NCBI RefSeq assembly: GCF_014699005.1
Contig: NZ_JACWZY010000002.1
Location: 1-64,000 of the forward strand
Length of the DNA: 64,000 bases
Direction: 5' to 3'
Source: Spirosoma profusum
Lineage (GTDB): Bacteria > Bacteroidota > Bacteroidia > Cytophagales > Spirosomataceae
Positions 1-64,000 of the stretch are shown piece after piece (position 1 is the stretch's first letter; each line of letters starts with the position of its first letter). The position numbers and the translations under genes are program-made. The notes below the pieces were generated by a model. The model was not told the DNA's origin and did not search any database. It saw only the letters and a list, made by a program, of their open reading frames with translations.

Positions 1-429
1 GGTCGGGATCATCTGAGCTTGATTGCGGCTATTGCTCCCAATGGTCGCATTTATGTGGCAGGCCAGGACCATTCCTTCAGTGGAGACGATATAGTTTGGT
101 TTTTGGGCAAGCTATGTAGTCGCTACCGCAAGCGCGATTTGCTAGTGATCTGGGATGGGGCTTCGATTCACAGGGGAGAAGCCGTTAAAGCGTTTTTAAA
201 AGAACGGCCTGGACGAGTTCATTTAGAACGTTTGCCGCCTTACAGTCCCGAGCTAAACCCGACCGAGCTAGTATGGAATCACATCAAACAGCGACTGAAA
301 AACCAAGTGTATCTTTCACTGGCCGATCTTACCTCGGCGGTTTTAGCGCAGGTTAGTTTATTGGAGAGGGATCGAAGGCTGATTCAAGTTTTCTTCCATA
401 AAAAAGAAGTTGCCTTCTTTACAAATTAA
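1..429 (+). CDS. IS630-family transposase, C-terminal part
   Basis: The frame is open from the first base of the window, so the 5' part of the gene lies outside it. The visible 142 residues hold the end of the DDE endonuclease domain: LLVIWDGASIHRG carries the second catalytic Asp and LPPYSPELNPTELVWNHIK carries the final Glu in the usual IS630 context. Such enzymes cut and paste short insertion sequences at TA targets. The protein ends normally at 429, so this side appears intact. The right terminal repeat of the element should lie shortly after the stop, but I could not identify it without the left end. It marks the left edge of the accessory region. Confidence 0.88.
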   Translation, partial: GRDHLSLIAAIAPNGRIYVAGQDHSFSGDDIVWFLGKLCSRYRKRDLLVIWDGASIHRGEAVKAFLKERPGRVHLERLPPYSPELNPTELVWNHIKQRLKNQVYLSLADLTSAVLAQVSLLERDRRLIQVFFHKKEVAFFTN

Positions 430-676
430 CTCACGGATCAATAATAGCAGCTATTCCTGTAAATCAGACCCTACATTCCCGATTGAAAAGGGCAATGTGT
501 TAGCAGTCAGACCATTAAAGAAATTTCGTCAGACATCTTCCCTAGTTTGAACTATGAATTAAAAATATCCTATAATTTTATAATCAGAGTCTTACACTTT
601 ATTGTAAAATTTTTATCTTGCCAATAAAAGAAATTTTTATTACCAAGGCCATTTACCCATTATATGTACAAATTAT

Positions 677-1456
677 ATGGAAAAGATTAAAAGTATTGCT
701 TCATTTGTTTTAGAAAACTTTCTTACAATTACAGCAATAATTGTTGGTACAATATTTTTTACGAAGTCACAGCCAGCTCCCCCTCCTGTACCTGACGCTC
801 TTGGGCTTATTTTTGGGCTACTTTCCACGATGGTAATCTCAGACTTTATTACAAGGATAAAGTATCTTAATAAATTTAGAATAGATTTAGACGCACTTTT
901 AAAACATAAGTCTAATTCCCAATCTCTTTTTATAAGTACTATTCCACTAAAAGAGGAACTAGAATCTTCTTTGGAAGTTTATATTCTTGCCAATACTGGC
1001 TATAAGACTATCGGCAGTCACGATGAAGCCTGTGAAAAATTTTTAAAAAAGGGGGGCTGTTTAAATGTAATAGTTATGAATCCAGCGGAAAGTTCACCCG
1101 CTACAGCAATGGCAGCCTCAAGAAGCCTAGCCGAATTTGGGAAGAGCTATTACAAAAACCGTATAGAGAACACTTTAAAAGAACTTCACAATGCAAAAGT
1201 TCAATCAGGAACTTCAGGAAAACTATATGTAAAAACATGTGATATTGCTCCTTCATTTGGGTTATATATATTTCAACCTAATGGCAATAATGCTCGAATG
1301 TATATTAGAATTTTTGCTCATTTTGAGTCTTTGAATAGAAACACAAATTTCTTCATTTTAAAATCGGATTATCCAGAATTGTTTGATTTTTATTTCAGAC
1401 AATTTAAATTGATTGAGAAGAATTCTGCACCGATAAACATTGACATGTACAGATAA
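677..1456 (+). CDS. Membrane-anchored protein of unknown function
   Basis: A 259-residue protein I do not recognise. Two hydrophobic segments stand at about residues 8-28 and 40-60, predicting a membrane hairpin near the N-terminus and a cytoplasmic domain of about 190 residues. The soluble part alternates strands and helices (SLFISTIPLKEELESSL, GGCLNVIVMNP, NFFILKSDYPELFDFYF). This is loosely reminiscent of phospholipase-D-like or signalling domains that end in an aromatic-rich helix, but no HKD motif is visible, so I assign no function. It is AT-rich like the next three genes, and its stop lies only 38 bp before the likely start of the aldolase gene, suggesting one transcript. Confidence 0.75.
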   Translation: MEKIKSIASFVLENFLTITAIIVGTIFFTKSQPAPPPVPDALGLIFGLLSTMVISDFITRIKYLNKFRIDLDALLKHKSNSQSLFISTIPLKEELESSLEVYILANTGYKTIGSHDEACEKFLKKGGCLNVIVMNPAESSPATAMAASRSLAEFGKSYYKNRIENTLKELHNAKVQSGTSGKLYVKTCDIAPSFGLYIFQPNGNNARMYIRIFAHFESLNRNTNFFILKSDYPELFDFYFRQFKLIEKNSAPINIDMYR

Positions 1457-1493
1457 TGTAACTAATTTAATTGGTTTTAAACAAGTAAAAACT

Positions 1494-2540
1494 ATGATTA
1501 ATCTACCTGATGCATTTAATGAAGCAGTAGCAAAGGCCTTAGAAAGCGGGAAGTTGCCAAATTGGACTTCTGTAAATCTGTTGGACGTAACTTTACGTGA
1601 TGGAGGATTTGCAGTAGAATTCGATTGGAGTAGAGATTTTATTAAAACTTTCGTATCGGAATGTGTAAAATCTGGCACAAGAAAAGTAGAGATAGGATAT
1701 TTAGGGGGGGTTAACTCTAAAAGTGGCTGGTACAAAGGTATTAGCGCTGACATACCTAGTGACTTTATTGCTGAGCTAATTGAAGATATACCTAATTTGG
1801 AAGCTATAGCTATTATTAATCCATGGCGAGTAAAGTCATCAGTTGCTCTTAAAGATTACAAAAAATCAGGATTAAGTCTGTTAAGAGTAGCATACAATCC
1901 CGCGAATGCTTCTTCAAGCTGGAATATCATTCAGCAAGCAGTAAACGAGAATATTAATGTCGGATTAAATGTTACTTCCGTTTCTAGACATACTAATAGC
2001 TCTCTATTGTCAATAGTGGAAGAATCTAAAAGACAAGGTGTTACATCAATTTCTTTCGCTGACACAACATCTAGCTTACTTCCAAAACAAATTGAAGAAT
2101 TTAGACCAGCTTTAAATTTAGCTCGTGAGCTTGGAATAGGGTTAGGCTTTCATGGGCATGATGTTTTAGGTTTTGGCAACGCTAATGCATTGGCTTTTAT
2201 AAACCACGGAATTAATACAGTTGATGTATCGATAGGTGGAGTTGGAAGAGGAGGTAAAAACTTAGTTGCAGAGCTCTGGAAATTCATGAAAGTTTCAGAG
2301 ATACTCAAGCAGACAGATGAAAGTTTGATTTCGTTGGCTAATTTATCTAAATTGATAGGTGACCGTTTTCATCAGAATTATGCTGATTTTATTGGATTAA
2401 CATGTGCTATATTTGGTATTTCGCCTGAAATAGTTGAAGGATTATCTCCATTACCTCAAAATATTCAGCACGAAGCTAATCTCCAATGTTCTCAATTGAT
2501 TTATTCACACTTGAAGCAAATTATAAAGGCATATGATTAA
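1494..2540 (+). CDS. HMGL-like (DRE-TIM) aldolase, 4-hydroxy-2-oxovalerate aldolase type
   Basis: A TIM-barrel metal-dependent lyase/aldolase. The signature TLRDGG sits at residues 33-38 and the metal-binding HGHD at 220-223, followed by GGVGRGGKN, the equivalent of the glycine-rich loop after the metal site in HMG-CoA lyase and DmpG-type aldolases. These enzymes make or break a C-C bond next to a 2-oxo acid using a divalent metal. I place the start at the ATG at 1494, because the longer frame from 1440 overlaps the previous gene and adds an unconserved tail. The stop overlaps the dioxygenase gene by 8 bp, so the two are translationally coupled. The substrate is unknown. No acylating aldehyde dehydrogenase partner, usual in catechol meta-cleavage operons, is present. 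Confidence 0.85.
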   Translation: MINLPDAFNEAVAKALESGKLPNWTSVNLLDVTLRDGGFAVEFDWSRDFIKTFVSECVKSGTRKVEIGYLGGVNSKSGWYKGISADIPSDFIAELIEDIPNLEAIAIINPWRVKSSVALKDYKKSGLSLLRVAYNPANASSSWNIIQQAVNENINVGLNVTSVSRHTNSSLLSIVEESKRQGVTSISFADTTSSLLPKQIEEFRPALNLARELGIGLGFHGHDVLGFGNANALAFINHGINTVDVSIGGVGRGGKNLVAELWKFMKVSEILKQTDESLISLANLSKLIGDRFHQNYADFIGLTCAIFGISPEIVEGLSPLPQNIQHEANLQCSQLIYSHLKQIIKAYD

Positions 2541-3477
2541 AGAATATATTGTAAGTTCGACAGAAAGGCACTCTATATGGGAGTTAGCGAAAGAAATTTT
2601 CACACATACTTCTGATCATTCAGACAAAACTATTTTTTCTAACTCTCTAATAGTAGAAGCTCAACTAGAATTAAAAATACGCGAAGAACTTTATAGGCTT
2701 TCTAGAACCGGAGAATATGACGCTATTATATTTCGTCAATTGGTAGACAACTCTTTAATTGATATTGAAACTCCGAACAAGGTAAGAATAAGGAGAAATA
2801 TAGATTATATTTTTGAAATTATTCCACTTTTATTGATGTCTGCCACAGGCTTTCCTATTGCTTACGAGGTTCAACATAATGGCAGGATAATTAATGACGT
2901 TTTACCAGTGGAAGAGTTTAAAAATATTGACAACTCTACGGCTGGCGTTGCTAAGCGATTCAATTTGCATACTGAAGACGCATATCATAATTTTCCTCCA
3001 GATTTTATTGGCTTGTTTTGTATTCGCAATAATGAGAAAGCTGCTACACTAGTTTCGATCCTATCAGATAATATTTTTACAGATAAAGATTACTCTTCAC
3101 TCTTTGAAAAATTGTTTATTAATCAGGCAAATGCTGGTTCGGCACAAAATTATAACTATGAAGTTAAGAGAGCTATTCTTTTTGGACAGAAGTCTAAGCC
3201 TAATATACGATTGAATACCGCTAGATTACCACAAATTGACAATAAACAAATTAGTTCGTTATTAAGTAGCTTTGTTGATATTCTAAATGAAAATTCTCAA
3301 AGGGTCGTTCTTCAATCAGGTGATATGATCATAATGAACAATCTACGATGTGTTCATGGAAGAGATGCATTTGAGACAGATTTCAGTGTTGAAAAAAGAT
3401 GGCTACTGCGCGTATTAAGTAGACGAGATATTGCAGAATGTTTAGTAGAGCCCTTTAATGTAAATGTCCTTTTATAA
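2533..3477 (+). CDS. Fe(II)/2-oxoglutarate dioxygenase, clavaminate-synthase/VioC-like
   Basis: A 314-residue double-stranded beta-helix oxygenase. The facial triad can be read directly: H146 and E148 in NLHTEDAYH, and distal H275 in RCVHGRD. R289, fourteen residues later, is placed to bind 2-oxoglutarate. The HxE variant, rather than HxD, is typical of the amino-acid beta-hydroxylases VioC and AsnO. The fold context (NFPPDFIGLFCIRN after the HxE) also fits that group. By family, it probably hydroxylates a free or carrier-bound amino acid. It overlaps the aldolase gene by 8 bp and precedes an ATP-grasp ligase by about 90 bp. Specificity cannot be read from sequence. Confidence 0.85.
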   Translation: MIKEYIVSSTERHSIWELAKEIFTHTSDHSDKTIFSNSLIVEAQLELKIREELYRLSRTGEYDAIIFRQLVDNSLIDIETPNKVRIRRNIDYIFEIIPLLLMSATGFPIAYEVQHNGRIINDVLPVEEFKNIDNSTAGVAKRFNLHTEDAYHNFPPDFIGLFCIRNNEKAATLVSILSDNIFTDKDYSSLFEKLFINQANAGSAQNYNYEVKRAILFGQKSKPNIRLNTARLPQIDNKQISSLLSSFVDILNENSQRVVLQSGDMIIMNNLRCVHGRDAFETDFSVEKRWLLRVLSRRDIAECLVEPFNVNVLL

Positions 3478-3567
3478 CTATAAAAATCGGTTCAAATACA
3501 TGCTGAATTGATGGCAGTAATTGAACAATTGTGGATTCTATATTTAATTTTGCGGTATAAGTTAGTT

Positions 3568-4659
3568 ATGGTCCGCATGTTAGCTTCTGAAATGACTGTA
3601 GGGGTACTTTATCAGGTCAACCTTCCGCCTTTGATAGATGGAATTCCTAAACCTATGAAGCCAGAAGGTTATGCTGATAGTGGTGCTGATATTGCTTTTG
3701 CATTAAATAATGCTAATATTAAAATTGTCACTCCAGTAGTTGAGCCTAATTCTAAAATTCAGACTCAGTGGGTATTCGCAGATACTGAAGAGGGTATCTG
3801 CATCGCTTTATCCAAGGGTGCTAATGTACTTTGGTTAAACACTGTGTTATATAGTTCTCATCCAATTGAGAAGTATCTTAATCAAGGAGGTTGGGTAATA
3901 GGACAAGATCCAGTTTGTGTTGAAAAATATGATGATAAATGGCAGACAAATCAACTCTTGAAAAGTCATGGTCTACCCATTCCGCATGAATACATTATCA
4001 ATCGTTCAGATAAATTCCAAGTTCAAACAATAAGAGATCATTTTAACCAAAATTTTTCCTTCCCTTTCGTAGTGAAACCTATACGTGGGAGAGGCAGTAT
4101 TGGCGTTACTATGGTGCATAACGAGCAAGAGCTAAATCGTATATTATCTTTCAAGTTACCTTCTTCCGAGTTTGGTGATGCTGTAATACTAGAACATTAT
4201 TTACCTGGACAGGAACTAACGATAACTGTTATGCCTCCAGGAAACTATTCATTTAAAAGCAAAGATCAATACTATTCTGATTATTGGTGTTTGCCGCCAG
4301 TAAAGCGATTTAGCCATAAGAATGGTGTAGCACCATATAACGGCACAGTTGCTGTTATAAAAAATAGTCAAGTATTGACTGATGAGGAAATTGAAGATTC
4401 CGTTATTGAAAATTTGATGTTTCAATGCACAAAAGCTGCTAAATTAGTTGAAGCTAGGGCTCCTATTCGAATCGATTGCCGTCAGGATGTAAATGGCGAT
4501 TATTTTTTATTTGATCTCAACATGAAACCTAATATGACTGGCTCTGGCAGACCAGGAAGAGAAAACCAAGAAAGTCTTTCGGCGTTAGCTGCAAAGAAAA
4601 TAGGATGGAGTTATACTGAACTATTGCTAAATATATTGCAACAAGCTTGGAAGAGGTAA
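3568..4659 (+). CDS. ATP-grasp ligase, D-Ala-D-Ala-ligase-like
   Basis: About 363 residues with an ATP-grasp layout: an N-terminal Rossmann-like region, PFVVKPIRGRGSIGV for nucleotide binding, VILEHYLPGQELT, and the late metal-binding element FDLNMKPNMTG. Such enzymes join a carboxylate to an amine through an acyl phosphate. The frame is open from a TTG at 3508, but the first 20 residues look like spurious upstream translation. The ATG at 3568 or the one at 3592 (MTVGVLYQ, the natural first beta strand) are better starts. It ends the AT-rich operon after the aldolase and dioxygenase. A role in ligating a modified amino acid is an inference from that company. Confidence 0.82.
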   Translation: MVRMLASEMTVGVLYQVNLPPLIDGIPKPMKPEGYADSGADIAFALNNANIKIVTPVVEPNSKIQTQWVFADTEEGICIALSKGANVLWLNTVLYSSHPIEKYLNQGGWVIGQDPVCVEKYDDKWQTNQLLKSHGLPIPHEYIINRSDKFQVQTIRDHFNQNFSFPFVVKPIRGRGSIGVTMVHNEQELNRILSFKLPSSEFGDAVILEHYLPGQELTITVMPPGNYSFKSKDQYYSDYWCLPPVKRFSHKNGVAPYNGTVAVIKNSQVLTDEEIEDSVIENLMFQCTKAAKLVEARAPIRIDCRQDVNGDYFLFDLNMKPNMTGSGRPGRENQESLSALAAKKIGWSYTELLLNILQQAWKR

Positions 4660-4680
4660 GCCGTTAGTTTAATTATACCT

Positions 4681-6489
4681 TTATCCACCGTGATAAGGAT
4701 TTTTATCTTCTCTATTAATTAGTTCAGACATCTGATGATAAGGCTTTTTGGCAAATATTGTTGGTGGATTACCACCAAAAAATGCGAAGATATTGTCTGC
4801 TGATCCACGTCTTACTTCATCAGGTGTTACAAGTGGCCGCTGATTGGCATTCGCATCCTGCACACCAAACCAGTTTCGGGAAGTAACCACATGGGAGGTT
4901 TGACCAATGGCGGCACTCACATAATTCCCAGTAAAATTGTCGTTGATCGTAAAGAATTGTCGGATTGCGGTATTCGCCGTAAAAGTTTCCCAATTCTCGC
5001 CATACTGTCCTTGAAGCTGAATAAGCGATTGCAAGATTGGCCAGACGGTGATTTCAAACCCTGCGTAGGTACTCAAAGCCGTCTCAATTTCAGGCAAATA
5101 TCCCAAAGCTGCAAATTCATCTAGTAAAAAAGTAACACGCTTATTTGGATTTCTGACAACGGCCCGTAAGGTCGTCGTTGCCATGAGCCGCAGCCATCGT
5201 GCATGGCTTTGCAATTTGTCGGCGGGGATGATGATATAGAGTGCCGTATCACCATCCGATAAGGTGGCTGGGTCATAGCCGGAGCGAAGGGCTTTTTGCA
5301 GCGAAGGGCTTTTCAGAAAATCCGTTGCCTGCAATACCGATGAAATTATACTACCAAACGTTTCCTCTCCGGCTTCCATCAGTTTGACGATTTCATTGCC
5401 GGAGTTGCGGATGATTTCGCCATTAACTGGGTCGTTATTGAGCCGCATACGGGCGACCAATTCATCCCAATCATCACCGGCCAGTCGCGCCCATCGCCAA
5501 AGTGTTTTTAGTGTTCGATCATCACCTTCCTGCGTGGTGACGATCTGCATGATGAGGCCCGTCACAATCGAACGGGCTGTATCCGTAAAGAACCTATTTT
5601 TGTCGTCGCGCTCGACGGGCACTAGCATTTCCGCGATCATGTGCGCGTCATCGACGAGGTGGATGCTGCTGGTATCGGCTAGAATATCGAGCGGGTTATA
5701 GCTTTCTGCTTCGCCAATATGGTCTTCGAGCAATCCCCACGGATTGAGAATAACGACCTGTCGGCCACTCTCGCGCTGATACCGTGCCGTGATCGCGGCA
5801 TTCTCACCTTTCGGGTCAATAACGACCCAAGAGCCGGTATAACCACCAAGGCCTAGCAGATTCGGGATAATTAAATTCGTGCCTTTGCCGCCCCGCGTAC
5901 CAGCGACGGTCAGCACATGGCCTTTATCTTTGAAGACGAAGCCGCCACCGATATACAGACCTGGCCCTTGCCGGTAGGGATTCAATTCGTCAGGTCTGGC
6001 AAATCGCGCCGAGCCAAATTTGTTGCTCTCAATCAGTGTATTGTTGATGCCGATTTGCCAACGCCGGAAAATAAAAAAGACGACAAGCGAGAAAAGTAGA
6101 TTGAAGCTAATGAAAACGAGAAAGGCGTAACCCTGCATTCCCATGAATGCCGCAACCGTCTTGAGAACGAATAACAAGCCAAACAGAACGAACCATGCCA
6201 GAATCGCCCAAGCAAACATGGCAAACTTGACGATAGGCCGTAACGGATGGAGAAGCGGATATTCGGCTAACGGCTTTACAAAGCGCAGATACGCTTGCGT
6301 GTAGCCGAACAATGCCCCTGCCAATGTGATTGGTGTTAGAATGAGACCGACCAGAAACAGGATAATTCTGTTTTGCAACAAAGGGTTCGGTCTGACACGA
6401 AAAAGCTCTTCAATTTCGGCCGACATGACACCAAACCCGTTCGTTTCGGGTTGTGGTGCGCCTACCGTTTGTTGTTCGGCGGGATTCAT
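4681..6489 (-). CDS. VirD4/TraG-type coupling protein
   Basis: A 602-residue type IV coupling protein, the inner-membrane ATPase that brings the relaxase-DNA complex to a conjugation channel. Three hydrophobic segments lie in the first 145 residues, then Walker A (AGTRGGKGTN, about residues 195-204) and Walker B (VTFLLDEFAALG, about 448-459). I start at the ATG at 6489; the frame extends to a TTG at 6540 but adds an unlikely leader. It is transcribed away from mobC and the relaxase, across a candidate transfer origin. No other mating-pair genes are visible, so the element is probably mobilizable rather than self-transmissible, unless further tra genes lie left of the window. Confidence 0.92.
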   Translation of the reverse strand: MNPAEQQTVGAPQPETNGFGVMSAEIEELFRVRPNPLLQNRIILFLVGLILTPITLAGALFGYTQAYLRFVKPLAEYPLLHPLRPIVKFAMFAWAILAWFVLFGLLFVLKTVAAFMGMQGYAFLVFISFNLLFSLVVFFIFRRWQIGINNTLIESNKFGSARFARPDELNPYRQGPGLYIGGGFVFKDKGHVLTVAGTRGGKGTNLIIPNLLGLGGYTGSWVVIDPKGENAAITARYQRESGRQVVILNPWGLLEDHIGEAESYNPLDILADTSSIHLVDDAHMIAEMLVPVERDDKNRFFTDTARSIVTGLIMQIVTTQEGDDRTLKTLWRWARLAGDDWDELVARMRLNNDPVNGEIIRNSGNEIVKLMEAGEETFGSIISSVLQATDFLKSPSLQKALRSGYDPATLSDGDTALYIIIPADKLQSHARWLRLMATTTLRAVVRNPNKRVTFLLDEFAALGYLPEIETALSTYAGFEITVWPILQSLIQLQGQYGENWETFTANTAIRQFFTINDNFTGNYVSAAIGQTSHVVTSRNWFGVQDANANQRPLVTPDEVRRGSADNIFAFFGGNPPTIFAKKPYHQMSELINREDKNPYHGG

Positions 6490-6781
6490 TAAAGAGTAAG
6501 TTAAAGTGGGTAGAAACGTAGCCCAAAAAAGGGAAAACAAACGTTAGGGGCAACGGGGAAATCCCCGTATTTGAGTGGGTAAATTCCCCATATCTAAAAC
6601 AAGGTCGCCTGAAAAAAGAAAAGAGAAGTCCGCTTGAAAACCCGTGGTTTCCTTATCTTCGCGGGTAGTGGTGCAAGACGTGGTTTGTAGCTACAAAAAC
6701 TCCGTAATTGTATCTGTCAAACCGTTCTTGTAAGGGCGGGGCAACGCCCTCCCTTAACCCTCCTTCTAAACGCTACAGCGT
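6490..6781. other. Candidate oriT and divergent promoter region
   Basis: Non-coding stretch between the divergent coupling-protein and mobC genes, the usual place for a transfer origin. It contains several inverted repeats: 6553-6568 (ACGGGGA-AA-TCCCCGT), a related imperfect one at 6576-6590, a perfect 14-bp palindrome at 6684-6697 (TTTGTAG/CTACAAA), and 6733-6750 (AGGGCG...CGCCCT) nested within TAAGGG...CCCTTA, 30 bp before mobC. One of these is probably the relaxosome-binding repeat. The nick site cannot be fixed from sequence alone. Confidence 0.5.
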
Positions 6782-7150
6782 ATGGCACGACCTCAAAAGG
6801 ACGGTGCAGACAAACGCGATTTCACCATTCGCGTTCGAGTCACATCAGCCGAGAAACTAAGTATCTGGCAGATGGCAGCCGACGCTGGCTACACGCCTAG
6901 CGACTTCATGCGTCTGCGGACGATGGCGGCAACGCAACCGTTGCGCCGTGTGCCGACACCGGAACGTGAGTTGCTGCTCAATGTCATGGCCGAGCTTGGC
7001 AGGATCGGCAACAACGTCAATCAGATTGCCCGTGCCCTCAACAGCCGCGACGAGACGGGGCAACTGGCCGGTATTGAACCTGACGATATCAACCAGGCCA
7101 TGCAAGGTTTGGACGCACTGACATCACAGGTTCTTAAACTCCTCAGTTAA
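6782..7150 (+). CDS. MobC-like relaxosome protein
   Basis: A 122-residue mobilization accessory protein. The N-terminal half (FTIRVRVTSAEKLSIW, then a helix with TPSDFMRLR) resembles a ribbon-helix-helix DNA-binding region, and the C-terminal half has the family signature ELGRIGNNVNQIARALN at about residues 74-90. MobC proteins bind near oriT and help the relaxase melt and nick DNA. The stop codon shares one base with the relaxase start (TAATG at 7148-7152), a tight translational coupling that supports a mobCA operon. It is regulated, by analogy, by binding its own upstream region, which here is the repeat-rich candidate oriT. Confidence 0.9.
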   Translation: MARPQKDGADKRDFTIRVRVTSAEKLSIWQMAADAGYTPSDFMRLRTMAATQPLRRVPTPERELLLNVMAELGRIGNNVNQIARALNSRDETGQLAGIEPDDINQAMQGLDALTSQVLKLLS

Positions 7151-8580
7151 TGGTCATCCGAGGAGGCACACGGGGCAATGGCAAGCAATTAGCGCATTAC
7201 CTCACATCGGGTGAGGCCAATGAACGTGTCCAAATTGTGGACGTTGCGGGCCGGATGAATGCTAAGGCTGATTATCTGCATCAGACCTTGCAAAGCATGT
7301 CGCTGACCTCCGAACTGACTAAAAGCCAAAAGGGGCTGTACCACGCCCAGATCAATCCGGCATACAGCGAAGACCGTAACATGTCAGAGAAAGACTGGCT
7401 GAAAGCGGCTGATATTCTCGGCAATGAGTTGGGGTTGCAGGAGCAACGGCGCGTGATTGTGCTCCACACCAAAAAGGGTCGGACACACGCGCATGTGGTC
7501 TGGGAACGCTACGACCATAAACGGGGCAGAGTGATTTCGGATAGTTTCAGCCGGTTGGCGCAGGATCGCGCTCGTAAGGAGATGGAGCGGGTGTTTGAAC
7601 ATACGCCTACGCCCCACCGCAACCAGCACCGTCCCGAACTAAAAGAAGCCCTCACAAGTCTTTGGCACCAGACCGAAACCGGCAAAGAGTTTGTGAAGGC
7701 CGTGCATGACAATGGCTATTTATTAGCCGAAGGTGTGCCGCGTCATCCCTTCATGGTGGTGGACGAGAATGGGCGGTCATTTGACCTCGTGCGCCAACTC
7801 AAAGGAATACGGATTAAAGACGTTCGCCAGCGTTTGCGCCATGAAAAGCTGATCCCTGAAAAAGAAGCCATCGAATTGATGCGGCAGAAGCAGGAAGGGG
7901 GCAGTGAAGCTAGTCAAGCTGGACACGATCAGGAAAAGGCGAAACGAACGGCTGGCGCCTTCTGGGACAACAAACAGGAATTGACACTAGAGAGCGCAGA
8001 GGCACAGAGCCAGAAGAGAATGAAAGATCTGGCGGAAAGCTTTATAGCGTCAGGTCAAACGATGACGGAAGAGGCCAAGCAAAGTAGCGACATTGAAAAG
8101 AAAAAGAAACGGGCAGGAGATTACTTTAATAATGCGGATGAGTTAACTGGCAAAGTCGCAGAGAATACGGCTGATAAAAACGAACTAAAATCAGTTGAAA
8201 ACGACACTGAGGTAAAACAAGAGATTAGCACAGAGCCACAGAGCGACGAGAGCCGACAGAGGCAACAAAGGGTAGCGGAGCAATTTGCGATCAGCAGAGA
8301 GGACGCAAGCCAACCAAGCGTAAATCCTGAGAAGAAACGTCATCAGGACACTTTAAAAGAATTTATGCAGTCGGAAGATGAATTGGTTGAGCAGACGCAG
8401 CCCACAACAGAAGAAGCAAGCATCCAACGCCAGCAGACAACCGCTCGACACTTCTTTGAGAACGAGACAATGATCAAACAAGAAACAACCGATGACGAAA
8501 ACGAAATCATAAAACTGATGCAAGAGCAGAAAGAAATTCGAGAACGTCATCGACAGCGTGGAAAGAAACGGGTTCTCTGA
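7150..8580 (+). CDS. Relaxase / mobilization nuclease (MobA/VirD2 type)
   Basis: A 476-residue relaxase that would nick one strand at oriT and carry it covalently. The N-terminal catalytic region shows the metal-binding cluster H106 plus HAH at 113-115 (LHTKKGRTHAHVVWERYD) and a candidate catalytic Tyr17 in AHYLTSGEANERV. These features fit the relaxase domain of Bacteroidota mobilizable elements. From about residue 260 the protein becomes charged and low-complexity, with six degenerate repeats of roughly 17 residues (for example AKRTAGAFWDNKQELT and KKRAGDYFNNADELT), probably helical. It overlaps mobC by one base. Confidence 0.92.
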   Translation: MVIRGGTRGNGKQLAHYLTSGEANERVQIVDVAGRMNAKADYLHQTLQSMSLTSELTKSQKGLYHAQINPAYSEDRNMSEKDWLKAADILGNELGLQEQRRVIVLHTKKGRTHAHVVWERYDHKRGRVISDSFSRLAQDRARKEMERVFEHTPTPHRNQHRPELKEALTSLWHQTETGKEFVKAVHDNGYLLAEGVPRHPFMVVDENGRSFDLVRQLKGIRIKDVRQRLRHEKLIPEKEAIELMRQKQEGGSEASQAGHDQEKAKRTAGAFWDNKQELTLESAEAQSQKRMKDLAESFIASGQTMTEEAKQSSDIEKKKKRAGDYFNNADELTGKVAENTADKNELKSVENDTEVKQEISTEPQSDESRQRQQRVAEQFAISREDASQPSVNPEKKRHQDTLKEFMQSEDELVEQTQPTTEEASIQRQQTTARHFFENETMIKQETTDDENEIIKLMQEQKEIRERHRQRGKKRVL

Positions 8581-8781
8581 CTGATTTAAAAATTAGTATG
8601 CGTGCATAACATTTATAATGAAATGATTATATTCGCAACAGATTACACGAGAAATGACAAAGGATGCACTTTCAATGCTATTCGGCTTTTATAACGAACA
8701 GCGCGTCCCGAATGAAATTAAAGGGGGGTATTTAGTATTACCCGTGATTACTCAATGGGTTGTGAAGAGGGGCTACACGAA

Positions 8782-8827
8782 AATGTTGTAGTATTGTTGT
8801 AGTAAAGAAAAAGGCAGCTACAACATT
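8782..8827. repeat. 10-bp inverted repeat beside tRNA-Phe
   Basis: Perfect arms AATGTTGTAG (8782-8791) and CTACAACATT (8818-8827) around a 26-bp centre that contains a further TTGTAGTA. It lies in the 272-bp gap (8581-8852) between the relaxase gene and the tRNA-Phe 3' end. That gap holds no convincing gene. The repeat could be a recombinase-arm site of the island boundary or a terminator for the relaxase operon. Confidence 0.5.
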
Positions 8828-8852
8828 GAGTCGTAACTGCCTGATTTTGAGG

Positions 8853-8925
8853 TGGTGATGGACGGAATCGAACCGCCGACACAAGGATTTTCAGTCCTTT
8901 GCTCTACCAACTGAGCTACATCACC
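8853..8925 (-). tRNA. tRNA-Phe (GAA)
   Basis: Reading the minus strand, acceptor arms GGTGATG and CATCACC pair around D arm AGCTCAGTTGGTAGAGC, an anticodon loop CTGAAAA giving anticodon GAA, and the T arm GGCGGTTCGATTCCGTC. The discriminator is A; CCA is not encoded. The 3' end faces the mobilization island, the usual orientation for tRNA-targeted integration. Confidence 0.97.
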
Positions 8926-8954
8926 GCAACGGCGAACCGTTAAAAACGTGGGTG

Positions 8955-8984
8955 CAAAAGTACTGATTCTCTCTCCTTTTGCAA
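8955..8984 (-). promoter_or_regulatory. Putative promoter of tRNA-Phe
   Basis: On the minus strand TACTTTTG (8955-8962) matches the Bacteroidota -7 box TAnnTTTG, with TTG (8982-8984) 19 bp upstream as the -33 element. The box lies 29 bp before the tRNA 5' end. Confidence 0.6.
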
Positions 8985-9066
8985 TACGTTGATTAGAAAA
9001 TTTTGAAAATAAAGTTTAGCTGTCCATATATAACATTGATTGTCAGACACACAAAGCCATACTTAA

Positions 9067-10452
9067 ATGGAGATAGTACAACAATTTTTTTTTATTGCTG
9101 CACTGGCTGTTACCGCCTGGTACATAACCAAACGGGTTCAATTAATCAGTCGTGCGATTAAATTGGGACGGCCTGAAAACCGTTTCGACCATGCTAATGA
9201 ACGCCTGAAAACGATGTTGTTGGTGGCATTTGGTCAGAAAAAGATGTTCACGAATTGGCTGGTGGGTTTAATGCACTTCGTTATCTACGCAGGCTTTCTC
9301 ATCATCAACCTTGAAATTCTTGAGATTATTCTGGATGGTGTATTAGGAACGCATCGGTTGTTTGCGCCTTATATTACGTCTATTTATCCATTCCTGATCA
9401 ATACGTTCGAGATTTTAGCATTTGGTGTTCTTGCGGTTTGCGTGGTGTTTTTATGTCGTCGGTTTGTGGCTAAAGTGAGCCGTTTTCAACCGGAACGCCA
9501 CCGCGAAATGACACGCTGGCCCCGAACGGACGCAGCCATTATTCTGATCGCTGAAATTCTGTTGATGATTGCGTTTCTGACATGGAATGCTTCTGACAGC
9601 GTGCTACGTGATCGAGGTGTCGGTCACTACGTCCATTTGCAGGGTATTGTTCCAGATTTCGTTATTAGCCAATTTCTCAAACCATTGTTTGCCGGATTTA
9701 GCGATATAGGACTGATTGCCTATGAACGTATCGCCTGGTGGGCGCACATTCTGGGAATTATGGCTTTTGCAGTCTACGTAACGTATTCAAAACACCTGCA
9801 CATTGCGCTCGGCTTCCCGAACGTGTATTTCTCCGACCTTCAGCCGAAGGGAGAAATGCAGAACATGCCCGAAATCACGAAGGAAGTTCAATTGGCTCTG
9901 GGATTACCGACCACTACTGCTGCCGACGGTTCTCAGACGAATGACAATGGCCTGCAACCCGGCGTGGATTCGCCCGCTGAAGTTGGCAGATTTGGCGCGA
10001 AAGACGTACAGGACCTGAAATGGATTAATCTGATGAACGCTTATAGCTGTACGGAGTGTGGTCGCTGTACGGCAGCTTGTCCGGCCAATATTACTGGGAA
10101 AAAATTATCGCCCCGCAAAATCATGATGGACACCCGTGACCGGCTTGAAGAAATTCAGCAGGGCTGGAAAGTCAACGGATTTGACTATAAGGACAGTAAA
10201 TCACTATTGAACGATTATATAACAGCCGAAGAACTAAACGCCTGTACTACGTGTCAGGCCTGCATAAACGCCTGCCCGATCAACATCAACCCGTTAGATA
10301 TTATTCTTCAGCTACGTCGCTATAGGGTTATGGAGGAATCGCAGGCACCAGCGTCCTGGAACGCAATGTTCAGTAATATCGAAAATAACATGGCTCCCTG
10401 GAAATTCTCCCCCAGCGACCGGTTTAACTGGGCCGAACAAGTTAATCAATAG
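9067..10452 (+). CDS. Membrane-bound iron-sulfur protein, HdrC/GlpC-like with NarI-like domain
   Basis: A 461-residue electron-transfer protein. The first 250 residues hold about five hydrophobic segments, with a cytochrome-like membrane domain. The C-terminal part carries two 4Fe-4S motifs, C328-x2-C331-x2-C334-x3-C338-P and C393-x2-C396-x2-C399-x3-C403-P. This architecture passes electrons between the quinone pool and a soluble Cys-rich partner. That partner is probably the next gene, 55 bp downstream, whose CCG-type domain is fused to such subunits in other lineages. The source of electrons is not visible; no lactate- or glycerol-3-phosphate-oxidising flavoprotein lies nearby. Confidence 0.85.
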   Translation: MEIVQQFFFIAALAVTAWYITKRVQLISRAIKLGRPENRFDHANERLKTMLLVAFGQKKMFTNWLVGLMHFVIYAGFLIINLEILEIILDGVLGTHRLFAPYITSIYPFLINTFEILAFGVLAVCVVFLCRRFVAKVSRFQPERHREMTRWPRTDAAIILIAEILLMIAFLTWNASDSVLRDRGVGHYVHLQGIVPDFVISQFLKPLFAGFSDIGLIAYERIAWWAHILGIMAFAVYVTYSKHLHIALGFPNVYFSDLQPKGEMQNMPEITKEVQLALGLPTTTAADGSQTNDNGLQPGVDSPAEVGRFGAKDVQDLKWINLMNAYSCTECGRCTAACPANITGKKLSPRKIMMDTRDRLEEIQQGWKVNGFDYKDSKSLLNDYITAEELNACTTCQACINACPININPLDIILQLRRYRVMEESQAPASWNAMFSNIENNMAPWKFSPSDRFNWAEQVNQ

Positions 10453-10507
10453 AATTGTAAAGTTGGCTGACATGTTCACAAACTCTACAACCTTACAACT
10501 TTTCAAA

Positions 10508-11308
10508 ATGACAACAGAAACTAATTATAAAGTGCCGACAATGGCCGATATGACTGCCGCAGGTGAAGAACCGGAAATTTTATTCTGGGTCGGCTGCGCG
10601 GGTTCGTTCGATGATCGGTACAAACGCGTAACAATAGCTTTCGTCCGAATTCTGAATCATGTAGGTATCAAGTTTGCTGTACTAGGGCAGGAAGAAGCTT
10701 GTACGGGCGATCCAGCACGTAGAGCGGGAAATGAATTCCTGTTTCAAATGCAGGCCGTGTCAAATATTCAGGTACTAAATGGTTACAACGTAAAGAAAAT
10801 TGTGACGGCTTGCCCACACTGTTTCAATACGTTAAAAAACGAATATCCCGAGCTGGGCGGCAATTACGACGTAGTACACCACTCTCAATTCTTGCAGGAG
10901 TTAATCAATCAGGGACGTATCAAAGTAAAAGACGGTCAGCCTTTCAAAGGGCGACGTATTACGTTTCATGATTCGTGCTATCTAGGTCGGGCGAATAAGG
11001 TTTACGAAGCCCCACGCGACGTATTAGCCGCTTTGGACGCAGATTTAGTTGAAATGAAACGTAGCAAAGCCAATGGACTTTGCTGTGGAGCCGGGGGCGG
11101 TCAATATTTTAAAGAGCCAGAACCCGGTAAAAAAGACGTGAACGTAGAAAGAGTTGAAGAAGCGCTTGGTACCGGCGCTGATACCATTGCTGTGGCCTGT
11201 CCGTTTTGCATGACCATGATGTCAGACGGCGTTAAAAACAAGAATAAAGAAGATAGTGTTCGGGTTTTCGACATATCGGAACTCATCGCGCAGGCAGAGG
11301 GGTTGTGA
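10508..11308 (+). CDS. CCG-domain iron-sulfur oxidoreductase, HdrB/LutA-like
   Basis: A 266-residue soluble protein with two cysteine-rich CCG modules: GCAGSFDDRY with VTACPHCFN in the first half, and CCGAGGGQYFKE with VACPFCMTM in the second. Such domains bind an iron-sulfur centre in HdrB, GlpC and LutA. I start at the ATG at 10508 (MTTETNYKVP). The frame extends to a TTG at 10463, but those 15 codons lie in an intergenic repeat of the type CTACAACCTTACAACTTTT. It follows the HdrC-like gene in the same direction, so the two probably form one complex at the membrane. Confidence 0.85.
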   Translation: MTTETNYKVPTMADMTAAGEEPEILFWVGCAGSFDDRYKRVTIAFVRILNHVGIKFAVLGQEEACTGDPARRAGNEFLFQMQAVSNIQVLNGYNVKKIVTACPHCFNTLKNEYPELGGNYDVVHHSQFLQELINQGRIKVKDGQPFKGRRITFHDSCYLGRANKVYEAPRDVLAALDADLVEMKRSKANGLCCGAGGGQYFKEPEPGKKDVNVERVEEALGTGADTIAVACPFCMTMMSDGVKNKNKEDSVRVFDISELIAQAEGL

Positions 11309-11314
11309 GAATAG

Positions 11315-11384
11315 TGAAAAATGGATAATGAAGAATGAATAATTTCATCTAACGCATTGTTCATTGTTCATTATCCATTTTTCA
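11315..11384. repeat. 18-bp-arm inverted repeat
   Basis: Arms TGAAAAATGGATAATGAA at 11315-11332 and its exact complement at 11367-11384. It stands between the iron-sulfur pair and the next gene, ending 8 bp before the ATG at 11393. It can act as a hairpin that ends the upstream transcript or shields the downstream start. Confidence 0.7.
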
Positions 11385-11392
11385 TTAAATCT

Positions 11393-11890
11393 ATGTACGT
11401 TGATTTTGACAAATTGTCGGATAATGCCCGGATTTGGGTGTATCAGGCTGACAGACCGCTGGCAGACACTGAAGTGAAAACGGTTGAGGAGTTGCTAAAA
11501 CCGGCGTTAAGCCAATGGGCAGCTCACGGTCAGCCATTACTGGCATCAGTAAATGTGAGCGAAAATCGGTTTGTTGTGATTGGCCTCGATGAGGAATATA
11601 GTTTACCTAGTGGCTGCTCCATTGATGATTCCGTTCGAACGCTACGTAACGTAGGGCAACAACTTGGCGTCGATTTCTTTGATCGGTCGGCGGCTGTCCA
11701 ATTGACAGATGAATCTGTCGTTACAATTTCCTTGCCAGCTATAAAAAACGCCGTTGTTGATGGACAATTGACGCCTGATACGTTCGTATTCAATACGTTA
11801 GTAAAAACGAAGGCCGAATTTTTGACAAATTGGCGGATTCGAGCGGCCAACTCCTGGTTAAGCCGATATTTCAAACAGGCAGTCGTTTAG
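11393..11890 (+). CDS. Conserved hypothetical protein, 165 residues
   Basis: Starts at the ATG at 11393 (MYVDFDKLSDNARIWVYQAD); the open frame begins earlier inside a hairpin repeat. It is soluble, with no signal peptide, and has regular alternation of strands and helices (RFVVIGLDEE, GCSIDDSVRTLRNVGQQLG, FVFNTLVKTKAEFLTNW). Proteins like this occur widely in Cytophagales, sometimes misnamed as ABC transporter ATPase; there is no Walker motif here to support that name. A strong hairpin follows the stop, so it is probably monocistronic or last in its operon. Confidence 0.75.
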   Translation: MYVDFDKLSDNARIWVYQADRPLADTEVKTVEELLKPALSQWAAHGQPLLASVNVSENRFVVIGLDEEYSLPSGCSIDDSVRTLRNVGQQLGVDFFDRSAAVQLTDESVVTISLPAIKNAVVDGQLTPDTFVFNTLVKTKAEFLTNWRIRAANSWLSRYFKQAVV

Positions 11891-11911
11891 ACGGGCCATT
11901 AGCTAAAATTT

Positions 11912-11951
11912 GCCGGTCAGGTGCTTCTAATTGCAGGAGCACCTGACCGGC
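11912..11951 (+). terminator. Hairpin terminator
   Basis: Arms GCCGGTCAGGTGCT (11912-11925) and AGCACCTGACCGGC (11938-11951) around a 12-base loop, followed by CTTTCTAGTT, 22 bp after the stop of the hypothetical gene. Confidence 0.8.
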
Positions 11952-12131
11952 TTTCTAGTTATAGGCTAACATGCTCACTGCCAAATCGTCAGAATAAACG
12001 ATTTTAAACCTTCTTTTTACACAAAGGATTAATTTTTGCTTAGAGTTTTATAAAACTCAGCGGTTTGGTTCGGGTAATTATCGAATTCGTTGAGGATTGC
12101 CATCAGGAAACGGCAATTAACTCTTACTTTT

Positions 12132-12842
12132 ATGGCGACTATTCCAGCAGTTATGTCAGACACGCCAACTCGCGACGACCGGGACCGCACCGGCGGACCG
12201 GCCGAACCGGACCAATTCTTACCCGAGGGCGATTCTATAGAACAGCCTTCGGAAGATACCCCTGCCCGCCGGTATACGGAAGAGCAGAAATATCAGGTAT
12301 TCAACAAGGAGTTTATGCCCCACATCGACTCCATGTATAATTTCGCTTTTCGCTTAACGATGGACGAGGATGATGCCAACGACCTCGTTCAAGATACGTA
12401 TTTAAAAGCGTTTAGGTTCATTTCGTCCTTTGAGCAAGGAACTAACGCAAAAGCATGGCTGTTTCGGATTCTGAAGAACAGCTTTATCAACGATTACCGT
12501 AAGAAAAGCAAAGAACCAGCTAAAGTCGATTACCAGGACGTAGAGACGACCTATAACTCGGAAGACGCTGAATCAGAGCATACGGTTGATCTGCGGGCCG
12601 AATCCGTTTCGGATTTAATCGGAGATGAAGTAGCAAATGCTTTGAACTCACTACCAGTCGATTTCCGGACCGTTATTATCCTTTGCGACATTGAAGGATT
12701 TACGTATGAGGAAATGGCAAAAATTCTGGATATTCCAATCGGTACAGTACGTTCCCGATTACACCGCGCACGTAATCTATTGAAAGAAAAATTGCGTGAT
12801 TATGCATCTTCGATGGGATATAAAGAAGAAAATGAAGAATAA
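12132..12842 (+). CDS. ECF-type RNA polymerase sigma factor
   Basis: An alternative sigma factor of about 236 residues. Region 2 is seen in MYNFAFRLTMDEDDANDLVQDTYLKAF with the core-binding helix, followed by GTNAKAWLFRILKNSFINDYRK. Region 4 is seen in LPVDFRTVIILCDIEGFTYEEMA and the recognition helix IPIGTVRSRLHRARNLLKEKL. The N-terminal 40 residues are acidic, proline-rich and unstructured. The ATG at 12132 is the first in frame; the one at 12153 (MSDTPTRDD) is an alternative. The gene is followed after 81 bp by a small cysteine-rich protein of anti-sigma type, the usual pairing for stress-responsive sigma factors. Confidence 0.93.
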   Translation: MATIPAVMSDTPTRDDRDRTGGPAEPDQFLPEGDSIEQPSEDTPARRYTEEQKYQVFNKEFMPHIDSMYNFAFRLTMDEDDANDLVQDTYLKAFRFISSFEQGTNAKAWLFRILKNSFINDYRKKSKEPAKVDYQDVETTYNSEDAESEHTVDLRAESVSDLIGDEVANALNSLPVDFRTVIILCDIEGFTYEEMAKILDIPIGTVRSRLHRARNLLKEKLRDYASSMGYKEENEE

Positions 12843-12923
12843 ACCGAACTTTTTCTAAGTCTTTTTTGGTTCTGCACATAACTTAATGGTATTATTATTC
12901 TTGGAATAAATTAAATTTTTCCA

Positions 12924-13214
12924 ATGCAAACCTCGTTGCCAACGTCATCTTCATCCAGTGCCAGGCCTGAGATGAAAGAGCATTGCAGTCACAGTGCAGA
13001 CTGCTTGAAGATGATTCAATTGATTCTGGATGGAGAAGCTACTGAACAGGAGCTTGCTCGGGTGAAAGCAAATCTGGAGTCCTGTAAACCATGTATCGAG
13101 ATGTATCATCTCGAAAAAGAAGTGAAAGAGTTACTGACTAAACGAATTGAAAAACGGTGCTGCCCTGAGCAGCTGGTGGCAACGATTAAATCTCGTATTC
13201 TGAGTTTTAGTTAA
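12924..13214 (+). CDS. Small cysteine-rich anti-sigma factor
   Basis: A 96-residue soluble protein. HCSHSADC and LESCKPCIEMYH frame a helical segment (MIQLILDGEATEQELARVKANL), the arrangement of zinc-binding anti-sigma domains of the RsrA/ZAS kind, in which a His and three Cys hold zinc and redox stress releases the sigma factor. A further CC pair stands near the end (EKRCCPEQL). It lies 81 bp after the ECF sigma gene in the same direction and is probably its direct antagonist. No membrane segment is present, so it should act in the cytoplasm. Confidence 0.83.
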   Translation: MQTSLPTSSSSSARPEMKEHCSHSADCLKMIQLILDGEATEQELARVKANLESCKPCIEMYHLEKEVKELLTKRIEKRCCPEQLVATIKSRILSFS

Positions 13215-13228
13215 TAGGAATTTCTCCG

Positions 13229-13277
13229 ATTGGGGTAATTAAGGAATGCTTCAGGAAGCGGCCTTAATTACCCCAAT
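13229..13277 (+). terminator. Hairpin terminator
   Basis: Perfect 16-bp arms, 13229-13244 (ATTGGGGTAATTAAGG) and 13262-13277, 17-base loop, followed by TAATTTTAAAA. It ends the sigma/anti-sigma transcript. Confidence 0.8.
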
Positions 13278-13309
13278 TAATTTTAAAAAGTTGTAGTTGA
13301 TTACGTTAG

Positions 13310-13945
13310 TTGTCAGCTTATTACGACGAACAAACCAATCATAACTTGGACGGCAAACTTATTATTTTTTCAGCCCCTTCTGGGTCGGGTAAAACCACCA
13401 TCGTTAAGCATCTGCTGGCCGAGAACACCAATCTCGGCTTTTCCATTTCGGCCTGCACCCGCGACCGGCGGGGGCGTAGTGAAGAAAACGGAAAAGATTA
13501 TTATTTTCTGACACCCGAAGAATTCAAAAATAGGATCGACAAGAACGAATTTGTTGAGTGGGAGGAAGTCTATACCGGTGCTTTTTACGGAACACTTAAG
13601 GCTGAAATTCAGCGCGTTTGGGATAGCGGTAAACACGTACTGTTCGATGTAGACGTTCAGGGTGGCCTGAAGCTGAAGAATTTTTACGGCGATAAGGCAT
13701 TAGCCGTGTTTGTGAAAGTTCCCGACGAGGAAACGTTACGTCAGCGCCTGATTGGGCGTGGTTCTGAAACCGAAGAAAGCCTGTCACGACGGTTGTTTAA
13801 AGTTCACTTTGAAATGAGTTTTCAGGACCAATTCGATGTGATCCTGATGAACGACGATCTCGATACGTCTTTACAGAAAGCTCAAAAACTGGTCGATGAT
13901 TTCGTAAACGAAAACAAAACCCCCGCAAAAGGAACGGTAATTTAG
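13310..13945 (+). CDS. gmk: Guanylate kinase
   Basis: Phosphorylates GMP to GDP with ATP. The P-loop APSGSGKTT lies near the N-terminus, and the GMP-binding part includes [21 protein letters not shown] and [16 protein letters not shown]. The lid [17 protein letters not shown] is intact, and the length (about 211) is normal. There is no ATG in any frame between the upstream stop (TAG at 13307) and the P-loop, so translation must begin at a TTG, either 13310 or 13346 ([12 protein letters not shown] in frame). It is followed by nadD after 64 bp in the same direction. Confidence 0.95.
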
Positions 13946-14009
13946 AAGTTCAGAACGCGTTAGTCCCAGCGGCCAACGGCAGCGCGACCTATAACATTAA
14001 AACGCAATA

Positions 14010-14582
14010 ATGAATATTGGCTTATTCTTCGGTTCCTTCAATCCTATCCACGTGGGGCACCTGATTATTGCCAACACAATGGCTACGACTACCGACCTGC
14101 AACAGGTATGGTTTGTCGTGTCGCCCCAAAACCCGTTTAAGAAAACGAAAAGCCTGCTGCACGAATTCGACCGACTCGACATGGTCGAACGAGCCATTGC
14201 TGATAACAGCCGCCTGAAAGCCACGAATATTGAGTTTTCGATGCCGAAACCGAGCTATACCATCGATACGTTGGTGCGGCTGAGTGAAAAGTATCCCCAG
14301 CATACCTTCCGGCTGATCATGGGCGAAGACAATCTGGAGCAGTTTGCCAACTGGAAGAATTACGATAAGATCCTGGAATTTTACGGCCTCTACGTTTACC
14401 CTCGCCCTAAAAGCAAAGAAAGCCCGTTCAAAACCCATCCTAACGTCCGCCTGGTCGAAGCGCCCTTGCTCGATATTTCTGCTACGTTCATCCGCGATAG
14501 CATCCGTGCTAATCGGTCAATACGTTATATGGTCCCCGACGTAGTGGAAGAAATGATTGAGCGGAAGAAGTTTTACGTGTAG
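14010..14582 (+). CDS. nadD: Nicotinate-nucleotide adenylyltransferase
   Basis: Forms deamido-NAD from nicotinate mononucleotide and ATP, the penultimate step of NAD synthesis. The nucleotidyltransferase signature GLFFGSFNPIHVGHLIIA opens the protein, and LLDISATFIRDSI near the C-terminus is the second conserved motif (normally ISSTxIR). The length of 190 residues is standard. It lies 64 bp downstream of gmk, so the two nucleotide enzymes probably share a transcript that ends in a 20-bp-arm hairpin just after the stop. Confidence 0.96.
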   Translation: MNIGLFFGSFNPIHVGHLIIANTMATTTDLQQVWFVVSPQNPFKKTKSLLHEFDRLDMVERAIADNSRLKATNIEFSMPKPSYTIDTLVRLSEKYPQHTFRLIMGEDNLEQFANWKNYDKILEFYGLYVYPRPKSKESPFKTHPNVRLVEAPLLDISATFIRDSIRANRSIRYMVPDVVEEMIERKKFYV

Positions 14583-14588
14583 CGCATG

Positions 14589-14646
14589 CGTAATGCGGCT
14601 GGAAAGCCGCAGTTTCTACATACTATGGCTTTCCAGCCGCATTACG
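14589..14646. terminator. Bidirectional hairpin terminator
   Basis: Perfect 20-bp arms at 14589-14608 and 14627-14646 (CGTAATGCGGCTGGAAAGCC and complement) around an 18-base loop. It stands between the convergent nadD and lipoprotein genes and overlaps the last codons of the latter. Confidence 0.8.
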
Positions 14647-15037
14647 GAATTCCGTTCTGATACGTTATTTCCGTCGCTAAACCAATCGCGCTCATACGTA
14701 TCGCAACGGAGCGACTTTGAGATTTAGCGCCGGGTTTGTCGCACTGAGGGCCTTTCTCTAGAAAGTAAACGTAGAACTTCTGGTTGCGATCTTCAATCTG
14801 GTTTACATCCGGCCGACCGAGCAGTTCACCAATTGTGTTTGCTGACTTGCCCTTCAGATTTTGACTTTCAGCTTTAAAATCGGCCAGCAACGTAGCACGA
14901 ACGCCGTTACAACCACCCCGGTCAGATCGCCATTTTTTCAGGTTGAGTTTTCCGAACGTATCGGGGGCCGAACTACAAGATAGATTTATCCAAAGAAAGC
15001 AAATAGCAACCAAAAGTATCAGAGGCCGAACGAGCAT
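14642..15037 (-). CDS. Small lipoprotein of unknown function
   Basis: About 131 residues starting at the ATG at 15037 (MLVRPLILLVAICF). The following LSCSS gives a lipoprotein cleavage site with the lipidated Cys at about residue 21. The mature part contains GELLGRPDVNQIEDRNQKFY, which resembles the small SmpA/BamE-like fold used by several bacterial lipoproteins, but that match is loose. The open frame extends to 15082, but those residues translate a GAGCGAAAGAGTGAA-type intergenic repeat. It lies just downstream of an M28 peptidase gene in the same direction, probably cotranscribed. Confidence 0.72.
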   Translation of the reverse strand: MLVRPLILLVAICFLWINLSCSSAPDTFGKLNLKKWRSDRGGCNGVRATLLADFKAESQNLKGKSANTIGELLGRPDVNQIEDRNQKFYVYFLEKGPQCDKPGAKSQSRSVAIRMSAIGLATEITYQNGIP

Positions 15038-15078
15038 TGCGCTCTTTCGCTCTTTCACCCTTTCATTCTTTGGCTCGC

Positions 15079-16101
15079 TCATTGCTCGTTATAAAGTACC
15101 TGCAACAACGTTTGCCCCACAGCTTTGAGCGTTCCCCGGTCAATGTTGCTCATGTCATCTTCGGCTGTATGCCAGCCTGGAAAGAAACCGCCGGTGCCAA
15201 TATTTGTATGGATAATGTCAATCATCGGAATTTTGGCGATCGTGTTTGGGGCCAGATGGTCGTCAGTTATCTGACCACCCGGTGCATCGACAAAATACTG
15301 GCTAAAACCCAGCCGACTGGCCATTTGCCAGACGTTATCAACAATCGATGGAGCGTATTGCATCGAAATTCCTTCTTTTGTGAACGTAGCACCTTTGGCA
15401 CCAACCATATCCAGCAGGATGCCGTAATAGGCAGAATAGCCAGGTTTATGCGGATTTTTTGCCCAATGGCGAGATCCCAAACAGAAACCAATGTAATCGA
15501 ATTGATTACCGGTTGCCTGTTCATAATCGCCGGAAGCTTTGTCACCATTACCCCAGTCTTCAGCGTCGAAGAAAATAATATCGATACCCACCGTCGGCTT
15601 CTGGCTGCTTTGCTGAATGGTACGTGCCAGTTCGAGCAAAACACCCACACCACTGGCTCCATCATTTGCTGCGGTAACGGGTTTCTTCTGATCCGCTTTA
15701 TCAGGGTCGTGATCGGCGAAAGGCCGGGAATCCCAGTGCGATGCCAGCACGATACGTCTGGTTGCTTTTGGGTTAATGCTGCCAATAATATTTCGGGCAT
15801 TCAGTCTCTTCCCGTCCCACGTATTACCAACGAACGGCTGCTCGGTCACTTCACAGCCGAACTGCTTGAGTTTAGCCGCCAGATAATTTCCCGTTTGTAC
15901 ATGAGCAGGTGTGTTGGGCACCCGTGGACCAAACTTTACCTGACGGTCAATATACGCATAGGCCGAGTCGGCGTTAAAAGCCGGGGCCGAAACCGCATTG
16001 GTTTGTTCGGTTGTTTGTGTGCCGTCGGTATTTTTTGGTTTCTCTTTGCAGGAGCCAACCGATAGGGCAAGGGCAAAAAGGAAAATAGTGTATTTGGTCA
16101 T
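15079..16101 (-). CDS. M28-family lipoprotein, peptidase or glutaminyl cyclase-like
   Basis: A 340-residue secreted zinc enzyme. A signal peptide ends in LSVGSCKEK, a lipobox with Cys18. Zinc ligands of the M28 fold are visible: H in ASHWDSRP, D in TAANDGASG, E in FFDAEDWG, D in a later strand near PGGQITDDH, and the final H in FFPGWHTAEDD. The spacing and the motifs DSRPF and DAEDWG fit glutaminyl-peptide cyclotransferases as well as aminopeptidases, so the activity is uncertain. It probably faces the periplasm. The small lipoprotein gene follows in the same direction. Confidence 0.9.
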   Translation of the reverse strand: MTKYTIFLFALALSVGSCKEKPKNTDGTQTTEQTNAVSAPAFNADSAYAYIDRQVKFGPRVPNTPAHVQTGNYLAAKLKQFGCEVTEQPFVGNTWDGKRLNARNIIGSINPKATRRIVLASHWDSRPFADHDPDKADQKKPVTAANDGASGVGVLLELARTIQQSSQKPTVGIDIIFFDAEDWGNGDKASGDYEQATGNQFDYIGFCLGSRHWAKNPHKPGYSAYYGILLDMVGAKGATFTKEGISMQYAPSIVDNVWQMASRLGFSQYFVDAPGGQITDDHLAPNTIAKIPMIDIIHTNIGTGGFFPGWHTAEDDMSNIDRGTLKAVGQTLLQVLYNEQ

Positions 16102-16174
16102 GTTTTGTTTGAATGCAAACTAGTGTTTGCTACGTAACTTCTTGCCTAAAACAACCTATTGTAAGGCCTAACTC

Positions 16175-17677
16175 TTACTCTTCATACGCCCAGTCTATCT
16201 GGTGTTTCATGTCCTTGATCGCCAGCCCCTGCGCTTTGAAGTATGAACGAATCTGGTCAACCTTGTCGTATTGACGCTGCTCTTTGTATTCCCGATAAAG
16301 CGTCAGTAAACCTTCCAGAACGGGCTGATTTGATGTGCCTTCTTCTAACAGCCCTAGTACGTCCTGCATGAACGTAACGAACGACTCTTTCAGCAACGTA
16401 AAGGCTTCTTCGCCAAGCGCCGATGCCTGAAGTTGGTTTAGGTAAAGCATATTCACGTATTTCAGCAATGTAAATAACTGAGCAATGCCGACAGCTGTAT
16501 TCAGGTCGTCGTTCATTGCCTCATAGAACTGCTGAACCGCCTGCCGAATATCGTTTTGTTTAGCTTCGTCGGGCTCACCATCGCTCGGCGAATCCACGCT
16601 GGACTGATACGTCATTTCTTTGATGATACGTAGTCCGTTGGCCAGGCGTCGATAGCCTTTCTGAGCCGCTTTGAGCGCATCGTTCGAGAAATCGAGCGTA
16701 CTACGGTAGTGCGACTGGAGCATGAAGAAACGTACCGTCATGGGGCTGTATGCCTGATCAAGGAGGGGATGATTGCCCGAAAACAACTCGGCTGGCAAAA
16801 ACGAATTTCCCAACGATTTCGACATTTTTTGGCCATTGACAGTCAGCATGTTCGAATGCATCCAGTAACGTACTGGATCGTGGCCAGTCAAACCATCGCC
16901 TTGTGCGATTTCGCATTCGTGATGGGGGAATTTCAGGTCCATCCCACCACCGTGAATGTCGAATTGCTTACCCAGATATTTGGTACTCATGCAGGAGCAC
17001 TCTAAGTGCCAGCCAGGAAAACCTTCACCCCAGGGCGAATTCCAGCGCATGATGTGTTCCGGTGAAGCCCGTTTCCAGATGGCAAAATCGAGTGGATTGC
17101 GTTTTTCCGACTGGCCGTCCAATTCGCGGGTTTCGTTTAGCAGATCGTCCAGAATTCGGCCCGATAGTTTGCCATAGTTGCCTCCGCGTTGATTGTAGGT
17201 CTCAATATCAAAATAAACCGATCCGTTCGATTCATAAGCCAGTTCCTTGGCCAGTAGCGTCTGAACAGCTTCAATCTGTTCGACCATGTGACCCGTAGCG
17301 GTTGGTTCAATACTCGGAGGCCGGGTGTTGAACTGCGCCATTACGTTGTGAAAATCGTTGGTAAAGCGTTGCACGATTTCCATCGGCTCCACTTTCTCCA
17401 GCTTGGCCATTCGCCCGATTTTATCTTCGCCTTCGTCGCCATCACCAACCAGGTGGCCTACATCGGTCAGGTTGCGAACGTAGCGAACTTTGTAGCCAAT
17501 GAAAGTCAGATAGCGATAGAGCGTATCGAACGTCAGAAACGTGCGGACATTACCCAAATGGACGTAGTTATAAACGGTTGGTCCGCAGACGTACATGCCT
17601 ACGTAAGGCGGATTCAGCGGTTCAAACAGTTCTTTTTTGCGGGAAAGCGTATTATATAAATGAAGCGGTTGTGTCAT
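16175..17677 (-). CDS. cysS: Cysteinyl-tRNA synthetase
   Basis: Charges tRNA-Cys. It has a class I synthetase core with the HIGH-type sequence HLGN ([16 protein letters not shown]), the zinc-site [21 protein letters not shown] and [10 protein letters not shown], and the signature [11 protein letters not shown]. At 500 residues it is a normal length. The start overlaps the end of the upstream acetyltransferase gene by 4 bp, indicating translational coupling. Confidence 0.97.
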
Positions 17678-18189
17678 GCGACAGCTGAATTTACTTTTCG
17701 ATAGAACAAAACAGGGCTCCCATCAATCCACTCCTTTTTCAGAAATGTCATTTCCAGGCGTTCGGCAACCCGTAGCGAGGCAATGTTGGACTCGTCGAAA
17801 CTCGCGTCGATGTATGGGAAGGAGAGCTTATTGAAGCAATAGTCAATAACTGCTTTCGAGGCTTCGGTGGCGTAGCCTTCGCGCGTAAAGGCGGGCAATA
17901 GGGCATAGAGCAGTTGTGGCTGGTTTTCTTCAAAAAAAGACCATAATCCAGCAAATCCAATTACCATATTTTTCAGTTGGTCATGCAACAGCCACAAACC
18001 ATAATCACCGGCCTCAAACGTTTGCTCGCTAACCAAAATGAAATCCTGAATCTGTTCGGGCGGTAGAATCTGATCGTCGCACAAATAACGCCGGACAAAC
18101 CTGTCAGTCAGAATGGTTTGCAGGATGTCAAAATCCGTTTGCTGAACGGGGCGCATCGTAAGCCGTGACGTGTGCAGTTCCGTATGCAT
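17674..18189 (-). CDS. GNAT acetyltransferase, RimJ/RimL-like
   Basis: About 171 residues of a GCN5-related N-acetyltransferase: TSRLTMRPVQQTDFDIL opens the fold, MVIGFAGLW forms the central strand, and LLPAFTREGYATEASKAVIDY is the acetyl-CoA-binding loop and helix. The closing strands include YIDASFDESNIASLRVAERLEM, typical of RimJ/RimL-type enzymes that modify alpha-amino groups or small molecules. The start is the ATG at 18189. It overlaps cysS by 4 bp. Substrate unknown. Confidence 0.88.
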   Translation of the reverse strand: MHTELHTSRLTMRPVQQTDFDILQTILTDRFVRRYLCDDQILPPEQIQDFILVSEQTFEAGDYGLWLLHDQLKNMVIGFAGLWSFFEENQPQLLYALLPAFTREGYATEASKAVIDYCFNKLSFPYIDASFDESNIASLRVAERLEMTFLKKEWIDGSPVLFYRKVNSAVA

Positions 18190-18322
18190 AAACAAATTGA
18201 AGCCAGAAGGCGGTTGCGAAGTTAAGGATTGTTCGGCGGAAAACAGATGCCTGACTGACTGGCCGGATGCTTTTGCCTATATTCGCGTTTTGTTTTCGTC
18301 ATTGACCATCGCCCAATCTGTA

Positions 18323-19519
18323 ATGCAGCTTGTTGAGGTAGGCACCAACGCCACCTATCAGAAAGAATTTATTCAGTTTCCGGTACGTCTCTATCGGGGA
18401 GATACGTACTGGATACGCCCGCTCGATACGGACGTAGAGGAAATATTTGATCCGGAACGTAACAAACGGTTCAAAAATGGCGACTGTATTCGGTATCTGC
18501 TACTGAATGACAAAAACGAAACCATTGGACGTATCGCTGCCTTTGTTGATTACGAAATTGCCAATCTGGATAACGACCAGCCCACGGGCGGTGTCGGTTT
18601 TTTCGAATGTATTAATGATCAAAAGGCAGCTTTCGCACTTTTCGACGTAGCAAAAACCTGGCTCCAGCAACGTAGCATGGAAGCGATGGATGGCCCAATC
18701 AACTTCGGCGACCGCGACCGGTGGTGGGGATTGCTGGTCGATGGATTCGACCGGGAGCCGAACTATTGCATGCCATACACGAAGCCGTACTACGTTCCGT
18801 TTTTTGAAGATTACGGCTTTAAAGACTATTTCAAGCAGTTTACGTTCGGCATTCCTACAACCTGGTCAAAACTGACGGAGATGTCGCAGGCCGTGAAAGA
18901 CCGGGCAAAACGTATCTACGAAAATCCAGAATACAGCTTTCGGACGATTGACAAAAAAGACCTGCCCGCAGCCGCCGAGCAATTCCGGCATATTTACAAT
19001 GCAGCCTGGGGCGGACACAGTGGTGTGAAAGAAATGTCGGCGGAGCAGGCGCAACTGCTGATGCAGAAGCTGAAACCCGTTCTCGACGAAAAAATCATCT
19101 ATTTCGCGTATTACCACGACGAACCCGTTGCCTTTTTCGTGTGCCTACCCGAGCTGAATCAGGTATTTAAGCACGTAAACGGCAAACTGAATCTGGTTGG
19201 AAAATTGAAATTTCTGTGGCATATGCTTCTGAAAACCAATCATAAAGCGTTTGGTGTAGTGTTTGGCGTAGCCCCCGAACATCAGGGCAAAGGCGTGGAA
19301 GCAGCCATCGCGCTACGTATGCCGCACGAAGCTGACCACAATCCTGATTTTCAATATACCGAACTGGAAATGAACTGGGTCGGCGATTTTAATCCAATTA
19401 TGGTTCGTTTTGTGAGCCAGCTTGGATCAAAAATTGTCAAAACCCACGTAACGTACCGTTATTTATTCGATCAATCCAAACCGTTTAAACGCTGCCCGGT
19501 CATCGGGAAGAAAAAGTAA
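18323..19519 (+). CDS. Conserved protein with GNAT-like C-terminal region
   Basis: A 398-residue cytoplasmic protein starting at the ATG at 18323 (MQLVEVGTNATYQKEF). The frame is open upstream, but that part overlaps the divergent gene. The C-terminal part contains strands and an acyl-CoA-loop-like turn (AFGVVFGVAPEHQGKGVEAAIALRM) that resembles acetyltransferases. The N-terminal part (YRGDTYWIRPLDTDVEEIFDPERN) resembles a widespread Bacteroidota family of about 380 residues described only as hypothetical or N-acetyltransferase-like. Substrate unknown. The sugar kinase gene follows after 54 bp. Confidence 0.8.
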   Translation: MQLVEVGTNATYQKEFIQFPVRLYRGDTYWIRPLDTDVEEIFDPERNKRFKNGDCIRYLLLNDKNETIGRIAAFVDYEIANLDNDQPTGGVGFFECINDQKAAFALFDVAKTWLQQRSMEAMDGPINFGDRDRWWGLLVDGFDREPNYCMPYTKPYYVPFFEDYGFKDYFKQFTFGIPTTWSKLTEMSQAVKDRAKRIYENPEYSFRTIDKKDLPAAAEQFRHIYNAAWGGHSGVKEMSAEQAQLLMQKLKPVLDEKIIYFAYYHDEPVAFFVCLPELNQVFKHVNGKLNLVGKLKFLWHMLLKTNHKAFGVVFGVAPEHQGKGVEAAIALRMPHEADHNPDFQYTELEMNWVGDFNPIMVRFVSQLGSKIVKTHVTYRYLFDQSKPFKRCPVIGKKK

Positions 19520-19573
19520 AAACTGTTTATTGTTCCAGCTTTTGGAACAACAGACCTGAAACAAATAAAAAAG

Positions 19574-20491
19574 ATGAGCTTATTGACCGTTGGTTCCGTT
19601 GCCTTCGACGCGCTGGAAACCCCTTTTGGCAAAACTGATAAAATTATCGGTGGTGCTGCTACGTATATTACGCTTTCGGCGTCGTATTTCACGAAGAAAA
19701 ATAACCTGGTTGCCGTTGTGGGCGATGATTTTCCACAATCGATGATTGACGATCTGGAACAGCACGGCGTCAATACCGAAGGGCTGGAGATTCGGAAAGG
19801 GGAGAAGACGTTTTTCTGGTCGGGGAAGTATCATAACGATATGAACACCCGCGATACGGTGGAGGTGCAGTTAAACGTAATGGAAAACTTCAATCCGGCC
19901 ATTCCTGATTCGTATCAGGATTGCCAATACCTGATGCTGGGTAACACGGCGCCCGCCATTCAGAGTATGGTCATCGACCGGCTACACAATCGGCCAAAAC
20001 TGATTGTGCTCGATACGATGAACCTATGGATCGAGATTGCAAACGCCGACCTGATGAATTTGCTGAAGCGGGTCGACGTATTAGTGCTGAACGATGAAGA
20101 AGCCCGAATGCTCACTCATGATTATTCGCTGGTGAAAGCGGCCGCGAAAATTCAGTCGATGGGTCCGAAAACAGTTATCATTAAAAAAGGCGAACATGGT
20201 GCGCTGCTGTTCGGCGAGGGACGTATTTTCTTTGCGCCCGCGCTACCTCTGGAAGAAGTATTTGACCCAACCGGCGCAGGCGATACGTTTGCCGGTGGCT
20301 TTATCGGTCATCTGGTCAAAACCGACGATATTTCGTTCGATAACATGAAACGGGGTATTATTTACGGCTCGGCGATGGCTTCGTTCTGCGTCGAAAAATT
20401 TGGTGCCGAACGTATCATGAACCTGACAGAGGAAGAAATTCAAACCCGTGTCAATGAATTCGTTACGTTATCCGCATTTGGACTGGAGTAA
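19574..20491 (+). CDS. PfkB-family sugar kinase
   Basis: A 305-residue ribokinase-type enzyme. The closing signature DPTGAGDTFAGGFIGHL carries the catalytic Asp, VLNDEEARML is the substrate/ATP-binding turn, and GGAATYITLSASYF near the N-terminus is the sugar-binding element. Family members phosphorylate sugars or nucleosides; this one is not specific enough to name. It follows the GNAT-like gene in the same direction, with a hairpin terminator 30 bp after the stop. Confidence 0.92.
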   Translation: MSLLTVGSVAFDALETPFGKTDKIIGGAATYITLSASYFTKKNNLVAVVGDDFPQSMIDDLEQHGVNTEGLEIRKGEKTFFWSGKYHNDMNTRDTVEVQLNVMENFNPAIPDSYQDCQYLMLGNTAPAIQSMVIDRLHNRPKLIVLDTMNLWIEIANADLMNLLKRVDVLVLNDEEARMLTHDYSLVKAAAKIQSMGPKTVIIKKGEHGALLFGEGRIFFAPALPLEEVFDPTGAGDTFAGGFIGHLVKTDDISFDNMKRGIIYGSAMASFCVEKFGAERIMNLTEEEIQTRVNEFVTLSAFGLE

Positions 20492-20521
20492 CGTAACAAT
20501 CTGACGTAGTAATTTACTGAG

Positions 20522-20553
20522 ACTTCCCGGAGCAGATACCTGTTTCGGGAAGT
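20522..20553 (+). terminator. Hairpin terminator
   Basis: Arms ACTTCCCG (20522-20529) and CGGGAAGT (20546-20553), followed by TGCTTTTTAT. It stands between the sugar kinase gene and a convergent gene. Confidence 0.8.
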
Positions 20554-20587
20554 TGCTTTTTATACGGCCTCAAACAGGCACGCTACG

Positions 20588-21361
20588 TTAGGAAAATACT
20601 TTGGTTAGTTTCCGTTCTAAGTCCTTCTCCAGTTTCAGTAAACCTTCGGTATTTGGCAAATACGTTAACGCTCGGTGATGACGTAGATCAAACGGAATAT
20701 CGGCCACCGATTGCGTAATTGGAACAACTAGTTTACCAAGTGTATGCGCTACGCCCGTTTCGTAAAATACGTTCGGATTGCGGTCGGTGAAGTCGGTGAT
20801 GACGGCTTTCGAGGTGAAAATCAGGTCGAATACGTCCTGAATCAGGATGCTATTATCCCAGATGTCGTCGGCGCGTCGACACTCCACGCCTAGTCTTCGG
20901 CAAACGTTACGTATGGCAGTGTACGTACCCGAAAATTTTCCATCAAACGGCATCATTACCGACAGTACGTTGCTGTCAAGCGATTTATCAGGAATCCGAA
21001 AAACATCAGGGGCGAACGTAATAACCCGCTCGGGCTGCCGTGTCTGTACAGTTGAAACAAATTCTGGAATACTGACAGGACGTTGGTTTTGGGTTTGTTT
21101 TTTTGCTTCGATAAAACGCTCTATTTCATACAAATTGCTCGCATTTTCACTGATCAATTTTGATAAAACCTGTAAGCTATTCCCCTCATAATCATCATCT
21201 TTAAAGTCCAGACTACGTAACAAACGCGGGTGGTCTTCGATTAACTCAATGCTGTCGGTAAGATAGCCAATCTTAAGCCAGTCGGATTTGGTAAAATAAA
21301 GCTGAATGAATTCATGTAAGGCGAACAGACGAAGTGTTTTGAACTTGTTTTGTCTAGTCAT
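20588..21361 (-). CDS. Nucleoside 2-deoxyribosyltransferase-like protein with helical N-terminal domain
   Basis: A 257-residue protein in two parts. Residues 130-245 carry a Rossmann-like domain: VLSVMMPFDGKFSGTY, CRRADDIWDNSILIQDV, AVITDFTDRNPNVFYETGVA, VVPITQSVADIPFDL. This pattern (MPF...RADD...TDRNPNVFYE) is a recognisable family related to nucleoside 2-deoxyribosyltransferases and TIR-like NAD enzymes, where the Glu after FYE is likely catalytic. Residues 1-95 are helical and resemble an effector-associated adaptor domain (LLRSLDFKDDDYEGNSLQVLSKL). Such combinations occur in bacterial immune effectors, so a defence role is plausible but unproven. It stands alone between the sugar kinase and the LRR genes. 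Confidence 0.8.
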   Translation of the reverse strand: MTRQNKFKTLRLFALHEFIQLYFTKSDWLKIGYLTDSIELIEDHPRLLRSLDFKDDDYEGNSLQVLSKLISENASNLYEIERFIEAKKQTQNQRPVSIPEFVSTVQTRQPERVITFAPDVFRIPDKSLDSNVLSVMMPFDGKFSGTYTAIRNVCRRLGVECRRADDIWDNSILIQDVFDLIFTSKAVITDFTDRNPNVFYETGVAHTLGKLVVPITQSVADIPFDLRHHRALTYLPNTEGLLKLEKDLERKLTKVFS

Positions 21362-21545
21362 GGATGTGTTGATTATAATACAACTATAGTATAATTATGC
21401 AATTGTATTCAAATTTTATATTATATTCAATTTAATCTTATCGGAATTCGGCCATATTTAAAAATTATCTTATTTAAAGTCCTTATGGTATTATTGTAAA
21501 CTGTTCGTCAACTAATTTTTCTTTATTTCTTTTTAACATTACTGA

Positions 21546-22967
21546 ATGATACACATTTATCTAATTATCAGTAGTTTTTTTTGTAAGCTACGTAGCATTC
21601 CTCTCTATCTTGTCAAATTAGTTAGCCTTATATTAATCGTTGCTTTGCCGGGGCGAGCGCAGGAAGTGTTCATTACGTCCAGCAACGATTTAGCCTGTGC
21701 GCAGTTAAGTGCTACATTGAGCGCAACAACTACCTGTAGTGGTACTGGTACTGTTACGTATTCGTTTCGTGGACCGAATAGTTTTAGCTTAGTCAATACA
21801 ACTGGAGTCGCCAGCGTAACGGCAAGTAATACTGCCGGTGCATGCATAGCCAGTAATACGGTCTTGGTAGGCAGCAGTCTGCATCCTGACTATTTACCCC
21901 TGGTCGACTTTTTTAACTCGACAGGTGGTCCTAACTGGATAGACAAGACAGGGTGGCTTACTAATTGTGATCCGTGTAACGGATGGTTCGGTATAACCTG
22001 TACGGATGGCAGAGTTACACGTTTATCATTAGTTACAGATTCCGGTATTATTGGCAGTAATAATTTAAACGGAAATCTTCCATCGAGCATTGGTAAATTA
22101 AACAAACTTAGATCCCTGAGATTAAATAACAATAATAACTTGACAGGCACCATTCCAGAAAGTTTTAGTCAACTAACTGATTTACAGGAATTACATATTT
22201 TCTATAGTGGATTAAGCGGGACTATTATGGATAAGCTGGTCAACTTGACTCAGCTGGAAACTATTATTCTGACCTATTCTAAATTCACTGGCCCTATACC
22301 AGAAAGTATCAGTGCATTAACCAAGCTTAAAGTAATTGCTTACCCCTCAAATGGGGTATTTGGATTCACGGGTTCATTACCAGCTAGTCTAAGTGCTTTA
22401 ACTGGTTTGGAATATCTAGCATTGGATGGTAACCGATTAACAGGGACTATACCACCCGGCCTGGGTCAACTGACGAACTTAATAAGCATTAATTTGTCGG
22501 GTAATCTGTTAGCGGGGCCGATTCCGAGTGAACTAGGTAATTTAGTGAACTTAAGTAGTTTATATCTATCTTATAATCAACTATCTGGCAGTCTCCCGGC
22601 TAGCCTAGGTAATCTGCCTAGTCTAAATCAACTTTTGCTTCGTAAGAACTTCCTTTCCGGCTGTATTCCATTATCATTCAATTCACTATGTGGCAAAGAT
22701 GTTCAGCTTGAGGAAAACCTTGACTTACCCGCCTGGAGTGAATTCTGTTTTAATGGAACAAACAACCTGGCATCCAATAAAGCCGGAAGTTGGTTCGATC
22801 CGACGGTTTGGTCGTGTGGAAAGGTGCCTACTCTAAAAGATTACGTAACAATAAGACATAATGTATCGCTTCCGGCAATCCAGTCCGGGCAGAGCCGGAA
22901 GATTATTTATAAGAGTGGTGGGGGACTCAATTATGATTCTGGAAGTAAGTTGAGAATTGGCCAATGA
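21546..22967 (+). CDS. Secreted leucine-rich-repeat protein, plant-type repeats
   Basis: A 473-residue exported protein. The signal peptide (about residues 1-38) ends at GRAQ. An Ig-like or adhesion-type region (about 40-105) follows, then a cap (DFFNSTGGPNWIDKTGW, NCDPCNGWFGITC) similar to the N-terminal cap of plant LRR receptors. About nine repeats of the LxxLxLxxNxLxGxIPxxLGxL kind come next, and a C-terminal module (WFDPTVWSCGKVPTLKDYVTI) common in Bacteroidota surface proteins. It is probably a surface adhesin or binding protein. A near copy follows immediately, so this is the intact member of a tandem duplication. It ends in GQ with no obvious sorting domain. Confidence 0.9.
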   Translation: MIHIYLIISSFFCKLRSIPLYLVKLVSLILIVALPGRAQEVFITSSNDLACAQLSATLSATTTCSGTGTVTYSFRGPNSFSLVNTTGVASVTASNTAGACIASNTVLVGSSLHPDYLPLVDFFNSTGGPNWIDKTGWLTNCDPCNGWFGITCTDGRVTRLSLVTDSGIIGSNNLNGNLPSSIGKLNKLRSLRLNNNNNLTGTIPESFSQLTDLQELHIFYSGLSGTIMDKLVNLTQLETIILTYSKFTGPIPESISALTKLKVIAYPSNGVFGFTGSLPASLSALTGLEYLALDGNRLTGTIPPGLGQLTNLISINLSGNLLAGPIPSELGNLVNLSSLYLSYNQLSGSLPASLGNLPSLNQLLLRKNFLSGCIPLSFNSLCGKDVQLEENLDLPAWSEFCFNGTNNLASNKAGSWFDPTVWSCGKVPTLKDYVTIRHNVSLPAIQSGQSRKIIYKSGGGLNYDSGSKLRIGQ

Positions 22968-24239
22968 CACATCTATTTCATTATCAGTATGATTTGCTAC
23001 TATCTACGTATCGTTTCTCTTCAACTCGCCATTCTTGGCTCTATTCTAATTGCGACTTTACCGTGCCGAGCACAGGTAGCTTCGGTTACGCTTACTTCCA
23101 GTAACGATATAGCCTGCTCAAATTTAAGTTCTACGTTACAAGCTCTATCTTCCTGCAATGAGTCCCTTACCTACTTATTTGCAGGACCCAATGGCTTTAA
23201 TGAAATCAATACAACAGGCTCCGTGAACGTAACGGTAAGCGGTGTTTTCAGCGTAACAGTAACTAATGATGCTGGAACGTGCGTTGCTAGTAATACAGTT
23301 TTAGTAGGTAGCAGCTTGCATCCGGATTATCAGTCCTTAGTTGATTTTTACAACTCAACGGGCGGCCCCAACTGGACGAATAAAACAGGATGGATAACGA
23401 ATTGTGATCCTTGCAGCGGATGGTTTGGAATAACTTGTACAGAAGGTAGAGTAACAAGCTTGTCAATGACCTCAAATTCTGGCGTTGGGGTAATAGTTTA
23501 AAAGGTACTTTCCCATCAAGTATTGGCGGTTTAACGGAGCTTAAAAAGCTGATTTTACCATATAATTATGGCGACTTTAATGGAACTATACCAAGTAGCT
23601 TTACCGCTCTCAGTAAACTGCAGGAATTAAACTTATCCTTCAACGGATTTAGTGGAAGTATTCTTGACAAGCTGACTGGATTGACTCAATTAGAAAATAT
23701 AAACTTGTCGTATAATAGTTTTAGTGGAACTATACCTGAAAATATTAACGCGCTGACAAAATTAAAAGGGCTTAATCTTTTTGCCAATAGAGTGTTTCCG
23801 GATTCGCCAACTGGAATATCGGGTACAATTCCTGCTAGTCTTGGCGAGCTAACAAGTTTAGAGAATCTATTCTTAGGTTATAATCGACTATCTGGTTCAA
23901 TACCCTCTGGATTGGGTCAACTAGCCAATCTGAGAATACTTATTTTAGCAAGTAACCAATTAACCGGCAGCATTCCGACTAGTCTAGGGATTCTTGTTAA
24001 TGTAAGAAGTTTTGATTTAAGTAGAAACCAATTAACAGGTAGTATTCCGACAAGCCTTGGTAATCTAACTAATGTTGAATCTATTGATCTGAGTGTCAAT
24101 CAATTAACAGGAGAGATTCCAGTTACGCTGGCCGGGTTAACTAAGATGTGGTCTTTACTATTGTATTACAATCAACTCTCCGGTCAAATTCCTGCTTTTC
24201 TTGGTACGTTACCTAATTTGTCTCAAATGCACTTAAGTA

Positions 24240-25245
24240 ACGTGAATTATGGATAAAGGCGTTTTTGAATGGGCACCACAATGGAAGGCTTTTGATCGTA
24301 AAAACAATAGGCAATCAAGCCGCCTAACACGTTAGTCTGGCCATTGACCGCACTCCGATGCCGGGTATGCTCTGTATCAAAGACCGAGGTGAGCAGGTCA
24401 TTGACCGACTCAATGAGTCCCCGTTTGCGTAGATTCACTTTAGCGCTTAAGGGTATCAATGTATTTTTCATCCGGCGCCGAAGTTTAGTGATAAGCTGCA
24501 AACCGCGTGCGTAGAAGTCCGCAAACAGGTTCGTTAAGTAGCCTCGGTCTCCGAAACAGGACCCTTGTAAATCCGCTAAGAGTTCTGGTAAGAGACTTTT
24601 GTTGTTGTCGGCTACATTACCCGGAGTGAGTACAAAGTTGATTAGCTCCCCATACTGATTGATGACTAAATGGGCTTTCAGGCCATAAAACCAGCCCATT
24701 GACGATTTGCCGCGAGCAGCCATACCGGCAAAGACCTTGTTAGTGTGGATACGGTGATTGTCGCAAACGGCCAGCGATTTGCTATCGACGATGTAGAAGC
24801 CGGTTCGGCGTCCCTGGGCGCAGAGCCATTTTAAGAGCAGAAACAAACCTGGTAGCAGGCGGGGCATGCGGGCCACAAACCGTTCGTAGCTAATCAGATG
24901 GGGGAAGTAAGTCTGCATCTGAGCTTCGACCCAATGCTCATAGTAATACTGGAAGCATTTGGCTCCTGAGTGATGGTAGAAAATAGTGATGGCTAACATC
25001 TCGCTGTCGCTCAGGGTTGATGGCCGGCTTGTGGGCAGGCAATTGTGTTGGGTTTGCCACTGAGTCAGGGCATTACAGAAATCATCACAAGTGATGAATA
25101 TTTCGATGAGCTTGTTTGCTTTATCTTCGCGGAGCATAGGGGCAAAAGGGGAGAAATGATACTTAGCCGTACAAATCTCAACAACTTTTGCACTCTATGC
25201 GCTTTATATCAATGACTTACAATCTCCATTATCCATAATTCACGT
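24240..25245 (-). mobile_element. IS982-family insertion sequence
   Basis: A complete 1,006-bp element. Terminal inverted repeats are perfect over 17 bp: ACGTGAATTATGGATAA at 24240-24256 and its complement at 25229-25245. The 6-bp target TAAGTA is duplicated on both sides (24234-24239 and 25246-25251). It is inserted in the last LRR repeats of the second LRR gene, and its transposase reads against the LRR genes. Confidence 0.92.
24247..25137 (-). CDS. IS982-family transposase
   Basis: 296 residues, uninterrupted, filling the insertion sequence. DDE residues stand in FYIVDSKSLAVCDN (first Asp), CFGDRGYLTN (second Asp, after the GNVADN region) and in the later RGLIESVNDLL (Glu). Sequence features such as FAGMAARGKSSMGWFYGLKAH match the family. 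The start is the ATG at 25137. The reading frame and both terminal repeats are intact, so the element may still be able to move. Confidence 0.93.
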   Translation of the reverse strand: MLREDKANKLIEIFITCDDFCNALTQWQTQHNCLPTSRPSTLSDSEMLAITIFYHHSGAKCFQYYYEHWVEAQMQTYFPHLISYERFVARMPRLLPGLFLLLKWLCAQGRRTGFYIVDSKSLAVCDNHRIHTNKVFAGMAARGKSSMGWFYGLKAHLVINQYGELINFVLTPGNVADNNKSLLPELLADLQGSCFGDRGYLTNLFADFYARGLQLITKLRRRMKNTLIPLSAKVNLRKRGLIESVNDLLTSVFDTEHTRHRSAVNGQTNVLGGLIAYCFYDQKPSIVVPIQKRLYP

Positions 25246-25574
25246 TAAGTAACAACCAATTCTCTGGCTGTATTCCCTCATCACTCACGGCACTCTGTGG
25301 CAGAAACATTAATATTGATAACAACAATAATTTACCTTCTTGGATCGAATTCTGTTCTACCGGTGCCAACAGTTTAGTATCTATAAAAGATGGTAACTGG
25401 TTTGATTCGACAGTTTGGTCGTGCGGACGAGCGCCAACCATAAAAGATTACGTAACCATTCAGCATAGCGTATTAATTCCAGGCTCATTGTCTGGGCAAA
25501 GTCGGAAAATCATTTATGGAAACGGAGGACGACTTAGATATGGGGGAACTGGTAAACTGAGAATTGGTCAATAA

Positions 25575-25618
25575 CTCCAATAAAATAGCCCGCTACGTAG
25601 CGGGCTATTTTATTGGAG
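25575..25618. terminator. 44-bp perfect palindrome, probable terminator
   Basis: Arms of 22 bp meet without a spacer at 25596/25597 around CTACGTAG; the ends are CTCCAATAAAATAGCC and its complement. It stands directly after the LRR pseudogene stop and 10 bp before the convergent nagB stop, so it could end transcription from both sides. Confidence 0.75.
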
Positions 25619-25628
25619 GAAGTTATGA

Positions 25629-27602
25629 TCAGAACCGCCAGCGGACAAAGGCTTCCATGGCTTCGTATTCGGCAAGGCCAAGGCGATTATACAGGCCAGC
25701 AGTAGCGCGGTTACGTTCTTCGGCGCGCTGCCAGAACTCCCGCGAGTCGGTGCCCTGATACACGACGCCATCTTTCTGCGACTGGTGTTTGAAAATACCC
25801 AACCGTTTCTTCATCACCTGATCGGGCGACATTGGTACGGCCATTTCAATTTCGTGAATGTCCCACTCGGCCCAGGCACCGCGATAGAGCCATACCCAGC
25901 AGTCTTTCATGAAATTCTTGTGTTTTAACCGGCGAACGGCTTCCAGCACAGCGTCCAGACAAACTTTGTGCGTACCGTGCGGGTCGGCAAGATCACCGGC
26001 TGCGTAGATTTGATGCGGTTTTACTTCCTCAATCAGCGCCATCGTAATCTTAATATCGGCTTCACTGAGAGGTTTCTTCGCCACGGTACCGGTTTCGTAG
26101 AAAGGCATATTCATGAAATGCGCGTTCTCGACTGGAATGCCCACAAAACGGCAGGTCGCTTTGGCTTCACCCATACGTATAAGGCCCTTAACGTAGCGTA
26201 CTTCTGCCGAATCGACTTCACTATCTTTTTTCTCGCTCAGGAAAACCGCAGCGTCCTTAAAAATGCGCGTCGCTTCGGGGCTTTTGATACCGAATTTCGT
26301 GTTGAAATCCACTACGTAGTCAGCGAAACGTAGCGCTTCGTCATCAGCCACGGCAATGTTTCCAGAGGTTTGATAACCAATGTGAACCTCATGTCCCTGA
26401 TCGCGTAGGCGCTGAAACGTACCACCCATCGAGATGATATCATCATCGGGATGGGGGCTGAAAATAAGGCAGCGTTTGTGAGCCGGAAGGGCGCGCTCAG
26501 GCCGATTGGTATCATCGGCGTTGGGTTTACCACCTGGCCAGCCCGTAATTGTATGCTGTAACTGGTTGAAAATGTCGATATTAATATCGTAAGCCTGCCC
26601 GTATTGCGCCAGAAGGTCGCTCATGCCGTTATCGTTGTAATCGCGGTCGGTCAGCTTCAGAATGGGTTTGCCAAGCGAAAGAGAAAGATACGTAACGGCT
26701 TTCTTCTTCATCTTGTTATCCCAAACCACCGAATCGACCAGCCACGGCGCTTTCATACGGGTGAGTTCCGAAGCGGCCGCTTCATCGATCACAAACAACG
26801 CATTTGGATGGGTTTGTAGATACGATGCCGGATTAACTTCCGTTACGTTCCCTTCTACGGCGCCACGAATAACCGGGGCTTTACGTTCTCCCCAGGCCAG
26901 GAGCACCACACGACGGGCTCCCAGAATACTCGCTACGCCCATGGTAATGGCTTTGCGGGGAGTTTTAGGTAATCCCCCAAAATCACCCGAAGCCGCAGCG
27001 CGGGTTGAGTTGTCGAGCATCATCAGGCGGGTATGGGAGTTGATTAACGAGCCCGGCTCATTGAAACCGATGTGCCCATTTCCGCCGATACCCAACAACT
27101 GGAAATCCAGCCCGCCAGCGGCTTCGATGGCCGCTTCGTATTGCTTGGCGAAGTCGGCTACCTTATCGGTACGTAACGTACCATCGGGAACGTGGTAATT
27201 TCCCTGCGGAATGTCAACGTGGTCGAATAATTGTTCCCGCATGAACCGCCAGTAACTCTGGATGGAGTCGGGTTCCATCGGGTAATATTCGTCCAGATTG
27301 AACGTAACAACGTTGTGGAAACTCAAACCCTCTTCCCGGTGCATCCGAATCAGCTCAGCATACACTGTTTTCGGCGATGAGCCAGTCGCTAACCCCAGAA
27401 TGCAGGGCTTTCCTTCGCTTTGTTTTTGCCGAATCAGGTCAGCAATTTCCTGCGCCACCGCTCTGGAAGCATCTTTCGCGTCGGCGTAAATGTGGGTTGG
27501 AATTTTTTCGTAGGTGATGGCTGATTGAATAGGGCCACCGGTGGGTGTTGTACTCAACGATTGTCCGTCTGGAGCATCGAGTGCAGGCGATTCCGATATC
27601 AT
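25629..27602 (-). CDS. nagB: Glucosamine-6-phosphate deaminase fused to PIG-L domain
   Basis: A 657-residue fusion. Residues about 30-300 form a NagB domain (ILGLATGSSPKTVYAEL, FNLDEYYPMEPDSIQSYW, LLGIGGNGHIGFNEPGS), which converts glucosamine-6-phosphate to fructose-6-phosphate and ammonia. The C-terminal half starting near RCLIFSPHPDDDIISMGG is a PIG-L/LmbE deacetylase-like zinc domain, with the HPDDD motif and a later HGTHKVC. The fusion could deacetylate and then deaminate amino sugars, but whether both domains are active is inference. It ends against the palindrome at 25575-25618. The next gene upstream is an oxidoreductase in the same direction, 124 bp away. Confidence 0.92.
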   Translation of the reverse strand: MISESPALDAPDGQSLSTTPTGGPIQSAITYEKIPTHIYADAKDASRAVAQEIADLIRQKQSEGKPCILGLATGSSPKTVYAELIRMHREEGLSFHNVVTFNLDEYYPMEPDSIQSYWRFMREQLFDHVDIPQGNYHVPDGTLRTDKVADFAKQYEAAIEAAGGLDFQLLGIGGNGHIGFNEPGSLINSHTRLMMLDNSTRAAASGDFGGLPKTPRKAITMGVASILGARRVVLLAWGERKAPVIRGAVEGNVTEVNPASYLQTHPNALFVIDEAAASELTRMKAPWLVDSVVWDNKMKKKAVTYLSLSLGKPILKLTDRDYNDNGMSDLLAQYGQAYDINIDIFNQLQHTITGWPGGKPNADDTNRPERALPAHKRCLIFSPHPDDDIISMGGTFQRLRDQGHEVHIGYQTSGNIAVADDEALRFADYVVDFNTKFGIKSPEATRIFKDAAVFLSEKKDSEVDSAEVRYVKGLIRMGEAKATCRFVGIPVENAHFMNMPFYETGTVAKKPLSEADIKITMALIEEVKPHQIYAAGDLADPHGTHKVCLDAVLEAVRRLKHKNFMKDCWVWLYRGAWAEWDIHEIEMAVPMSPDQVMKKRLGIFKHQSQKDGVVYQGTDSREFWQRAEERNRATAGLYNRLGLAEYEAMEAFVRWRF

Positions 27603-27726
27603 GCGCTACGTGAGGAAAAGGTAGAGCCGCAAAGGTCGGAAAAAAATAGGCTCGCTGTCCGATAATTTACCAAACGTAACGAAGATTCTTAAATTTTTTT
27701 ATAAAGTTAATGGTATGCTACGTTGT

Positions 27727-28869
27727 TCACGAACGCGCCATCGTATCAGCTTTCGTAGCAGTTTCGAGCGATGACAATCCGTTTTGTTCAGTGATAATCC
27801 GATGAGTACCCGGAAAATGAATCGCCTGAACCTGATCGCGAAACATGAGTCGAAGTATCTCGCTGTAAATGTGTTGCTTCTCGTCGCCAAACCCAAACCG
27901 GAGTTCGATTTGCTGATACGCGTCAAATTCTTTGTGCCGGCCACGTAGCGGGCGATCTTTACCGCCGATATTGGCCGTTACGTTCAACTGAGCCCCCGGA
28001 AACAAATCCACTAAGGCACGTGACGTTTCTTCATCGACAGCGCAACGTAGCACCATACGGGTTGGTACCCACTCAAAAAGTGTTACGTCGCCACGCTCGA
28101 ACAGTAACCGCATTTCCTGCCGATCCATGCGCCCGGTTTGGGTAAAACCGTGGTAAAAATTAACGAGTTTCCGGCCAGTAGTATCATCACCATATTCGAC
28201 GATGGCCTGTACCTGATCTTCGATATCAGCACTATCGGGACGTTTCACAACCTGAGCGGCTTTAATGGTTCCATCGCCAAGCCAGCCCGCGAACATGTCG
28301 AAGAAGTGAACGCCATGCTCAATAAAAATACCTCCGCTTTTAGTCCGATCCCAGAACCAGTGTTGCGGACCAAGTCCTTCGTCACCCGCATAATTTTCGA
28401 AGTAGCCGTGCAGAAATTCACCTAATAGCTTTTTATCGATCAGGTGCTTGATTCGGGCGAACATCGGATTATAGCGTTGCATCAGGTTCGTTACCATCAG
28501 CAAGCCCTTTTGCCGGGCTGTCTCAATCATTTCACGCCCTTGTTCAGGATTTGTTGCCAGTGGCTTTTCGCAGATAACATGCTTTCCGGCGTTAAGAGCC
28601 ATCATGGCCTGCTCGTAATGCAAAAATGGAGGTGTTGCAATGTAAATCAGATCAATGTCCGGATGGTTGACCAGTTCCTCAAGGCTTTCTAACTGTTCGG
28701 CTCCAAAGCGTTTGGCGGCCTTGATAGCTTCTTCGCGTTTCGAGCCGGCTATGGCTACCAATTTCGTGTGCGGAACCTGTAAAAATTGTTGGGCAGCAAA
28801 TAAGCCAAATCCGCCCATGCCAATGATACCAAGACCAATCGTTTGATCTTTTGACGCGTCTGTTTCCAT
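27727..28869 (-). CDS. Gfo/Idh/MocA-family oxidoreductase
   Basis: About 380 residues. The Rossmann motif GLGIIGMGGFGLFAAQQF is near the N-terminus, and HVICEKPLATNPEQGREM carries the family's invariant EKP. KSGGIFIEHGVHFFDM gives the catalytic His region of the C-terminal domain. The family oxidises or reduces sugars and cyclitols with NAD(P). The start is the ATG at 28869; a GTG at 28893 adds eight residues. Its position upstream of nagB in the same direction hints at sugar metabolism, but the substrate is not visible. Confidence 0.92.
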   Translation of the reverse strand: METDASKDQTIGLGIIGMGGFGLFAAQQFLQVPHTKLVAIAGSKREEAIKAAKRFGAEQLESLEELVNHPDIDLIYIATPPFLHYEQAMMALNAGKHVICEKPLATNPEQGREMIETARQKGLLMVTNLMQRYNPMFARIKHLIDKKLLGEFLHGYFENYAGDEGLGPQHWFWDRTKSGGIFIEHGVHFFDMFAGWLGDGTIKAAQVVKRPDSADIEDQVQAIVEYGDDTTGRKLVNFYHGFTQTGRMDRQEMRLLFERGDVTLFEWVPTRMVLRCAVDEETSRALVDLFPGAQLNVTANIGGKDRPLRGRHKEFDAYQQIELRFGFGDEKQHIYSEILRLMFRDQVQAIHFPGTHRIITEQNGLSSLETATKADTMARS

Positions 28870-28998
28870 AAGTCGTTGGGTTGTACTCACCAAGACAACT
28901 GGACTAACCGCGTTTATGTTGGCAAATAGGCTGGATTTTAAAGCTATGTGAGAATCTGACCTAGCGATAACGTAGCAGGTTTGCCGATTAAACAGGCC

Positions 28999-30663
28999 TT
29001 ACTCCACCGAAAATTTAACCAACCATTGCGCCACCGTAGCACTTGTTACGTTAAAGACCAGATTTGGAAAAATCCCCAGAACCAGAGCCATTATGCCAAG
29101 CGGAATGAGCAATAGTTTTTCACGAGACGTAAGATCAGTCAATGAAGTTTTAATATCGTGCCGCGACCAATAAGGGCCAAAAAACATGCGCTGGAGCGTC
29201 CAGAGAAAATAAGCGGCCGCCAACAGAATACCCGTTGTGGAAACAACTGTAAACCAGCCCGGCAACCAAACCGATTGAAAGCTGCCCATAAGCGTAAATA
29301 ACTCACCCACAAAACCCGAGAAACCGGGTAACCCGAGCGAACCAAAGAAAGCAACTGTTGTCAACGTAGTATACTGGGGCATTGGCTGCATCAGGCCGCG
29401 GTAGGAATCGATACGTCGGTCGTGAGTACGGTCGTAAACGACCCCAGCAATCAGGAAAAGCATGGACGACAGAATACCATGGCTCACCATCTGATAAACC
29501 GCACCGTTGATGCCTTCTGCCGTTATCGACGCAATACCCAACAGCACAAACCCCATGTGTGAGACGGAGGAATAAGCGATCATTTTCTTGAGGTCGGCCT
29601 GCGCCAGCGCATTGAGTCCACCGTACACAATCGACAACGTACCAAGGCCCGCCAGTACTTCTGCGTAATGGGTCGCGCCATCCGGGAAAAACTGCCAGAC
29701 GATACGTAGAAAACCGTAGCCTCCAATTTTGAGCAGTACGCCCGCCAGCACAACCGAAACAGGTGTAGGAGCCTCCACGTGGGCGTCGGGCAGCCAGGTA
29801 TGTACGGGAACAATTGGTAATTTTATAGCAAAACCGATAAAAACAGCCCAGAAAGCCAGCCACCGAACGGGTAAGCCCATAAGAATGGGTTGCGAAGCCG
29901 GATTCAGAAAAGTGTCAGGTAAGTAATTGCCTCCGTCGCTTAAGTAGCGCATATCGAAGGTGTGAACAACTTGCGCGGGGCCGATACGACCGTTCTGAAG
30001 ATAGGTTTGGAGGGTATGGATAAGATCGTCGGTTACTGCGCTCGGGTCTGTTGCCAATCCGGCTGCCACCGCCGTACTCACCGGATCCATGACCGACAGG
30101 TAAAGCCCGATCATCACCAGTAAAATCAGCAGTGACCCCAGCAACGTATAGAGGAAAAATTTAATTGAAGCATATTCCCGACGAGGCCCGCCCCAAAGTC
30201 CGATGAGAAAATACATCGGCAGCAGCATGAACTCGAAAAACAGGAAAAACAGGAAAAAATCGAGTGCCACAAAACAACCCATAATTGTTCCTGTCAGTAA
30301 CAAATAGAGGGCATAATACGCCTTTTGACGATACGTAGTATTCCAGGAAGAGATTACGCCAATAAACATCACGACCGCCGACAACACTATCAGTGGCAAA
30401 CTTATCCCATCGACACCAACCAGGTAATCAATAGACGTAACACCCAGTCGACCGAGTGATAAGGTAATCCAGTTAGCCTGTTCCAGCAATTGATAACCTG
30501 CTACGGTGGTATCAAAGTACGTATAGGCCGCACTCGCCAGTAACATTTCGATGAACGTAACAACCAGCGCAATCCACCGGAACCAGCTTGCCCGACTGTC
30601 AGGCAGCAGGGTTATCAGAAGTGAGCCGAGTAGCGGCAGAAAAATAAGTAATGAAAGCAGCAT
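28999..30663 (-). CDS. nuoM: NADH-quinone oxidoreductase subunit M
   Basis: About 555 residues and roughly 14 membrane helices, a proton-pumping antiporter-like subunit of complex I. Motifs include GLWGGPRREYASIKFFLYT (NuoM type) and VPVHTWLPDAHVEAPTPVSV with the conserved Glu/Lys of the channel. The start is at 30663 (MLLSLLIFLPLLG); the frame extends to 30750 but those codons lie within nuoL. It follows nuoL by 52 bp in the same direction. No nuoN follows, unlike the usual nuoLMN order. Confidence 0.94.
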   Translation of the reverse strand: MLLSLLIFLPLLGSLLITLLPDSRASWFRWIALVVTFIEMLLASAAYTYFDTTVAGYQLLEQANWITLSLGRLGVTSIDYLVGVDGISLPLIVLSAVVMFIGVISSWNTTYRQKAYYALYLLLTGTIMGCFVALDFFLFFLFFEFMLLPMYFLIGLWGGPRREYASIKFFLYTLLGSLLILLVMIGLYLSVMDPVSTAVAAGLATDPSAVTDDLIHTLQTYLQNGRIGPAQVVHTFDMRYLSDGGNYLPDTFLNPASQPILMGLPVRWLAFWAVFIGFAIKLPIVPVHTWLPDAHVEAPTPVSVVLAGVLLKIGGYGFLRIVWQFFPDGATHYAEVLAGLGTLSIVYGGLNALAQADLKKMIAYSSVSHMGFVLLGIASITAEGINGAVYQMVSHGILSSMLFLIAGVVYDRTHDRRIDSYRGLMQPMPQYTTLTTVAFFGSLGLPGFSGFVGELFTLMGSFQSVWLPGWFTVVSTTGILLAAAYFLWTLQRMFFGPYWSRHDIKTSLTDLTSREKLLLIPLGIMALVLGIFPNLVFNVTSATVAQWLVKFSVE

Positions 30664-30715
30664 ACGTAACGTGGGGACTCCACACAATATCTGAAAAAAC
30701 GAGCCAGAACTCGTG

Positions 30716-32611
30716 TTATAGCAGCCACCAAAGTATGAGCAATAGCCCAACCACAGCAGCCGTAATATAGGATTGGACGCGCCCGTTCTGGACGTAACGT
30801 GTCACTCGACCAATCCGACTAACCAGCCAGGCCAATCCATTTACCAGACCGTCAACACCCAGTCGGTCAAAACCATATGTGAGATGCGCCAATACCACCG
30901 TTGTTATCCCAGCGCCATTTACCACTTTATCTACCCCGCGTTGGTCAGTCCGGTTTAGAAGTGTTGCCAGTTTTTGGGTAGGAATAATAACAAAGTACTG
31001 ATACCACGTATCAATAAACCCGTAATACACCGAAAGGCGGACGTAGCGTTGATTGGGAGATGGCTCCTGCAACCGAAATCCGAGCCAGCCACCAGCTAGA
31101 ACCAGCGCAATAGAAACCGGCGCCAGCCAAATAGGATGACTTTCGTCTTTCGGTTCAAAAAGTCGATACGCCCAGCTTGCATCCGCTGAAAATGGATTCA
31201 CTGAAAACCAGAACCAGACTGATAAGCCAGCCAGCAGAACAATGGGCCCCCGCATCAGCCAGTCTGGCTCATGGGTTTGCTTCAGACGGACCAGTTTGTT
31301 CTGATACGACCCAAAAAAAATCAGTTTCAGTTGGCGGACCATGTAAAATGCTGTCATTGCCGATGACAGCAGCAGCAGTATGGGAATGATAATTAGCATG
31401 CCGCTACGTTGCTCACTCGCCCAGTGAAACGCACCGCCCAAAATCGCTTCTTTCGACAAAAAACCGGCGAAGAATGGGACTCCAGACAAGGCAGCCGCGC
31501 AAATAGCGTAGGCTACAAACGTTATAGGTAGCGTTTTTCGAAGACCACCCATCTGGCGCATATCCTGCGTATGAACCGCGTGAATGACCGCCCCGGCACC
31601 AAGAAACAGGCCAGCTTTAAAAAAAGCGTGCGTCAGCAAATGAAACAAAGAACCTGCTACGTTGCCCGTTCCCATACCCGCCACCATCAGCCCCAGTTGT
31701 GAAACCGTCGAAAAAGCAAGCACTTTTTTAATGTCCGTCTGGAAAACAGCCGAATATCCGCCCCAGATGGTTGTAATAGTGCCCACCAACGTAACGATCA
31801 GTAGTGCGTCGGGCGAAAGAAGCGGATGGATACGAGCCAACAAAAAAATGCCAGCGGCAACCATCGTAGCTGCATGAAGCAGGGCCGACACAGGTGTAGG
31901 GCCTTCCATAGCATCAGGTAACCATGTCAGCAGTGGGAATTGGGCAGATTTTCCAACGCAACCCATAAACAGACAAACACCGAGTATGGTAAGCGGCAGG
32001 ATGCCGTTCTGGTGGGCTGCCAACGTAGCAAGTTCGAGCGTATCGAACTGGTAATACGTTAGAAAAATGCCGAGAAGGAAGCCCGCGTCGCCAATCCGGT
32101 TCATGAGAAAGGCTTTTTTCGCAGCTCGGGTGGCAGCCAATCGTTCGGCGTAGAAACCGATAAGCAGGTACGAAGCCAGACCAACCAGTTCCCAGAAAAT
32201 ATAAAGCACCAGCAGATTACCCGCCAGCACGATACCAAGCATGGCTCCGATAAACAACTGGAGCGAAGCGAAATAACGGCGTAATTTCGGCTCATCATGC
32301 AGATACGAAAGTGAATAAATCTGAACGAGCAGCGCAATGAAGTGTACCAGCACCAGCATCACTGTTGTAAGCGTATCGACCTGAAAACTAAGCCCAAACG
32401 ATACGTTCGACAACACGGCCCACTTAAGCTGAACGATTTCAATCTTGGCTGGTTGGTGCAATGCCAAATAAACGGACAACAGTAAACCAACACTACTTAA
32501 GCTCACGGCCAGCCCACCCGCCATTCGTCGTCCGGCGATTGCCGATGCCAGAAAACCTGCAAAGGGCAGCCCTAGCAACGTAGCAATCAGCACAGGAAAT
32601 GATAAAGACAT
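30716..32611 (-). CDS. nuoL: NADH-quinone oxidoreductase subunit L
   Basis: About 631 residues with some 16 membrane helices. The channel motifs QFPLLTWLPDAMEGPTPVSA and the NuoL-type stretch FWELVGLASYLLIGFYAER are intact, and a long lateral C-terminal region is present. This subunit translocates protons in complex I. It is upstream of nuoM. The start is the ATG at 32611 (MSLSFPVLIATLLG). The rest of complex I is not in the window, so the nuo genes are split, or this pair serves another complex. Confidence 0.94.
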   Translation of the reverse strand: MSLSFPVLIATLLGLPFAGFLASAIAGRRMAGGLAVSLSSVGLLLSVYLALHQPAKIEIVQLKWAVLSNVSFGLSFQVDTLTTVMLVLVHFIALLVQIYSLSYLHDEPKLRRYFASLQLFIGAMLGIVLAGNLLVLYIFWELVGLASYLLIGFYAERLAATRAAKKAFLMNRIGDAGFLLGIFLTYYQFDTLELATLAAHQNGILPLTILGVCLFMGCVGKSAQFPLLTWLPDAMEGPTPVSALLHAATMVAAGIFLLARIHPLLSPDALLIVTLVGTITTIWGGYSAVFQTDIKKVLAFSTVSQLGLMVAGMGTGNVAGSLFHLLTHAFFKAGLFLGAGAVIHAVHTQDMRQMGGLRKTLPITFVAYAICAAALSGVPFFAGFLSKEAILGGAFHWASEQRSGMLIIIPILLLLSSAMTAFYMVRQLKLIFFGSYQNKLVRLKQTHEPDWLMRGPIVLLAGLSVWFWFSVNPFSADASWAYRLFEPKDESHPIWLAPVSIALVLAGGWLGFRLQEPSPNQRYVRLSVYYGFIDTWYQYFVIIPTQKLATLLNRTDQRGVDKVVNGAGITTVVLAHLTYGFDRLGVDGLVNGLAWLVSRIGRVTRYVQNGRVQSYITAAVVGLLLILWWLL

Positions 32612-32683
32612 GGCAGGCGGCATCCGGTGAAACGTAATTCCGGCGCAAATATCCCGATTCTGAAATAGGGAACCAAACGACTT

Positions 32684-33313
32684 TTATGCGGTTTTTAACC
32701 AGCCTGTTATGCTGAGACGTTCGCGGGTGGCGGGCAGGACTTCATGTTCGAGCCGAGCGCTTTCGAAACAGACGAGCCGTCCACCTGTAGGATTTATGGT
32801 TATCGGCTGTTCGCTACGTTGCTCATTAGCTGGCAAATAGAGTACTAACTGACCGCCATCAGCTTCCTTCCAGTATGTATTTAAGTAGCAGATCACTGAG
32901 AGCTTTCGGCGGGAATCGGTTCGAAACTGGTCGAGGTGGCGTTTGTAGAACGTACCGGTTGGATAAAGAGCGTAGTGACACTCAAACTCGCAGAGGCCCA
33001 GGTAGCAGGTTCGGTTTACGTACGCTATGAACGTATCGATCCGGTTCAGGAAAGCCGATTCAGCCGACGTAGCAGTTGTGCTATCGAGCCACAAAATTTC
33101 GTCGCCACGTATTGCCGTTTGAACCGTTAGCTGCTGATTACCAATTCCTGCTGCCCGAAACTGCCCCGCCGTTTTACGTTGGTGCAGCTGATCAGCAAGG
33201 GCTGCTACGTCAGAACCGGTTAGAAAATCGTCGGCAATTCCGTATCCACTGGTCAGAATGCCTTCAATTATGGTTTCAAATTGTTGAATTGTCTGTTCGT
33301 CGATTGTATCCAT
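32684..33313 (-). CDS. 2OG-Fe(II) oxygenase, prolyl-4-hydroxylase type
   Basis: 209 residues. The iron-binding pair H-x-D is in RHLDQFRTDSRR, the distal His in ESARLEHEVLPATRERLSI, with an Arg (ERLSI) near it for 2-oxoglutarate. KLSVICYLN is a core strand. The family hydroxylates proline residues of proteins, often in EF-Tu or similar targets, or free amino acids. It is 72 bp upstream of nuoL and in the same direction; whether this is an operon is uncertain. Confidence 0.88.
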   Translation of the reverse strand: MDTIDEQTIQQFETIIEGILTSGYGIADDFLTGSDVAALADQLHQRKTAGQFRAAGIGNQQLTVQTAIRGDEILWLDSTTATSAESAFLNRIDTFIAYVNRTCYLGLCEFECHYALYPTGTFYKRHLDQFRTDSRRKLSVICYLNTYWKEADGGQLVLYLPANEQRSEQPITINPTGGRLVCFESARLEHEVLPATRERLSITGWLKTA

Positions 33314-33325
33314 TGGTAATATGGT

Positions 33326-33389
33326 AGGCTCCGGCTGTCGGTTGTAGCTACCGAGTTAGTTGCTAGCGCGACTTCGACAGCCGGAGCCT
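33326..33389 (-). terminator. Hairpin terminator
   Basis: Perfect 15-bp arms AGGCTCCGGCTGTCG (33326-33340) and its complement at 33375-33389, immediately after the M48 peptidase stop, with a loop that holds a smaller repeat. Confidence 0.7.
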
Positions 33390-34865
33390 TTACTGACTAA
33401 TAATCTTAACTGCACTCCCCCTCATAACGCGGTCGTCGGCTTTCAGACTGTTCAATACGCCCAGTTCTTCGACACGTTTGGCCGACATGCCTAATGCTGC
33501 CATAATCTCCTGAAAAGTACCATCACGAGGAGCCGTTTTGATAACCACGCGCTCAGGCTTTCGATTGAGTTTATCCGGATCATTAAGCAACCGAAAATTG
33601 GTAGCCACCTGCCTAAACGAAGGGAACGAATTGTTGAAATCGGCCGCCGACGACAAACCGTGGAGCGCATAAATTGCACTATTATATTGAATGAGCCACG
33701 TACCAATTTGTAACGTCGTTTTCGGGTCGGGAGTTTGCTGCTGGCCCTGCTGTTGTTGCTGCTGTTTTTGTTGCGAAACCAGTACGTAGGCTGGAATACC
33801 GTTTATCGTCGTTTTACTGTTTTCCAGTACGTTCAGACTTAGTTCCTTCACCAGCGTCTGCGCGGCTTCATCCAGCGTATTTCCCTTCGCTGGCATCAGA
33901 ATCATGGCTGACTTTCCATCTTTCGGAGCCATCTGAAATTGTGCCGGTGAATTCTGATGCTGCCAGCCACTCGGCACCGGAAACTGGAATTTCAGGATAG
34001 GATGATAGAACGTATTATTTTCTACAAAACCTTGCTTTGGATCTTCGCCATAAATGATGCCGTCAATCATTTTCAGGTAAGAATCTCGGTCGGTTTGGTA
34101 CGTAGCAGGGTGTTGGGCCTGGTATTCTTTCGCCATATCATGCACTTTATTGAAACGGTTGCCGGGGTCGGGATGGGTCGACATGAACTGAGGAACAGCC
34201 TGCCCGGAATTATCCTGAATTCGCTTAATAGTTCCGAAAAAATTAGCCATCTGGTGTGCATCGTAGCCGATTTTGCTGGAATATTCGACGCCAATTTTAT
34301 CAGATTCGGACTCGTGCGCTCGGCTGTATCCCAGCATAGCCAATTGCAAACCTTGCGAAGCAGCCTCGGTAAATTGGCCGGTTTTATCCAGAAATACTGA
34401 ACCTAAAATCAGTCCGGCAGTACCGAATAGCTGACTGGTTTGCTGACGAGCCGAATGGCGGGCAGTTATATGACCAATTTCGTGCCCCAACACACCCGCA
34501 AATTCGGCCTCGTTGTTGAAATGAGCCATGATGCCGCGCGTAAAATAAACGTAACCACCGGGCACGGCAAAAGCGTTGACAACCGGCGAATCGACAATAT
34601 AGAATTGATACGGTAAGTCGGGGCGGTGCGAAATTTGCGCCATCGCTTTCCCCTTCTCATTAATGAAATCCTGAAGCTTTTTGTCTTCGTAAAGCCCCAT
34701 CGTTGCCACCACCGACGGATGCGATTCTTGCCCAAGTGCAATTTCCTGTTCTTTCGACATCAGGATAACTTCCCGCTTGCCCGTTACGGGGTTGCGCGAG
34801 CAGGCTGAGATGAGGAGTAAACCGGCTAATAAAACCGTTTGCGGCCAAAAAGTGAATAGTTTCAT
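33390..34865 (-). CDS. M48-family metalloprotease lipoprotein
   Basis: A 491-residue secreted zinc protease. The signal peptide ends in LLISACSRN, a lipobox. The catalytic HEIGH lies in GVLGHEIGHITARHSARQ, with the third zinc ligand in ESESDKIG (downstream Glu). Its N-terminal half resembles BepA/LoiP-type periplasmic proteases that maintain the outer membrane. A glutamine run (QQKQQQQQQGQQQ) from CAG/CAA triplets separates this from a C-terminal domain that ends in a region like LysM (GDGTFQEIMAALGMSAKRVEEL). It is flanked by hairpins on both sides. Confidence 0.9.
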   Translation of the reverse strand: MKLFTFWPQTVLLAGLLLISACSRNPVTGKREVILMSKEQEIALGQESHPSVVATMGLYEDKKLQDFINEKGKAMAQISHRPDLPYQFYIVDSPVVNAFAVPGGYVYFTRGIMAHFNNEAEFAGVLGHEIGHITARHSARQQTSQLFGTAGLILGSVFLDKTGQFTEAASQGLQLAMLGYSRAHESESDKIGVEYSSKIGYDAHQMANFFGTIKRIQDNSGQAVPQFMSTHPDPGNRFNKVHDMAKEYQAQHPATYQTDRDSYLKMIDGIIYGEDPKQGFVENNTFYHPILKFQFPVPSGWQHQNSPAQFQMAPKDGKSAMILMPAKGNTLDEAAQTLVKELSLNVLENSKTTINGIPAYVLVSQQKQQQQQQGQQQTPDPKTTLQIGTWLIQYNSAIYALHGLSSAADFNNSFPSFRQVATNFRLLNDPDKLNRKPERVVIKTAPRDGTFQEIMAALGMSAKRVEELGVLNSLKADDRVMRGSAVKIISQ

Positions 34866-34910
34866 AAGGCTAGGAGTAGTGATTTTGGTAATGTGTTGTT
34901 AATGATTTTC

Positions 34911-34996
34911 TTGTCATGCTGAAGCACGAAGCATCTTAACGTATCATTAATCTCAGGTCAGGATACCTTAAGATGCTTCGTGCCTCAGCATGACAA
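34911..34996. repeat. Dispersed inverted repeat, family A, copy 1
   Basis: Arms of 35-36 bp at 34911-34945 and 34961-34996, with two mismatches. The ends read TTGTCATGCTGA..., with an inner CACGAAGCATCTTAA. Copies 2 and 3 are at 35952-36045 and 46804-46891. It lies between the M48 gene and the FkbM gene, next to divergent promoters. Confidence 0.85.
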
Positions 34997-35145
34997 AAAA
35001 CGCTGCATAAAACTGGGTGCGATATAGCAAAATAGGTCGGGTTTGTACAAACGTCTGTCATGTGCAGGCGAATGTACCTAAGTCGGAAAACGTAGATTTT
35101 CCATTCAACCTTCTTACTTTGTACTTATTCTTCAAAAATTGACTC

Positions 35146-35943
35146 ATGGCCGTAACGGGTATAAATCGGTATTTCAGATTGTGGAAACACATCGCTAATC
35201 CGGGTGAATATGCATTTAACAAAGGAGAACGTAGCAAACGCGACCTTGTTTTCACGACCCGACCTTTATCGATAAAATTTCGGGTTCCTGAAAGCCTTTA
35301 TCAGCTTTTCAAAGAGATATTCATGGCCGATGTATACGAAATCGATACGTTGGTTCGTGAATTACCTCCTTCACCTGTTGTACTCGACATTGGCGCCAAC
35401 GCCGGTTTTTTCCCGATTCAACTTCTGTCGAAAATCGACAAGGCAATTATTTATGCCTACGAACCAGTGCCTGCCAACGTAGCGGCTTTTGAACAAACTG
35501 TCAGCCAAAATTCGCGGATGGCTCAGAGCGTTCATCTTTTTCAGAAAGCTGTCACGGGTAAACCACTCGACAACCTGGAATTGTTCATGGAATCGGCCGG
35601 AAAGAATCAGGTTGTCGCATCAGTATTTTCGGATTTTCATGAAAATAACACCGAGAAAATAACGGTTCCCTGCACTACGTTAACCGACATTATTGAAGAA
35701 AATAACCTTCAGAAAATCAATTTGTTAAAGCTGGATTGCGAAGGCAGTGAATACGATATCATTTACAACACATCGTCTGAACTGGTGAAACGAATTGACC
35801 GAATGATTGTCGAAGTTCATGATTTGGATGACAAGCGAAATAACATAGCGAGTTTCAATCAATACGTTCAATCACTCGGATACGTAACAGATTACGAACC
35901 AATCAATTCCTTTTGCTACGCGCTGACGGCGATACGGAAGTGA
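35146..35943 (+). CDS. FkbM-family methyltransferase
   Basis: A 265-residue SAM-dependent methyltransferase. The SAM-binding motif VVLDIGANAGFFPIQL is at about residues 84-99, followed by IYAYEPVPANVAAFE. Later motifs INLLKLDCEGSEYDII and RMIVEVHDLDD fit the FkbM domain, which methylates hydroxyls of glycans or natural products. A glycosyltransferase lies just downstream on the opposite strand, so a role in surface glycan modification is possible. The gene is bracketed by two related inverted repeats (family A). Confidence 0.9.
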   Translation: MAVTGINRYFRLWKHIANPGEYAFNKGERSKRDLVFTTRPLSIKFRVPESLYQLFKEIFMADVYEIDTLVRELPPSPVVLDIGANAGFFPIQLLSKIDKAIIYAYEPVPANVAAFEQTVSQNSRMAQSVHLFQKAVTGKPLDNLELFMESAGKNQVVASVFSDFHENNTEKITVPCTTLTDIIEENNLQKINLLKLDCEGSEYDIIYNTSSELVKRIDRMIVEVHDLDDKRNNIASFNQYVQSLGYVTDYEPINSFCYALTAIRK

Positions 35944-35951
35944 AGAATCGA

Positions 35952-36045
35952 TTTTTTGTCATGCAGAGGAACGAAGCATCTTAAAATTCCCTCACTCTCA
36001 AATCAGGAGATTTTAAGATGCTTCGTTCCTCTGCATGACAAAAAA
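35952..36045. repeat. Dispersed inverted repeat, family A, copy 2
   Basis: Perfect 36-bp arms at 35952-35987 and 36010-36045, with a 22-base loop. The outer end is TTTTTTGTCATGCAGAGGAA. It begins 9 bp after the FkbM stop and ends 11 bp before the end of the convergent glycosyltransferase gene, so it probably acts as a bidirectional terminator too. Confidence 0.9.
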
Positions 36046-36056
36046 GAACTTGTATT

Positions 36057-37115
36057 CTATTTTTCACGTAGCAAATCCTGATAAAGCTGCCAATACGTAG
36101 CGGCAGCGATTTCCCAGCGGAATTTTGCGCTTTGTCCTTTCAATCGCTCCGGCATAGCTGGGTCGTTTCGATACGTTTCCATGCCTTTCTGATACGTATC
36201 AACAACTGCTGCTGCCTCGAATGAAGGAAAATAGAACGCTTCAGTACCGCCCACTTCGGGCAGGCTGGTTAAGGACGAACTGAAAACCGGTTTTCCAAAC
36301 GCCATTGCTTCCACAACCGGAATCCCGAATCCTTCCATCAGCGACGGAAATACAAAAGCTTCGCAGTTCGCATAAAACCACCATTTCGTTGATTCATCAA
36401 TGGCTCCCGGCATCATCAATCGGTCGGCAACGCCCAATTCGCGGGCTTGTTCCCAAATCTGCTGACTGTATTCTGGCTTGTCGGGACCGGCCAGCACCAG
36501 CCAAAGATTTGGATTGGCGGCCAGAATGGGGAGCATCGTATGTACGTTTTTGTACGACTGCAACATCCCTATGAAAAAAAGAAACGGTCCACTGGGTTTC
36601 ACCGCCGGTTCGGCCATTTGCCGATCATCGGGAATATCGACGCCACAATAGATGGTACGTATCGGCGTGGTGGGTGCTACGTTCAGTCGTTGTGGTACGT
36701 CCTTTGCTACGTATTCCGAAATGGTCGTAATTACCTGTGCCTTACTGGCCATCGACTGATAGTGCTGCTTACGACGATCTTTACGCTGCTCCGAATATTG
36801 AGGGAGCGACAGGTAATTAAAATCGAGGATGGTGTACACAAACTTTGTGGCTCGTGTCGGATAAAAGCGCGTATCCTGATATGGGCAATGCCAGACATCG
36901 TATTTCCACCACCGCCAAACTCGTCCCCAACGAGTAGCGACTCGGTAATTCGCTATTGGCCCGAACGTGCCAACCTGATGCCGTTTGACCAGAAATGTAA
37001 TGTCCCAATCGGCTGGCTTCTGGCGAACCAATTCCCGGCCCAGATGCAGACAAAGTTGCCCCAGGCCACTGTTGAGGTTTGCCATTCGTTCGGTATCCAG
37101 AAATAAACTGGGCAT
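36057..37115 (-). CDS. Glycosyltransferase, GT4-like
   Basis: About 352 residues of a GT-B glycosyltransferase. The second Rossmann domain shows FLFFIGMLQSYKNVHTML, LAGPDKPEYSQQIW, then the donor-binding FVFPSLMEGFGIPVVEAMA with the E-x7-E motif (EGFGIPVVE). It would transfer a sugar from a nucleotide donor to a glycan or lipid. The start is the ATG at 37115 (MPSLFLDTERM); the frame extends three codons to a TTG. recX lies upstream after a 60-bp gap. Confidence 0.9.
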   Translation of the reverse strand: MPSLFLDTERMANLNSGLGQLCLHLGRELVRQKPADWDITFLVKRHQVGTFGPIANYRVATRWGRVWRWWKYDVWHCPYQDTRFYPTRATKFVYTILDFNYLSLPQYSEQRKDRRKQHYQSMASKAQVITTISEYVAKDVPQRLNVAPTTPIRTIYCGVDIPDDRQMAEPAVKPSGPFLFFIGMLQSYKNVHTMLPILAANPNLWLVLAGPDKPEYSQQIWEQARELGVADRLMMPGAIDESTKWWFYANCEAFVFPSLMEGFGIPVVEAMAFGKPVFSSSLTSLPEVGGTEAFYFPSFEAAAVVDTYQKGMETYRNDPAMPERLKGQSAKFRWEIAAATYWQLYQDLLREK

Positions 37116-37175
37116 GGGCAACACAGAAGGTGAGCCCGCAAAATAGAGGAAAAAGGTCGCTTCTGGAAATACTCG

Positions 37176-37634
37176 TTATTCTTCGGACCCGAGCACCGCA
37201 AAAATCAGGTCTGATTCATAACCTTTGCTGAGCGCATAACGTACCAGTTTTTGCTTCACTACCAACGGATTATCGTCGTGGATGCTACGTCGTTTTCGGG
37301 CTAATAAGTCCGTCAGCGTGCTTTTATAGTCGTCAGAAGCGATTTCTTTCATGGCCTGTTCGAGGTTGTAGCCTGCGATACCACGCTGTTGAAGGTGTTG
37401 TTTGATTTTGCGCTTACCCCAGCCTTTCACGCGGAACTTACTTCCGGCGAAAGTTTTGGCAAATCGTTCTTCGTTTAAGTAGTTCTGCTCAATCAGGCTG
37501 GCAATTACCTCCTCAGCATCATCACCCCATACACCCCATTCTTTCAATCGGTCGCGCACTTCCTGCTGCGTGCGCTCCTGATACGCGCAAAACATGGCGG
37601 CTTTTCGAATCGCGTCTTTTACTACGTCTGTCAT
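37176..37634 (-). CDS. recX: RecX-family regulator of RecA
   Basis: A 152-residue helical protein. Repeats typical of RecX are seen: RTQQEVRDRLKEWG, VIASLIEQNYLNEERFAKTF, KGWGKRKIKQHLQQRG and IASDDYKSTLTDLLARKRR. RecX binds RecA filaments and limits strand exchange. recA itself is not adjacent. Family length and pattern are normal. Confidence 0.9.
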   Translation of the reverse strand: MTDVVKDAIRKAAMFCAYQERTQQEVRDRLKEWGVWGDDAEEVIASLIEQNYLNEERFAKTFAGSKFRVKGWGKRKIKQHLQQRGIAGYNLEQAMKEIASDDYKSTLTDLLARKRRSIHDDNPLVVKQKLVRYALSKGYESDLIFAVLGSEE

Positions 37635-37707
37635 CGTATTGAAAGAACAAAAAAATGGGCCGAATTGCTTATTGATGCGCTTTTTTTGTAGAGAAATCAG
37701 GCTAACA

Positions 37708-38706
37708 TTATTTACGTGGCTGATGCTGCATCAACGTATTGATGAGCGTTTCGACTTCCGATACAGGCATTTTCACAACTAGATGCTCATGACCTTTTCC
37801 GGCGTCATCCCAGCCGTTGGTGCCATCTTCTTTCAAGGTCAATCGGCCGGATTTTACGGTGTAGTATGGCTCGTAGCCGCGCACTCCAACCAATACGGCT
37901 GTCTGGTCCCAGCTCATTCGGCCGGCTTCGTCTTCTTTGGCTTTAGGCATAGAAATGGTAAATACGTCTTTAACCGGGCTGTGCTGAATATTTTTGTTTT
38001 GGGTAAGCGGCAGGCCCGTATGGATTTGCTTCCCAATTTCAAAACCGCTTAGCAAAACAGGCGTCGGCCAATCGGTGAAGACAATTTTTGAGGAAGGCGT
38101 GTCACGATGAACATTGTATTCGTGACCCGTTGGAAACGTACCGGCCATACTGACCAGTTGCCTCACTTTCTGACGGACTAATTCATTTCCAGATAGTTTA
38201 GAATATTGATCAGGTTTTGAATTGAGCAGATTAGCCAGATTAGTCAGAAAACCAACCGTAATGATCGTCACACTACGGTCGGGTTGTTTAGCCAGAAGCT
38301 GACGGTAGAGAGCGACGGCATCTGGTACGTCGTCGTTCGAACGTATCGCGTGGGGATAGCGGGCTGTGATGGTATCAGACCAGTGCTGCGTGTCTTTATC
38401 GCTAATAGCTTTCCCTTTCGGAACGCCAATGGGCAAGTTAGGACGTTTGAAATACGTATTAAGCACACTCAGCACCTGCGTTACTTTCGGATAGTTGGTG
38501 CTGGCAATCGTGGCTAAAATCCGGGCTTCACCGTTATCAGCAAAGGCGTGTAGTAACGTAATAGCGCCTACGTCGTCATAATCAGGTCCCATATCGGTAT
38601 CGAAAATGACGGGAACAGTTACTTTTTTAGTGACCGGTTGTCCATATACTTGACCGGTTGTCACAATAAGTAGAAAGCAAATCCAAAATAGATACGTTCG
38701 GGCCAT
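37708..38706 (-). CDS. Secreted nucleoside hydrolase
   Basis: About 332 residues. A signal peptide (FWICFLLIVTTGQVYGQ) starts at the ATG 38706; the longer frame begins with a charged segment that would spoil it. The mature N-terminus VPVIFDTDMGPDYDDVGAI is the calcium-binding DTDxGxDxDD motif of inosine-uridine preferring nucleoside hydrolases, and VSMAGTFPTGHEYNV with VLLSGFEIG complete the active site. It splits ribonucleosides to base and ribose in the periplasm, for nucleoside salvage. Confidence 0.9.
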   Translation of the reverse strand: MARTYLFWICFLLIVTTGQVYGQPVTKKVTVPVIFDTDMGPDYDDVGAITLLHAFADNGEARILATIASTNYPKVTQVLSVLNTYFKRPNLPIGVPKGKAISDKDTQHWSDTITARYPHAIRSNDDVPDAVALYRQLLAKQPDRSVTIITVGFLTNLANLLNSKPDQYSKLSGNELVRQKVRQLVSMAGTFPTGHEYNVHRDTPSSKIVFTDWPTPVLLSGFEIGKQIHTGLPLTQNKNIQHSPVKDVFTISMPKAKEDEAGRMSWDQTAVLVGVRGYEPYYTVKSGRLTLKEDGTNGWDDAGKGHEHLVVKMPVSEVETLINTLMQHQPRK

Positions 38707-38784
38707 ATGAATTACGAACTTTGCAGTTCGCGAATTACGGATTGTTTTCGCACGAATAGTACTCATCCCTAATAAAATTTACGT

Positions 38785-39960
38785 ATGATCTCCCTGAAGT
38801 CGCTGACAACGCCACCCAATACTCAACTTCGTAATCTGGGCTGGGACTGGATGCTTGGTCAGGATACGTTGCCTTATCTGGCCAACGAAGTCGTGTTGGT
38901 TAGCCCTACCGAAGCCGATGCATACGCCGATGCCGCCAATGAACTATTCGATATGTACGTGGCTGCTGGTCAGTATATTATCGATAATAATCGTTTCTCG
39001 GAATTGGGTATTCCCGTCAATCTTATCGACCTTATCAAACTGTCGTGGGACGATGAACGGCATATTCATCTCTACGGTCGCTTCGATTTGGCGGGTGGCG
39101 TCGGTGGGCAAGGCGGTATCAAACTCATTGAATTTAACGCCGATACTGCTACATGTTTACCGGAGACGGCCGTGGTTCAGTATGCTCATTTGCGGGCCAA
39201 CGGTCTGGATGAAAGCCACCAGTTCAACGCTATTTTTGAAACGTTGACGAGTCAGTTTGAGGAACTTCTGGCGCTTAATCCTGATCTGCAACCGACACTG
39301 CTCTTATCGGCCATGCGCGATTGCCCCGAAGACGATGCCAACGTAGCGTTATTGGGTGAAGCAGCTCGTGAAGCCGGCTTCGAAGTCGAGTTTGATTTTA
39401 TTGATAGCGTCGAGTTTTCGGCAGATGAAGGAATTTTCTGGCAAAATCCCAAAAACGGGCAGTTCGAGAAACTCGATTTCTGGTTCAAACTGATTCCGTG
39501 GGAGTCGATTGCTGAAGAAGAACCCGAATTGCTACAAATCCTGACCGAAATTTCCAGGAAGCGGCTGGGGCTAATCCTGAATCCGGCTTATACGTTACTC
39601 TTTCAATCAAAATACATTTTGAAAGTACTGTGGGAGTTGTATCCGTACCATCCATTACTTCTGGAAACAGCCCTAAAGCCATTGCCGGGCAAACCTTGCG
39701 TTGAGAAAGTGATATTTGGGCGGGAAGGAGCCAATACGCGCATTTTAAATACGGATGGTTCTGAGCGTCAGGCCACCGAGGGAGAGTATGATACGTATCC
39801 CAAAATATACCAACACTACGTTGATTTTCCGCAAGACGCTACCGGAAATAGCTATCAGGCAGGTGTTTTCTACGCGGGTGAAGCCTGCGGACTTGGTTTT
39901 CGGCGTGGCGGGCTTATTCTGGATGATACGTCTGGTTTTGTTGGGCACCTTGTGGAGTAA
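38785..39960 (+). CDS. Glutathionylspermidine synthase-like ATP-grasp protein
   Basis: A 391-residue protein of the GSP_synth family. Visible conserved motifs are LIEFNADTATCLPETAVVQ (ATP-grasp core), WFKLIPWE, LLFQSKYILKVLWELYP and the C-terminal AGEACGLGFRRGG. The family joins glutathione and spermidine in E. coli, but many bacterial homologues act on unknown substrates and lack the amidase half. This one has only the synthetase half. It is divergent from the nucleoside hydrolase gene, across 78 bp. Confidence 0.88.
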   Translation: MISLKSLTTPPNTQLRNLGWDWMLGQDTLPYLANEVVLVSPTEADAYADAANELFDMYVAAGQYIIDNNRFSELGIPVNLIDLIKLSWDDERHIHLYGRFDLAGGVGGQGGIKLIEFNADTATCLPETAVVQYAHLRANGLDESHQFNAIFETLTSQFEELLALNPDLQPTLLLSAMRDCPEDDANVALLGEAAREAGFEVEFDFIDSVEFSADEGIFWQNPKNGQFEKLDFWFKLIPWESIAEEEPELLQILTEISRKRLGLILNPAYTLLFQSKYILKVLWELYPYHPLLLETALKPLPGKPCVEKVIFGREGANTRILNTDGSERQATEGEYDTYPKIYQHYVDFPQDATGNSYQAGVFYAGEACGLGFRRGGLILDDTSGFVGHLVE

Positions 39961-40069
39961 AATCCAAATCAATACGTATTAAATCTGAGTTAATAATGCA
40001 TATTTAGCACACACTGTTTAAACGTCGCTAGCAGGACGTATCAATACGCTGGGCTTGCCTTCGCAAACT

Positions 40070-40417
40070 ATGAATAACCTTAGTCTTTACAGTCAAGCCC
40101 TGATTTACATTGCTGCCGGTACTAACCATTTTATTAATCCCAAAACGTATTTAAGTATTATGCCGCCCTACATTCCGGCTCACGCATTAATGGTGCAGTT
40201 GAGCGGTGTAGCGGAGGTAGTTTTGGGCATTGGGTTGTTATTTCCGCAAACGCGGTCGCTTGCTGCCTGGGGACTCATTCTGCTGCTGATTGCTGTTTTT
40301 CCGGCAAACATCTACATGGTCACCTCGAACCGGTTCCGAAAATTCCCGCTCTGGCTACGTTGGTTGAGGCTCCCCCTGCAAGCCGTGCTGATCTGGTGGG
40401 CTTATCAGTATACGTAG
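40070..40417 (+). CDS. DoxX-like small membrane protein
   Basis: 115 residues, four predicted membrane helices (ALIYIAAGTNHFINP, ALMVQLSGVAEVVLGIGLLF, AAWGLILLLIAVFPANIYMV, LPLQAVLIWWAYQ). GxxHF at the first helix end and the Asn-Ile-Tyr-Met of NIYMV fit the DoxX/MauE-like group. The start is the ATG at 40070. Function in this organism unknown; the family is linked to redox membrane proteins. Confidence 0.8.
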   Translation: MNNLSLYSQALIYIAAGTNHFINPKTYLSIMPPYIPAHALMVQLSGVAEVVLGIGLLFPQTRSLAAWGLILLLIAVFPANIYMVTSNRFRKFPLWLRWLRLPLQAVLIWWAYQYT

Positions 40418-40425
40418 TGGGTGAT

Positions 40426-40500
40426 ACGTATTAAACGAAGCGAGGGACGTATGCCATTACTCAGAGCAATGGCATACGTCCCTCGCTTCGTTTAATACGT
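40426..40500. terminator. 33-bp-arm hairpin between convergent genes
   Basis: Perfect 33-bp arms at 40426-40458 and 40468-40500 with a 9-base loop; the outer ends read ACGTATTAAACGAAGCGAGG. It stands between the DoxX-like gene and the convergent desaturase gene and contains four ACGT tetramers. Confidence 0.8.
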
Positions 40501-40503
40501 TGT

Positions 40504-41535
40504 TCAGGCAACCGGTTCGGCTTTAACCTCCTGCGCCTGAATAAGTTCTAAGTCAGGTTTCGATTGGTCGGCAACCGTTACGCGGCCGCGTTCTTTACGT
40601 ACAATACGCGAGTACAGCGAGATTTCCTGATCGAACAGAAAGCGGAAGAACAACTTAACGTACGAAGTATGATACTTTAACGTATCATAATATTCAGGAG
40701 CCGAACTCTTGATCTGCGGTAATTTATTCCATGGAATCGACGGAAAATCGTGGTGTTCGTTGTGAAAACCTACGTTCAGATTCACGCCGTTTAGCTGACC
40801 ATAATAGCTGTATGTTTCCTGCTCAGGATCGAGTGTTAAGTAATGCTCCTGAATCCAGCGGGCGCCCAGTGGGTGAAAACCAACTGAGAAAAATAGACAA
40901 AGCAGCAAAAACGCCAATGCTTTCCAGCCAAACAACGTAACGATCAAGGCATCGAACGCGAGTTGAACGATGATATTGGCGGCTACCCATTTATCAATTA
41001 CGGCCAGTTCATGCATGCGGATGGTACGTATCGCCTGAAAAATAGGGAAGAACAGCAACCAGAGCGCTTTACCAATAGAATAATTATTGATGAGTTTCGC
41101 TTCGTACCAGTCGGGTAAATCAGCATCTAACTCATGTACGCCCTGAAACGCGTGGTGTTTGATGTGAAAATTCTTGAACGAAAGAGCCGTAGGCAGTACC
41201 GTTGGGAGATTCGCGAAAATGGCGGCCCAGGCATTAGCCGTAGGTTTCCGGAAAATCAGATTGTGGGCCGCTTCGTGAATACAAACGAACAACGTATGTG
41301 CTGGGAAAGCCCCAATGAGCCAGGCCGCTCCAACCACAATCCACCACGATTGATCGCGGACAAGCCACGCCATACCCACCATCATGGATACACAGCCCAG
41401 AATGACCCAGAATGTCGTTGGGTTCTTTTGACCAATTAATTGTTTGATTTCAGGGTGTGCTTTGAGAATCTGCCGGGTACGGACCCGATGCGGCTCGGAA
41501 ACGTTCGAACGGACAAAATCAGTAACTTTTGCCAT
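40504..41535 (-). CDS. Sphingolipid delta-4 desaturase-like fatty acid desaturase
   Basis: 343 residues with four hydrophobic stretches and the three histidine boxes of membrane desaturases: H87-EAA-H91, H124-IK-HH128 and H258-NE-HH262. The regions around them (HPEIKQLIG near the N-terminus, ETYSYYGQLN, NVGFHNEHHDFPSIP) closely follow dihydroceramide delta-4 desaturase (DEGS1) of animals, with nearly the same spacing. Bacteroidota make sphingolipids, so a desaturation of the long-chain base is plausible. No serine palmitoyltransferase is in the window to support that directly. Confidence 0.87.
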   Translation of the reverse strand: MAKVTDFVRSNVSEPHRVRTRQILKAHPEIKQLIGQKNPTTFWVILGCVSMMVGMAWLVRDQSWWIVVGAAWLIGAFPAHTLFVCIHEAAHNLIFRKPTANAWAAIFANLPTVLPTALSFKNFHIKHHAFQGVHELDADLPDWYEAKLINNYSIGKALWLLFFPIFQAIRTIRMHELAVIDKWVAANIIVQLAFDALIVTLFGWKALAFLLLCLFFSVGFHPLGARWIQEHYLTLDPEQETYSYYGQLNGVNLNVGFHNEHHDFPSIPWNKLPQIKSSAPEYYDTLKYHTSYVKLFFRFLFDQEISLYSRIVRKERGRVTVADQSKPDLELIQAQEVKAEPVA

Positions 41536-41749
41536 AGATGAGGTGTCGCCAACAAGTTCGGTGAAAAACGGACAGTAAAATTAACACAATTTTAGCTGGC
41601 AATTCTATGCTCTCTGCGGAAATTTATCTGATTTTAATCATATTTCCTTTCAAACAAGAAAGGCGAAGCTAATAAGCCCCGCCTTTACTGATTCAGGTTG
41701 ATTCACTAAAAATTGAAATGGAACAGGAATGGGGGATTGGCTTTTACTA

Positions 41750-42442
41750 TTAATAACCAATTGCAAATGAGTATCCTAGCGAGAGCGCCACGCCCCGATT
41801 GCGTACATTCACGTTTACTACCGGAACCTGAATTTGGCGGGTGAAACCGTGCGTATAACGACCTTCGACGAAGAATTTTCCGGGGCCAGCATCTACCGCT
41901 AAGCCTAATCCGCCAACCGCACTAAAATCCCAGCGATTCATCATTCCGCCATAGTTCACATCAATATCATATGGCTTAGTCGTGAACAGAGCCGAAGCGC
42001 GGGTTCGGATGCGGCCGTCGAGCGCGTAACTAACCGCCGGACCAAAGAGCAGATAAGGTTGAACAGGTCCGGAACTCATATTTATTTTAGCCAGTAAAGG
42101 CATTTCCAGATTCTGCGACTGGTAGGCGACGGTGGCACCGAGCGGTAAATTAAAACCCCCCAGATTGACGTCGAAGCCTTCTCTAATAGACACCCCTTTC
42201 TGAATATAGGCAATCTCAGGTCGGAATGATACGTAGTCACTTAAAGGAACTTCCAGAAAAAGAGCACCTGTTGGACCAACGGTTGAATGAAAATCGGGGG
42301 TAAGGCTGCCCAGAAAATCGGGTTTAGACGCGAAACCCCAGTTGGCACCACCCCGGACGCCGATTTGAACCTGAGCGTAGGAAATTTGGATAGAAAACAG
42401 GCCAACTAAAGCAATGACAGCGGCAAGCACAATTCGTTTCAT
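41750..42442 (-). CDS. Outer-membrane beta-barrel protein, PorT-like
   Basis: 230 residues. A signal peptide ending at SYAQ precedes eight or so amphipathic strands (VQIGVRGGANWGFA, SFRPEIAYIQKGVS, NLEMPLLAKINMS, KFFVEGRYTHGF), ending in an aromatic-terminated strand (LGYSFAIGY). This matches the small PorT/outer membrane beta-barrel family of Bacteroidota. Transport substrate unknown; many are structural or part of adhesion systems. Confidence 0.88.
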   Translation of the reverse strand: MKRIVLAAVIALVGLFSIQISYAQVQIGVRGGANWGFASKPDFLGSLTPDFHSTVGPTGALFLEVPLSDYVSFRPEIAYIQKGVSIREGFDVNLGGFNLPLGATVAYQSQNLEMPLLAKINMSSGPVQPYLLFGPAVSYALDGRIRTRASALFTTKPYDIDVNYGGMMNRWDFSAVGGLGLAVDAGPGKFFVEGRYTHGFTRQIQVPVVNVNVRNRGVALSLGYSFAIGY

Positions 42443-42674
42443 GGTTTTGAAGGGAAAAATTGATGGTAAAAAATTAAACCTGAACTTGGTTGTGTAAACT
42501 GTCGGCGATAGGCGAAGAAGTTGTTTTGTTAACTGATTTCGATGGTTAGAGGGCGCTACGTTGAAAAGGATTAACTGCTCAGGAAAAATATTTTGAGACT
42601 ATTTTCTGTATGACGTACTAAAACCCTGCAACATCATAAAATAGGGTTTAGAAATCAGGCACTTGTATTTTTTC

Positions 42675-42705
42675 TTGAAAACATTGCAGCGTCCTTTTAA
42701 CTTTA
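42675..42705 (+). promoter_or_regulatory. Possible promoter of plsC
   Basis: TTG at 42675-42677, 20 bp, TAACTTTA at 42698-42705, one mismatch from the Bacteroidota -7 box TAnnTTTG, 27 bp before the plsC start. The 290-bp gap (42443-42732) holds nothing else that I can identify. Confidence 0.35.
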
Positions 42706-42732
42706 CCCTCTACCTACGACTTAACCTTGACG

Positions 42733-43548
42733 ATGAAATATATAAAGCCAACCAAATTCAGCTACCTGCCAAAGTTTCTGATGCCGTTGGACATATTGGG
42801 CCTGTTTGAATGCGATCCTTTCGGTAGTTCGCTGTTAGTCAGGCGAATATTGATTTGCATTGTCGGCTGGTTGACCTACGCACGCTACACTGTAGTGAAC
42901 CGGATTCAGATTGAAGGCACCGAAAATCTGGAAAATCTGCCCATCAACAACGTACTGTTTCTATCGAATCACCAGACGTATTTCGCGGATGTGATTGCGT
43001 TTTTCCAGATTTTTTGCGCGGTCAAATGGGGGTTTCAGAATACGATCGTACCACCTGTATATCTGTTCGGCCCACGTGCCCGGCAGTACTACGTTGCCGC
43101 TTCCGAAACTATGCAGAAGGGATTTGTACCCCGAGTTTTTGCGGCTGGTGGGGCTTTAACCATCGAGCGTTCGTGGCGGGCCGAAGGGCGTGAAGTGCAG
43201 CGGGGCGTCGATACGTCGGCCAACGATAAAATTAGCAAGGCATTAGCGCATGGTTGGGTGGTTAGTTTTCCGCAAGGTACTACTACGCCTTTCGCACCGA
43301 TTCGCAAAGGAACAGGGCATCTTATTAAAAGCAATGAACCGATTGTAGTGCCGGTTGTCATTAATGGTTTTCGGCGGGCGTTTGACAAAAAAGGGCTACG
43401 TTTCAAGAAACGGAACACGCTCCTGACCGTCCAATTTAAAAAACCCATGTCTTATGGCCCGGAAGATAGCGTCGAAGATCTCGTAGCCCGCGTTCGGCAC
43501 GCCATTGAGCAGGACCCACCAGAGTGGTCGCAAGAGCAGAATCAGTAA
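42733..43548 (+). CDS. plsC: Lysophospholipid (1-acyl-glycerol-3-phosphate) acyltransferase
   Basis: About 271 residues. The acyltransferase motif NHQTYFADV gives HX4D, and SFPQGTTTPF with GTGHLIKSNEPIV gives the later blocks. It acylates lysophosphatidate or a related amphiphile at the inner membrane. Family identity is clear, but the exact acyl acceptor is not. It follows a PorT-like gene on the opposite strand and precedes the sugar-oxidation cluster. Confidence 0.85.
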   Translation: MKYIKPTKFSYLPKFLMPLDILGLFECDPFGSSLLVRRILICIVGWLTYARYTVVNRIQIEGTENLENLPINNVLFLSNHQTYFADVIAFFQIFCAVKWGFQNTIVPPVYLFGPRARQYYVAASETMQKGFVPRVFAAGGALTIERSWRAEGREVQRGVDTSANDKISKALAHGWVVSFPQGTTTPFAPIRKGTGHLIKSNEPIVVPVVINGFRRAFDKKGLRFKKRNTLLTVQFKKPMSYGPEDSVEDLVARVRHAIEQDPPEWSQEQNQ

Positions 43549-43638
43549 CGTAGTAGTACGGCGTTCCGGCATCTGGCCGCAGGTCGAAAATGTTTAGAGC
43601 GAAATCTGCTTGCGGATGAGTCGTCCGCGCAACATAAC

Positions 43639-45924
43639 ATGAAAATCAGCCTATTCTTCATCTATTTTCTTTCGCTTACCGTTCTGGCTGTCAGTTGTAA
43701 TAAAACAGCCAAAAGCGTAACGGAAAAGAATTTCACCAGGGTTGTTCTGGATACAAATCCATCAATAGAGCCTTTATCGCCGGAGGCCAGTATCAAAAAA
43801 ATCCAATTGCCGCCGGGTTATCATGTCGAGTTGGTGGTTAGTGAACCGATGGTTCAGGAACCCGTAGCCATTGCCTGGGATGGAAATGGCCGAATGTACG
43901 TAGCGGAGATGAATACGTACATGAAAGACGCCAACGCAACGGGTGAGTATGAGCCGACAAGTCGAATTAAACGACTGGAAGATACCGATGGCGATGGCAA
44001 AATGGATAAATCGACCATTTTTATCGATAGCCTGATTCTGCCACGTACCATTTTGCCCATCGGCGATCAATTGCTGGTGACAGTGACCAATGTTCAGCAC
44101 ATCTGGAGTTATCGGGATACAAACGGCGATGGTAAAGCTGATGAGAAGAAAATCGTTTTTCAGAACGATGTTATCGACTCGCGCAATCTGGAACACCAGA
44201 ACGGTGGTATGATCTGGAATCTGGATAACTGGATTTACCCTACCCGCGACAACCTGCGCTACAAATACAAAAATGGGAAACTGATTGCCGATACGTTGGT
44301 CGATAACATGATTGGACAGTGGGGTATGACCACCGATAATTACGGACGATTGTTCTATTCCGAAGCAGGACCGGGTCTTCCCGCCGTTCAGATTCAGCAA
44401 AATCCGAAGTATGGAGCTCTGAACTTTGCTGATCAATACACTGCTGAATTTACCCAACCCTGGCCCATTATCGGAAACGTCGATGCGCAGGGTGGACGCG
44501 AAGATTTACGGGCCGAAGACAATACGTTAAAAAAGTACACATCAGGTTGTGGGCAATCTATTTTCCGGGGAGATCGACTACCCGCCGATATGCAGGGGGA
44601 TTATTTCATTCCTGAGCCTGTGGGACGTATCATTAAGCGGGGAAAAGTAATTAATCGCGACGGAAAGATTCTGATCGAAGATGCGTATAAACAGAAAGAT
44701 TGGCTGGCATCGGCCGATATGAATTTCCGGCCAATCAATACATATACAGGGCCTGATGGCTGTTTTTACATTGTCGACATGTACCACGGCATTATTCAGG
44801 AAAGTGAGTGGACAAAGCCAGGCTCGTACCTGGGTAAAGTCATTCAGCAGAAAGGCTTGTATAAAAATCGCGGAATGGGACGTATCTATCGCGTCGTTCA
44901 CGACGACTTTAAACCTGATGACAAGAAGCCAAATATGCTCAACGAGTCGAGCAGTCAGCTCGTTACGTATCTGGACCACCCGAACGGCTGGTGGCGCGAC
45001 AATGCTCAATTATTGCTTGTGATACGTAACGACCAGAACGTAGTGACAGCACTAAAACAGATCGCAACTGGTGAAAAAGCATCGTTGACAAAAGCTCCCA
45101 GCCCACTAGCACGTATCCATGCACTGTGGACGCTGGAAGGTATGGATGCCATCGACAAACCAACGCTTTTTAAGGCGTTTACCGATAAGAATGCTGAAGT
45201 TCGAAAAGCGGCTGTCTGGATTAGCGAAGGTTTTCTAAAGAAAAATGATTCGGAGGTAACTGAGAAGCTGGCTACGTTAATGAATGACCCAAGCTCTGAT
45301 GTCCGGATTCAACTGGCACTAACACTACGTAGCCATAAAACACCTCGAACATCGGAATTGGTAAAAACGCTGCTGGTCAACAATCCCAACAACGAACTCA
45401 TGCAGTTTTCGTTTACCACGTTCACCGAATCACAGAAGATGCTGGCTGCCGAACGCGAACGTACCCGAAACCTGAGCCCCGCCGACCGCGCTTTGGTTAC
45501 GCATGGAGCAACGATCTTTAAGCAACTATGCGCTACGTGCCATGGGCCCGATGGGAAAGGGGTGAAAGTGGCGGGAAATAGTCAAATGCCCGCACCACCG
45601 CTGGTTGGTTCGCCACGCGTTCGGGGCGATAAAACGCTGGTGATTCAGTTGCTGCTGAATGGCATGAAGGGCCCCATCGATGGCAAGACCTACACCGATT
45701 TGATGCCTGCGATGGGTAGCAACGATGACAAATGGATTGCGTCGGTATTGAGTTATATACGTAACAGCAGCGAACTAGGTAACAAAGCGTCGGTTGTTAC
45801 GTCGAAGGAGGTTGCCGAAGTACGGGCCAATACGCCGGTTATGCCAGGCGGTATGACGCAGCAGGAACTGGAAATTTTCAAGCTGGGTCGTGCCGAACGT
45901 ACCAACTGGAACAAACCCCGCTGA
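43639..45924 (+). CDS. PVC-type dehydrogenase with C-terminal cytochrome c
   Basis: 761 residues. The signal peptide ends in LTVLAVSCNK, a lipobox. Then a beta-propeller dehydrogenase domain (VAIAWDGNGRMYVAEMNTY, RIKRLEDTDGDGKMD, PDGCFYIVDMYHG), a HEAT-like helical region (about 480-600) and a cytochrome c domain with CATCH at 631-635 and a possible Met ligand in LMPAMGS. Such proteins occur with sugar-degradation genes and may oxidise sugars in the periplasm, passing electrons to the respiratory chain. It is the first of three co-directional genes (formylglycine-type protein, DUF1080 hydrolase). Confidence 0.88.
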   Translation: MKISLFFIYFLSLTVLAVSCNKTAKSVTEKNFTRVVLDTNPSIEPLSPEASIKKIQLPPGYHVELVVSEPMVQEPVAIAWDGNGRMYVAEMNTYMKDANATGEYEPTSRIKRLEDTDGDGKMDKSTIFIDSLILPRTILPIGDQLLVTVTNVQHIWSYRDTNGDGKADEKKIVFQNDVIDSRNLEHQNGGMIWNLDNWIYPTRDNLRYKYKNGKLIADTLVDNMIGQWGMTTDNYGRLFYSEAGPGLPAVQIQQNPKYGALNFADQYTAEFTQPWPIIGNVDAQGGREDLRAEDNTLKKYTSGCGQSIFRGDRLPADMQGDYFIPEPVGRIIKRGKVINRDGKILIEDAYKQKDWLASADMNFRPINTYTGPDGCFYIVDMYHGIIQESEWTKPGSYLGKVIQQKGLYKNRGMGRIYRVVHDDFKPDDKKPNMLNESSSQLVTYLDHPNGWWRDNAQLLLVIRNDQNVVTALKQIATGEKASLTKAPSPLARIHALWTLEGMDAIDKPTLFKAFTDKNAEVRKAAVWISEGFLKKNDSEVTEKLATLMNDPSSDVRIQLALTLRSHKTPRTSELVKTLLVNNPNNELMQFSFTTFTESQKMLAAERERTRNLSPADRALVTHGATIFKQLCATCHGPDGKGVKVAGNSQMPAPPLVGSPRVRGDKTLVIQLLLNGMKGPIDGKTYTDLMPAMGSNDDKWIASVLSYIRNSSELGNKASVVTSKEVAEVRANTPVMPGGMTQQELEIFKLGRAERTNWNKPR

Positions 45925-45945
45925 TACGTAACAAAATCAGAACTT

Positions 45946-46779
45946 ATGAAATCCTTTCTCGAAAAATATTTGCTGGCAGGTTTGCTCTTGTCAAACATAG
46001 CGAGTGCCTACGCGCAGGCTACTATGTATGCGAACCCGATTGGGATGGAGTTTGTGCTTATTCAACCCGGTAGCATGGTGGTGGGTCGTTTTCAGCCGCC
46101 GTACCCTAAACCACAAGCGGACGTAGCGTCAAAAAAGACTGGAGTTCAGTGGAACACAAAAGACTACGACCTGGCCGAAAAGATGGTAAAACAGGATGCT
46201 ACGTCTGGCTTTACGGTTAAAATTACCCGGCCTTACTACATCGGCAAATTCGAGGTAACACAGGCACAATGGAAAAAAGTAATGGGAACGAACCTCGCTA
46301 CGTTCCAGGGCGATAAGGTTAAAGACGAAGCTGATTTGCATCCGGTAGAACAGGTTACGTGGCAGGATACGCAGAAGTTTCTGGCTAAACTGAATGCGCT
46401 CGATAAAAGTCATCATTATCGCTTACCAACCGAGTTCGAGTGGGAGTATGCCGCCCGTGCCGGTGCTAACGATGATATTCCATGGAAAACTATTTGGGCG
46501 TCGGCGCAGATGGGTTCGACGACAACCGCTAAAGTTGGTCAGAAAACGCCGAATGCGTGGGGGCTTTACGATACGTTAGGTAACGTTTGGGAATGGGTGC
46601 AGGATTTTTACAATGAGAAACTTTTCGCCGATCCAAACCCACCACGTACTGGTAATCAGCACGTATTGAAAGGGGCTTCGTTTGTGGGTGATGTGAAAAA
46701 TGCTACGTACATGGCTCATGCCGCCGGGCCGGGCAACGGCTGGGACGTTGGTTTTCGGGTTGTTATGGAAGTGAAGTGA
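45946..46779 (+). CDS. Secreted formylglycine-generating-enzyme-like protein
   Basis: 277 residues with a signal peptide ending at YAQA. The SUMF1-type fold is recognised from GMEFVLIQPGSMVVG, YYIGKFEVTQAQWKKVMG, YRLPTEFEWEYAARAG, LGNVWEWVQDFY and GWDVGFRVV. In true sulfatase-activating enzymes two Cys bind copper near the end; none is visible here, so this is probably a non-catalytic relative. It lies 21 bp after the dehydrogenase/cytochrome gene, in the same operon. Confidence 0.87.
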   Translation: MKSFLEKYLLAGLLLSNIASAYAQATMYANPIGMEFVLIQPGSMVVGRFQPPYPKPQADVASKKTGVQWNTKDYDLAEKMVKQDATSGFTVKITRPYYIGKFEVTQAQWKKVMGTNLATFQGDKVKDEADLHPVEQVTWQDTQKFLAKLNALDKSHHYRLPTEFEWEYAARAGANDDIPWKTIWASAQMGSTTTAKVGQKTPNAWGLYDTLGNVWEWVQDFYNEKLFADPNPPRTGNQHVLKGASFVGDVKNATYMAHAAGPGNGWDVGFRVVMEVK

Positions 46780-46803
46780 TTTGTAGTGAATATGTTCTTT
46801 CTT

Positions 46804-46891
46804 TTTGTCATTCTGAGGAACGAAGAATCTTAAAGTATCTTCACTCTCTCATCAGGATACTTTAAGATTCTTCGTTCCTCAGAATGACAAA
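46804..46891. repeat. Dispersed inverted repeat, family A, copy 3
   Basis: Perfect 36-bp arms at 46804-46839 and 46856-46891, with a 16-base loop. Outer end TTTGTCATTCTGAGGAACGA. The loop (TTCACTCTCTCATCAG) matches that of copy 2, so these are copies of one element rather than chance hairpins. Confidence 0.9.
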
Positions 46892-46947
46892 TGCACTTTC
46901 TTCATAAGAATTAAACGGTACGTTAGGCAGCTCTTTAATCATTAAAA

Positions 46948-47643
46948 ATGCTCTTTCAAGTGATACGTATTATTCTGCTACTATTGCTAATTGCCAATCT
47001 GGCTTATGCGCAGGTCGGCAAAATCCCAGCTGGATTTACACCAATTTTTAATAATAAAGACCTGAAAGGCTGGCACACGAGCCGTACCTCACATCAGGGA
47101 ACGACCGGCAATTTCTACGTAGAAAAGGGCGTCATTACGTTGAAGCAACGACCTTATGGACAAGGTGGTGTTTTACTGACCGATAAGAAATACGGCAATT
47201 TTGAACTCTATCTCGAAGCCAAAATTGATTCGTTCTGTAACGGAGGTATTTTTCTGCGATCTACCGAAAGCGGCATGGCCTACCAGGTAGAACTGGCTAC
47301 GCCTGGCGGACTCGGCGATCTGCTTGGCGAGCGCATGAATGTAAGCAAGGGCGCAAAAGCCACCCACATCGCCAAGGTTTGGAAAGCGAACGACTGGAAC
47401 GCCTTTCGTATTCGCATGGAAGGCGATATTCCACGCATTAGTCTGTGGGTCAACGATGAGCTGATGTGGGACGTAACGGAACCCGTCAATGATTTTATCG
47501 CGGGTGCTACGTCGGGGATGATTGGTCTACAGGCGCACTGGTCGGCGGTTTATTCAGAAGCAGCCCAATCCTTCGATATGTCTGGTTCCTGGAAACCCGA
47601 TGCGGCCCACCGCTTTCGGAATATTGCTATAAAAGAATTGTAA
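46948..47643 (+). CDS. DUF1080 (3-keto-disaccharide hydrolase-like) protein
   Basis: 231 residues with a signal peptide ending at AYAQ. The concanavalin-like fold is recognised by GFTPIFNNKDLKGWHTSR, YGNFELYLEAKIDSFCNGGIFLRS and GMIGLQAHWSA. Members of DUF1080 cleave 3-keto-glycosides in oxidative sugar degradation. It follows the dehydrogenase-cytochrome and FGE-like genes, which supports a shared periplasmic oxidation route. A family A repeat separates it from the preceding gene, so transcription may be partly independent. Confidence 0.9.
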   Translation: MLFQVIRIILLLLLIANLAYAQVGKIPAGFTPIFNNKDLKGWHTSRTSHQGTTGNFYVEKGVITLKQRPYGQGGVLLTDKKYGNFELYLEAKIDSFCNGGIFLRSTESGMAYQVELATPGGLGDLLGERMNVSKGAKATHIAKVWKANDWNAFRIRMEGDIPRISLWVNDELMWDVTEPVNDFIAGATSGMIGLQAHWSAVYSEAAQSFDMSGSWKPDAAHRFRNIAIKEL

Positions 47644-47654
47644 CGGGGCTAGCG

Positions 47655-49076
47655 TTACAGCAGCCAGCGGAAGAAAATATAGAGCGTAAACGAGAGCAGA
47701 ACCGAGACGGGCAGTGTGAGTACCCAGGCCAGTGCAATGTTACGTATAGTAGATGCCTGTAGGTTTTTTACACCTTTGCTAGCCACCATGCTTCCGGCGA
47801 TACCCGACGACAGTACGTGTGTGGTACTGACCGGCAGTTTGAGCCAGGAAGCAAAGCCAATCATGGTAGCGGCAACTAATTCGGCTGAAGCTCCCTGCGC
47901 GTAAGTTAGGTGTTGTTTCCCAATTTTTTCACCAACCGTTACTACAATCCGACGCCAGCCGATCATGGTTCCCAGCCCCAGCGAAAGCGCAATCATCAGG
48001 ATAACCCAGAAAGGTGCATAATCCGTGAACCGACGGAGTCCACTTTCTTCGCCCAGACTTTTGTTCAGCACCGCCATCTGGTTCGGACTAACATTAGCGC
48101 CTTCGTCTGACGTAATTTTTTTCATATTACTGCCGATTAGCAGCAAATCTTTCCGAACATCCAGTCGCTTTTCGTTTGGAATTTTATTATCAACCAATGG
48201 TGCGTTGATGAGTGCTTTTAATTCGCTCAATTCATTACGTGTCTGTACAAGCCGCTCCCGGTTAGCGGGAGAGAGCTGGCTTGAATCTAACGTAGCAATT
48301 GTCTGTTCGATACCGATGATATTTGGCTGCATCAAACGAGGATCGAGATCTGATTTTACGGCGAAATGATACGGAACAATTCCGATCAAAATCAGCATAA
48401 TCAGCCCAACCCCTTTCTGACCGTCGTTGCTACCGTGAAAAAAACTCACCAGCGAACAGGTTACAATCAGAATGCCACGAATCCAGGCAGGAGGCTCACT
48501 GTTCTTCTTCGGCTCCTTAAAAAGTTGGTCTTTTACGTCGTTTGGTACTGAGCGACGTAGTATAAACATCAGTACAATAGCCAGACTGAAACCGAGCAGG
48601 GGCGATAACAATAGCGCTTCCCCCGTTTCGATAGCTTTATCCCAGTTAACAGCGGCTCCGGTCGTGTTTTCCGGCAACGTCGAGAAAGCCAGCCCGACAC
48701 CCAGAATAGAACCAATCAGCGTGTGCGAGCTTGAACTTGGAATTCCGAAATACCACGTACCGAGGTTCCAGATGATGGCACTTAGCAACAGGGCTAATAC
48801 CATTGCTACGCTATGATATACGTTCTGATCGACGAGTAATTCGACCGGCAGAAGGTTCACAATTCCCATCGCCACGCCGATGCCTCCCAACAAAACCCCC
48901 GTGAAATTGCAAATCCCCGACCAAACTACGGCGACGGTCGGTTTTAACGAATTGGTATAGATAACAGTGGCGACTGCATTGGCCGTGTCGTGGAAACCAT
49001 TAACAAATTCGAAAGCACAGGCAGCAAAAAGGCTGATGAAGAGGAGGATAAAAACATCCGTTTCTAATCCAAACAT
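47655..49076 (-). CDS. PiT-family inorganic phosphate transporter
   Basis: About 473 residues and some ten membrane helices with the inverted repeat of the family: FVNGFHDTANAVATVIYT in the first half, SFFHGSNDGQKGVGLIML in the middle and WLKLPVSTTHVLSSGIAG in the second. A central hydrophilic segment (SQLSPANRERLVQTRNEL) is typical of Bacteroidota PiT proteins. It is coupled to sodium or protons. The start is the ATG at 49076; the frame extends to 49136 but adds residues with no hydrophobic pattern. Confidence 0.94.
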   Translation of the reverse strand: MFGLETDVFILLFISLFAACAFEFVNGFHDTANAVATVIYTNSLKPTVAVVWSGICNFTGVLLGGIGVAMGIVNLLPVELLVDQNVYHSVAMVLALLLSAIIWNLGTWYFGIPSSSSHTLIGSILGVGLAFSTLPENTTGAAVNWDKAIETGEALLLSPLLGFSLAIVLMFILRRSVPNDVKDQLFKEPKKNSEPPAWIRGILIVTCSLVSFFHGSNDGQKGVGLIMLILIGIVPYHFAVKSDLDPRLMQPNIIGIEQTIATLDSSQLSPANRERLVQTRNELSELKALINAPLVDNKIPNEKRLDVRKDLLLIGSNMKKITSDEGANVSPNQMAVLNKSLGEESGLRRFTDYAPFWVILMIALSLGLGTMIGWRRIVVTVGEKIGKQHLTYAQGASAELVAATMIGFASWLKLPVSTTHVLSSGIAGSMVASKGVKNLQASTIRNIALAWVLTLPVSVLLSFTLYIFFRWLL

Positions 49077-49231
49077 ACGTGGGATATCTTCTATAAACAG
49101 ACAAACGGTGGGTCCGTAAGCCAATGATTGCCACAAAAGTACGTCAAACTAATCAGAGCAGTATTACGAAATTGTTAACACGCATTACGTATCTGATGCA
49201 ACGTAACAGTAGAGCCCGTTTCTGAAAAGCA

Positions 49232-50296
49232 CTACGTAGTGCTTTGGGCCGCCTTATCTTTTCCGGCCAGTTGCCCACAGGCTGCGTCGATATCTTTACC
49301 TCGGCTCCGGCGCACATTGACTGTTACGCCTTTGCTATCCAGAAATCCGGCAAATTTATCGAGTGTCTGCGGGTCTGTATTTTTAAAATTGGCTTCGGCA
49401 ATCGGATTGTATTCGATGATGTTGATCTTGGCTGGTACGCGCTTCGTGAATTTCCAGAGTTCCTGTGCGTCCTGCAACGTATCGTTGAAATTGTAGAAAA
49501 GAATATACTCGAACGTAACGCGGGTGCCAGTCTTCTTATAGAAATAATTCAGTGCATCACCCAACGCCTGCAACGTATTGCTTTCATTGATGGGCATAAT
49601 CTGGTCGCGTTTTACGTCATTGGCCGCGTGTAGTGACAATGCCAGATTGAATTTCACCGCATCGTCGCCAAGCTGACGTATCATTTTGGCAATACCCGCC
49701 GTCGATACCGTAATACGTTTCGGCGACATTCCCAGTCCAGCGGGCGACGTAATGCGGTCGACGGATTCCAGTACGTTCTTGTAGTTCAGCAGAGGTTCGC
49801 CCATGCCCATGTAGACGATATTGGACAATGGTACGTCGTAGTTTTGCTTAGCCTGCCGGTCAATGGCGACTACCTGATCATAAATTTCGGCCGCATCCAG
49901 ATTCCGTTTCCGGTCCATATAACCCGTAGCACAGAACTTACAGGTAAGCGAGCAACCCACCTGACTTGATACGCAGGCCGTCATCCGATCCTGGTCATCG
50001 TTACGTAGCGCCGGAATCAGGACACCCTCCACCAGATTGCCATCAAAAAGCCGGAACGACGATTTAATCGTGCCATCGCTGCTACGTTGCTCCTGATTAA
50101 CTGTCAGTGGCCGGATTTCGAAATGGGTTTTCAGCAGTTCACGCGTCGGCATCGACAGATTGGTCATCTGGTCGAATGATACGGCCGATTTCTTCCAGAG
50201 CCATTCCTGAATCTGTTTCGCGCGAAAGCCCTGCTCACCGTGTTGCGCGAGCCAATCTTTCAGTTGAGTTGGTGTTAGTTTGCGGATGTCCTCCAT
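49232..50296 (-). CDS. rlmN: 23S rRNA (adenine-2503) methyltransferase
   Basis: 354 residues, a radical SAM enzyme. The 4Fe-4S motif CSLTCKFCATG is complete, and MGMGEPLLNYKNVL, SLHAANDVKRDQIMP and the C-terminal Cys (DAACGQLAG), one of the two catalytic cysteines, are in place. It methylates A2503 in 23S rRNA and A37 of some tRNAs. Its ATG lies directly beside a family B hairpin (GCTCTTTAAACATG), so the hairpin forms part of the 5' UTR. Confidence 0.95.
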   Translation of the reverse strand: MEDIRKLTPTQLKDWLAQHGEQGFRAKQIQEWLWKKSAVSFDQMTNLSMPTRELLKTHFEIRPLTVNQEQRSSDGTIKSSFRLFDGNLVEGVLIPALRNDDQDRMTACVSSQVGCSLTCKFCATGYMDRKRNLDAAEIYDQVVAIDRQAKQNYDVPLSNIVYMGMGEPLLNYKNVLESVDRITSPAGLGMSPKRITVSTAGIAKMIRQLGDDAVKFNLALSLHAANDVKRDQIMPINESNTLQALGDALNYFYKKTGTRVTFEYILFYNFNDTLQDAQELWKFTKRVPAKINIIEYNPIAEANFKNTDPQTLDKFAGFLDSKGVTVNVRRSRGKDIDAACGQLAGKDKAAQSTT

Positions 50297-50297
50297 G

Positions 50298-50391
50298 TTT
50301 AAAGAGCGAAAGAGTGAATGAGGGAAAGAGTGAAAGGCTAACGCAAGCTATTTCTGCGCTCATTCACTCATTCACTCGTTCGCTCTTTAAT
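50298..50391. repeat. Start-proximal hairpin repeat, family B, copy 1
   Basis: Imperfect inverted repeat with TTTAAAGAGCGAAAGAGTGA on one side and the complement TCACTCGTTCGCTCTTTAA on the other. It stands between rlmN (start) and cvpA (end). Confidence 0.75.
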
Positions 50392-50911
50392 TTTCTGCCC
50401 GCCACTTTTTGCCTGCATCCAGTCCTTTAGGTACCCAGACAGCTGCCTTATCCATAACTTTCGGCGCGATGGGCCGGATATAGGGATAAAGAAAAGCGTT
50501 TTCGGCGTAACGTGGCGGTATGATTACGTTCATATAGCTGAACAACCAAAGGATAACACTAATTCCAAAGACCCAGGTAAACAGGCCGACGATGGCACCC
50601 GCTACGCTATCGAAGGTGCCCAGCATAGTGTACTTCAACGACCGTCGAAGCATCGAACCTATCTGATTCACCATAATCACCGTTGGGAAGAAGATTATCG
50701 AAAACCCCAGCACGGGCAGCACCTTCCGCGCCAGCTCTCGGCTGATGTATGGACTCAGCAGTTCGATACCAAACGCCAGAAACTTAAACCCGACAATCAT
50801 GGCCACTCCAAACGCAATAATTGCCACGATCTCCACCAGAAGACCTTTGCGGTATCCATTAAATGCCCCCCAGGCGAGGGGAATCAGCATGAGTAAGTCG
50901 AGGGTGTTCAA
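50387..50911 (-). CDS. CvpA-family membrane protein
   Basis: 174 residues, four predicted membrane helices (LLMLIPLAWGAFNGYRKG, IVEIVAIIAFGVAMIVG, LPVLGFSIIFFPTVIMV, AIVGLFTWVFGISVILWLF), the CvpA pattern, associated with colicin V export and membrane or cell-envelope maintenance. The apparent start is TTG at 50911 (LNTLDLLMLIP in frame); the first ATG would remove seven residues of the first helix. It is upstream of rlmN in the same direction and probably cotranscribed. Confidence 0.85.
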   Translation of the reverse strand: MNTLDLLMLIPLAWGAFNGYRKGLLVEIVAIIAFGVAMIVGFKFLAFGIELLSPYISRELARKVLPVLGFSIIFFPTVIMVNQIGSMLRRSLKYTMLGTFDSVAGAIVGLFTWVFGISVILWLFSYMNVIIPPRYAENAFLYPYIRPIAPKVMDKAAVWVPKGLDAGKKWRAEN

Positions 50912-50914
50912 ATT

Positions 50915-50983
50915 TTAAAGAGTGAAACAGTGAAAGAGCGAAAGAGTGATTTAGCCTTTACACTCTTTCGCTCTTTCACTCAT
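50915..50983. repeat. Start-proximal hairpin repeat, family B, copy 2
   Basis: Perfect 20-bp arms at 50929-50948 (AGTGAAAGAGCGAAAGAGTG) and 50961-50980. It sits between the starts and ends of yqeY and cvpA. The copy extends toward the cvpA start. Confidence 0.8.
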
Positions 50984-51429
50984 TGTAATAATTGCTTCAC
51001 CATCGCGGAAATGGCTTTCCCTTCGGCCTGGCCAGCTAGTTCTTTAGTGGCGGCACCCATTACTTTGCCCATATCCGACGGGGCGGATGCACCCACACGA
51101 GCGATGATAGCCTGTAATTTTGCTTTGAGTTCGTCTTCTGACAATTGCTTGGGCAGATACTGTTCAATAATGGCGATTTCGGCTTCTTCAACGGCCAGCA
51201 AATCAGCGCGGTTTTGTTGGCGATAAATGTCGGCTGAGTCTTTCCGTTGTTTTACGGCCTTGCTCAGAATACGTGTTTCGTCTTCGGGTTTGAGGTCGCC
51301 GTGTTGGCCTTCTTTGGTTTCTTCGAGCAGAATCATCGACTTAACGGCACGTAACGCCCGCAATTTGTCCTGATCTTTAGCTAGCATTGCCTGCTTAATA
51401 TCGGCGTCAATTTGTTGTTTTAGAGACAT
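50980..51429 (-). CDS. GatB/YqeY-domain protein
   Basis: 149 residues. The fold is that of the tRNA-amidotransferase tail domain: SLKQQIDADIKQAMLAKDQ, LRALRAVKSMILLEET, and KQLSEDELKAKLQAIIARVGA and MGKVMGAATKELAGQAEGK. Function is not known in detail; it may act in tRNA or amidotransferase context. Its ATG at 51429 is next to a family B hairpin. cvpA follows in the same direction. Confidence 0.9.
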   Translation of the reverse strand: MSLKQQIDADIKQAMLAKDQDKLRALRAVKSMILLEETKEGQHGDLKPEDETRILSKAVKQRKDSADIYRQQNRADLLAVEEAEIAIIEQYLPKQLSEDELKAKLQAIIARVGASAPSDMGKVMGAATKELAGQAEGKAISAMVKQLLQ

Positions 51430-51557
51430 GATTAAAGAGCAAAAAAGTGAATGAGTGAAAGAGCGATTACAAAACGTGAACCTTCACTATTTCGGCAAAG
51501 TTACAAAACTGACAGTGCTATTCGCTCATTCATTCTTTCGCTCATTCGCTCTTTAAA
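51430..51557. repeat. Start-proximal hairpin repeat, family B, copy 3
   Basis: Arms ATTAAAGAGCAAAAAAGTGA... and ...CTCATTCGCTCTTTAAAA, imperfect, separated by 50 bp. It fills the divergent gap between yqeY and pdxJ, with an arm next to each start codon. Confidence 0.75.
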
Positions 51558-51559
51558 AT

Positions 51560-52294
51560 ATGACTCGCTTATCTGTCAATATCAATAAAATCGCTACGAT
51601 ACGTAATGCTCGTGGTGGTAATAACCCAAATTTGGTACAAGTCGCCCTTGATTGCGAACGCTTTGGAGCACAGGGCATCACTGTGCATCCCCGGCCCGAC
51701 GAACGGCATATCCGTTACCAAGACGTATTGGATTTGAAAGACGTAGTAACTACAGAGTTCAATATCGAAGGAAATCCGGATGAGCGATTTATTGAACTGG
51801 TCAAACGGGTTAAGCCTGAGCAGGTTACGCTGGTACCCGATGCGCCCGACGCTGTTACGTCGAATGCGGGCTGGGATACGATACGTTACGCCGATCATCT
51901 TCGTCAGTTGGTCGATACGTTCAAATCCGATGGTATTCGGGTATCCATTTTTGTGGATGCGGACGAGAAAATGGTTGAAGGTGCCAAAGCGGTTGGCACC
52001 GACCGGATTGAACTATATACAGAACCCTATGCCGCTCACTACGTTACCGACCGGGATGCCGCTGTAGCGCCGTTTGTACGAGCTGCTAAAATGGCTAATG
52101 AACTGGGAATAGAATTGAATGCGGGCCACGATTTGAGTCTGGAGAATTTACGCTTTTTTGACGAACAGGTGCCGGGCTTGAAAGAAGTTTCGATTGGCCA
52201 CGCGCTAATTTGTGATGCGCTATATTACGGGCTGGATAATACGATTCAGATGTATTTGAGGTGTCTGAACCGAACATCGGCCCGGCAGGATTGA
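51560..52294 (+). CDS. pdxJ: Pyridoxine 5'-phosphate synthase
   Basis: 244 residues. The TIM barrel binds deoxyxylulose 5-phosphate and 3-amino-2-oxopropyl phosphate to make pyridoxine phosphate, in vitamin B6 synthesis. Conserved motifs are [53 protein letters not shown] and [15 protein letters not shown]. The start is the ATG at 51560, 3 bp after a family B repeat. It is convergent with the Uma2 gene, with a 27-bp gap. Confidence 0.96.
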
Positions 52295-52321
52295 TCAGAT
52301 TTTTGGATTGGCTGGATTTTG

Positions 52322-52963
52322 TTATTGTGCCAGTGGGGTTTTGCGATAAATGGAACGTAACGATAATGATAAATTGCCGATCTGAACATTATCTTCGATT
52401 GAACGGTAATCCGCGTCGAGCCATTGAGCGGGCTGGTCTGTGCGCGAATAAATGCGGACAAATACTTCTTCCTGGCTGACAAAAAGAATGTGCTTTAAGG
52501 ATGGGATTAGCCGATACTGGTCGAGTTTATCCGATTGGTCGTAAGCTTTTGTACTCTTCGACAGTACTTCGACCACAATTTCTGGATTTTTGATCTGGCC
52601 GGTTGAAAGTCGTCGGCTTGGTAACTGAGCGTATTCCGGAGAACCCTTAATGACAGATAGATCTGCGTTAAAATCAGCCTTACCTTCTTCAATGCAGATT
52701 TTCACATTACTACCTAATACACGATAGTCAGGCTGATTTTCAAGGAGAAAATAAAATAATGCCCCTAATTGAATAACTAATTGTTCGTGCAAAACGGTTG
52801 CCTGACTCATAGAAATAAGTTCACCATCAAAATACTCAATATTGTAGGGAACAACTTCTGCTAATTCCAGATAGTCTTCCCAGGTTGCCGGTATACGAAT
52901 GATCTCGGGCGCTTCGTCGCGCTCCTGAAGTGTCATTGGAATTTTGGGGGCAACTGCTTCCAT
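52322..52963 (-). CDS. Uma2-family PD-(D/E)XK nuclease
   Basis: 213 residues. The core of the restriction-endonuclease-like fold is visible as SMSQATVLHEQLVIQLG, GKADFNADLSVIKG, then NPEIVVEVLSKSTKAYDQSDK, where the E of VEVL and the K of SDK are putative catalytic residues, and LKHILFVSQEEVFVRIYSR. Family members are widespread in cyanobacteria and some Bacteroidota, often with unknown role. Confidence 0.88.
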   Translation of the reverse strand: MEAVAPKIPMTLQERDEAPEIIRIPATWEDYLELAEVVPYNIEYFDGELISMSQATVLHEQLVIQLGALFYFLLENQPDYRVLGSNVKICIEEGKADFNADLSVIKGSPEYAQLPSRRLSTGQIKNPEIVVEVLSKSTKAYDQSDKLDQYRLIPSLKHILFVSQEEVFVRIYSRTDQPAQWLDADYRSIEDNVQIGNLSLSLRSIYRKTPLAQ

Positions 52964-52995
52964 GATTCAGAGGATATTTGTGGCTGTAAATATAC

Positions 52996-53577
52996 TTATT
53001 TCTTTTTTGAGGCACTCATTCGACGTATCACTTCACGTTTTGGAAAACCCAAATGCCAGACGGCAAATGCTACGTCCTGTTTACCAAAACAGGCTTCGCA
53101 GATGGGGTTTTCTGGTGCAATCGGTACGTTATAAACAAACAACGTATCATTGATTTTCTGGATGTTAGACGGGGCAATCTGCTTCTGTTTGGCACTATAA
53201 AGATAAGCATCCAGAATTTCACGTTCTTTTGGATTGAGTGCTACGTTACGTATATCGGCAGGGCCCAGCAGGCGAATATCAAGCACGTAACGATTGGCGA
53301 TGGCTTTGGTACGTGGCAGGTTTTGCAATTGGCAGAACTGGGCACGTTTGGCAGGGTCGGTTGTTTGCTGAAGTTGCTCGGCCAATTCTTTTTGAATAAC
53401 AGCCGTAACTTTTTCGCCCAAATTATCCACCGTTTCTACTACGTCGACGTCGGTGATACGTTTAATCTTCGAGTCGGCCATCTCCCGCTTCAGTTCGGTG
53501 GTATATTTTACACGGTCGGGTCCGCAGCCGAATAAAAAAGTAAACAGGAATAAATAGCTCAACAGCAGACGACTCAT
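52996..53577 (-). CDS. Hypothetical lipoprotein, 193 residues
   Basis: The start is the ATG at 53577 (MSRLLLSYLFLFTFLFGCG), giving a signal peptide with a lipidated Cys at residue 18. The mature part is hydrophilic with a CEACFG motif near the C-terminus (ICEACFGKQDVAFAVWHLG) that could bind metal or form a disulfide. No family recognised. It is divergent from prfA. The frame extends to 53610, but those residues would remove the signal peptide's N-terminal position. Confidence 0.7.
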   Translation of the reverse strand: MSRLLLSYLFLFTFLFGCGPDRVKYTTELKREMADSKIKRITDVDVVETVDNLGEKVTAVIQKELAEQLQQTTDPAKRAQFCQLQNLPRTKAIANRYVLDIRLLGPADIRNVALNPKEREILDAYLYSAKQKQIAPSNIQKINDTLFVYNVPIAPENPICEACFGKQDVAFAVWHLGFPKREVIRRMSASKKK

Positions 53578-53746
53578 AGACAGGAACTTGGTGTACTTAA
53601 AATATGTCATTTGTAGAAGAAACAGGAACCTCAGCCGCTTGGTTGCATATAGAGTCGGACTGCCCGGATTTTCGTAATTTTGTCTTTTAATGTATTCACT
53701 TCTCGTTTTATTTCGGTAATCGAAATAAGACTAAAAATCATAAAAC

Positions 53747-54820
53747 ATGCTTGACCAGTTAGAAGCCATTCGTGAACGCTTCAACGAAGTATCTCAGCAG
53801 ATTGTCCAGCCCGAGGTCGTGGCCGACCAGAAGCGATTTATGAAGCTGAGTAAAGAATATAAAGATTTAGAAAAAATAGTTACTCAGTATCAGGCTTATA
53901 CGCAACTGCTCGAAGAAATCGAGAATGCGAAACAGATCATTGCGACCGAAAAAGATGAAGATTTTCGGGAAATGGCCAAAGCCGAACTAGATGAACTATT
54001 GCCCCGCCGGGAAGCGCTGGAAGAAGTACTCAAAGAGATGCTGATGCCGAAAGATCCGAACGACAGTAAAAACGTCATTCTTGAAATCAGGGGGGGCACT
54101 GGGGGCGATGAAGCCGCCATTTTCGCAGGCGATATATTTCGAATGTATCAGCGTTTCTGCGAGAAAATGGGCTGGCGCATGTCGCTGGTCGATTATACCG
54201 AAGGCACGTCGGGCGGCTACAAGGAAATTGTGACTGAGATCGAAGGCGAAGATGTTTACGGCAAACTGAAGTTTGAATCGGGCGTGCATCGCGTACAGCG
54301 CGTACCTGCTACCGAAACCCAGGGACGTATTCATACCTCAGCCGCCAGCGTAGCCGTGTTGCCCGAAGCTGAAGAAGTCGACGTAGAGATAAACATGAAC
54401 GACATTCGGAAAGATACGTTCTGTTCGTCGGGCGCGGGTGGCCAGTCGGTAAACACTACGTATTCGGCGGTACGTCTGACCCATATACCAACAGGGCTGG
54501 TGGTGCAGTGTCAGGATGAACGTTCGCAGTTGAAAAACTTCGACAAGGCGCTGACCGTGCTACGTTCCCGCTTGTACGAAATAGAGTTACAGAAGCACAA
54601 TGAAGCCATCGCGTCGCAACGTAAAACGATGGTTGGTAGTGGCGACCGTTCGGATAAGATTCGCACTTACAATTACCCTCAAAGCCGCGTTACCGACCAC
54701 CGAATTGGTCTTACGGTTTATAATCTTCCATCTGTTATGGACGGTGATATCGGTGATTTCATCGAACAGCTACGTATCGCCGAAAACGCCGAGCGTCTGA
54801 AAGAAGGCGCTACGGCGTAG
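53747..54820 (+). CDS. prfA: Peptide chain release factor 1
   Basis: 357 residues. Stop-codon-recognition tripeptide PAT at 187-189 (RF1 type PxT) and the catalytic GGQ at 231-233 (SSGAGGQSVNTTYS) are intact, with the domain 1 helices (KLSKEYKDLEKIVTQYQAY) in place. It releases the peptide at UAA and UAG. A downstream esterase gene follows 23 bp later. Confidence 0.97.
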   Translation: MLDQLEAIRERFNEVSQQIVQPEVVADQKRFMKLSKEYKDLEKIVTQYQAYTQLLEEIENAKQIIATEKDEDFREMAKAELDELLPRREALEEVLKEMLMPKDPNDSKNVILEIRGGTGGDEAAIFAGDIFRMYQRFCEKMGWRMSLVDYTEGTSGGYKEIVTEIEGEDVYGKLKFESGVHRVQRVPATETQGRIHTSAASVAVLPEAEEVDVEINMNDIRKDTFCSSGAGGQSVNTTYSAVRLTHIPTGLVVQCQDERSQLKNFDKALTVLRSRLYEIELQKHNEAIASQRKTMVGSGDRSDKIRTYNYPQSRVTDHRIGLTVYNLPSVMDGDIGDFIEQLRIAENAERLKEGATA

Positions 54821-54843
54821 ACACTACGTGGATTACTATTTGT

Positions 54844-55725
54844 ATGAATAAACTGCCCATTTTTCCTTTCCTGATACTGCTTGTCTGTCTTTCTTCAAAA
54901 GCGCAGGTAATCACTGATTCGCTCTTGATTGAAGGACACTACCGCGTATTTCATTACAATATACCCTCCAAATCGCTACGTCAGCCCAGTCTGATTTTTG
55001 TTATGCACGGGTCAGGTGGCGATGGGCTAGGCATGATGAAGTCGACCGGAAAAATGGAGCAACAGGCTGGTACTGATAATGCACTGATTGTTTATCCCAG
55101 CGGTTATAAACGCTATTGGAACGAGTGCCGGAAGGCGTCTCCTGCACAGGCCAATCTGGAAAACATCAATGAACAGGCATTTTTCGAAGGCATGATTCAG
55201 TATTTCAAAAAGCGGTATCAGATCAACTCAGAACACGTATTTGCGGTCGGTACGTCGGGTGGCGGGCATATGGCCTATAAACTGGCGCTTACTATGCCGG
55301 GAGCGTTCAGAGCTGTCACGGCTATTATCGCGAACCTGCCTGATACAACGAATCTGGATTGCGTACCTTCCGGTAAAGCGGTGCCGATTATGATTATCAA
55401 CGGTACCGAAGATCGCACTAATCCGTATAATGGTGGACCTGTTATTCTGGGTCAAAATATGACTATGGGCGAAGTACGTTCTACCGACCGTACGCTGGCT
55501 TATTGGGCTGAACTGGCTCGTTATCAGGGAAAACCCACAATGGAAAAGTTACCCGATACCGATCCGAACGATGGGAAAACCATTGAGCGCTACGTTTACC
55601 AGGAGAAAGGAAAACCTGAAATTGTTCTGCTGAAGGTAATTGGCGGTAAACATGACTACCCGAATGATATAGATGTTCATCAGGAAGCATTGTCATTTTT
55701 CATGCGACAGATTCATCGCAATTGA
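54844..55725 (+). CDS. Secreted esterase, PHB-depolymerase/LpqC-like
   Basis: 293 residues with a signal peptide ending SKAQ. The serine-hydrolase fold shows FVMHGSGGDGLG (oxyanion region), GTSGGGHMAYKLAL with the nucleophile Ser in GTSGG, a catalytic Asp near INGTEDRTNP and a His in GGKHDYPND. It cleaves polyesters or feruloyl esters in the family. It is 23 bp after prfA, but that arrangement is probably fortuitous. Confidence 0.88.
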   Translation: MNKLPIFPFLILLVCLSSKAQVITDSLLIEGHYRVFHYNIPSKSLRQPSLIFVMHGSGGDGLGMMKSTGKMEQQAGTDNALIVYPSGYKRYWNECRKASPAQANLENINEQAFFEGMIQYFKKRYQINSEHVFAVGTSGGGHMAYKLALTMPGAFRAVTAIIANLPDTTNLDCVPSGKAVPIMIINGTEDRTNPYNGGPVILGQNMTMGEVRSTDRTLAYWAELARYQGKPTMEKLPDTDPNDGKTIERYVYQEKGKPEIVLLKVIGGKHDYPNDIDVHQEALSFFMRQIHRN

Positions 55726-55760
55726 TAGCTTCTAACTGCAACCATTTGATTGCTACGTAC

Positions 55761-56210
55761 CTATTGCAAATAGCCTACCACATAGACTTCACTCAAAATG
55801 GACTCTTTTGGCAGCGATTGCACAAACGTAATAGCTTCTTCGCGAGGCTTAAGCACCCGGCCACTACCTTCTAATACAAAGATAACCGGAAGCACATACT
55901 TACCAGCGTATATCGGTTTTTGGGCAGGGAGTTGGCTCATGATACGTTTGGTTTCCTCCTTGAAAGAGGTATCCACATTGTCTGGATTTAAAACTGAAAT
56001 ATCTGCTACTTTGCCAAGGTCATCAATCTTGAACTCAATGTATGCTTTGGCTACCTTTTCTGCTTGTCGGGCGGATTGTGGGTAACGCAATGATTTTGCC
56101 ATAAGCTGCAGAAAATCAGAATCTTTGGTTAATGAACTTTTGGTTGCTTGTCCATGAGTTAGGGTAATAGTCATCAGAAGCATCCCTAGATAGGCGAATA
56201 GCGTTTTCAT
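55761..56210 (-). CDS. Secreted protein with TonB C-terminal-like domain
   Basis: 149 residues. A signal peptide (to THGQA) precedes a domain that resembles the TonB C-terminal fold: LRYPQSARQAEKVAKAYIEFKIDDLGKVADISVL. It lacks a membrane anchor of ordinary TonB, so it probably acts as a soluble periplasmic relative. Common in Bacteroidota. Confidence 0.85.
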   Translation of the reverse strand: MKTLFAYLGMLLMTITLTHGQATKSSLTKDSDFLQLMAKSLRYPQSARQAEKVAKAYIEFKIDDLGKVADISVLNPDNVDTSFKEETKRIMSQLPAQKPIYAGKYVLPVIFVLEGSGRVLKPREEAITFVQSLPKESILSEVYVVGYLQ

Positions 56211-56324
56211 AAAGGGTTGAATTTAGAAGTTGAAAGAGTTCGTCTAATGAAGATGCATCTTCATGACATAATCCATAATTTCTTTCTATTTTCTGTCATA
56301 TAATTTTCAGAATGTTGCTAAATG

Positions 56325-56362
56325 CAGAAACCGGCGCCTTCCTTTAGCGGAAAGCGCCGGTT
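56325..56362 (-). terminator. Hairpin terminator
   Basis: Arms GAAACCGGCGC (56325-56335) and GCGCCGGTTTC (56352-56362), in the gap downstream of sdhB. It is the likely end of the sdhCAB operon. Confidence 0.75.
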
Positions 56363-56382
56363 TCGTGTTTACTAGTAATTGA

Positions 56383-57141
56383 TTATCCGTTGATGTTATC
56401 GGAGGTCAGTTTGGCACCCAGATATTCGCGGTTAAGTCGGGCAATATGATCGAGCGAAATAGATTTTGGGCATTCAACGGAACAAGCGCCTGTAAACGAA
56501 CAGGCTCCAAAGCCTTCGGCATCCATCTGCGCCACCATGCGCTCGGCCCGTTCTTTATGCTCAGCCTGACCTTGCGGCAGAATCGCCAGTTGCGATACTT
56601 TAGCGGCCACAAACAACATGGCTGATGCGTTTTTGCAGGCCGCTACGCAGGCTCCACAACCGATGCAGGCTGCAGCATCCATCGCTTCATCGGCAATGGT
56701 ACGTGGGATCAGGATTTCGTTGGCATCGCGGGCAGAACCTGTGTTCACCGATACGTAACCCCCCGATTGAATAATCCGGTCGAAGGCGAGTCGGTCAACC
56801 ATCAAATCTTTAATGACGGGGAATGACCGCGCCCGCCAGGGTTCAACCACAATCGTATCGCCGTCGTTGAACGACCGCATATGCAACTGGCACGTAGTAG
56901 CGCCCGTTTGCGGACCGTGTGGCCGCCCGTTGATATACATTGAACACGTACCGCAGATACCTTCGCGACAGTCGTGGTCGAAGGCAACGGGTTCTTCGCC
57001 TTTGCGGGTCAGCGAATCGTTCAATACGTCGAACATTTCCAGAAAAGACATATCCTCCGATACGTTATCCAGTTGATATTCAACCAGCTTTCCTGCCGTA
57101 TTAATATTTTTCTGTCTCCAGACTTTCAGTGTAATTTTCAT
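56383..57141 (-). CDS. sdhB: Succinate dehydrogenase iron-sulfur subunit
   Basis: 252 residues with a ferredoxin-like domain ([17 protein letters not shown], then TTCQLH) that holds the [2Fe-2S] cluster, and two cysteine motifs, [11 protein letters not shown] and [12 protein letters not shown], for the remaining clusters. It passes electrons from FAD in SdhA to the membrane subunit. It is the last gene of the sdhCAB set. Confidence 0.95.
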
Positions 57142-57144
57142 CCT

Positions 57145-57283
57145 ACAAAAAGTTGTAAGGTTATACTGTTGTAGAGTTATAAGGTTTTAGGGTTATAAGG
57201 TCATAAAGTTGTAGGGTTCCAGAGTGAGTTGCCCACGTAACACTTTATAACGCTATAACTTTACAGCCATACAACTTTATACC
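57145..57283. repeat. Low-complexity repeat between sdhA and sdhB, family C
   Basis: 139 bp of repeated units like TTGTAGAGTTATAAGGTT, with complementary units (ACTTTATAACGCTATAACTTT) near the sdhA end, so the RNA can fold on itself. A short relative (CTACAACCTTACAACTTTT) occurs at about 10486-10504, before the CCG-domain gene. Confidence 0.7.
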
Positions 57284-59221
57284 TTATTTATAACTCCGCT
57301 GTGTCAGTTTCACGTTTTCAAATATGAGTGCCTCTTTGTTGAGGAGTTCGGGGTTTCCTTCTCCCTGATACTCCCAAGCGGCTGCGTAGGCGTAATTGGC
57401 GTCATCGCGAAGGGCTTCGCCGTCGGGTGTCTGGTATTCCTCGCGGAAGTGACCGCCACACGATTCGTTCCGGTTGAGGGCATCGTCAACCATCAGTTCG
57501 CCCAGTTCAATGAAATCCGCCACGCGAGAAGCTTGTTCCAGTGCCTGATTCATTTCATCGGCGTCGCCCAGTACTTTGGCATTGGTCCAGAACTCCTTAC
57601 GTAGCGCCTGAATTTTTTCCTTGGCGATTTTTAAGCCTTCGGCCGTCCGCGACATACCACAGTATTCCCACATGATATGCCCTAATTCTTTATGCAAATC
57701 ATCAACTGGACGCTGCCCTTTGATGGACATCAGTTTCTTGATCTGCTCCTGAATCTTCTGCTCGGTTTCCTTAAACGCAGGTGAATCGACGGGGATTTTA
57801 TCGCCAGGGCCAATGGTAGCCAGGTAATCGCCAATAGTATACGGAATTACGAAATACCCATCAGCAAGGCCCTGCATCAGTGCCGATGCCCCAAGCCGGT
57901 TAGCGCCGTGGTCGGAGAAGTTTGCTTCACCAAGCGCGTATAAACCAGGAATGGTTGTCATGAGGTTGTAATCGACCCAGAGGCCTCCCATCGTATAGTG
58001 AACCGCCGGGTAAATCATCATCGGTACCTCATATGGGTTTTCGCCGGTGATTTTTTCGTACATCTCGAACAGGTTACCGTATTTGGCTTCGATCGTTTTT
58101 TGCCCATCACGCTTGATAGCATCGGCAAAATCCAGATAAACAGCCAATCCCGTTTTGGCGACCCCACGCCCTTCATCACACATGTTTTTCGCATTTCTGG
58201 ATGCTACGTCACGTGGCACGAGGTTCCCAAAGGATGGGTACCGACGTTCGAGGAAATAGTCACGCTTATCCTCAGAAAGATCATTGGGGCTCATCTGCCC
58301 TTTCCGAATTTTCTCTGCGTCTTCTTTGGTCTTAGGTACCCATACCCGCCCATCGTTACGTAGTGATTCTGACATCAACGTCAGTTTCGACTGGTAATGA
58401 CCCGATACCGGAATGCAGGTTGGGTGAATCTGCGTGAAGCAGGGATTGCCAAATACAGCACCTTTTTTGTGTGCCCGCCAGGCAGCCGTTACGTTACAGC
58501 CCATGGCATTGGTCGACAGGTAAAATACGTTACCATAACCACCTGTACAAAGTAGCACAGCGTGGGCCGAATGCGATTCAATTTTCCCCGTAATCAGGTT
58601 TCGGGTAACGATACCACGTGCTTTACCACCTTCCACGACGAGATCGAGCATTTCGGTACGTGTAAACAGCTTTACTTTCCCGTTTGCCACCTGACGGCTC
58701 AGCGCCGAATAGGCACCTAGCAACAGTTGTTGGCCGGTCTGGCCACGGGCGTAGAATGTACGCGACACCTGCGATCCACCAAACGAGCGGTTAGCCAGTA
58801 AGCCGCCGTACTCGCGTGCGAAGGGAACGCCCTGCGCTACGCATTGGTCAATGATATTGACACTCACTTCGGCCAGTCGATGCACGTTGCCTTCACGCGC
58901 GCGGTAATCGCCACCTTTGATGGTATCGTAGAACAGCCGAAATACGCTGTCACCATCGTTCTGGTAGTTTTTGGCAGCATTAATACCCCCCTGCGCAGCA
59001 ATCGAGTGTGCCCGTCGAGGACTATCCTGATAACAGAATGCCTTTACGTTATAGCCTAATTCGGCCAGCGATGCGGCAGCCGATGCACCGGCCAGACCCG
59101 TACCAACTACAATAATTTCGTACTTACGTTTATTGGCTGGGTTAACAAGTTTCAGCGCAAACTTATGCCGTGCCCATTTTTCGGCTAGAGGGCCTTCGGG
59201 GATTTTAGATTCCAGTTTCAT
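57284..59221 (-). CDS. sdhA: Succinate dehydrogenase / fumarate reductase flavoprotein
   Basis: 645 residues. FAD-binding motif [34 protein letters not shown] (His for covalent FAD), active-site residues in [10 protein letters not shown], and the FAD-closing [18 protein letters not shown]. It oxidises succinate to fumarate in the TCA cycle. The length and context fit the Bacteroidota type B enzyme. Its ATG sits beside a family B hairpin. Confidence 0.95.
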
Positions 59222-59223
59222 GC

Positions 59224-59355
59224 TTTAAAGAGCGAAAGACTGAAAGAGCGAAAGAGCGAAATCGGACTGCCGAAGCAGAGTAACTCACTATCAAAGAAGT
59301 GAATTTTTGACGTAAACTATCCGCCATTCACTCTTTCGCTCTTTCACTCTTTAAA
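59224..59355. repeat. Start-proximal hairpin repeat, family B, copy 4
   Basis: Outer arms TTTAAAGAGCGAAAGACTGA and ...TCGCTCTTTCACTCTTTAAA, with an unpaired centre of about 65 bp. It fills the gap from the sdhC stop to the sdhA start, with one arm directly before the sdhA ATG. Confidence 0.75.
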
Positions 59356-60046
59356 TAATATGGTGAACCTGTAAATACACATAAATAGGCATGGCTGCGA
59401 AGGCCGCCGGAATGATAATGGCAAAGAAATATTTACCCAGAAACTCAATGATGGGCGTGTATTTTTTGTGCCGCAGACCTAACGTCTGAAAACCACTCTG
59501 GAAACCATGCCACAGGTGATAGCCGATAGCTACCATGCAGATGACGTAAAGGATAACGTACCACAATTCGCCAAAAGCCACCTGCACAACAGCATACAAA
59601 TCTTTGTACTCTTTGCCGTCGTACTCCGCCATCGGAACTGAACCGAAGTGCATCTCGTACCAGAACGTCCGCATGTGAATGATGATGAACAGCAATAAGA
59701 CTGTACCCAGAATACCCATGTTGCGCGATGCCCAAGCGCTATTCGCTTCGGGTTTGCTGTAGGCATACTTTATGGGTCGCGAGGCCTGATTGTGGCGCGT
59801 CAGAATGAAAGCCATCAGCGCGTGAACCAGGATAGAGGTGTAGAGCACATACGAAATGGTCATGATCAGCGGATTGTGCGTCATGAAATACGTATACTCG
59901 TTGAAAGCCCGACCGCCATCGCCTTTAAATAACTGGAGATTGCCGGCCATATGAATAATCAAAAATGAACAGAGAAATAACCCCGTCAGCGACATAATGA
60001 CCTTTCTGCCGAGGGAGCTTGATAGAGTTTGTGTTACCCAAGCCAT
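59351..60046 (-). CDS. sdhC: Succinate dehydrogenase cytochrome b subunit
   Basis: About 231 residues starting at the ATG 60046 (MAWVTQTLSSSLGRK). Five membrane helices and heme-ligand His residues (LIIHMAGN, LVHALMAF, IIHMRTFW, YHLWHGFQSG) fit the single-subunit diheme cytochrome of Bacteroidota. It passes electrons to menaquinone. The frame extends to 60112, but that portion is not hydrophobic. It leads the operon. Confidence 0.93.
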   Translation of the reverse strand: MAWVTQTLSSSLGRKVIMSLTGLFLCSFLIIHMAGNLQLFKGDGGRAFNEYTYFMTHNPLIMTISYVLYTSILVHALMAFILTRHNQASRPIKYAYSKPEANSAWASRNMGILGTVLLLFIIIHMRTFWYEMHFGSVPMAEYDGKEYKDLYAVVQVAFGELWYVILYVICMVAIGYHLWHGFQSGFQTLGLRHKKYTPIIEFLGKYFFAIIIPAAFAAMPIYVYLQVHHII

Positions 60047-60437
60047 AGGATGAACGACACGTAATTTTAGTGGTAAACGATTGAAAAAAAGCCGGTTTGA
60101 ACGGCGCATCAAAACTAAAGCACAAACCCGATGGAAACAAGATTAAGCACCTTTATCCGCAGGTTTACTGCTTATTTACAGTCGGTATAAATTAGACTAA
60201 ATAGAATGAGTGATGACGTAACGGAATGTTGGGGTATATGGTTGTGTTAATGGAATTATCTTGCCAACGTAGCGGCCATATCCTTACAAAGCCAATCTGA
60301 GACGTAGCAGTTAGTAACGTAGTAATCATCTGAAAATAAACGTATTACTGTTTTCGGATGAATTCGTTTTTGAACAAAGCGTATTATCCAGCTAATTTGC
60401 GGCCATTCGCTGTTTCATTGACTAATCTGTTTTTAAC
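60047..60437. other. Intergenic region between sdhC and fabD
   Basis: 391 bp between divergent genes. It contains no convincing gene, RNA or clear consensus promoter, but several ACGTA/TACGT pentamers are present. Promoters for both sdhCAB and fabD should lie here. Confidence 0.6.
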
Positions 60438-61313
60438 ATGAAAGCATACGTATTTCCTGGTCAGGGTTCACAATTTCGCGGTATGGGACTGGACCTCTAC
60501 CAGAACTCAGAGACCGCCCGCCGATTGTTTGACCAGGCTAACGAAGTACTGGGTTATAACTTGACCACCATTATGTTTGAAGGCTCAGACGAAGACCTCA
60601 AACAAACCATTTATACTCAACCCGCTGTTTTTTTGCACGGAGTTGCCATGGCTTTATCGGCAGAATCGTTTGCTACTGATATGGTTGCGGGCCACTCACT
60701 GGGAGAACTGTCGGCACTGACGGCAGCGGGCGTACTTTCTTTTGAAGATGGATTACGTCTGGCGTCGGTACGTGCCACAGCCATGCAGCGTGCCTGTGAA
60801 CTAGTAGCATCGACTATGGCTGCCGTGCTCAATCTGCCCGATGACGTTATCGAGAGAATCTGCGCAGAAATTACTGAAGAGGTTGTAGTACCAGCCAACT
60901 ACAACTGCCCCGGTCAGGTTGTGATTTCGGGTAGTGTACTCGGTATTCAGTTGGCAGAAGAGAAATTAAAGGCGGCTGGTGCCAAACGGGTGCTTCAACT
61001 GGCGGTCGGAGGAGCGTTTCATTCGCCCTTCATGGAGCCAGCACGTACCGAGTTTGCCGAAGCGGTAGAATTAATGCCATTCAAGGCTCCCCGCTGCCCA
61101 GTCTATCAGAATGTAAATGCGCAACCCGTAACCGATCCTACACAACTCAAGGCCAATCTCATTGCCCAATTGACTTCGCCCGTTCGCTGGACACAATCGG
61201 TCGAGCGTATGATAGCCGATGGTGCCACCGAATTTTTGGAATGCGGACCGGGTAAAGTATTGCAGGGGCTTATTAAAAAGATAAATCCATCTATTTCGGT
61301 CGCGGGTATCTAG
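60438..61313 (+). CDS. fabD: Malonyl-CoA:ACP transacylase
   Basis: 291 residues. The nucleophile Ser87 is in GHSLGELSALTAAG, His195 in GGAFHSPFM, and the opening YVFPGQGSQFRGMGLDLY is the family signature. It moves malonyl from CoA to acyl carrier protein for fatty-acid synthesis. No other fab genes are next to it, so it is separated from the main fab cluster. A tRNA-Gln gene follows. Confidence 0.95.
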   Translation: MKAYVFPGQGSQFRGMGLDLYQNSETARRLFDQANEVLGYNLTTIMFEGSDEDLKQTIYTQPAVFLHGVAMALSAESFATDMVAGHSLGELSALTAAGVLSFEDGLRLASVRATAMQRACELVASTMAAVLNLPDDVIERICAEITEEVVVPANYNCPGQVVISGSVLGIQLAEEKLKAAGAKRVLQLAVGGAFHSPFMEPARTEFAEAVELMPFKAPRCPVYQNVNAQPVTDPTQLKANLIAQLTSPVRWTQSVERMIADGATEFLECGPGKVLQGLIKKINPSISVAGI

Positions 61314-61383
61314 GTTTTGCCAGCGTAGTAAGGACCATATAAAGCGTTGGTATACGAAATCGCTATTTTTTTTCAGAACTGCG

Positions 61384-61416
61384 TTTGCTTTTGACGCCTG
61401 TTACCTGTTATCTTTG
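61384..61416 (+). promoter_or_regulatory. Putative promoter of tRNA-Gln
   Basis: TTTG at 61384-61387, 21 bp, TATCTTTG at 61409-61416, an exact match to the Bacteroidota TTTG/TAnnTTTG promoter, 17 bp before the tRNA. Confidence 0.65.
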
Positions 61417-61432
61417 CACTCGCAAACGCGGA

Positions 61433-61505
61433 TAGCCCGATAGTATAAGGGTAGTACGACAGATTTTGGTTCTGTTTGTCTAGGTTCGAATCCTGGTCGG
61501 GCTAC
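61433..61505 (+). tRNA. tRNA-Gln (TTG)
   Basis: Acceptor arms TAGCCCG and CGGGCTA, D arm AGTATAAGGGTAGTAC, anticodon loop TTTTGGT giving TTG, T arm with GGTTCGAATCC. CCA is not encoded. The 3' end faces a decayed integrase gene, a usual integration site. Confidence 0.95.
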
Positions 61506-61517
61506 ATAAAAGTTTAT

Positions 61518-61569
61518 AGGGGTTAATTGTTTTTAGAGCAAAATGCTGCTTTACAGACAGTTAACCCCT
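61518..61569 (+). terminator. Hairpin terminator after tRNA-Gln
   Basis: Arms AGGGGTTAA (61518-61526) and TTAACCCCT (61561-61569), followed by TTTTCTTTT. Confidence 0.6.
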
Positions 61570-61573
61570 TTTT

Positions 61574-61613
61574 CTTTTCTAAGCTTTACAGCTTTTGATA
61601 AAGCTTAGAAAAG
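61574..61613. repeat. 14-bp-arm inverted repeat
   Basis: Arms CTTTTCTAAGCTTT (61574-61587) and its complement at 61600-61613, 12-base loop. It is 60 bp before the integrase pseudogene and may be a recombination arm site or terminator. Confidence 0.6.
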
Positions 61614-61673
61614 GTTCTCCGTCACCAGTATCGTTTTTATTGTAGTTTTGGTAAGCAACGACCAGAACCGACT

Positions 61674-62981
61674 ATGAAAACGATTACCGACCGAGATATC
61701 AAGTTTTTACTTAAGGATCCCAAGTCTGAACGGTCGACGTTGATCAACCTGGTATATCGGTACCATAATAATCGGCTTCATATTTCGACTGGACTAACCA
61801 TTGAACCCTATCAGTAGGATGCTGCCCGGCAACGCGCTCATACGGATCCGCGCGTGATTCGTAACCGACGCGATCGAGAAACCAACGAAACGATTAATGC
61901 TCATCTGGAGCGTCACCGATCTGCTCTGTTGAAGGTGCTTCATTCGCTCCAGCTGGCGCAGGTGCCCTTGAATAATGAGATTATACGTGAGCATCTGGAT
62001 AATGCATTAGGATGAGCAAAAAAGGCAACTGCGAATACATCAAAACCTACGACCCTTCTGGTTTACATTTTACAATTCACCGATGAGGTTAAAACCGGGA
62101 AACGGCTCAACAACAAATCCCACCGGTACGTACCTCTGACGATCAAAGGCTTTTCCCGACTTATTAGTACGCTGGAGAAATTCAGCCGGGAAACGGGTCA
62201 GCGGGTTGATTTTGCCGATATAACGATTGAGGTGTATCACCGATTGAAATCATGGATGACCGAACGAGGCTTGACGCTGAATTACGTGGGCACACTCCTC
62301 TAATTATTAAAATTTATGCTCCGACAGTCCCACTCGTAAAGACTCCATACCAACACCGTTTTTCAACACCGGGATTTTATGTACCTGACCGAAGAGGTCG
62401 ATATCGTTTACCTGACCAGTGACGAACTGGGCTAGCTGTATACACTTGACCTGACTGGCTAAGATCGGCTCGACTGTGTTCGGGATTTGTTTTTGATTGG
62501 CTGCTACACCGGCCTACGGTTTTCAGACTTCTCCGAGCTTCATCCCGAAAACATTACCCATAACGGCCAGATATTGACCCATAAAACGCAAAAAACCGCT
62601 GAGCGAGTTTCTATGCCTGTAAATCGGAACGTACTGGCTATTCTACGTAAATATGAAGGTATTCCTCCCCGGACGATTAGCAATCAGAAAATGAATGATT
62701 ACCTGAAGGAAATCTGCAAACGAGCTGGTTTTACGGAACGTGTTGAGGTTGCCCGAACGAAAGGAGGTATGCGCCAAACCCGAGTTCTGGAGAAATGGGA
62801 GTTGGTCACGACCCACACCGCCCGGCGCTCATTTGCAACGAATGCGTTCCTGGCCGGAGTGCCGCCCGTATCAATCATGAAGATAACCGGACACAAGTCG
62901 GAATCTGTTTTCCTGAAGTACATTAAGGTTTCATCTGAGCAGAACACATTACTACTTCTAAGCCACACTCACTTTCAGTAA
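61674..62981 (+). pseudogene. Decayed tyrosine recombinase (integrase)
   Basis: Reading starts at MKTITDRDIKFLLKD with the Bacteroidota integrase N-terminus (HISTGLTIEPYQ), but TAG at 61815 interrupts where a Trp is expected. The frame then resumes to a stop near 62013, shifts to a core-binding region (VKTGKRLNNKSHRY, LEKFSRETGQRVDF), shifts again, and shows two in-frame stops (TAG 62433, TAA 62460) before the C-terminal catalytic part. That part (62487-62981) keeps GLRFSD (Arg), HTARRSFAT (H-x-x-R) and GHKSESVFLKYI (final His/Tyr). So this is a dead integrase with at least four lesions, next to tRNA-Gln. Confidence 0.9.
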
Positions 62982-63078
62982 TTCCGTTATTTGACATCCT
63001 CCAGAAAAGCCTTCCAATATTAAGTAGAGAAAATCGGACAATTGTAATATCTTGAACAACCAGATAATTGTCATAAAT

Positions 63079-63271
63079 AAAACGAAGTTCACCGAAGCAC
63101 AAGCGGGTGGCAGGAGCCATCGTCTTTGCTCTTAAACAATCTGAAACTGGAGTGGCCTTGGCCGAAGTACGTCGCAAAATGGGCATCAGCGAGGCTACCT
63201 ATTACAATCGGAACCGCGACGGCGGACCGTAAAAAGACGGCGGATTGGGTGTTGCCGAGCTCCGACGATTA
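63079..63271 (+). pseudogene. IS3-family transposase OrfA fragment
   Basis: A short remnant: KTKFTEAQ, about 16 extra bases, then IVFALKQSETG and RKMGISEATYYN in another frame, then a stop and DGGLGVAELRRL in a third frame. Together these match the start of IS3 OrfA, the helix-turn-helix DNA-binding part. The rest of the element is not visible. Confidence 0.75.
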
Positions 63272-63917
63272 CCTAATCCAGTAATCACTTTATGAATCTT
63301 GGTTTGGTCAAAGCCGGGCGGGTGGTTTCCTCGGCTCATCGGGTCGGGTGGTTCCTCGACCTTTTTACTTTACAAGTGTTTTTATAAACTCAAGTAATGT
63401 TTGAATTTGAGACATTGATTATTGAGATAACAATTTGAGATAGCCCTAATATGATCTATCATAGTTATACCCAGAACTGATACCTGCCTTGAAAAATGGG
63501 CGTTTGGTGAACCTGCTTTGAACGCTACCACCCTTACTTGCTTCAGTTTTTTCTAGCCGCAACCCGTTTGTCTGGCTTCACCGAGTTTGACGGTGGGCAA
63601 GAAAAAAAACAACCTTTGTGGCCTCCAATGCCAAAGTTGAGACAGGATTGATAGAATTTGAGACGATTTTGATAGTCCAGTTGATGCTGCTCCACGAACT
63701 TTGGCCCACAAAACGCGATGTTGTCAATTTCCACAATCAATAAATTAGTGAGACTAGTTTTTGCTATATAAATAACTATTCATTCATTAAGCCTTTCTTG
63801 GGTGCAGGGAGGGCTACCGCCTACGGGCAGACTTAACATCAGACCAGGAACTCAAGCCCTGGTTGCCGGGGCTAGCCAATACCTGATTCTTTTTTTCGTT
63901 CAATCCATCTTCGTTTT
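63272..63917. other. Degraded non-coding DNA
   Basis: About 650 bp without a supported gene. It contains repeats of TTTGAGAC (near 63415 and 63656, plus related TTTGAGATA and GTTGAGACA), which may be remnants of transposon ends. The small open frames in it show no recognisable family. Confidence 0.5.
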
Positions 63918-64000
63918 TATGATCTCTTTTCTACCCTTCATTTCTCCTCATCAGCCGACAGCCTATGGTCGCTTCCAAAGCCTTTGGCTAGTCTGTCTAC
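63918..64000 (+). CDS. Possible partial gene, running off window
   Basis: An ATG at 63918 opens a frame (MISFLPFISPHQPTAYG) still open at the window end after 27 codons. No family can be recognised at that length. Confidence 0.2.

Follow-up and report, generated by a model that had tools for sequence, protein, structure and literature searches.

What fills a chromosome with copies of one short word, in genes and spacers alike, and leaves an acquired island beside it nearly empty? The question was raised by a window of 64,000 nucleotides (the whole stretch of DNA that was analysed) from Spirosoma profusum, in which an earlier note had described the pentamer TACGT/ACGTA as strongly over-represented.

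Pentamer excess in the window

The whole window contained 215 TACGT and 218 ACGTA, of which 208 and 213, respectively, lay in the motif-rich core (8926..61432, no strand assigned). The over-representation was real and stronger than had been noted. ACGTA was observed 429 times on both strands of 8926-64000, against 97 expected under a first-order Markov model. Shuffles of the 51 genes that kept proteins and codon usage predicted 51.9 TACGT and 53.7 ACGTA (195 and 181 observed), and within-gene shuffles predicted 55.6 and 57.7, so that the pentamers occurred at 3.1-3.8 times the synonymous-codon shuffle expectation (z>20). The claim that the excess is unlike protein-level selection was borne out. 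Leu-Arg was encoded as CTA CGT in 24 of 66 pairs (1.8 expected) and Asn-Val as AAC GTA in 31 of 61 (7.8 expected), the synonymous choices to which the note had pointed. The core spacers were similarly enriched, with 49 pentamers against 13.0 from the Markov model, and their density (49 in 7.3 kb) was not above that of genes (376 in 47.9 kb).

The stretch cited earlier as an example (20461..21240, unstranded) contained 13 separate ACGT cores preceded by T or followed by A (9 + 7 pentamer occurrences), as had been counted. The hairpin at 25575..25618 (unstranded) was confirmed as a perfect inverted repeat, probably terminator-like, with two overlapping copies of the word at its centre, CTACGTAG.

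The left end of the window (1..8925, unstranded) is a motif-poor acquired island with 4 pentamers (2 TACGT and 2 ACGTA) and zero copies of the longer word ACGTANYR defined below. It is mobilizable and carries genes for a mobilisation relaxase, a MobC/NikA-like protein and a TraG/VirD4 coupling protein. Between 2521 and 8580, where about two sites had been reported, one TACGT and one ACGTA were found. A second motif-poor stretch lay inside the core (21757..25449, unstranded), with three gaps of >900 bases, and held genes for an LRR protein and a DDE transposase, the latter at 24247-25137. The word distinguishes long-resident from newly acquired DNA, in agreement with its proposed use as a marker.

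The word and its distribution among relatives

The excess survived codon and dinucleotide modelling and extended genome-wide, and the word itself proved longer than a pentamer. Both the pentamer and the palindrome TACGTA were rejected as the real word in favour of a soft octamer that is asymmetric, 5′-ACGTANYR, present on both strands without polarity. C or T was preferred two bases and A or G three bases after ACGTA, and C was avoided before it, in genes and spacers. The CGT core was strict and the outer positions soft, and only the ACGT core is palindromic. These flank preferences recurred in four other word-rich Spirosoma genomes and were absent from poor genomes, defined here and in the gain and break check below by leaving out only rich and intermediate genomes. 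The best form, ACGTANCR, reached 9.4 times the codon-shuffle expectation. Genome-wide, ACGTANCR occurred 25,962 times and its reversed pattern 1,524 times, with similar contrasts for CTACGTAG (765, its reversed form 116) and TACGTA (8,618 vs 1,237). The core of the window carried 195 ACGTANCR (3.7 per kb) and 277 ACGTANYR (5.3 per kb), the latter about one per 190 bases, with a specificity of ~12-13 bits. Near-match enrichment in the genome studied here (G000) was graded, at 13.9-fold for ACGTANCR, 6.6-fold for ACGTANTR and 2.8-fold for ACGTTNCR, relative to poor genomes after removal of five rich, four intermediate and six deep-branching ones. A protein that recognises the word would be expected to distinguish ACGTANYR from ACGTANGN.

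Copies were present on either strand, in any codon frame and in genes and spacers alike, and the conserved rpo genes showed the same effect as other DNA. Strand bias was absent from eight tiles of G000 (415:394), as was replication-arm polarity relative to GC skew from 15 tiles of a second rich genome, G119 (296:299). Spacing of copies was clumped, and a search for helical or regular spacing returned the coding period of 3 only. Of the earlier suggestion of a protein-binding or segregation motif, the polar segregation or recombination part was not upheld, there being no strand bias. Among the candidate causes a protein-recognised motif fits best, because base preferences continue for three positions on one flank of ACGTA and are found again in the four other rich genomes.

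Comparison with related Spirosoma, as the note had advised, revealed a patchy distribution: five of 36 genomes were TACGTA-rich, with G000 the richest. In a 20-genome tree each rich genome was placed among poor relatives, and the well-supported branches force five changes; the sdhA tree covered 34 of the 36 genomes (G121 and G122 absent, G127 partial). With synonymous sites close to saturation, five gains cannot be distinguished from a single old trait that was lost repeatedly. A second genus, represented by two genomes, was also enriched. In an order sample of 98 genomes, TACGTA reached 987 per Mb in G000 and ~307 in the next densest genome outside the rich Spirosoma. Some genomes of this sample had TACGTA/ATGCAT ratios of 4-8 (G001, 444:57; G054, 854:130), yet only ~110-155 TACGTA per Mb, which we read as scarcity of the control word. 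Of the word sites in the four other rich genomes, 70-72% were also sites in G000, compared with 21-26% for ordinary octamers. Rich pairs shared sites at 1.6-3 times the independent expectation and poor pairs at more, and site sharing was dropped as a sign of common descent, since much of it can be put down to genomes occupying the same permitted places.

Fixation record and candidate causes

Substitutions were analysed in five rich and 15 poor genomes over 29 alignment rows (11 from the rpo region, 18 from window genes), with many genomes missing in some rows and one rpo-region row being a frame of 69 codons, which is possibly not a gene. In the rich genomes, changes that complete the word were over-fixed and changes that break it under-fixed, transitions and transversions alike. 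Word-completing synonymous transversions were fixed in 23 of 68 cases, against 1402 of 21014 (6.7%) neutral ones, and completing transitions in 7 of 16, against 19.6%. Gains amounted to 30/84 in rich and 25/192 in poor genomes, and no gain bias was seen in the latter; with 84 opportunities, and alignment columns common among the five genomes, p values are optimistic. Word-breaking synonymous changes numbered 10/265 in rich and 60/738 in poor genomes, where they were also mildly rare. The word occupied 144 of 275 protein-permitted places in G000 (52%) and 6.5-12.4% in ten poor relatives, among genomes with >150 such places (G103 and G119, both rich, fell below this threshold). An earlier version of the substitution test that required 70% agreement, and is uninformative at saturated sites, gave gains of 7/89 in G000, 0-4 in poor genomes and 0 in every one of the four remaining rich genomes. 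A further test that hinted at transversions took as many as six relatives at one site to be independent and was not relied on.

These data argue against composition, codon usage, one-type mutation, T:G repair and polar motifs of the Chi/KOPS type, and since the bias favours every kind of base change, simple mutation models are disfavoured too. We tentatively favour, at somewhat under even chances, a genome-wide, site-by-site fixation bias towards ACGTANYR, in which a putative sequence-specific DNA-recognising protein acts as a drive. When a new copy faced the old sequence in a mismatch, during repair or gene conversion, this protein would decide which strand is kept, and DNA of long residence would gain copies until the protein-permitted places approached saturation. 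The mismatch step, and drive rather than cell benefit, are the least certain parts of the model. Mismatch repair handles transitions best, yet the larger ratio was found in transversions, which counts against drive via mismatch repair.

An identical fixation record would result if each copy were selected for some function, and this too counts against drive. Weak selection on every copy (scaled strength ~2-3) is possible, though we think it rather unlikely; ACGTANYR would then be bound by an abundant protein that organises the chromosome or marks self DNA, for example one protecting native DNA from a nuclease. Under a simple equilibrium model the 13.9-fold and 6.6-fold enrichments would correspond to scaled strengths of 2.6 and 1.9, the soft specificity resembles binding affinity, and the word marks native DNA and is lacking from acquired DNA. 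However, the benefit of a copy should fall with others nearby, yet copies are clumped, and a uniform effect in coding DNA, spacers and conserved rpo genes is odd for a function.

Biased DNA uptake, in which competent cells favour word-bearing DNA and recombination spreads it, is improbable. It would account for the lack of polarity and, as described for uptake sequences (PMC1939737), yields over-representation graded by match without other function. At ~12-13 bits and ~190-base intervals, however, the word is much shorter than the 9-10-base uptake sequences treated there and lies at far higher density, so that nearly every fragment would already qualify, and sequence-specific uptake in Spirosomaceae was not found in a limited literature search.

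Equally doubtful is methylation-directed mismatch repair, Elhai's model for HIP1 (PMC4390886), in which a methylase marks the new copy and misdirected repair keeps it. A two-way, site-by-site bias without polarity is what this model predicts. The word's soft specificity, however, does not resemble that of a methylase, and no DNA-methyltransferase gene shared by all five rich genomes was found in PF00145, PF01555 or PF02086, or among the compared PF02384 loci, which comprised all matches of these genomes except short ones in 285-319-codon frames; such frames were also common in poor genomes and G000 has none. The methylase check proposed earlier leaves a methylase-linked site possible at low probability, and it could involve other methylase families or unrelated enzymes that share one target. 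Genome searches did not support a shared PF01555, PF02384 or PF02086 methylase, or RecC, as the cause; RecC (PF04257, which covers RecC and not AddAB) was found in none of the 36 genomes selected, which included 33 Spirosoma, with a positive E. coli control.

One-type mutation bias, such as Vsr-like T:G repair or deamination, is largely refuted and very improbable. G000 does have a C5 methylase adjoining a Vsr gene, and ACATA, one transition from ACGTA, was depleted in genes (31 vs 67.5). This pair was nevertheless rejected as the cause: it lies within a motif-poor island, and both genes are missing from G103 and G119. CGT-core neighbours of every change type stood at 0.62-0.93-fold in G000 and 0.64-1.53-fold in the other four rich genomes, and simple mutation or repair bias, which the note had listed, is not supported because completing transitions and transversions were both over-fixed. 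Composition, codon usage or chance is refuted: CpG was mildly common (1.22), but the excess exceeds codon-preserving shuffles at z>20 and relatives of similar composition lack the word.

Returning to the sequence-specific protein, a new genome-writing system in Spirosomaceae may be considered, though it is less likely than not: an exchangeable or switchable non-methylase factor that would write its octamer into any resident DNA through any base change, would have been switched on independently in several Spirosoma lineages and one other genus, and would mark native DNA. No earlier report of ACGTANYR in Spirosoma was found in the accessible part of the open-licence literature. With five rich species of one genus sharing the same word among poor relatives, the responsible gene is searchable by association and testable by deletion.

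Comparison with known systems

Very-short-patch repair by Vsr is likewise a repair process enriching one word; it acts on T:G mismatches only, whereas transversions towards the Spirosoma word are favoured too. Chi sites and KOPS are likewise short and asymmetric, and they are frequent in core DNA and scarce in islands. They are known for strand polarity, which the Spirosoma word lacks.

The uptake sequences of Pasteurellaceae and Neisseriaceae (PMC1939737) resemble the Spirosoma word in their strict core, softer flanks, graded near-matches and drive-like gain. The Spirosoma word is shorter and much denser, and it is no more frequent per kb in spacers than in genes.

The proposed analogy with HIP1 held for behaviour. 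HIP1 and the alternate HIPs of cyanobacteria (PMC4390886) are short words, very frequent genome-wide and patchy between relatives, with one-base deviations mainly at outer positions, and the Spirosoma word shares their strong genome-wide excess in genes and spacers. In contrast, HIP1 is a sharp, GC-rich palindrome with about one site per 1000 bases (PMC4390886), and the Spirosoma word is an asymmetric, soft octamer containing an N, with ACGTANYR about once per 190 bases. Its host is a family of Bacteroidota, with no matching methylase found in four families. Taken together, the evidence indicates a site-by-site fixation bias from a sequence-specific factor, HIP1-like or uptake-sequence-like.

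Enrichment and form of the word

The sequence TACGT/ACGTA occurred 421 times in 8926-61432, and ACGTA was present 429 times on both strands of 8926-64000 versus 97 expected under a first-order Markov model. An earlier note had counted 13 sites in 20461-21240 and about two in 2521-8580; recounting yielded 13 distinct cores and two occurrences, respectively. Permutation of synonymous codons across 51 genes, with all proteins and overall codon usage unchanged, predicted 51.9 TACGT and 53.7 ACGTA in genes, compared with 195 (z 24) and 181 (z 21) in the real sequence; shuffles confined to each gene predicted 55.6 and 57.7. The enrichment thus persists when codons and dinucleotides are modelled, the check the note had proposed, and composition or codon usage was rejected as its cause. 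Spacers (7,259 bases, both strands) contained 49 ACGTA versus 13.0 expected from the Markov model, and the frequent use of CTA CGT for Leu-Arg was confirmed at 24 of 66 pairs (1.8 expected).

The pentamer proposed by the note is indeed enriched but is too short, as flanking preferences extend past five bases. With the A of ACGTA numbered 0, position 6 was C in 53% and T in 29%, position 7 was A or G in 74%, and C was rare (10%) at position -1. These preferences were little seen in codon-shuffled genes and were present at the 38 spacer sites counted. In genes, ACGTANCR occurred 173 times versus 18.4 expected (9.4x) and ACGTANGN 20 times versus 18.5. Recognition of ACGTANCR/ACGTANYR looks one-sided, since no consistent preference appeared farther left when the preceding base was A (82 copies), C (20) or G (38); TACGTA is two overlapping copies of the word.

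Relative to Spirosoma relatives poor in the word, ACGTANCR was enriched 13.9x in the S. profusum genome (G000); for the remaining rich genomes (G128, G130, G103 and G119) the figure was 6.6x. Near-matches were enriched by grade in G000 (ACGTANTR 6.6x, ACGTTNCR 2.8x), and single changes within the CGT core gave ratios of 0.62-0.93x for G000 and 0.64-1.53x for the remaining four. The word was used at 144 of 275 protein-permitted places in G000, 56 of 159 in G128 and 55 of 170 in G130, compared with 6.5-12.4% in ten poor genomes and 11 of 169 for the control ATGCANYR in G000. Conserved rpo-region genes of G000 contained 4.2 ACGTANYR per kb; the range was 1.7-2.8 for the four other rich genomes and 0.5-1.5 for 15 poor ones.

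No strand polarity was found in the window core (98:98), over eight G000 tiles (415:394), or in 15 tiles of G119's 5.79-Mb contig, which includes a reversal of GC skew, with orientation taken from the sign of the skew (296:299). A Chi- or KOPS-like motif is improbable given this lack of polarity; RecC was not found in any of 36 chosen genomes. Spacing was clumped for 807 copies (variance/mean 1.67 per kb; three control words gave 1.0-1.1) and showed no helical period.

Distribution among genomes and in acquired DNA

G000 (8.73 Mb) contained 25,962 ACGTANCR versus 1,524 of the reversed pattern. By TACGTA density, five of 36 Spirosoma genomes were rich (G000, 987 per Mb; G128, 893; G130, 789; G103, 598; G119, 561; sizes other than that of G000 rounded), the next highest lying near 400. 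Over 222 genomes of the family, the ACGTANCR/reversed ratio was 7 to 17 in these five, 5.6 and 5.7 in G242 and G243 of another genus, 3.3-4.0 in G123, G115, G126 and G120, and about 2.6 at most in all others. The flank preferences of G000 recurred in the four other rich Spirosoma, both pooled (369 sites) and singly (141-404 sites each), and were absent from poor Spirosoma (1,658 sites). A weaker form was seen in the genus of G242/G243 (678 sites) and G115 (310), and little in G126 (390). In the sister genus g4 (among G073 and G180-G226), the reversed control RCNATGCA was about 1.2-8x commoner than ACGTANCR; either ACGT words are avoided there or TGCA words are favoured.

The rich genomes were not grouped in an sdhA tree of 34 genomes, in which several forks were weak. 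A second tree, of 20 genomes, used first and second codon positions from the rpo region plus four genes of the sdh region (11,456 columns). Support was good for 15 of its 17 inner branches; it forced five changes of rich/poor label and placed three poor genomes (G112, G098 and G117) as sister to G000. These data fit five gains or an old trait with repeated loss equally, since synonymous positions are nearly saturated, as judged from an ordinary octamer identity of about 0.19-0.32 between any two compared genomes.

Acquired DNA is without the word, bearing out the suggestion that it marks native versus acquired sequence: ACGTANYR was absent from the left island (1-8925), which carries relaxase, MobC/NikA-like and coupling protein genes, and from a 12-kb part of G119's 17-kb second contig. 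Consecutive HMGL/aldolase-like, Fe(II)/2-oxoglutarate hydroxylase-like and ATP-grasp ligase-like genes of the mobilizable left island (1440-4659) resemble a small biosynthetic cluster in their arrangement.

Gain and loss of copies

Each possible synonymous change from the poor-genome consensus was classed as creating the word, breaking it or neither, and scored as present or not per genome. Among the five rich genomes, transversions that create the word were present at 23 of 68 opportunities versus 1,402 of 21,014 neutral ones (p 4e-11), transitions that create it at 7 of 16 versus 4,567 of 23,268 (p 0.024), and breaking changes at 10 of 265 versus 5,969 of 44,282 (p 2e-7), these p values being optimistic because opportunities share alignment columns. 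A single mutation type or T:G repair is thereby an unlikely cause. Creating changes were not in excess in 15 poor genomes (25 of 192 versus 18,699 of 143,460, p 1.0). Breaking changes were likewise somewhat infrequent in these poor genomes (60 of 738, p 4e-5), and the breaking signal is therefore partly one of conserved position.

Candidate mechanism and known systems

No methyltransferase common to the five rich genomes was found among PF00145 (23 of 36 Spirosoma; G000 alone of the rich), PF01555 (27 of 36, without G000 and G103), PF02086 (14 of 36 chosen genomes, without G000, G130 and G103) and PF02384 (34 of 36, including all five). Among 305 open frames at 21 PF02384 loci (19 from the rich genomes, two from G126), none was shared by all five rich genomes at E 1e-15. 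Enzymes of other families, or unrelated ones with the same target, may still be involved. A C5-cytosine methylase gene adjoins a Vsr gene in G000 (L131, G000:C22:455000-474900, with loci L001 and L013) and in no other rich genome; the pair was probably acquired, since the surrounding DNA is motif-poor (ACGTANYR 0.35 per kb). Vsr-like remnants lie at G128:C61:191634-191844, in two pieces, and at G130:C11:882053-882259, with an internal stop. Among other words, GATC was under-represented in 8926-64000 (genes 117 versus 200 in codon-preserving shuffles, spacers 20 versus 39). In the G000 sequence examined (window core and loci L132-L136), CGCCGC was absent from genes (0 versus 25), and GTGCAC was nearly absent (2 versus 22.9 by poor Spirosoma); the GTGCAC deficit is suggestive of restriction-site avoidance.

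A sequence-specific factor most likely lies behind the word and would favour every copy singly, regardless of the base change required. Fixation data alone fit both a benefit per copy and a drive, which would act at repair or gene conversion; we prefer the drive because the effect seems not to be weakened by neighbouring copies and makes no distinction between genes and spacers or between strands.

No report of ACGTANYR in Spirosoma was found in a literature search. Two known systems come closest: cyanobacterial HIP1, which Elhai proposed to arise through methylation-directed repair (PMC4390886), and uptake sequences, described as subject to a graded molecular drive (PMC1939737). The Spirosoma word differs from HIP1 in sequence, asymmetry, softness and density; a further contrast is that the four families searched yielded no matching methylase. 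From uptake sequences it differs in its shortness and density.
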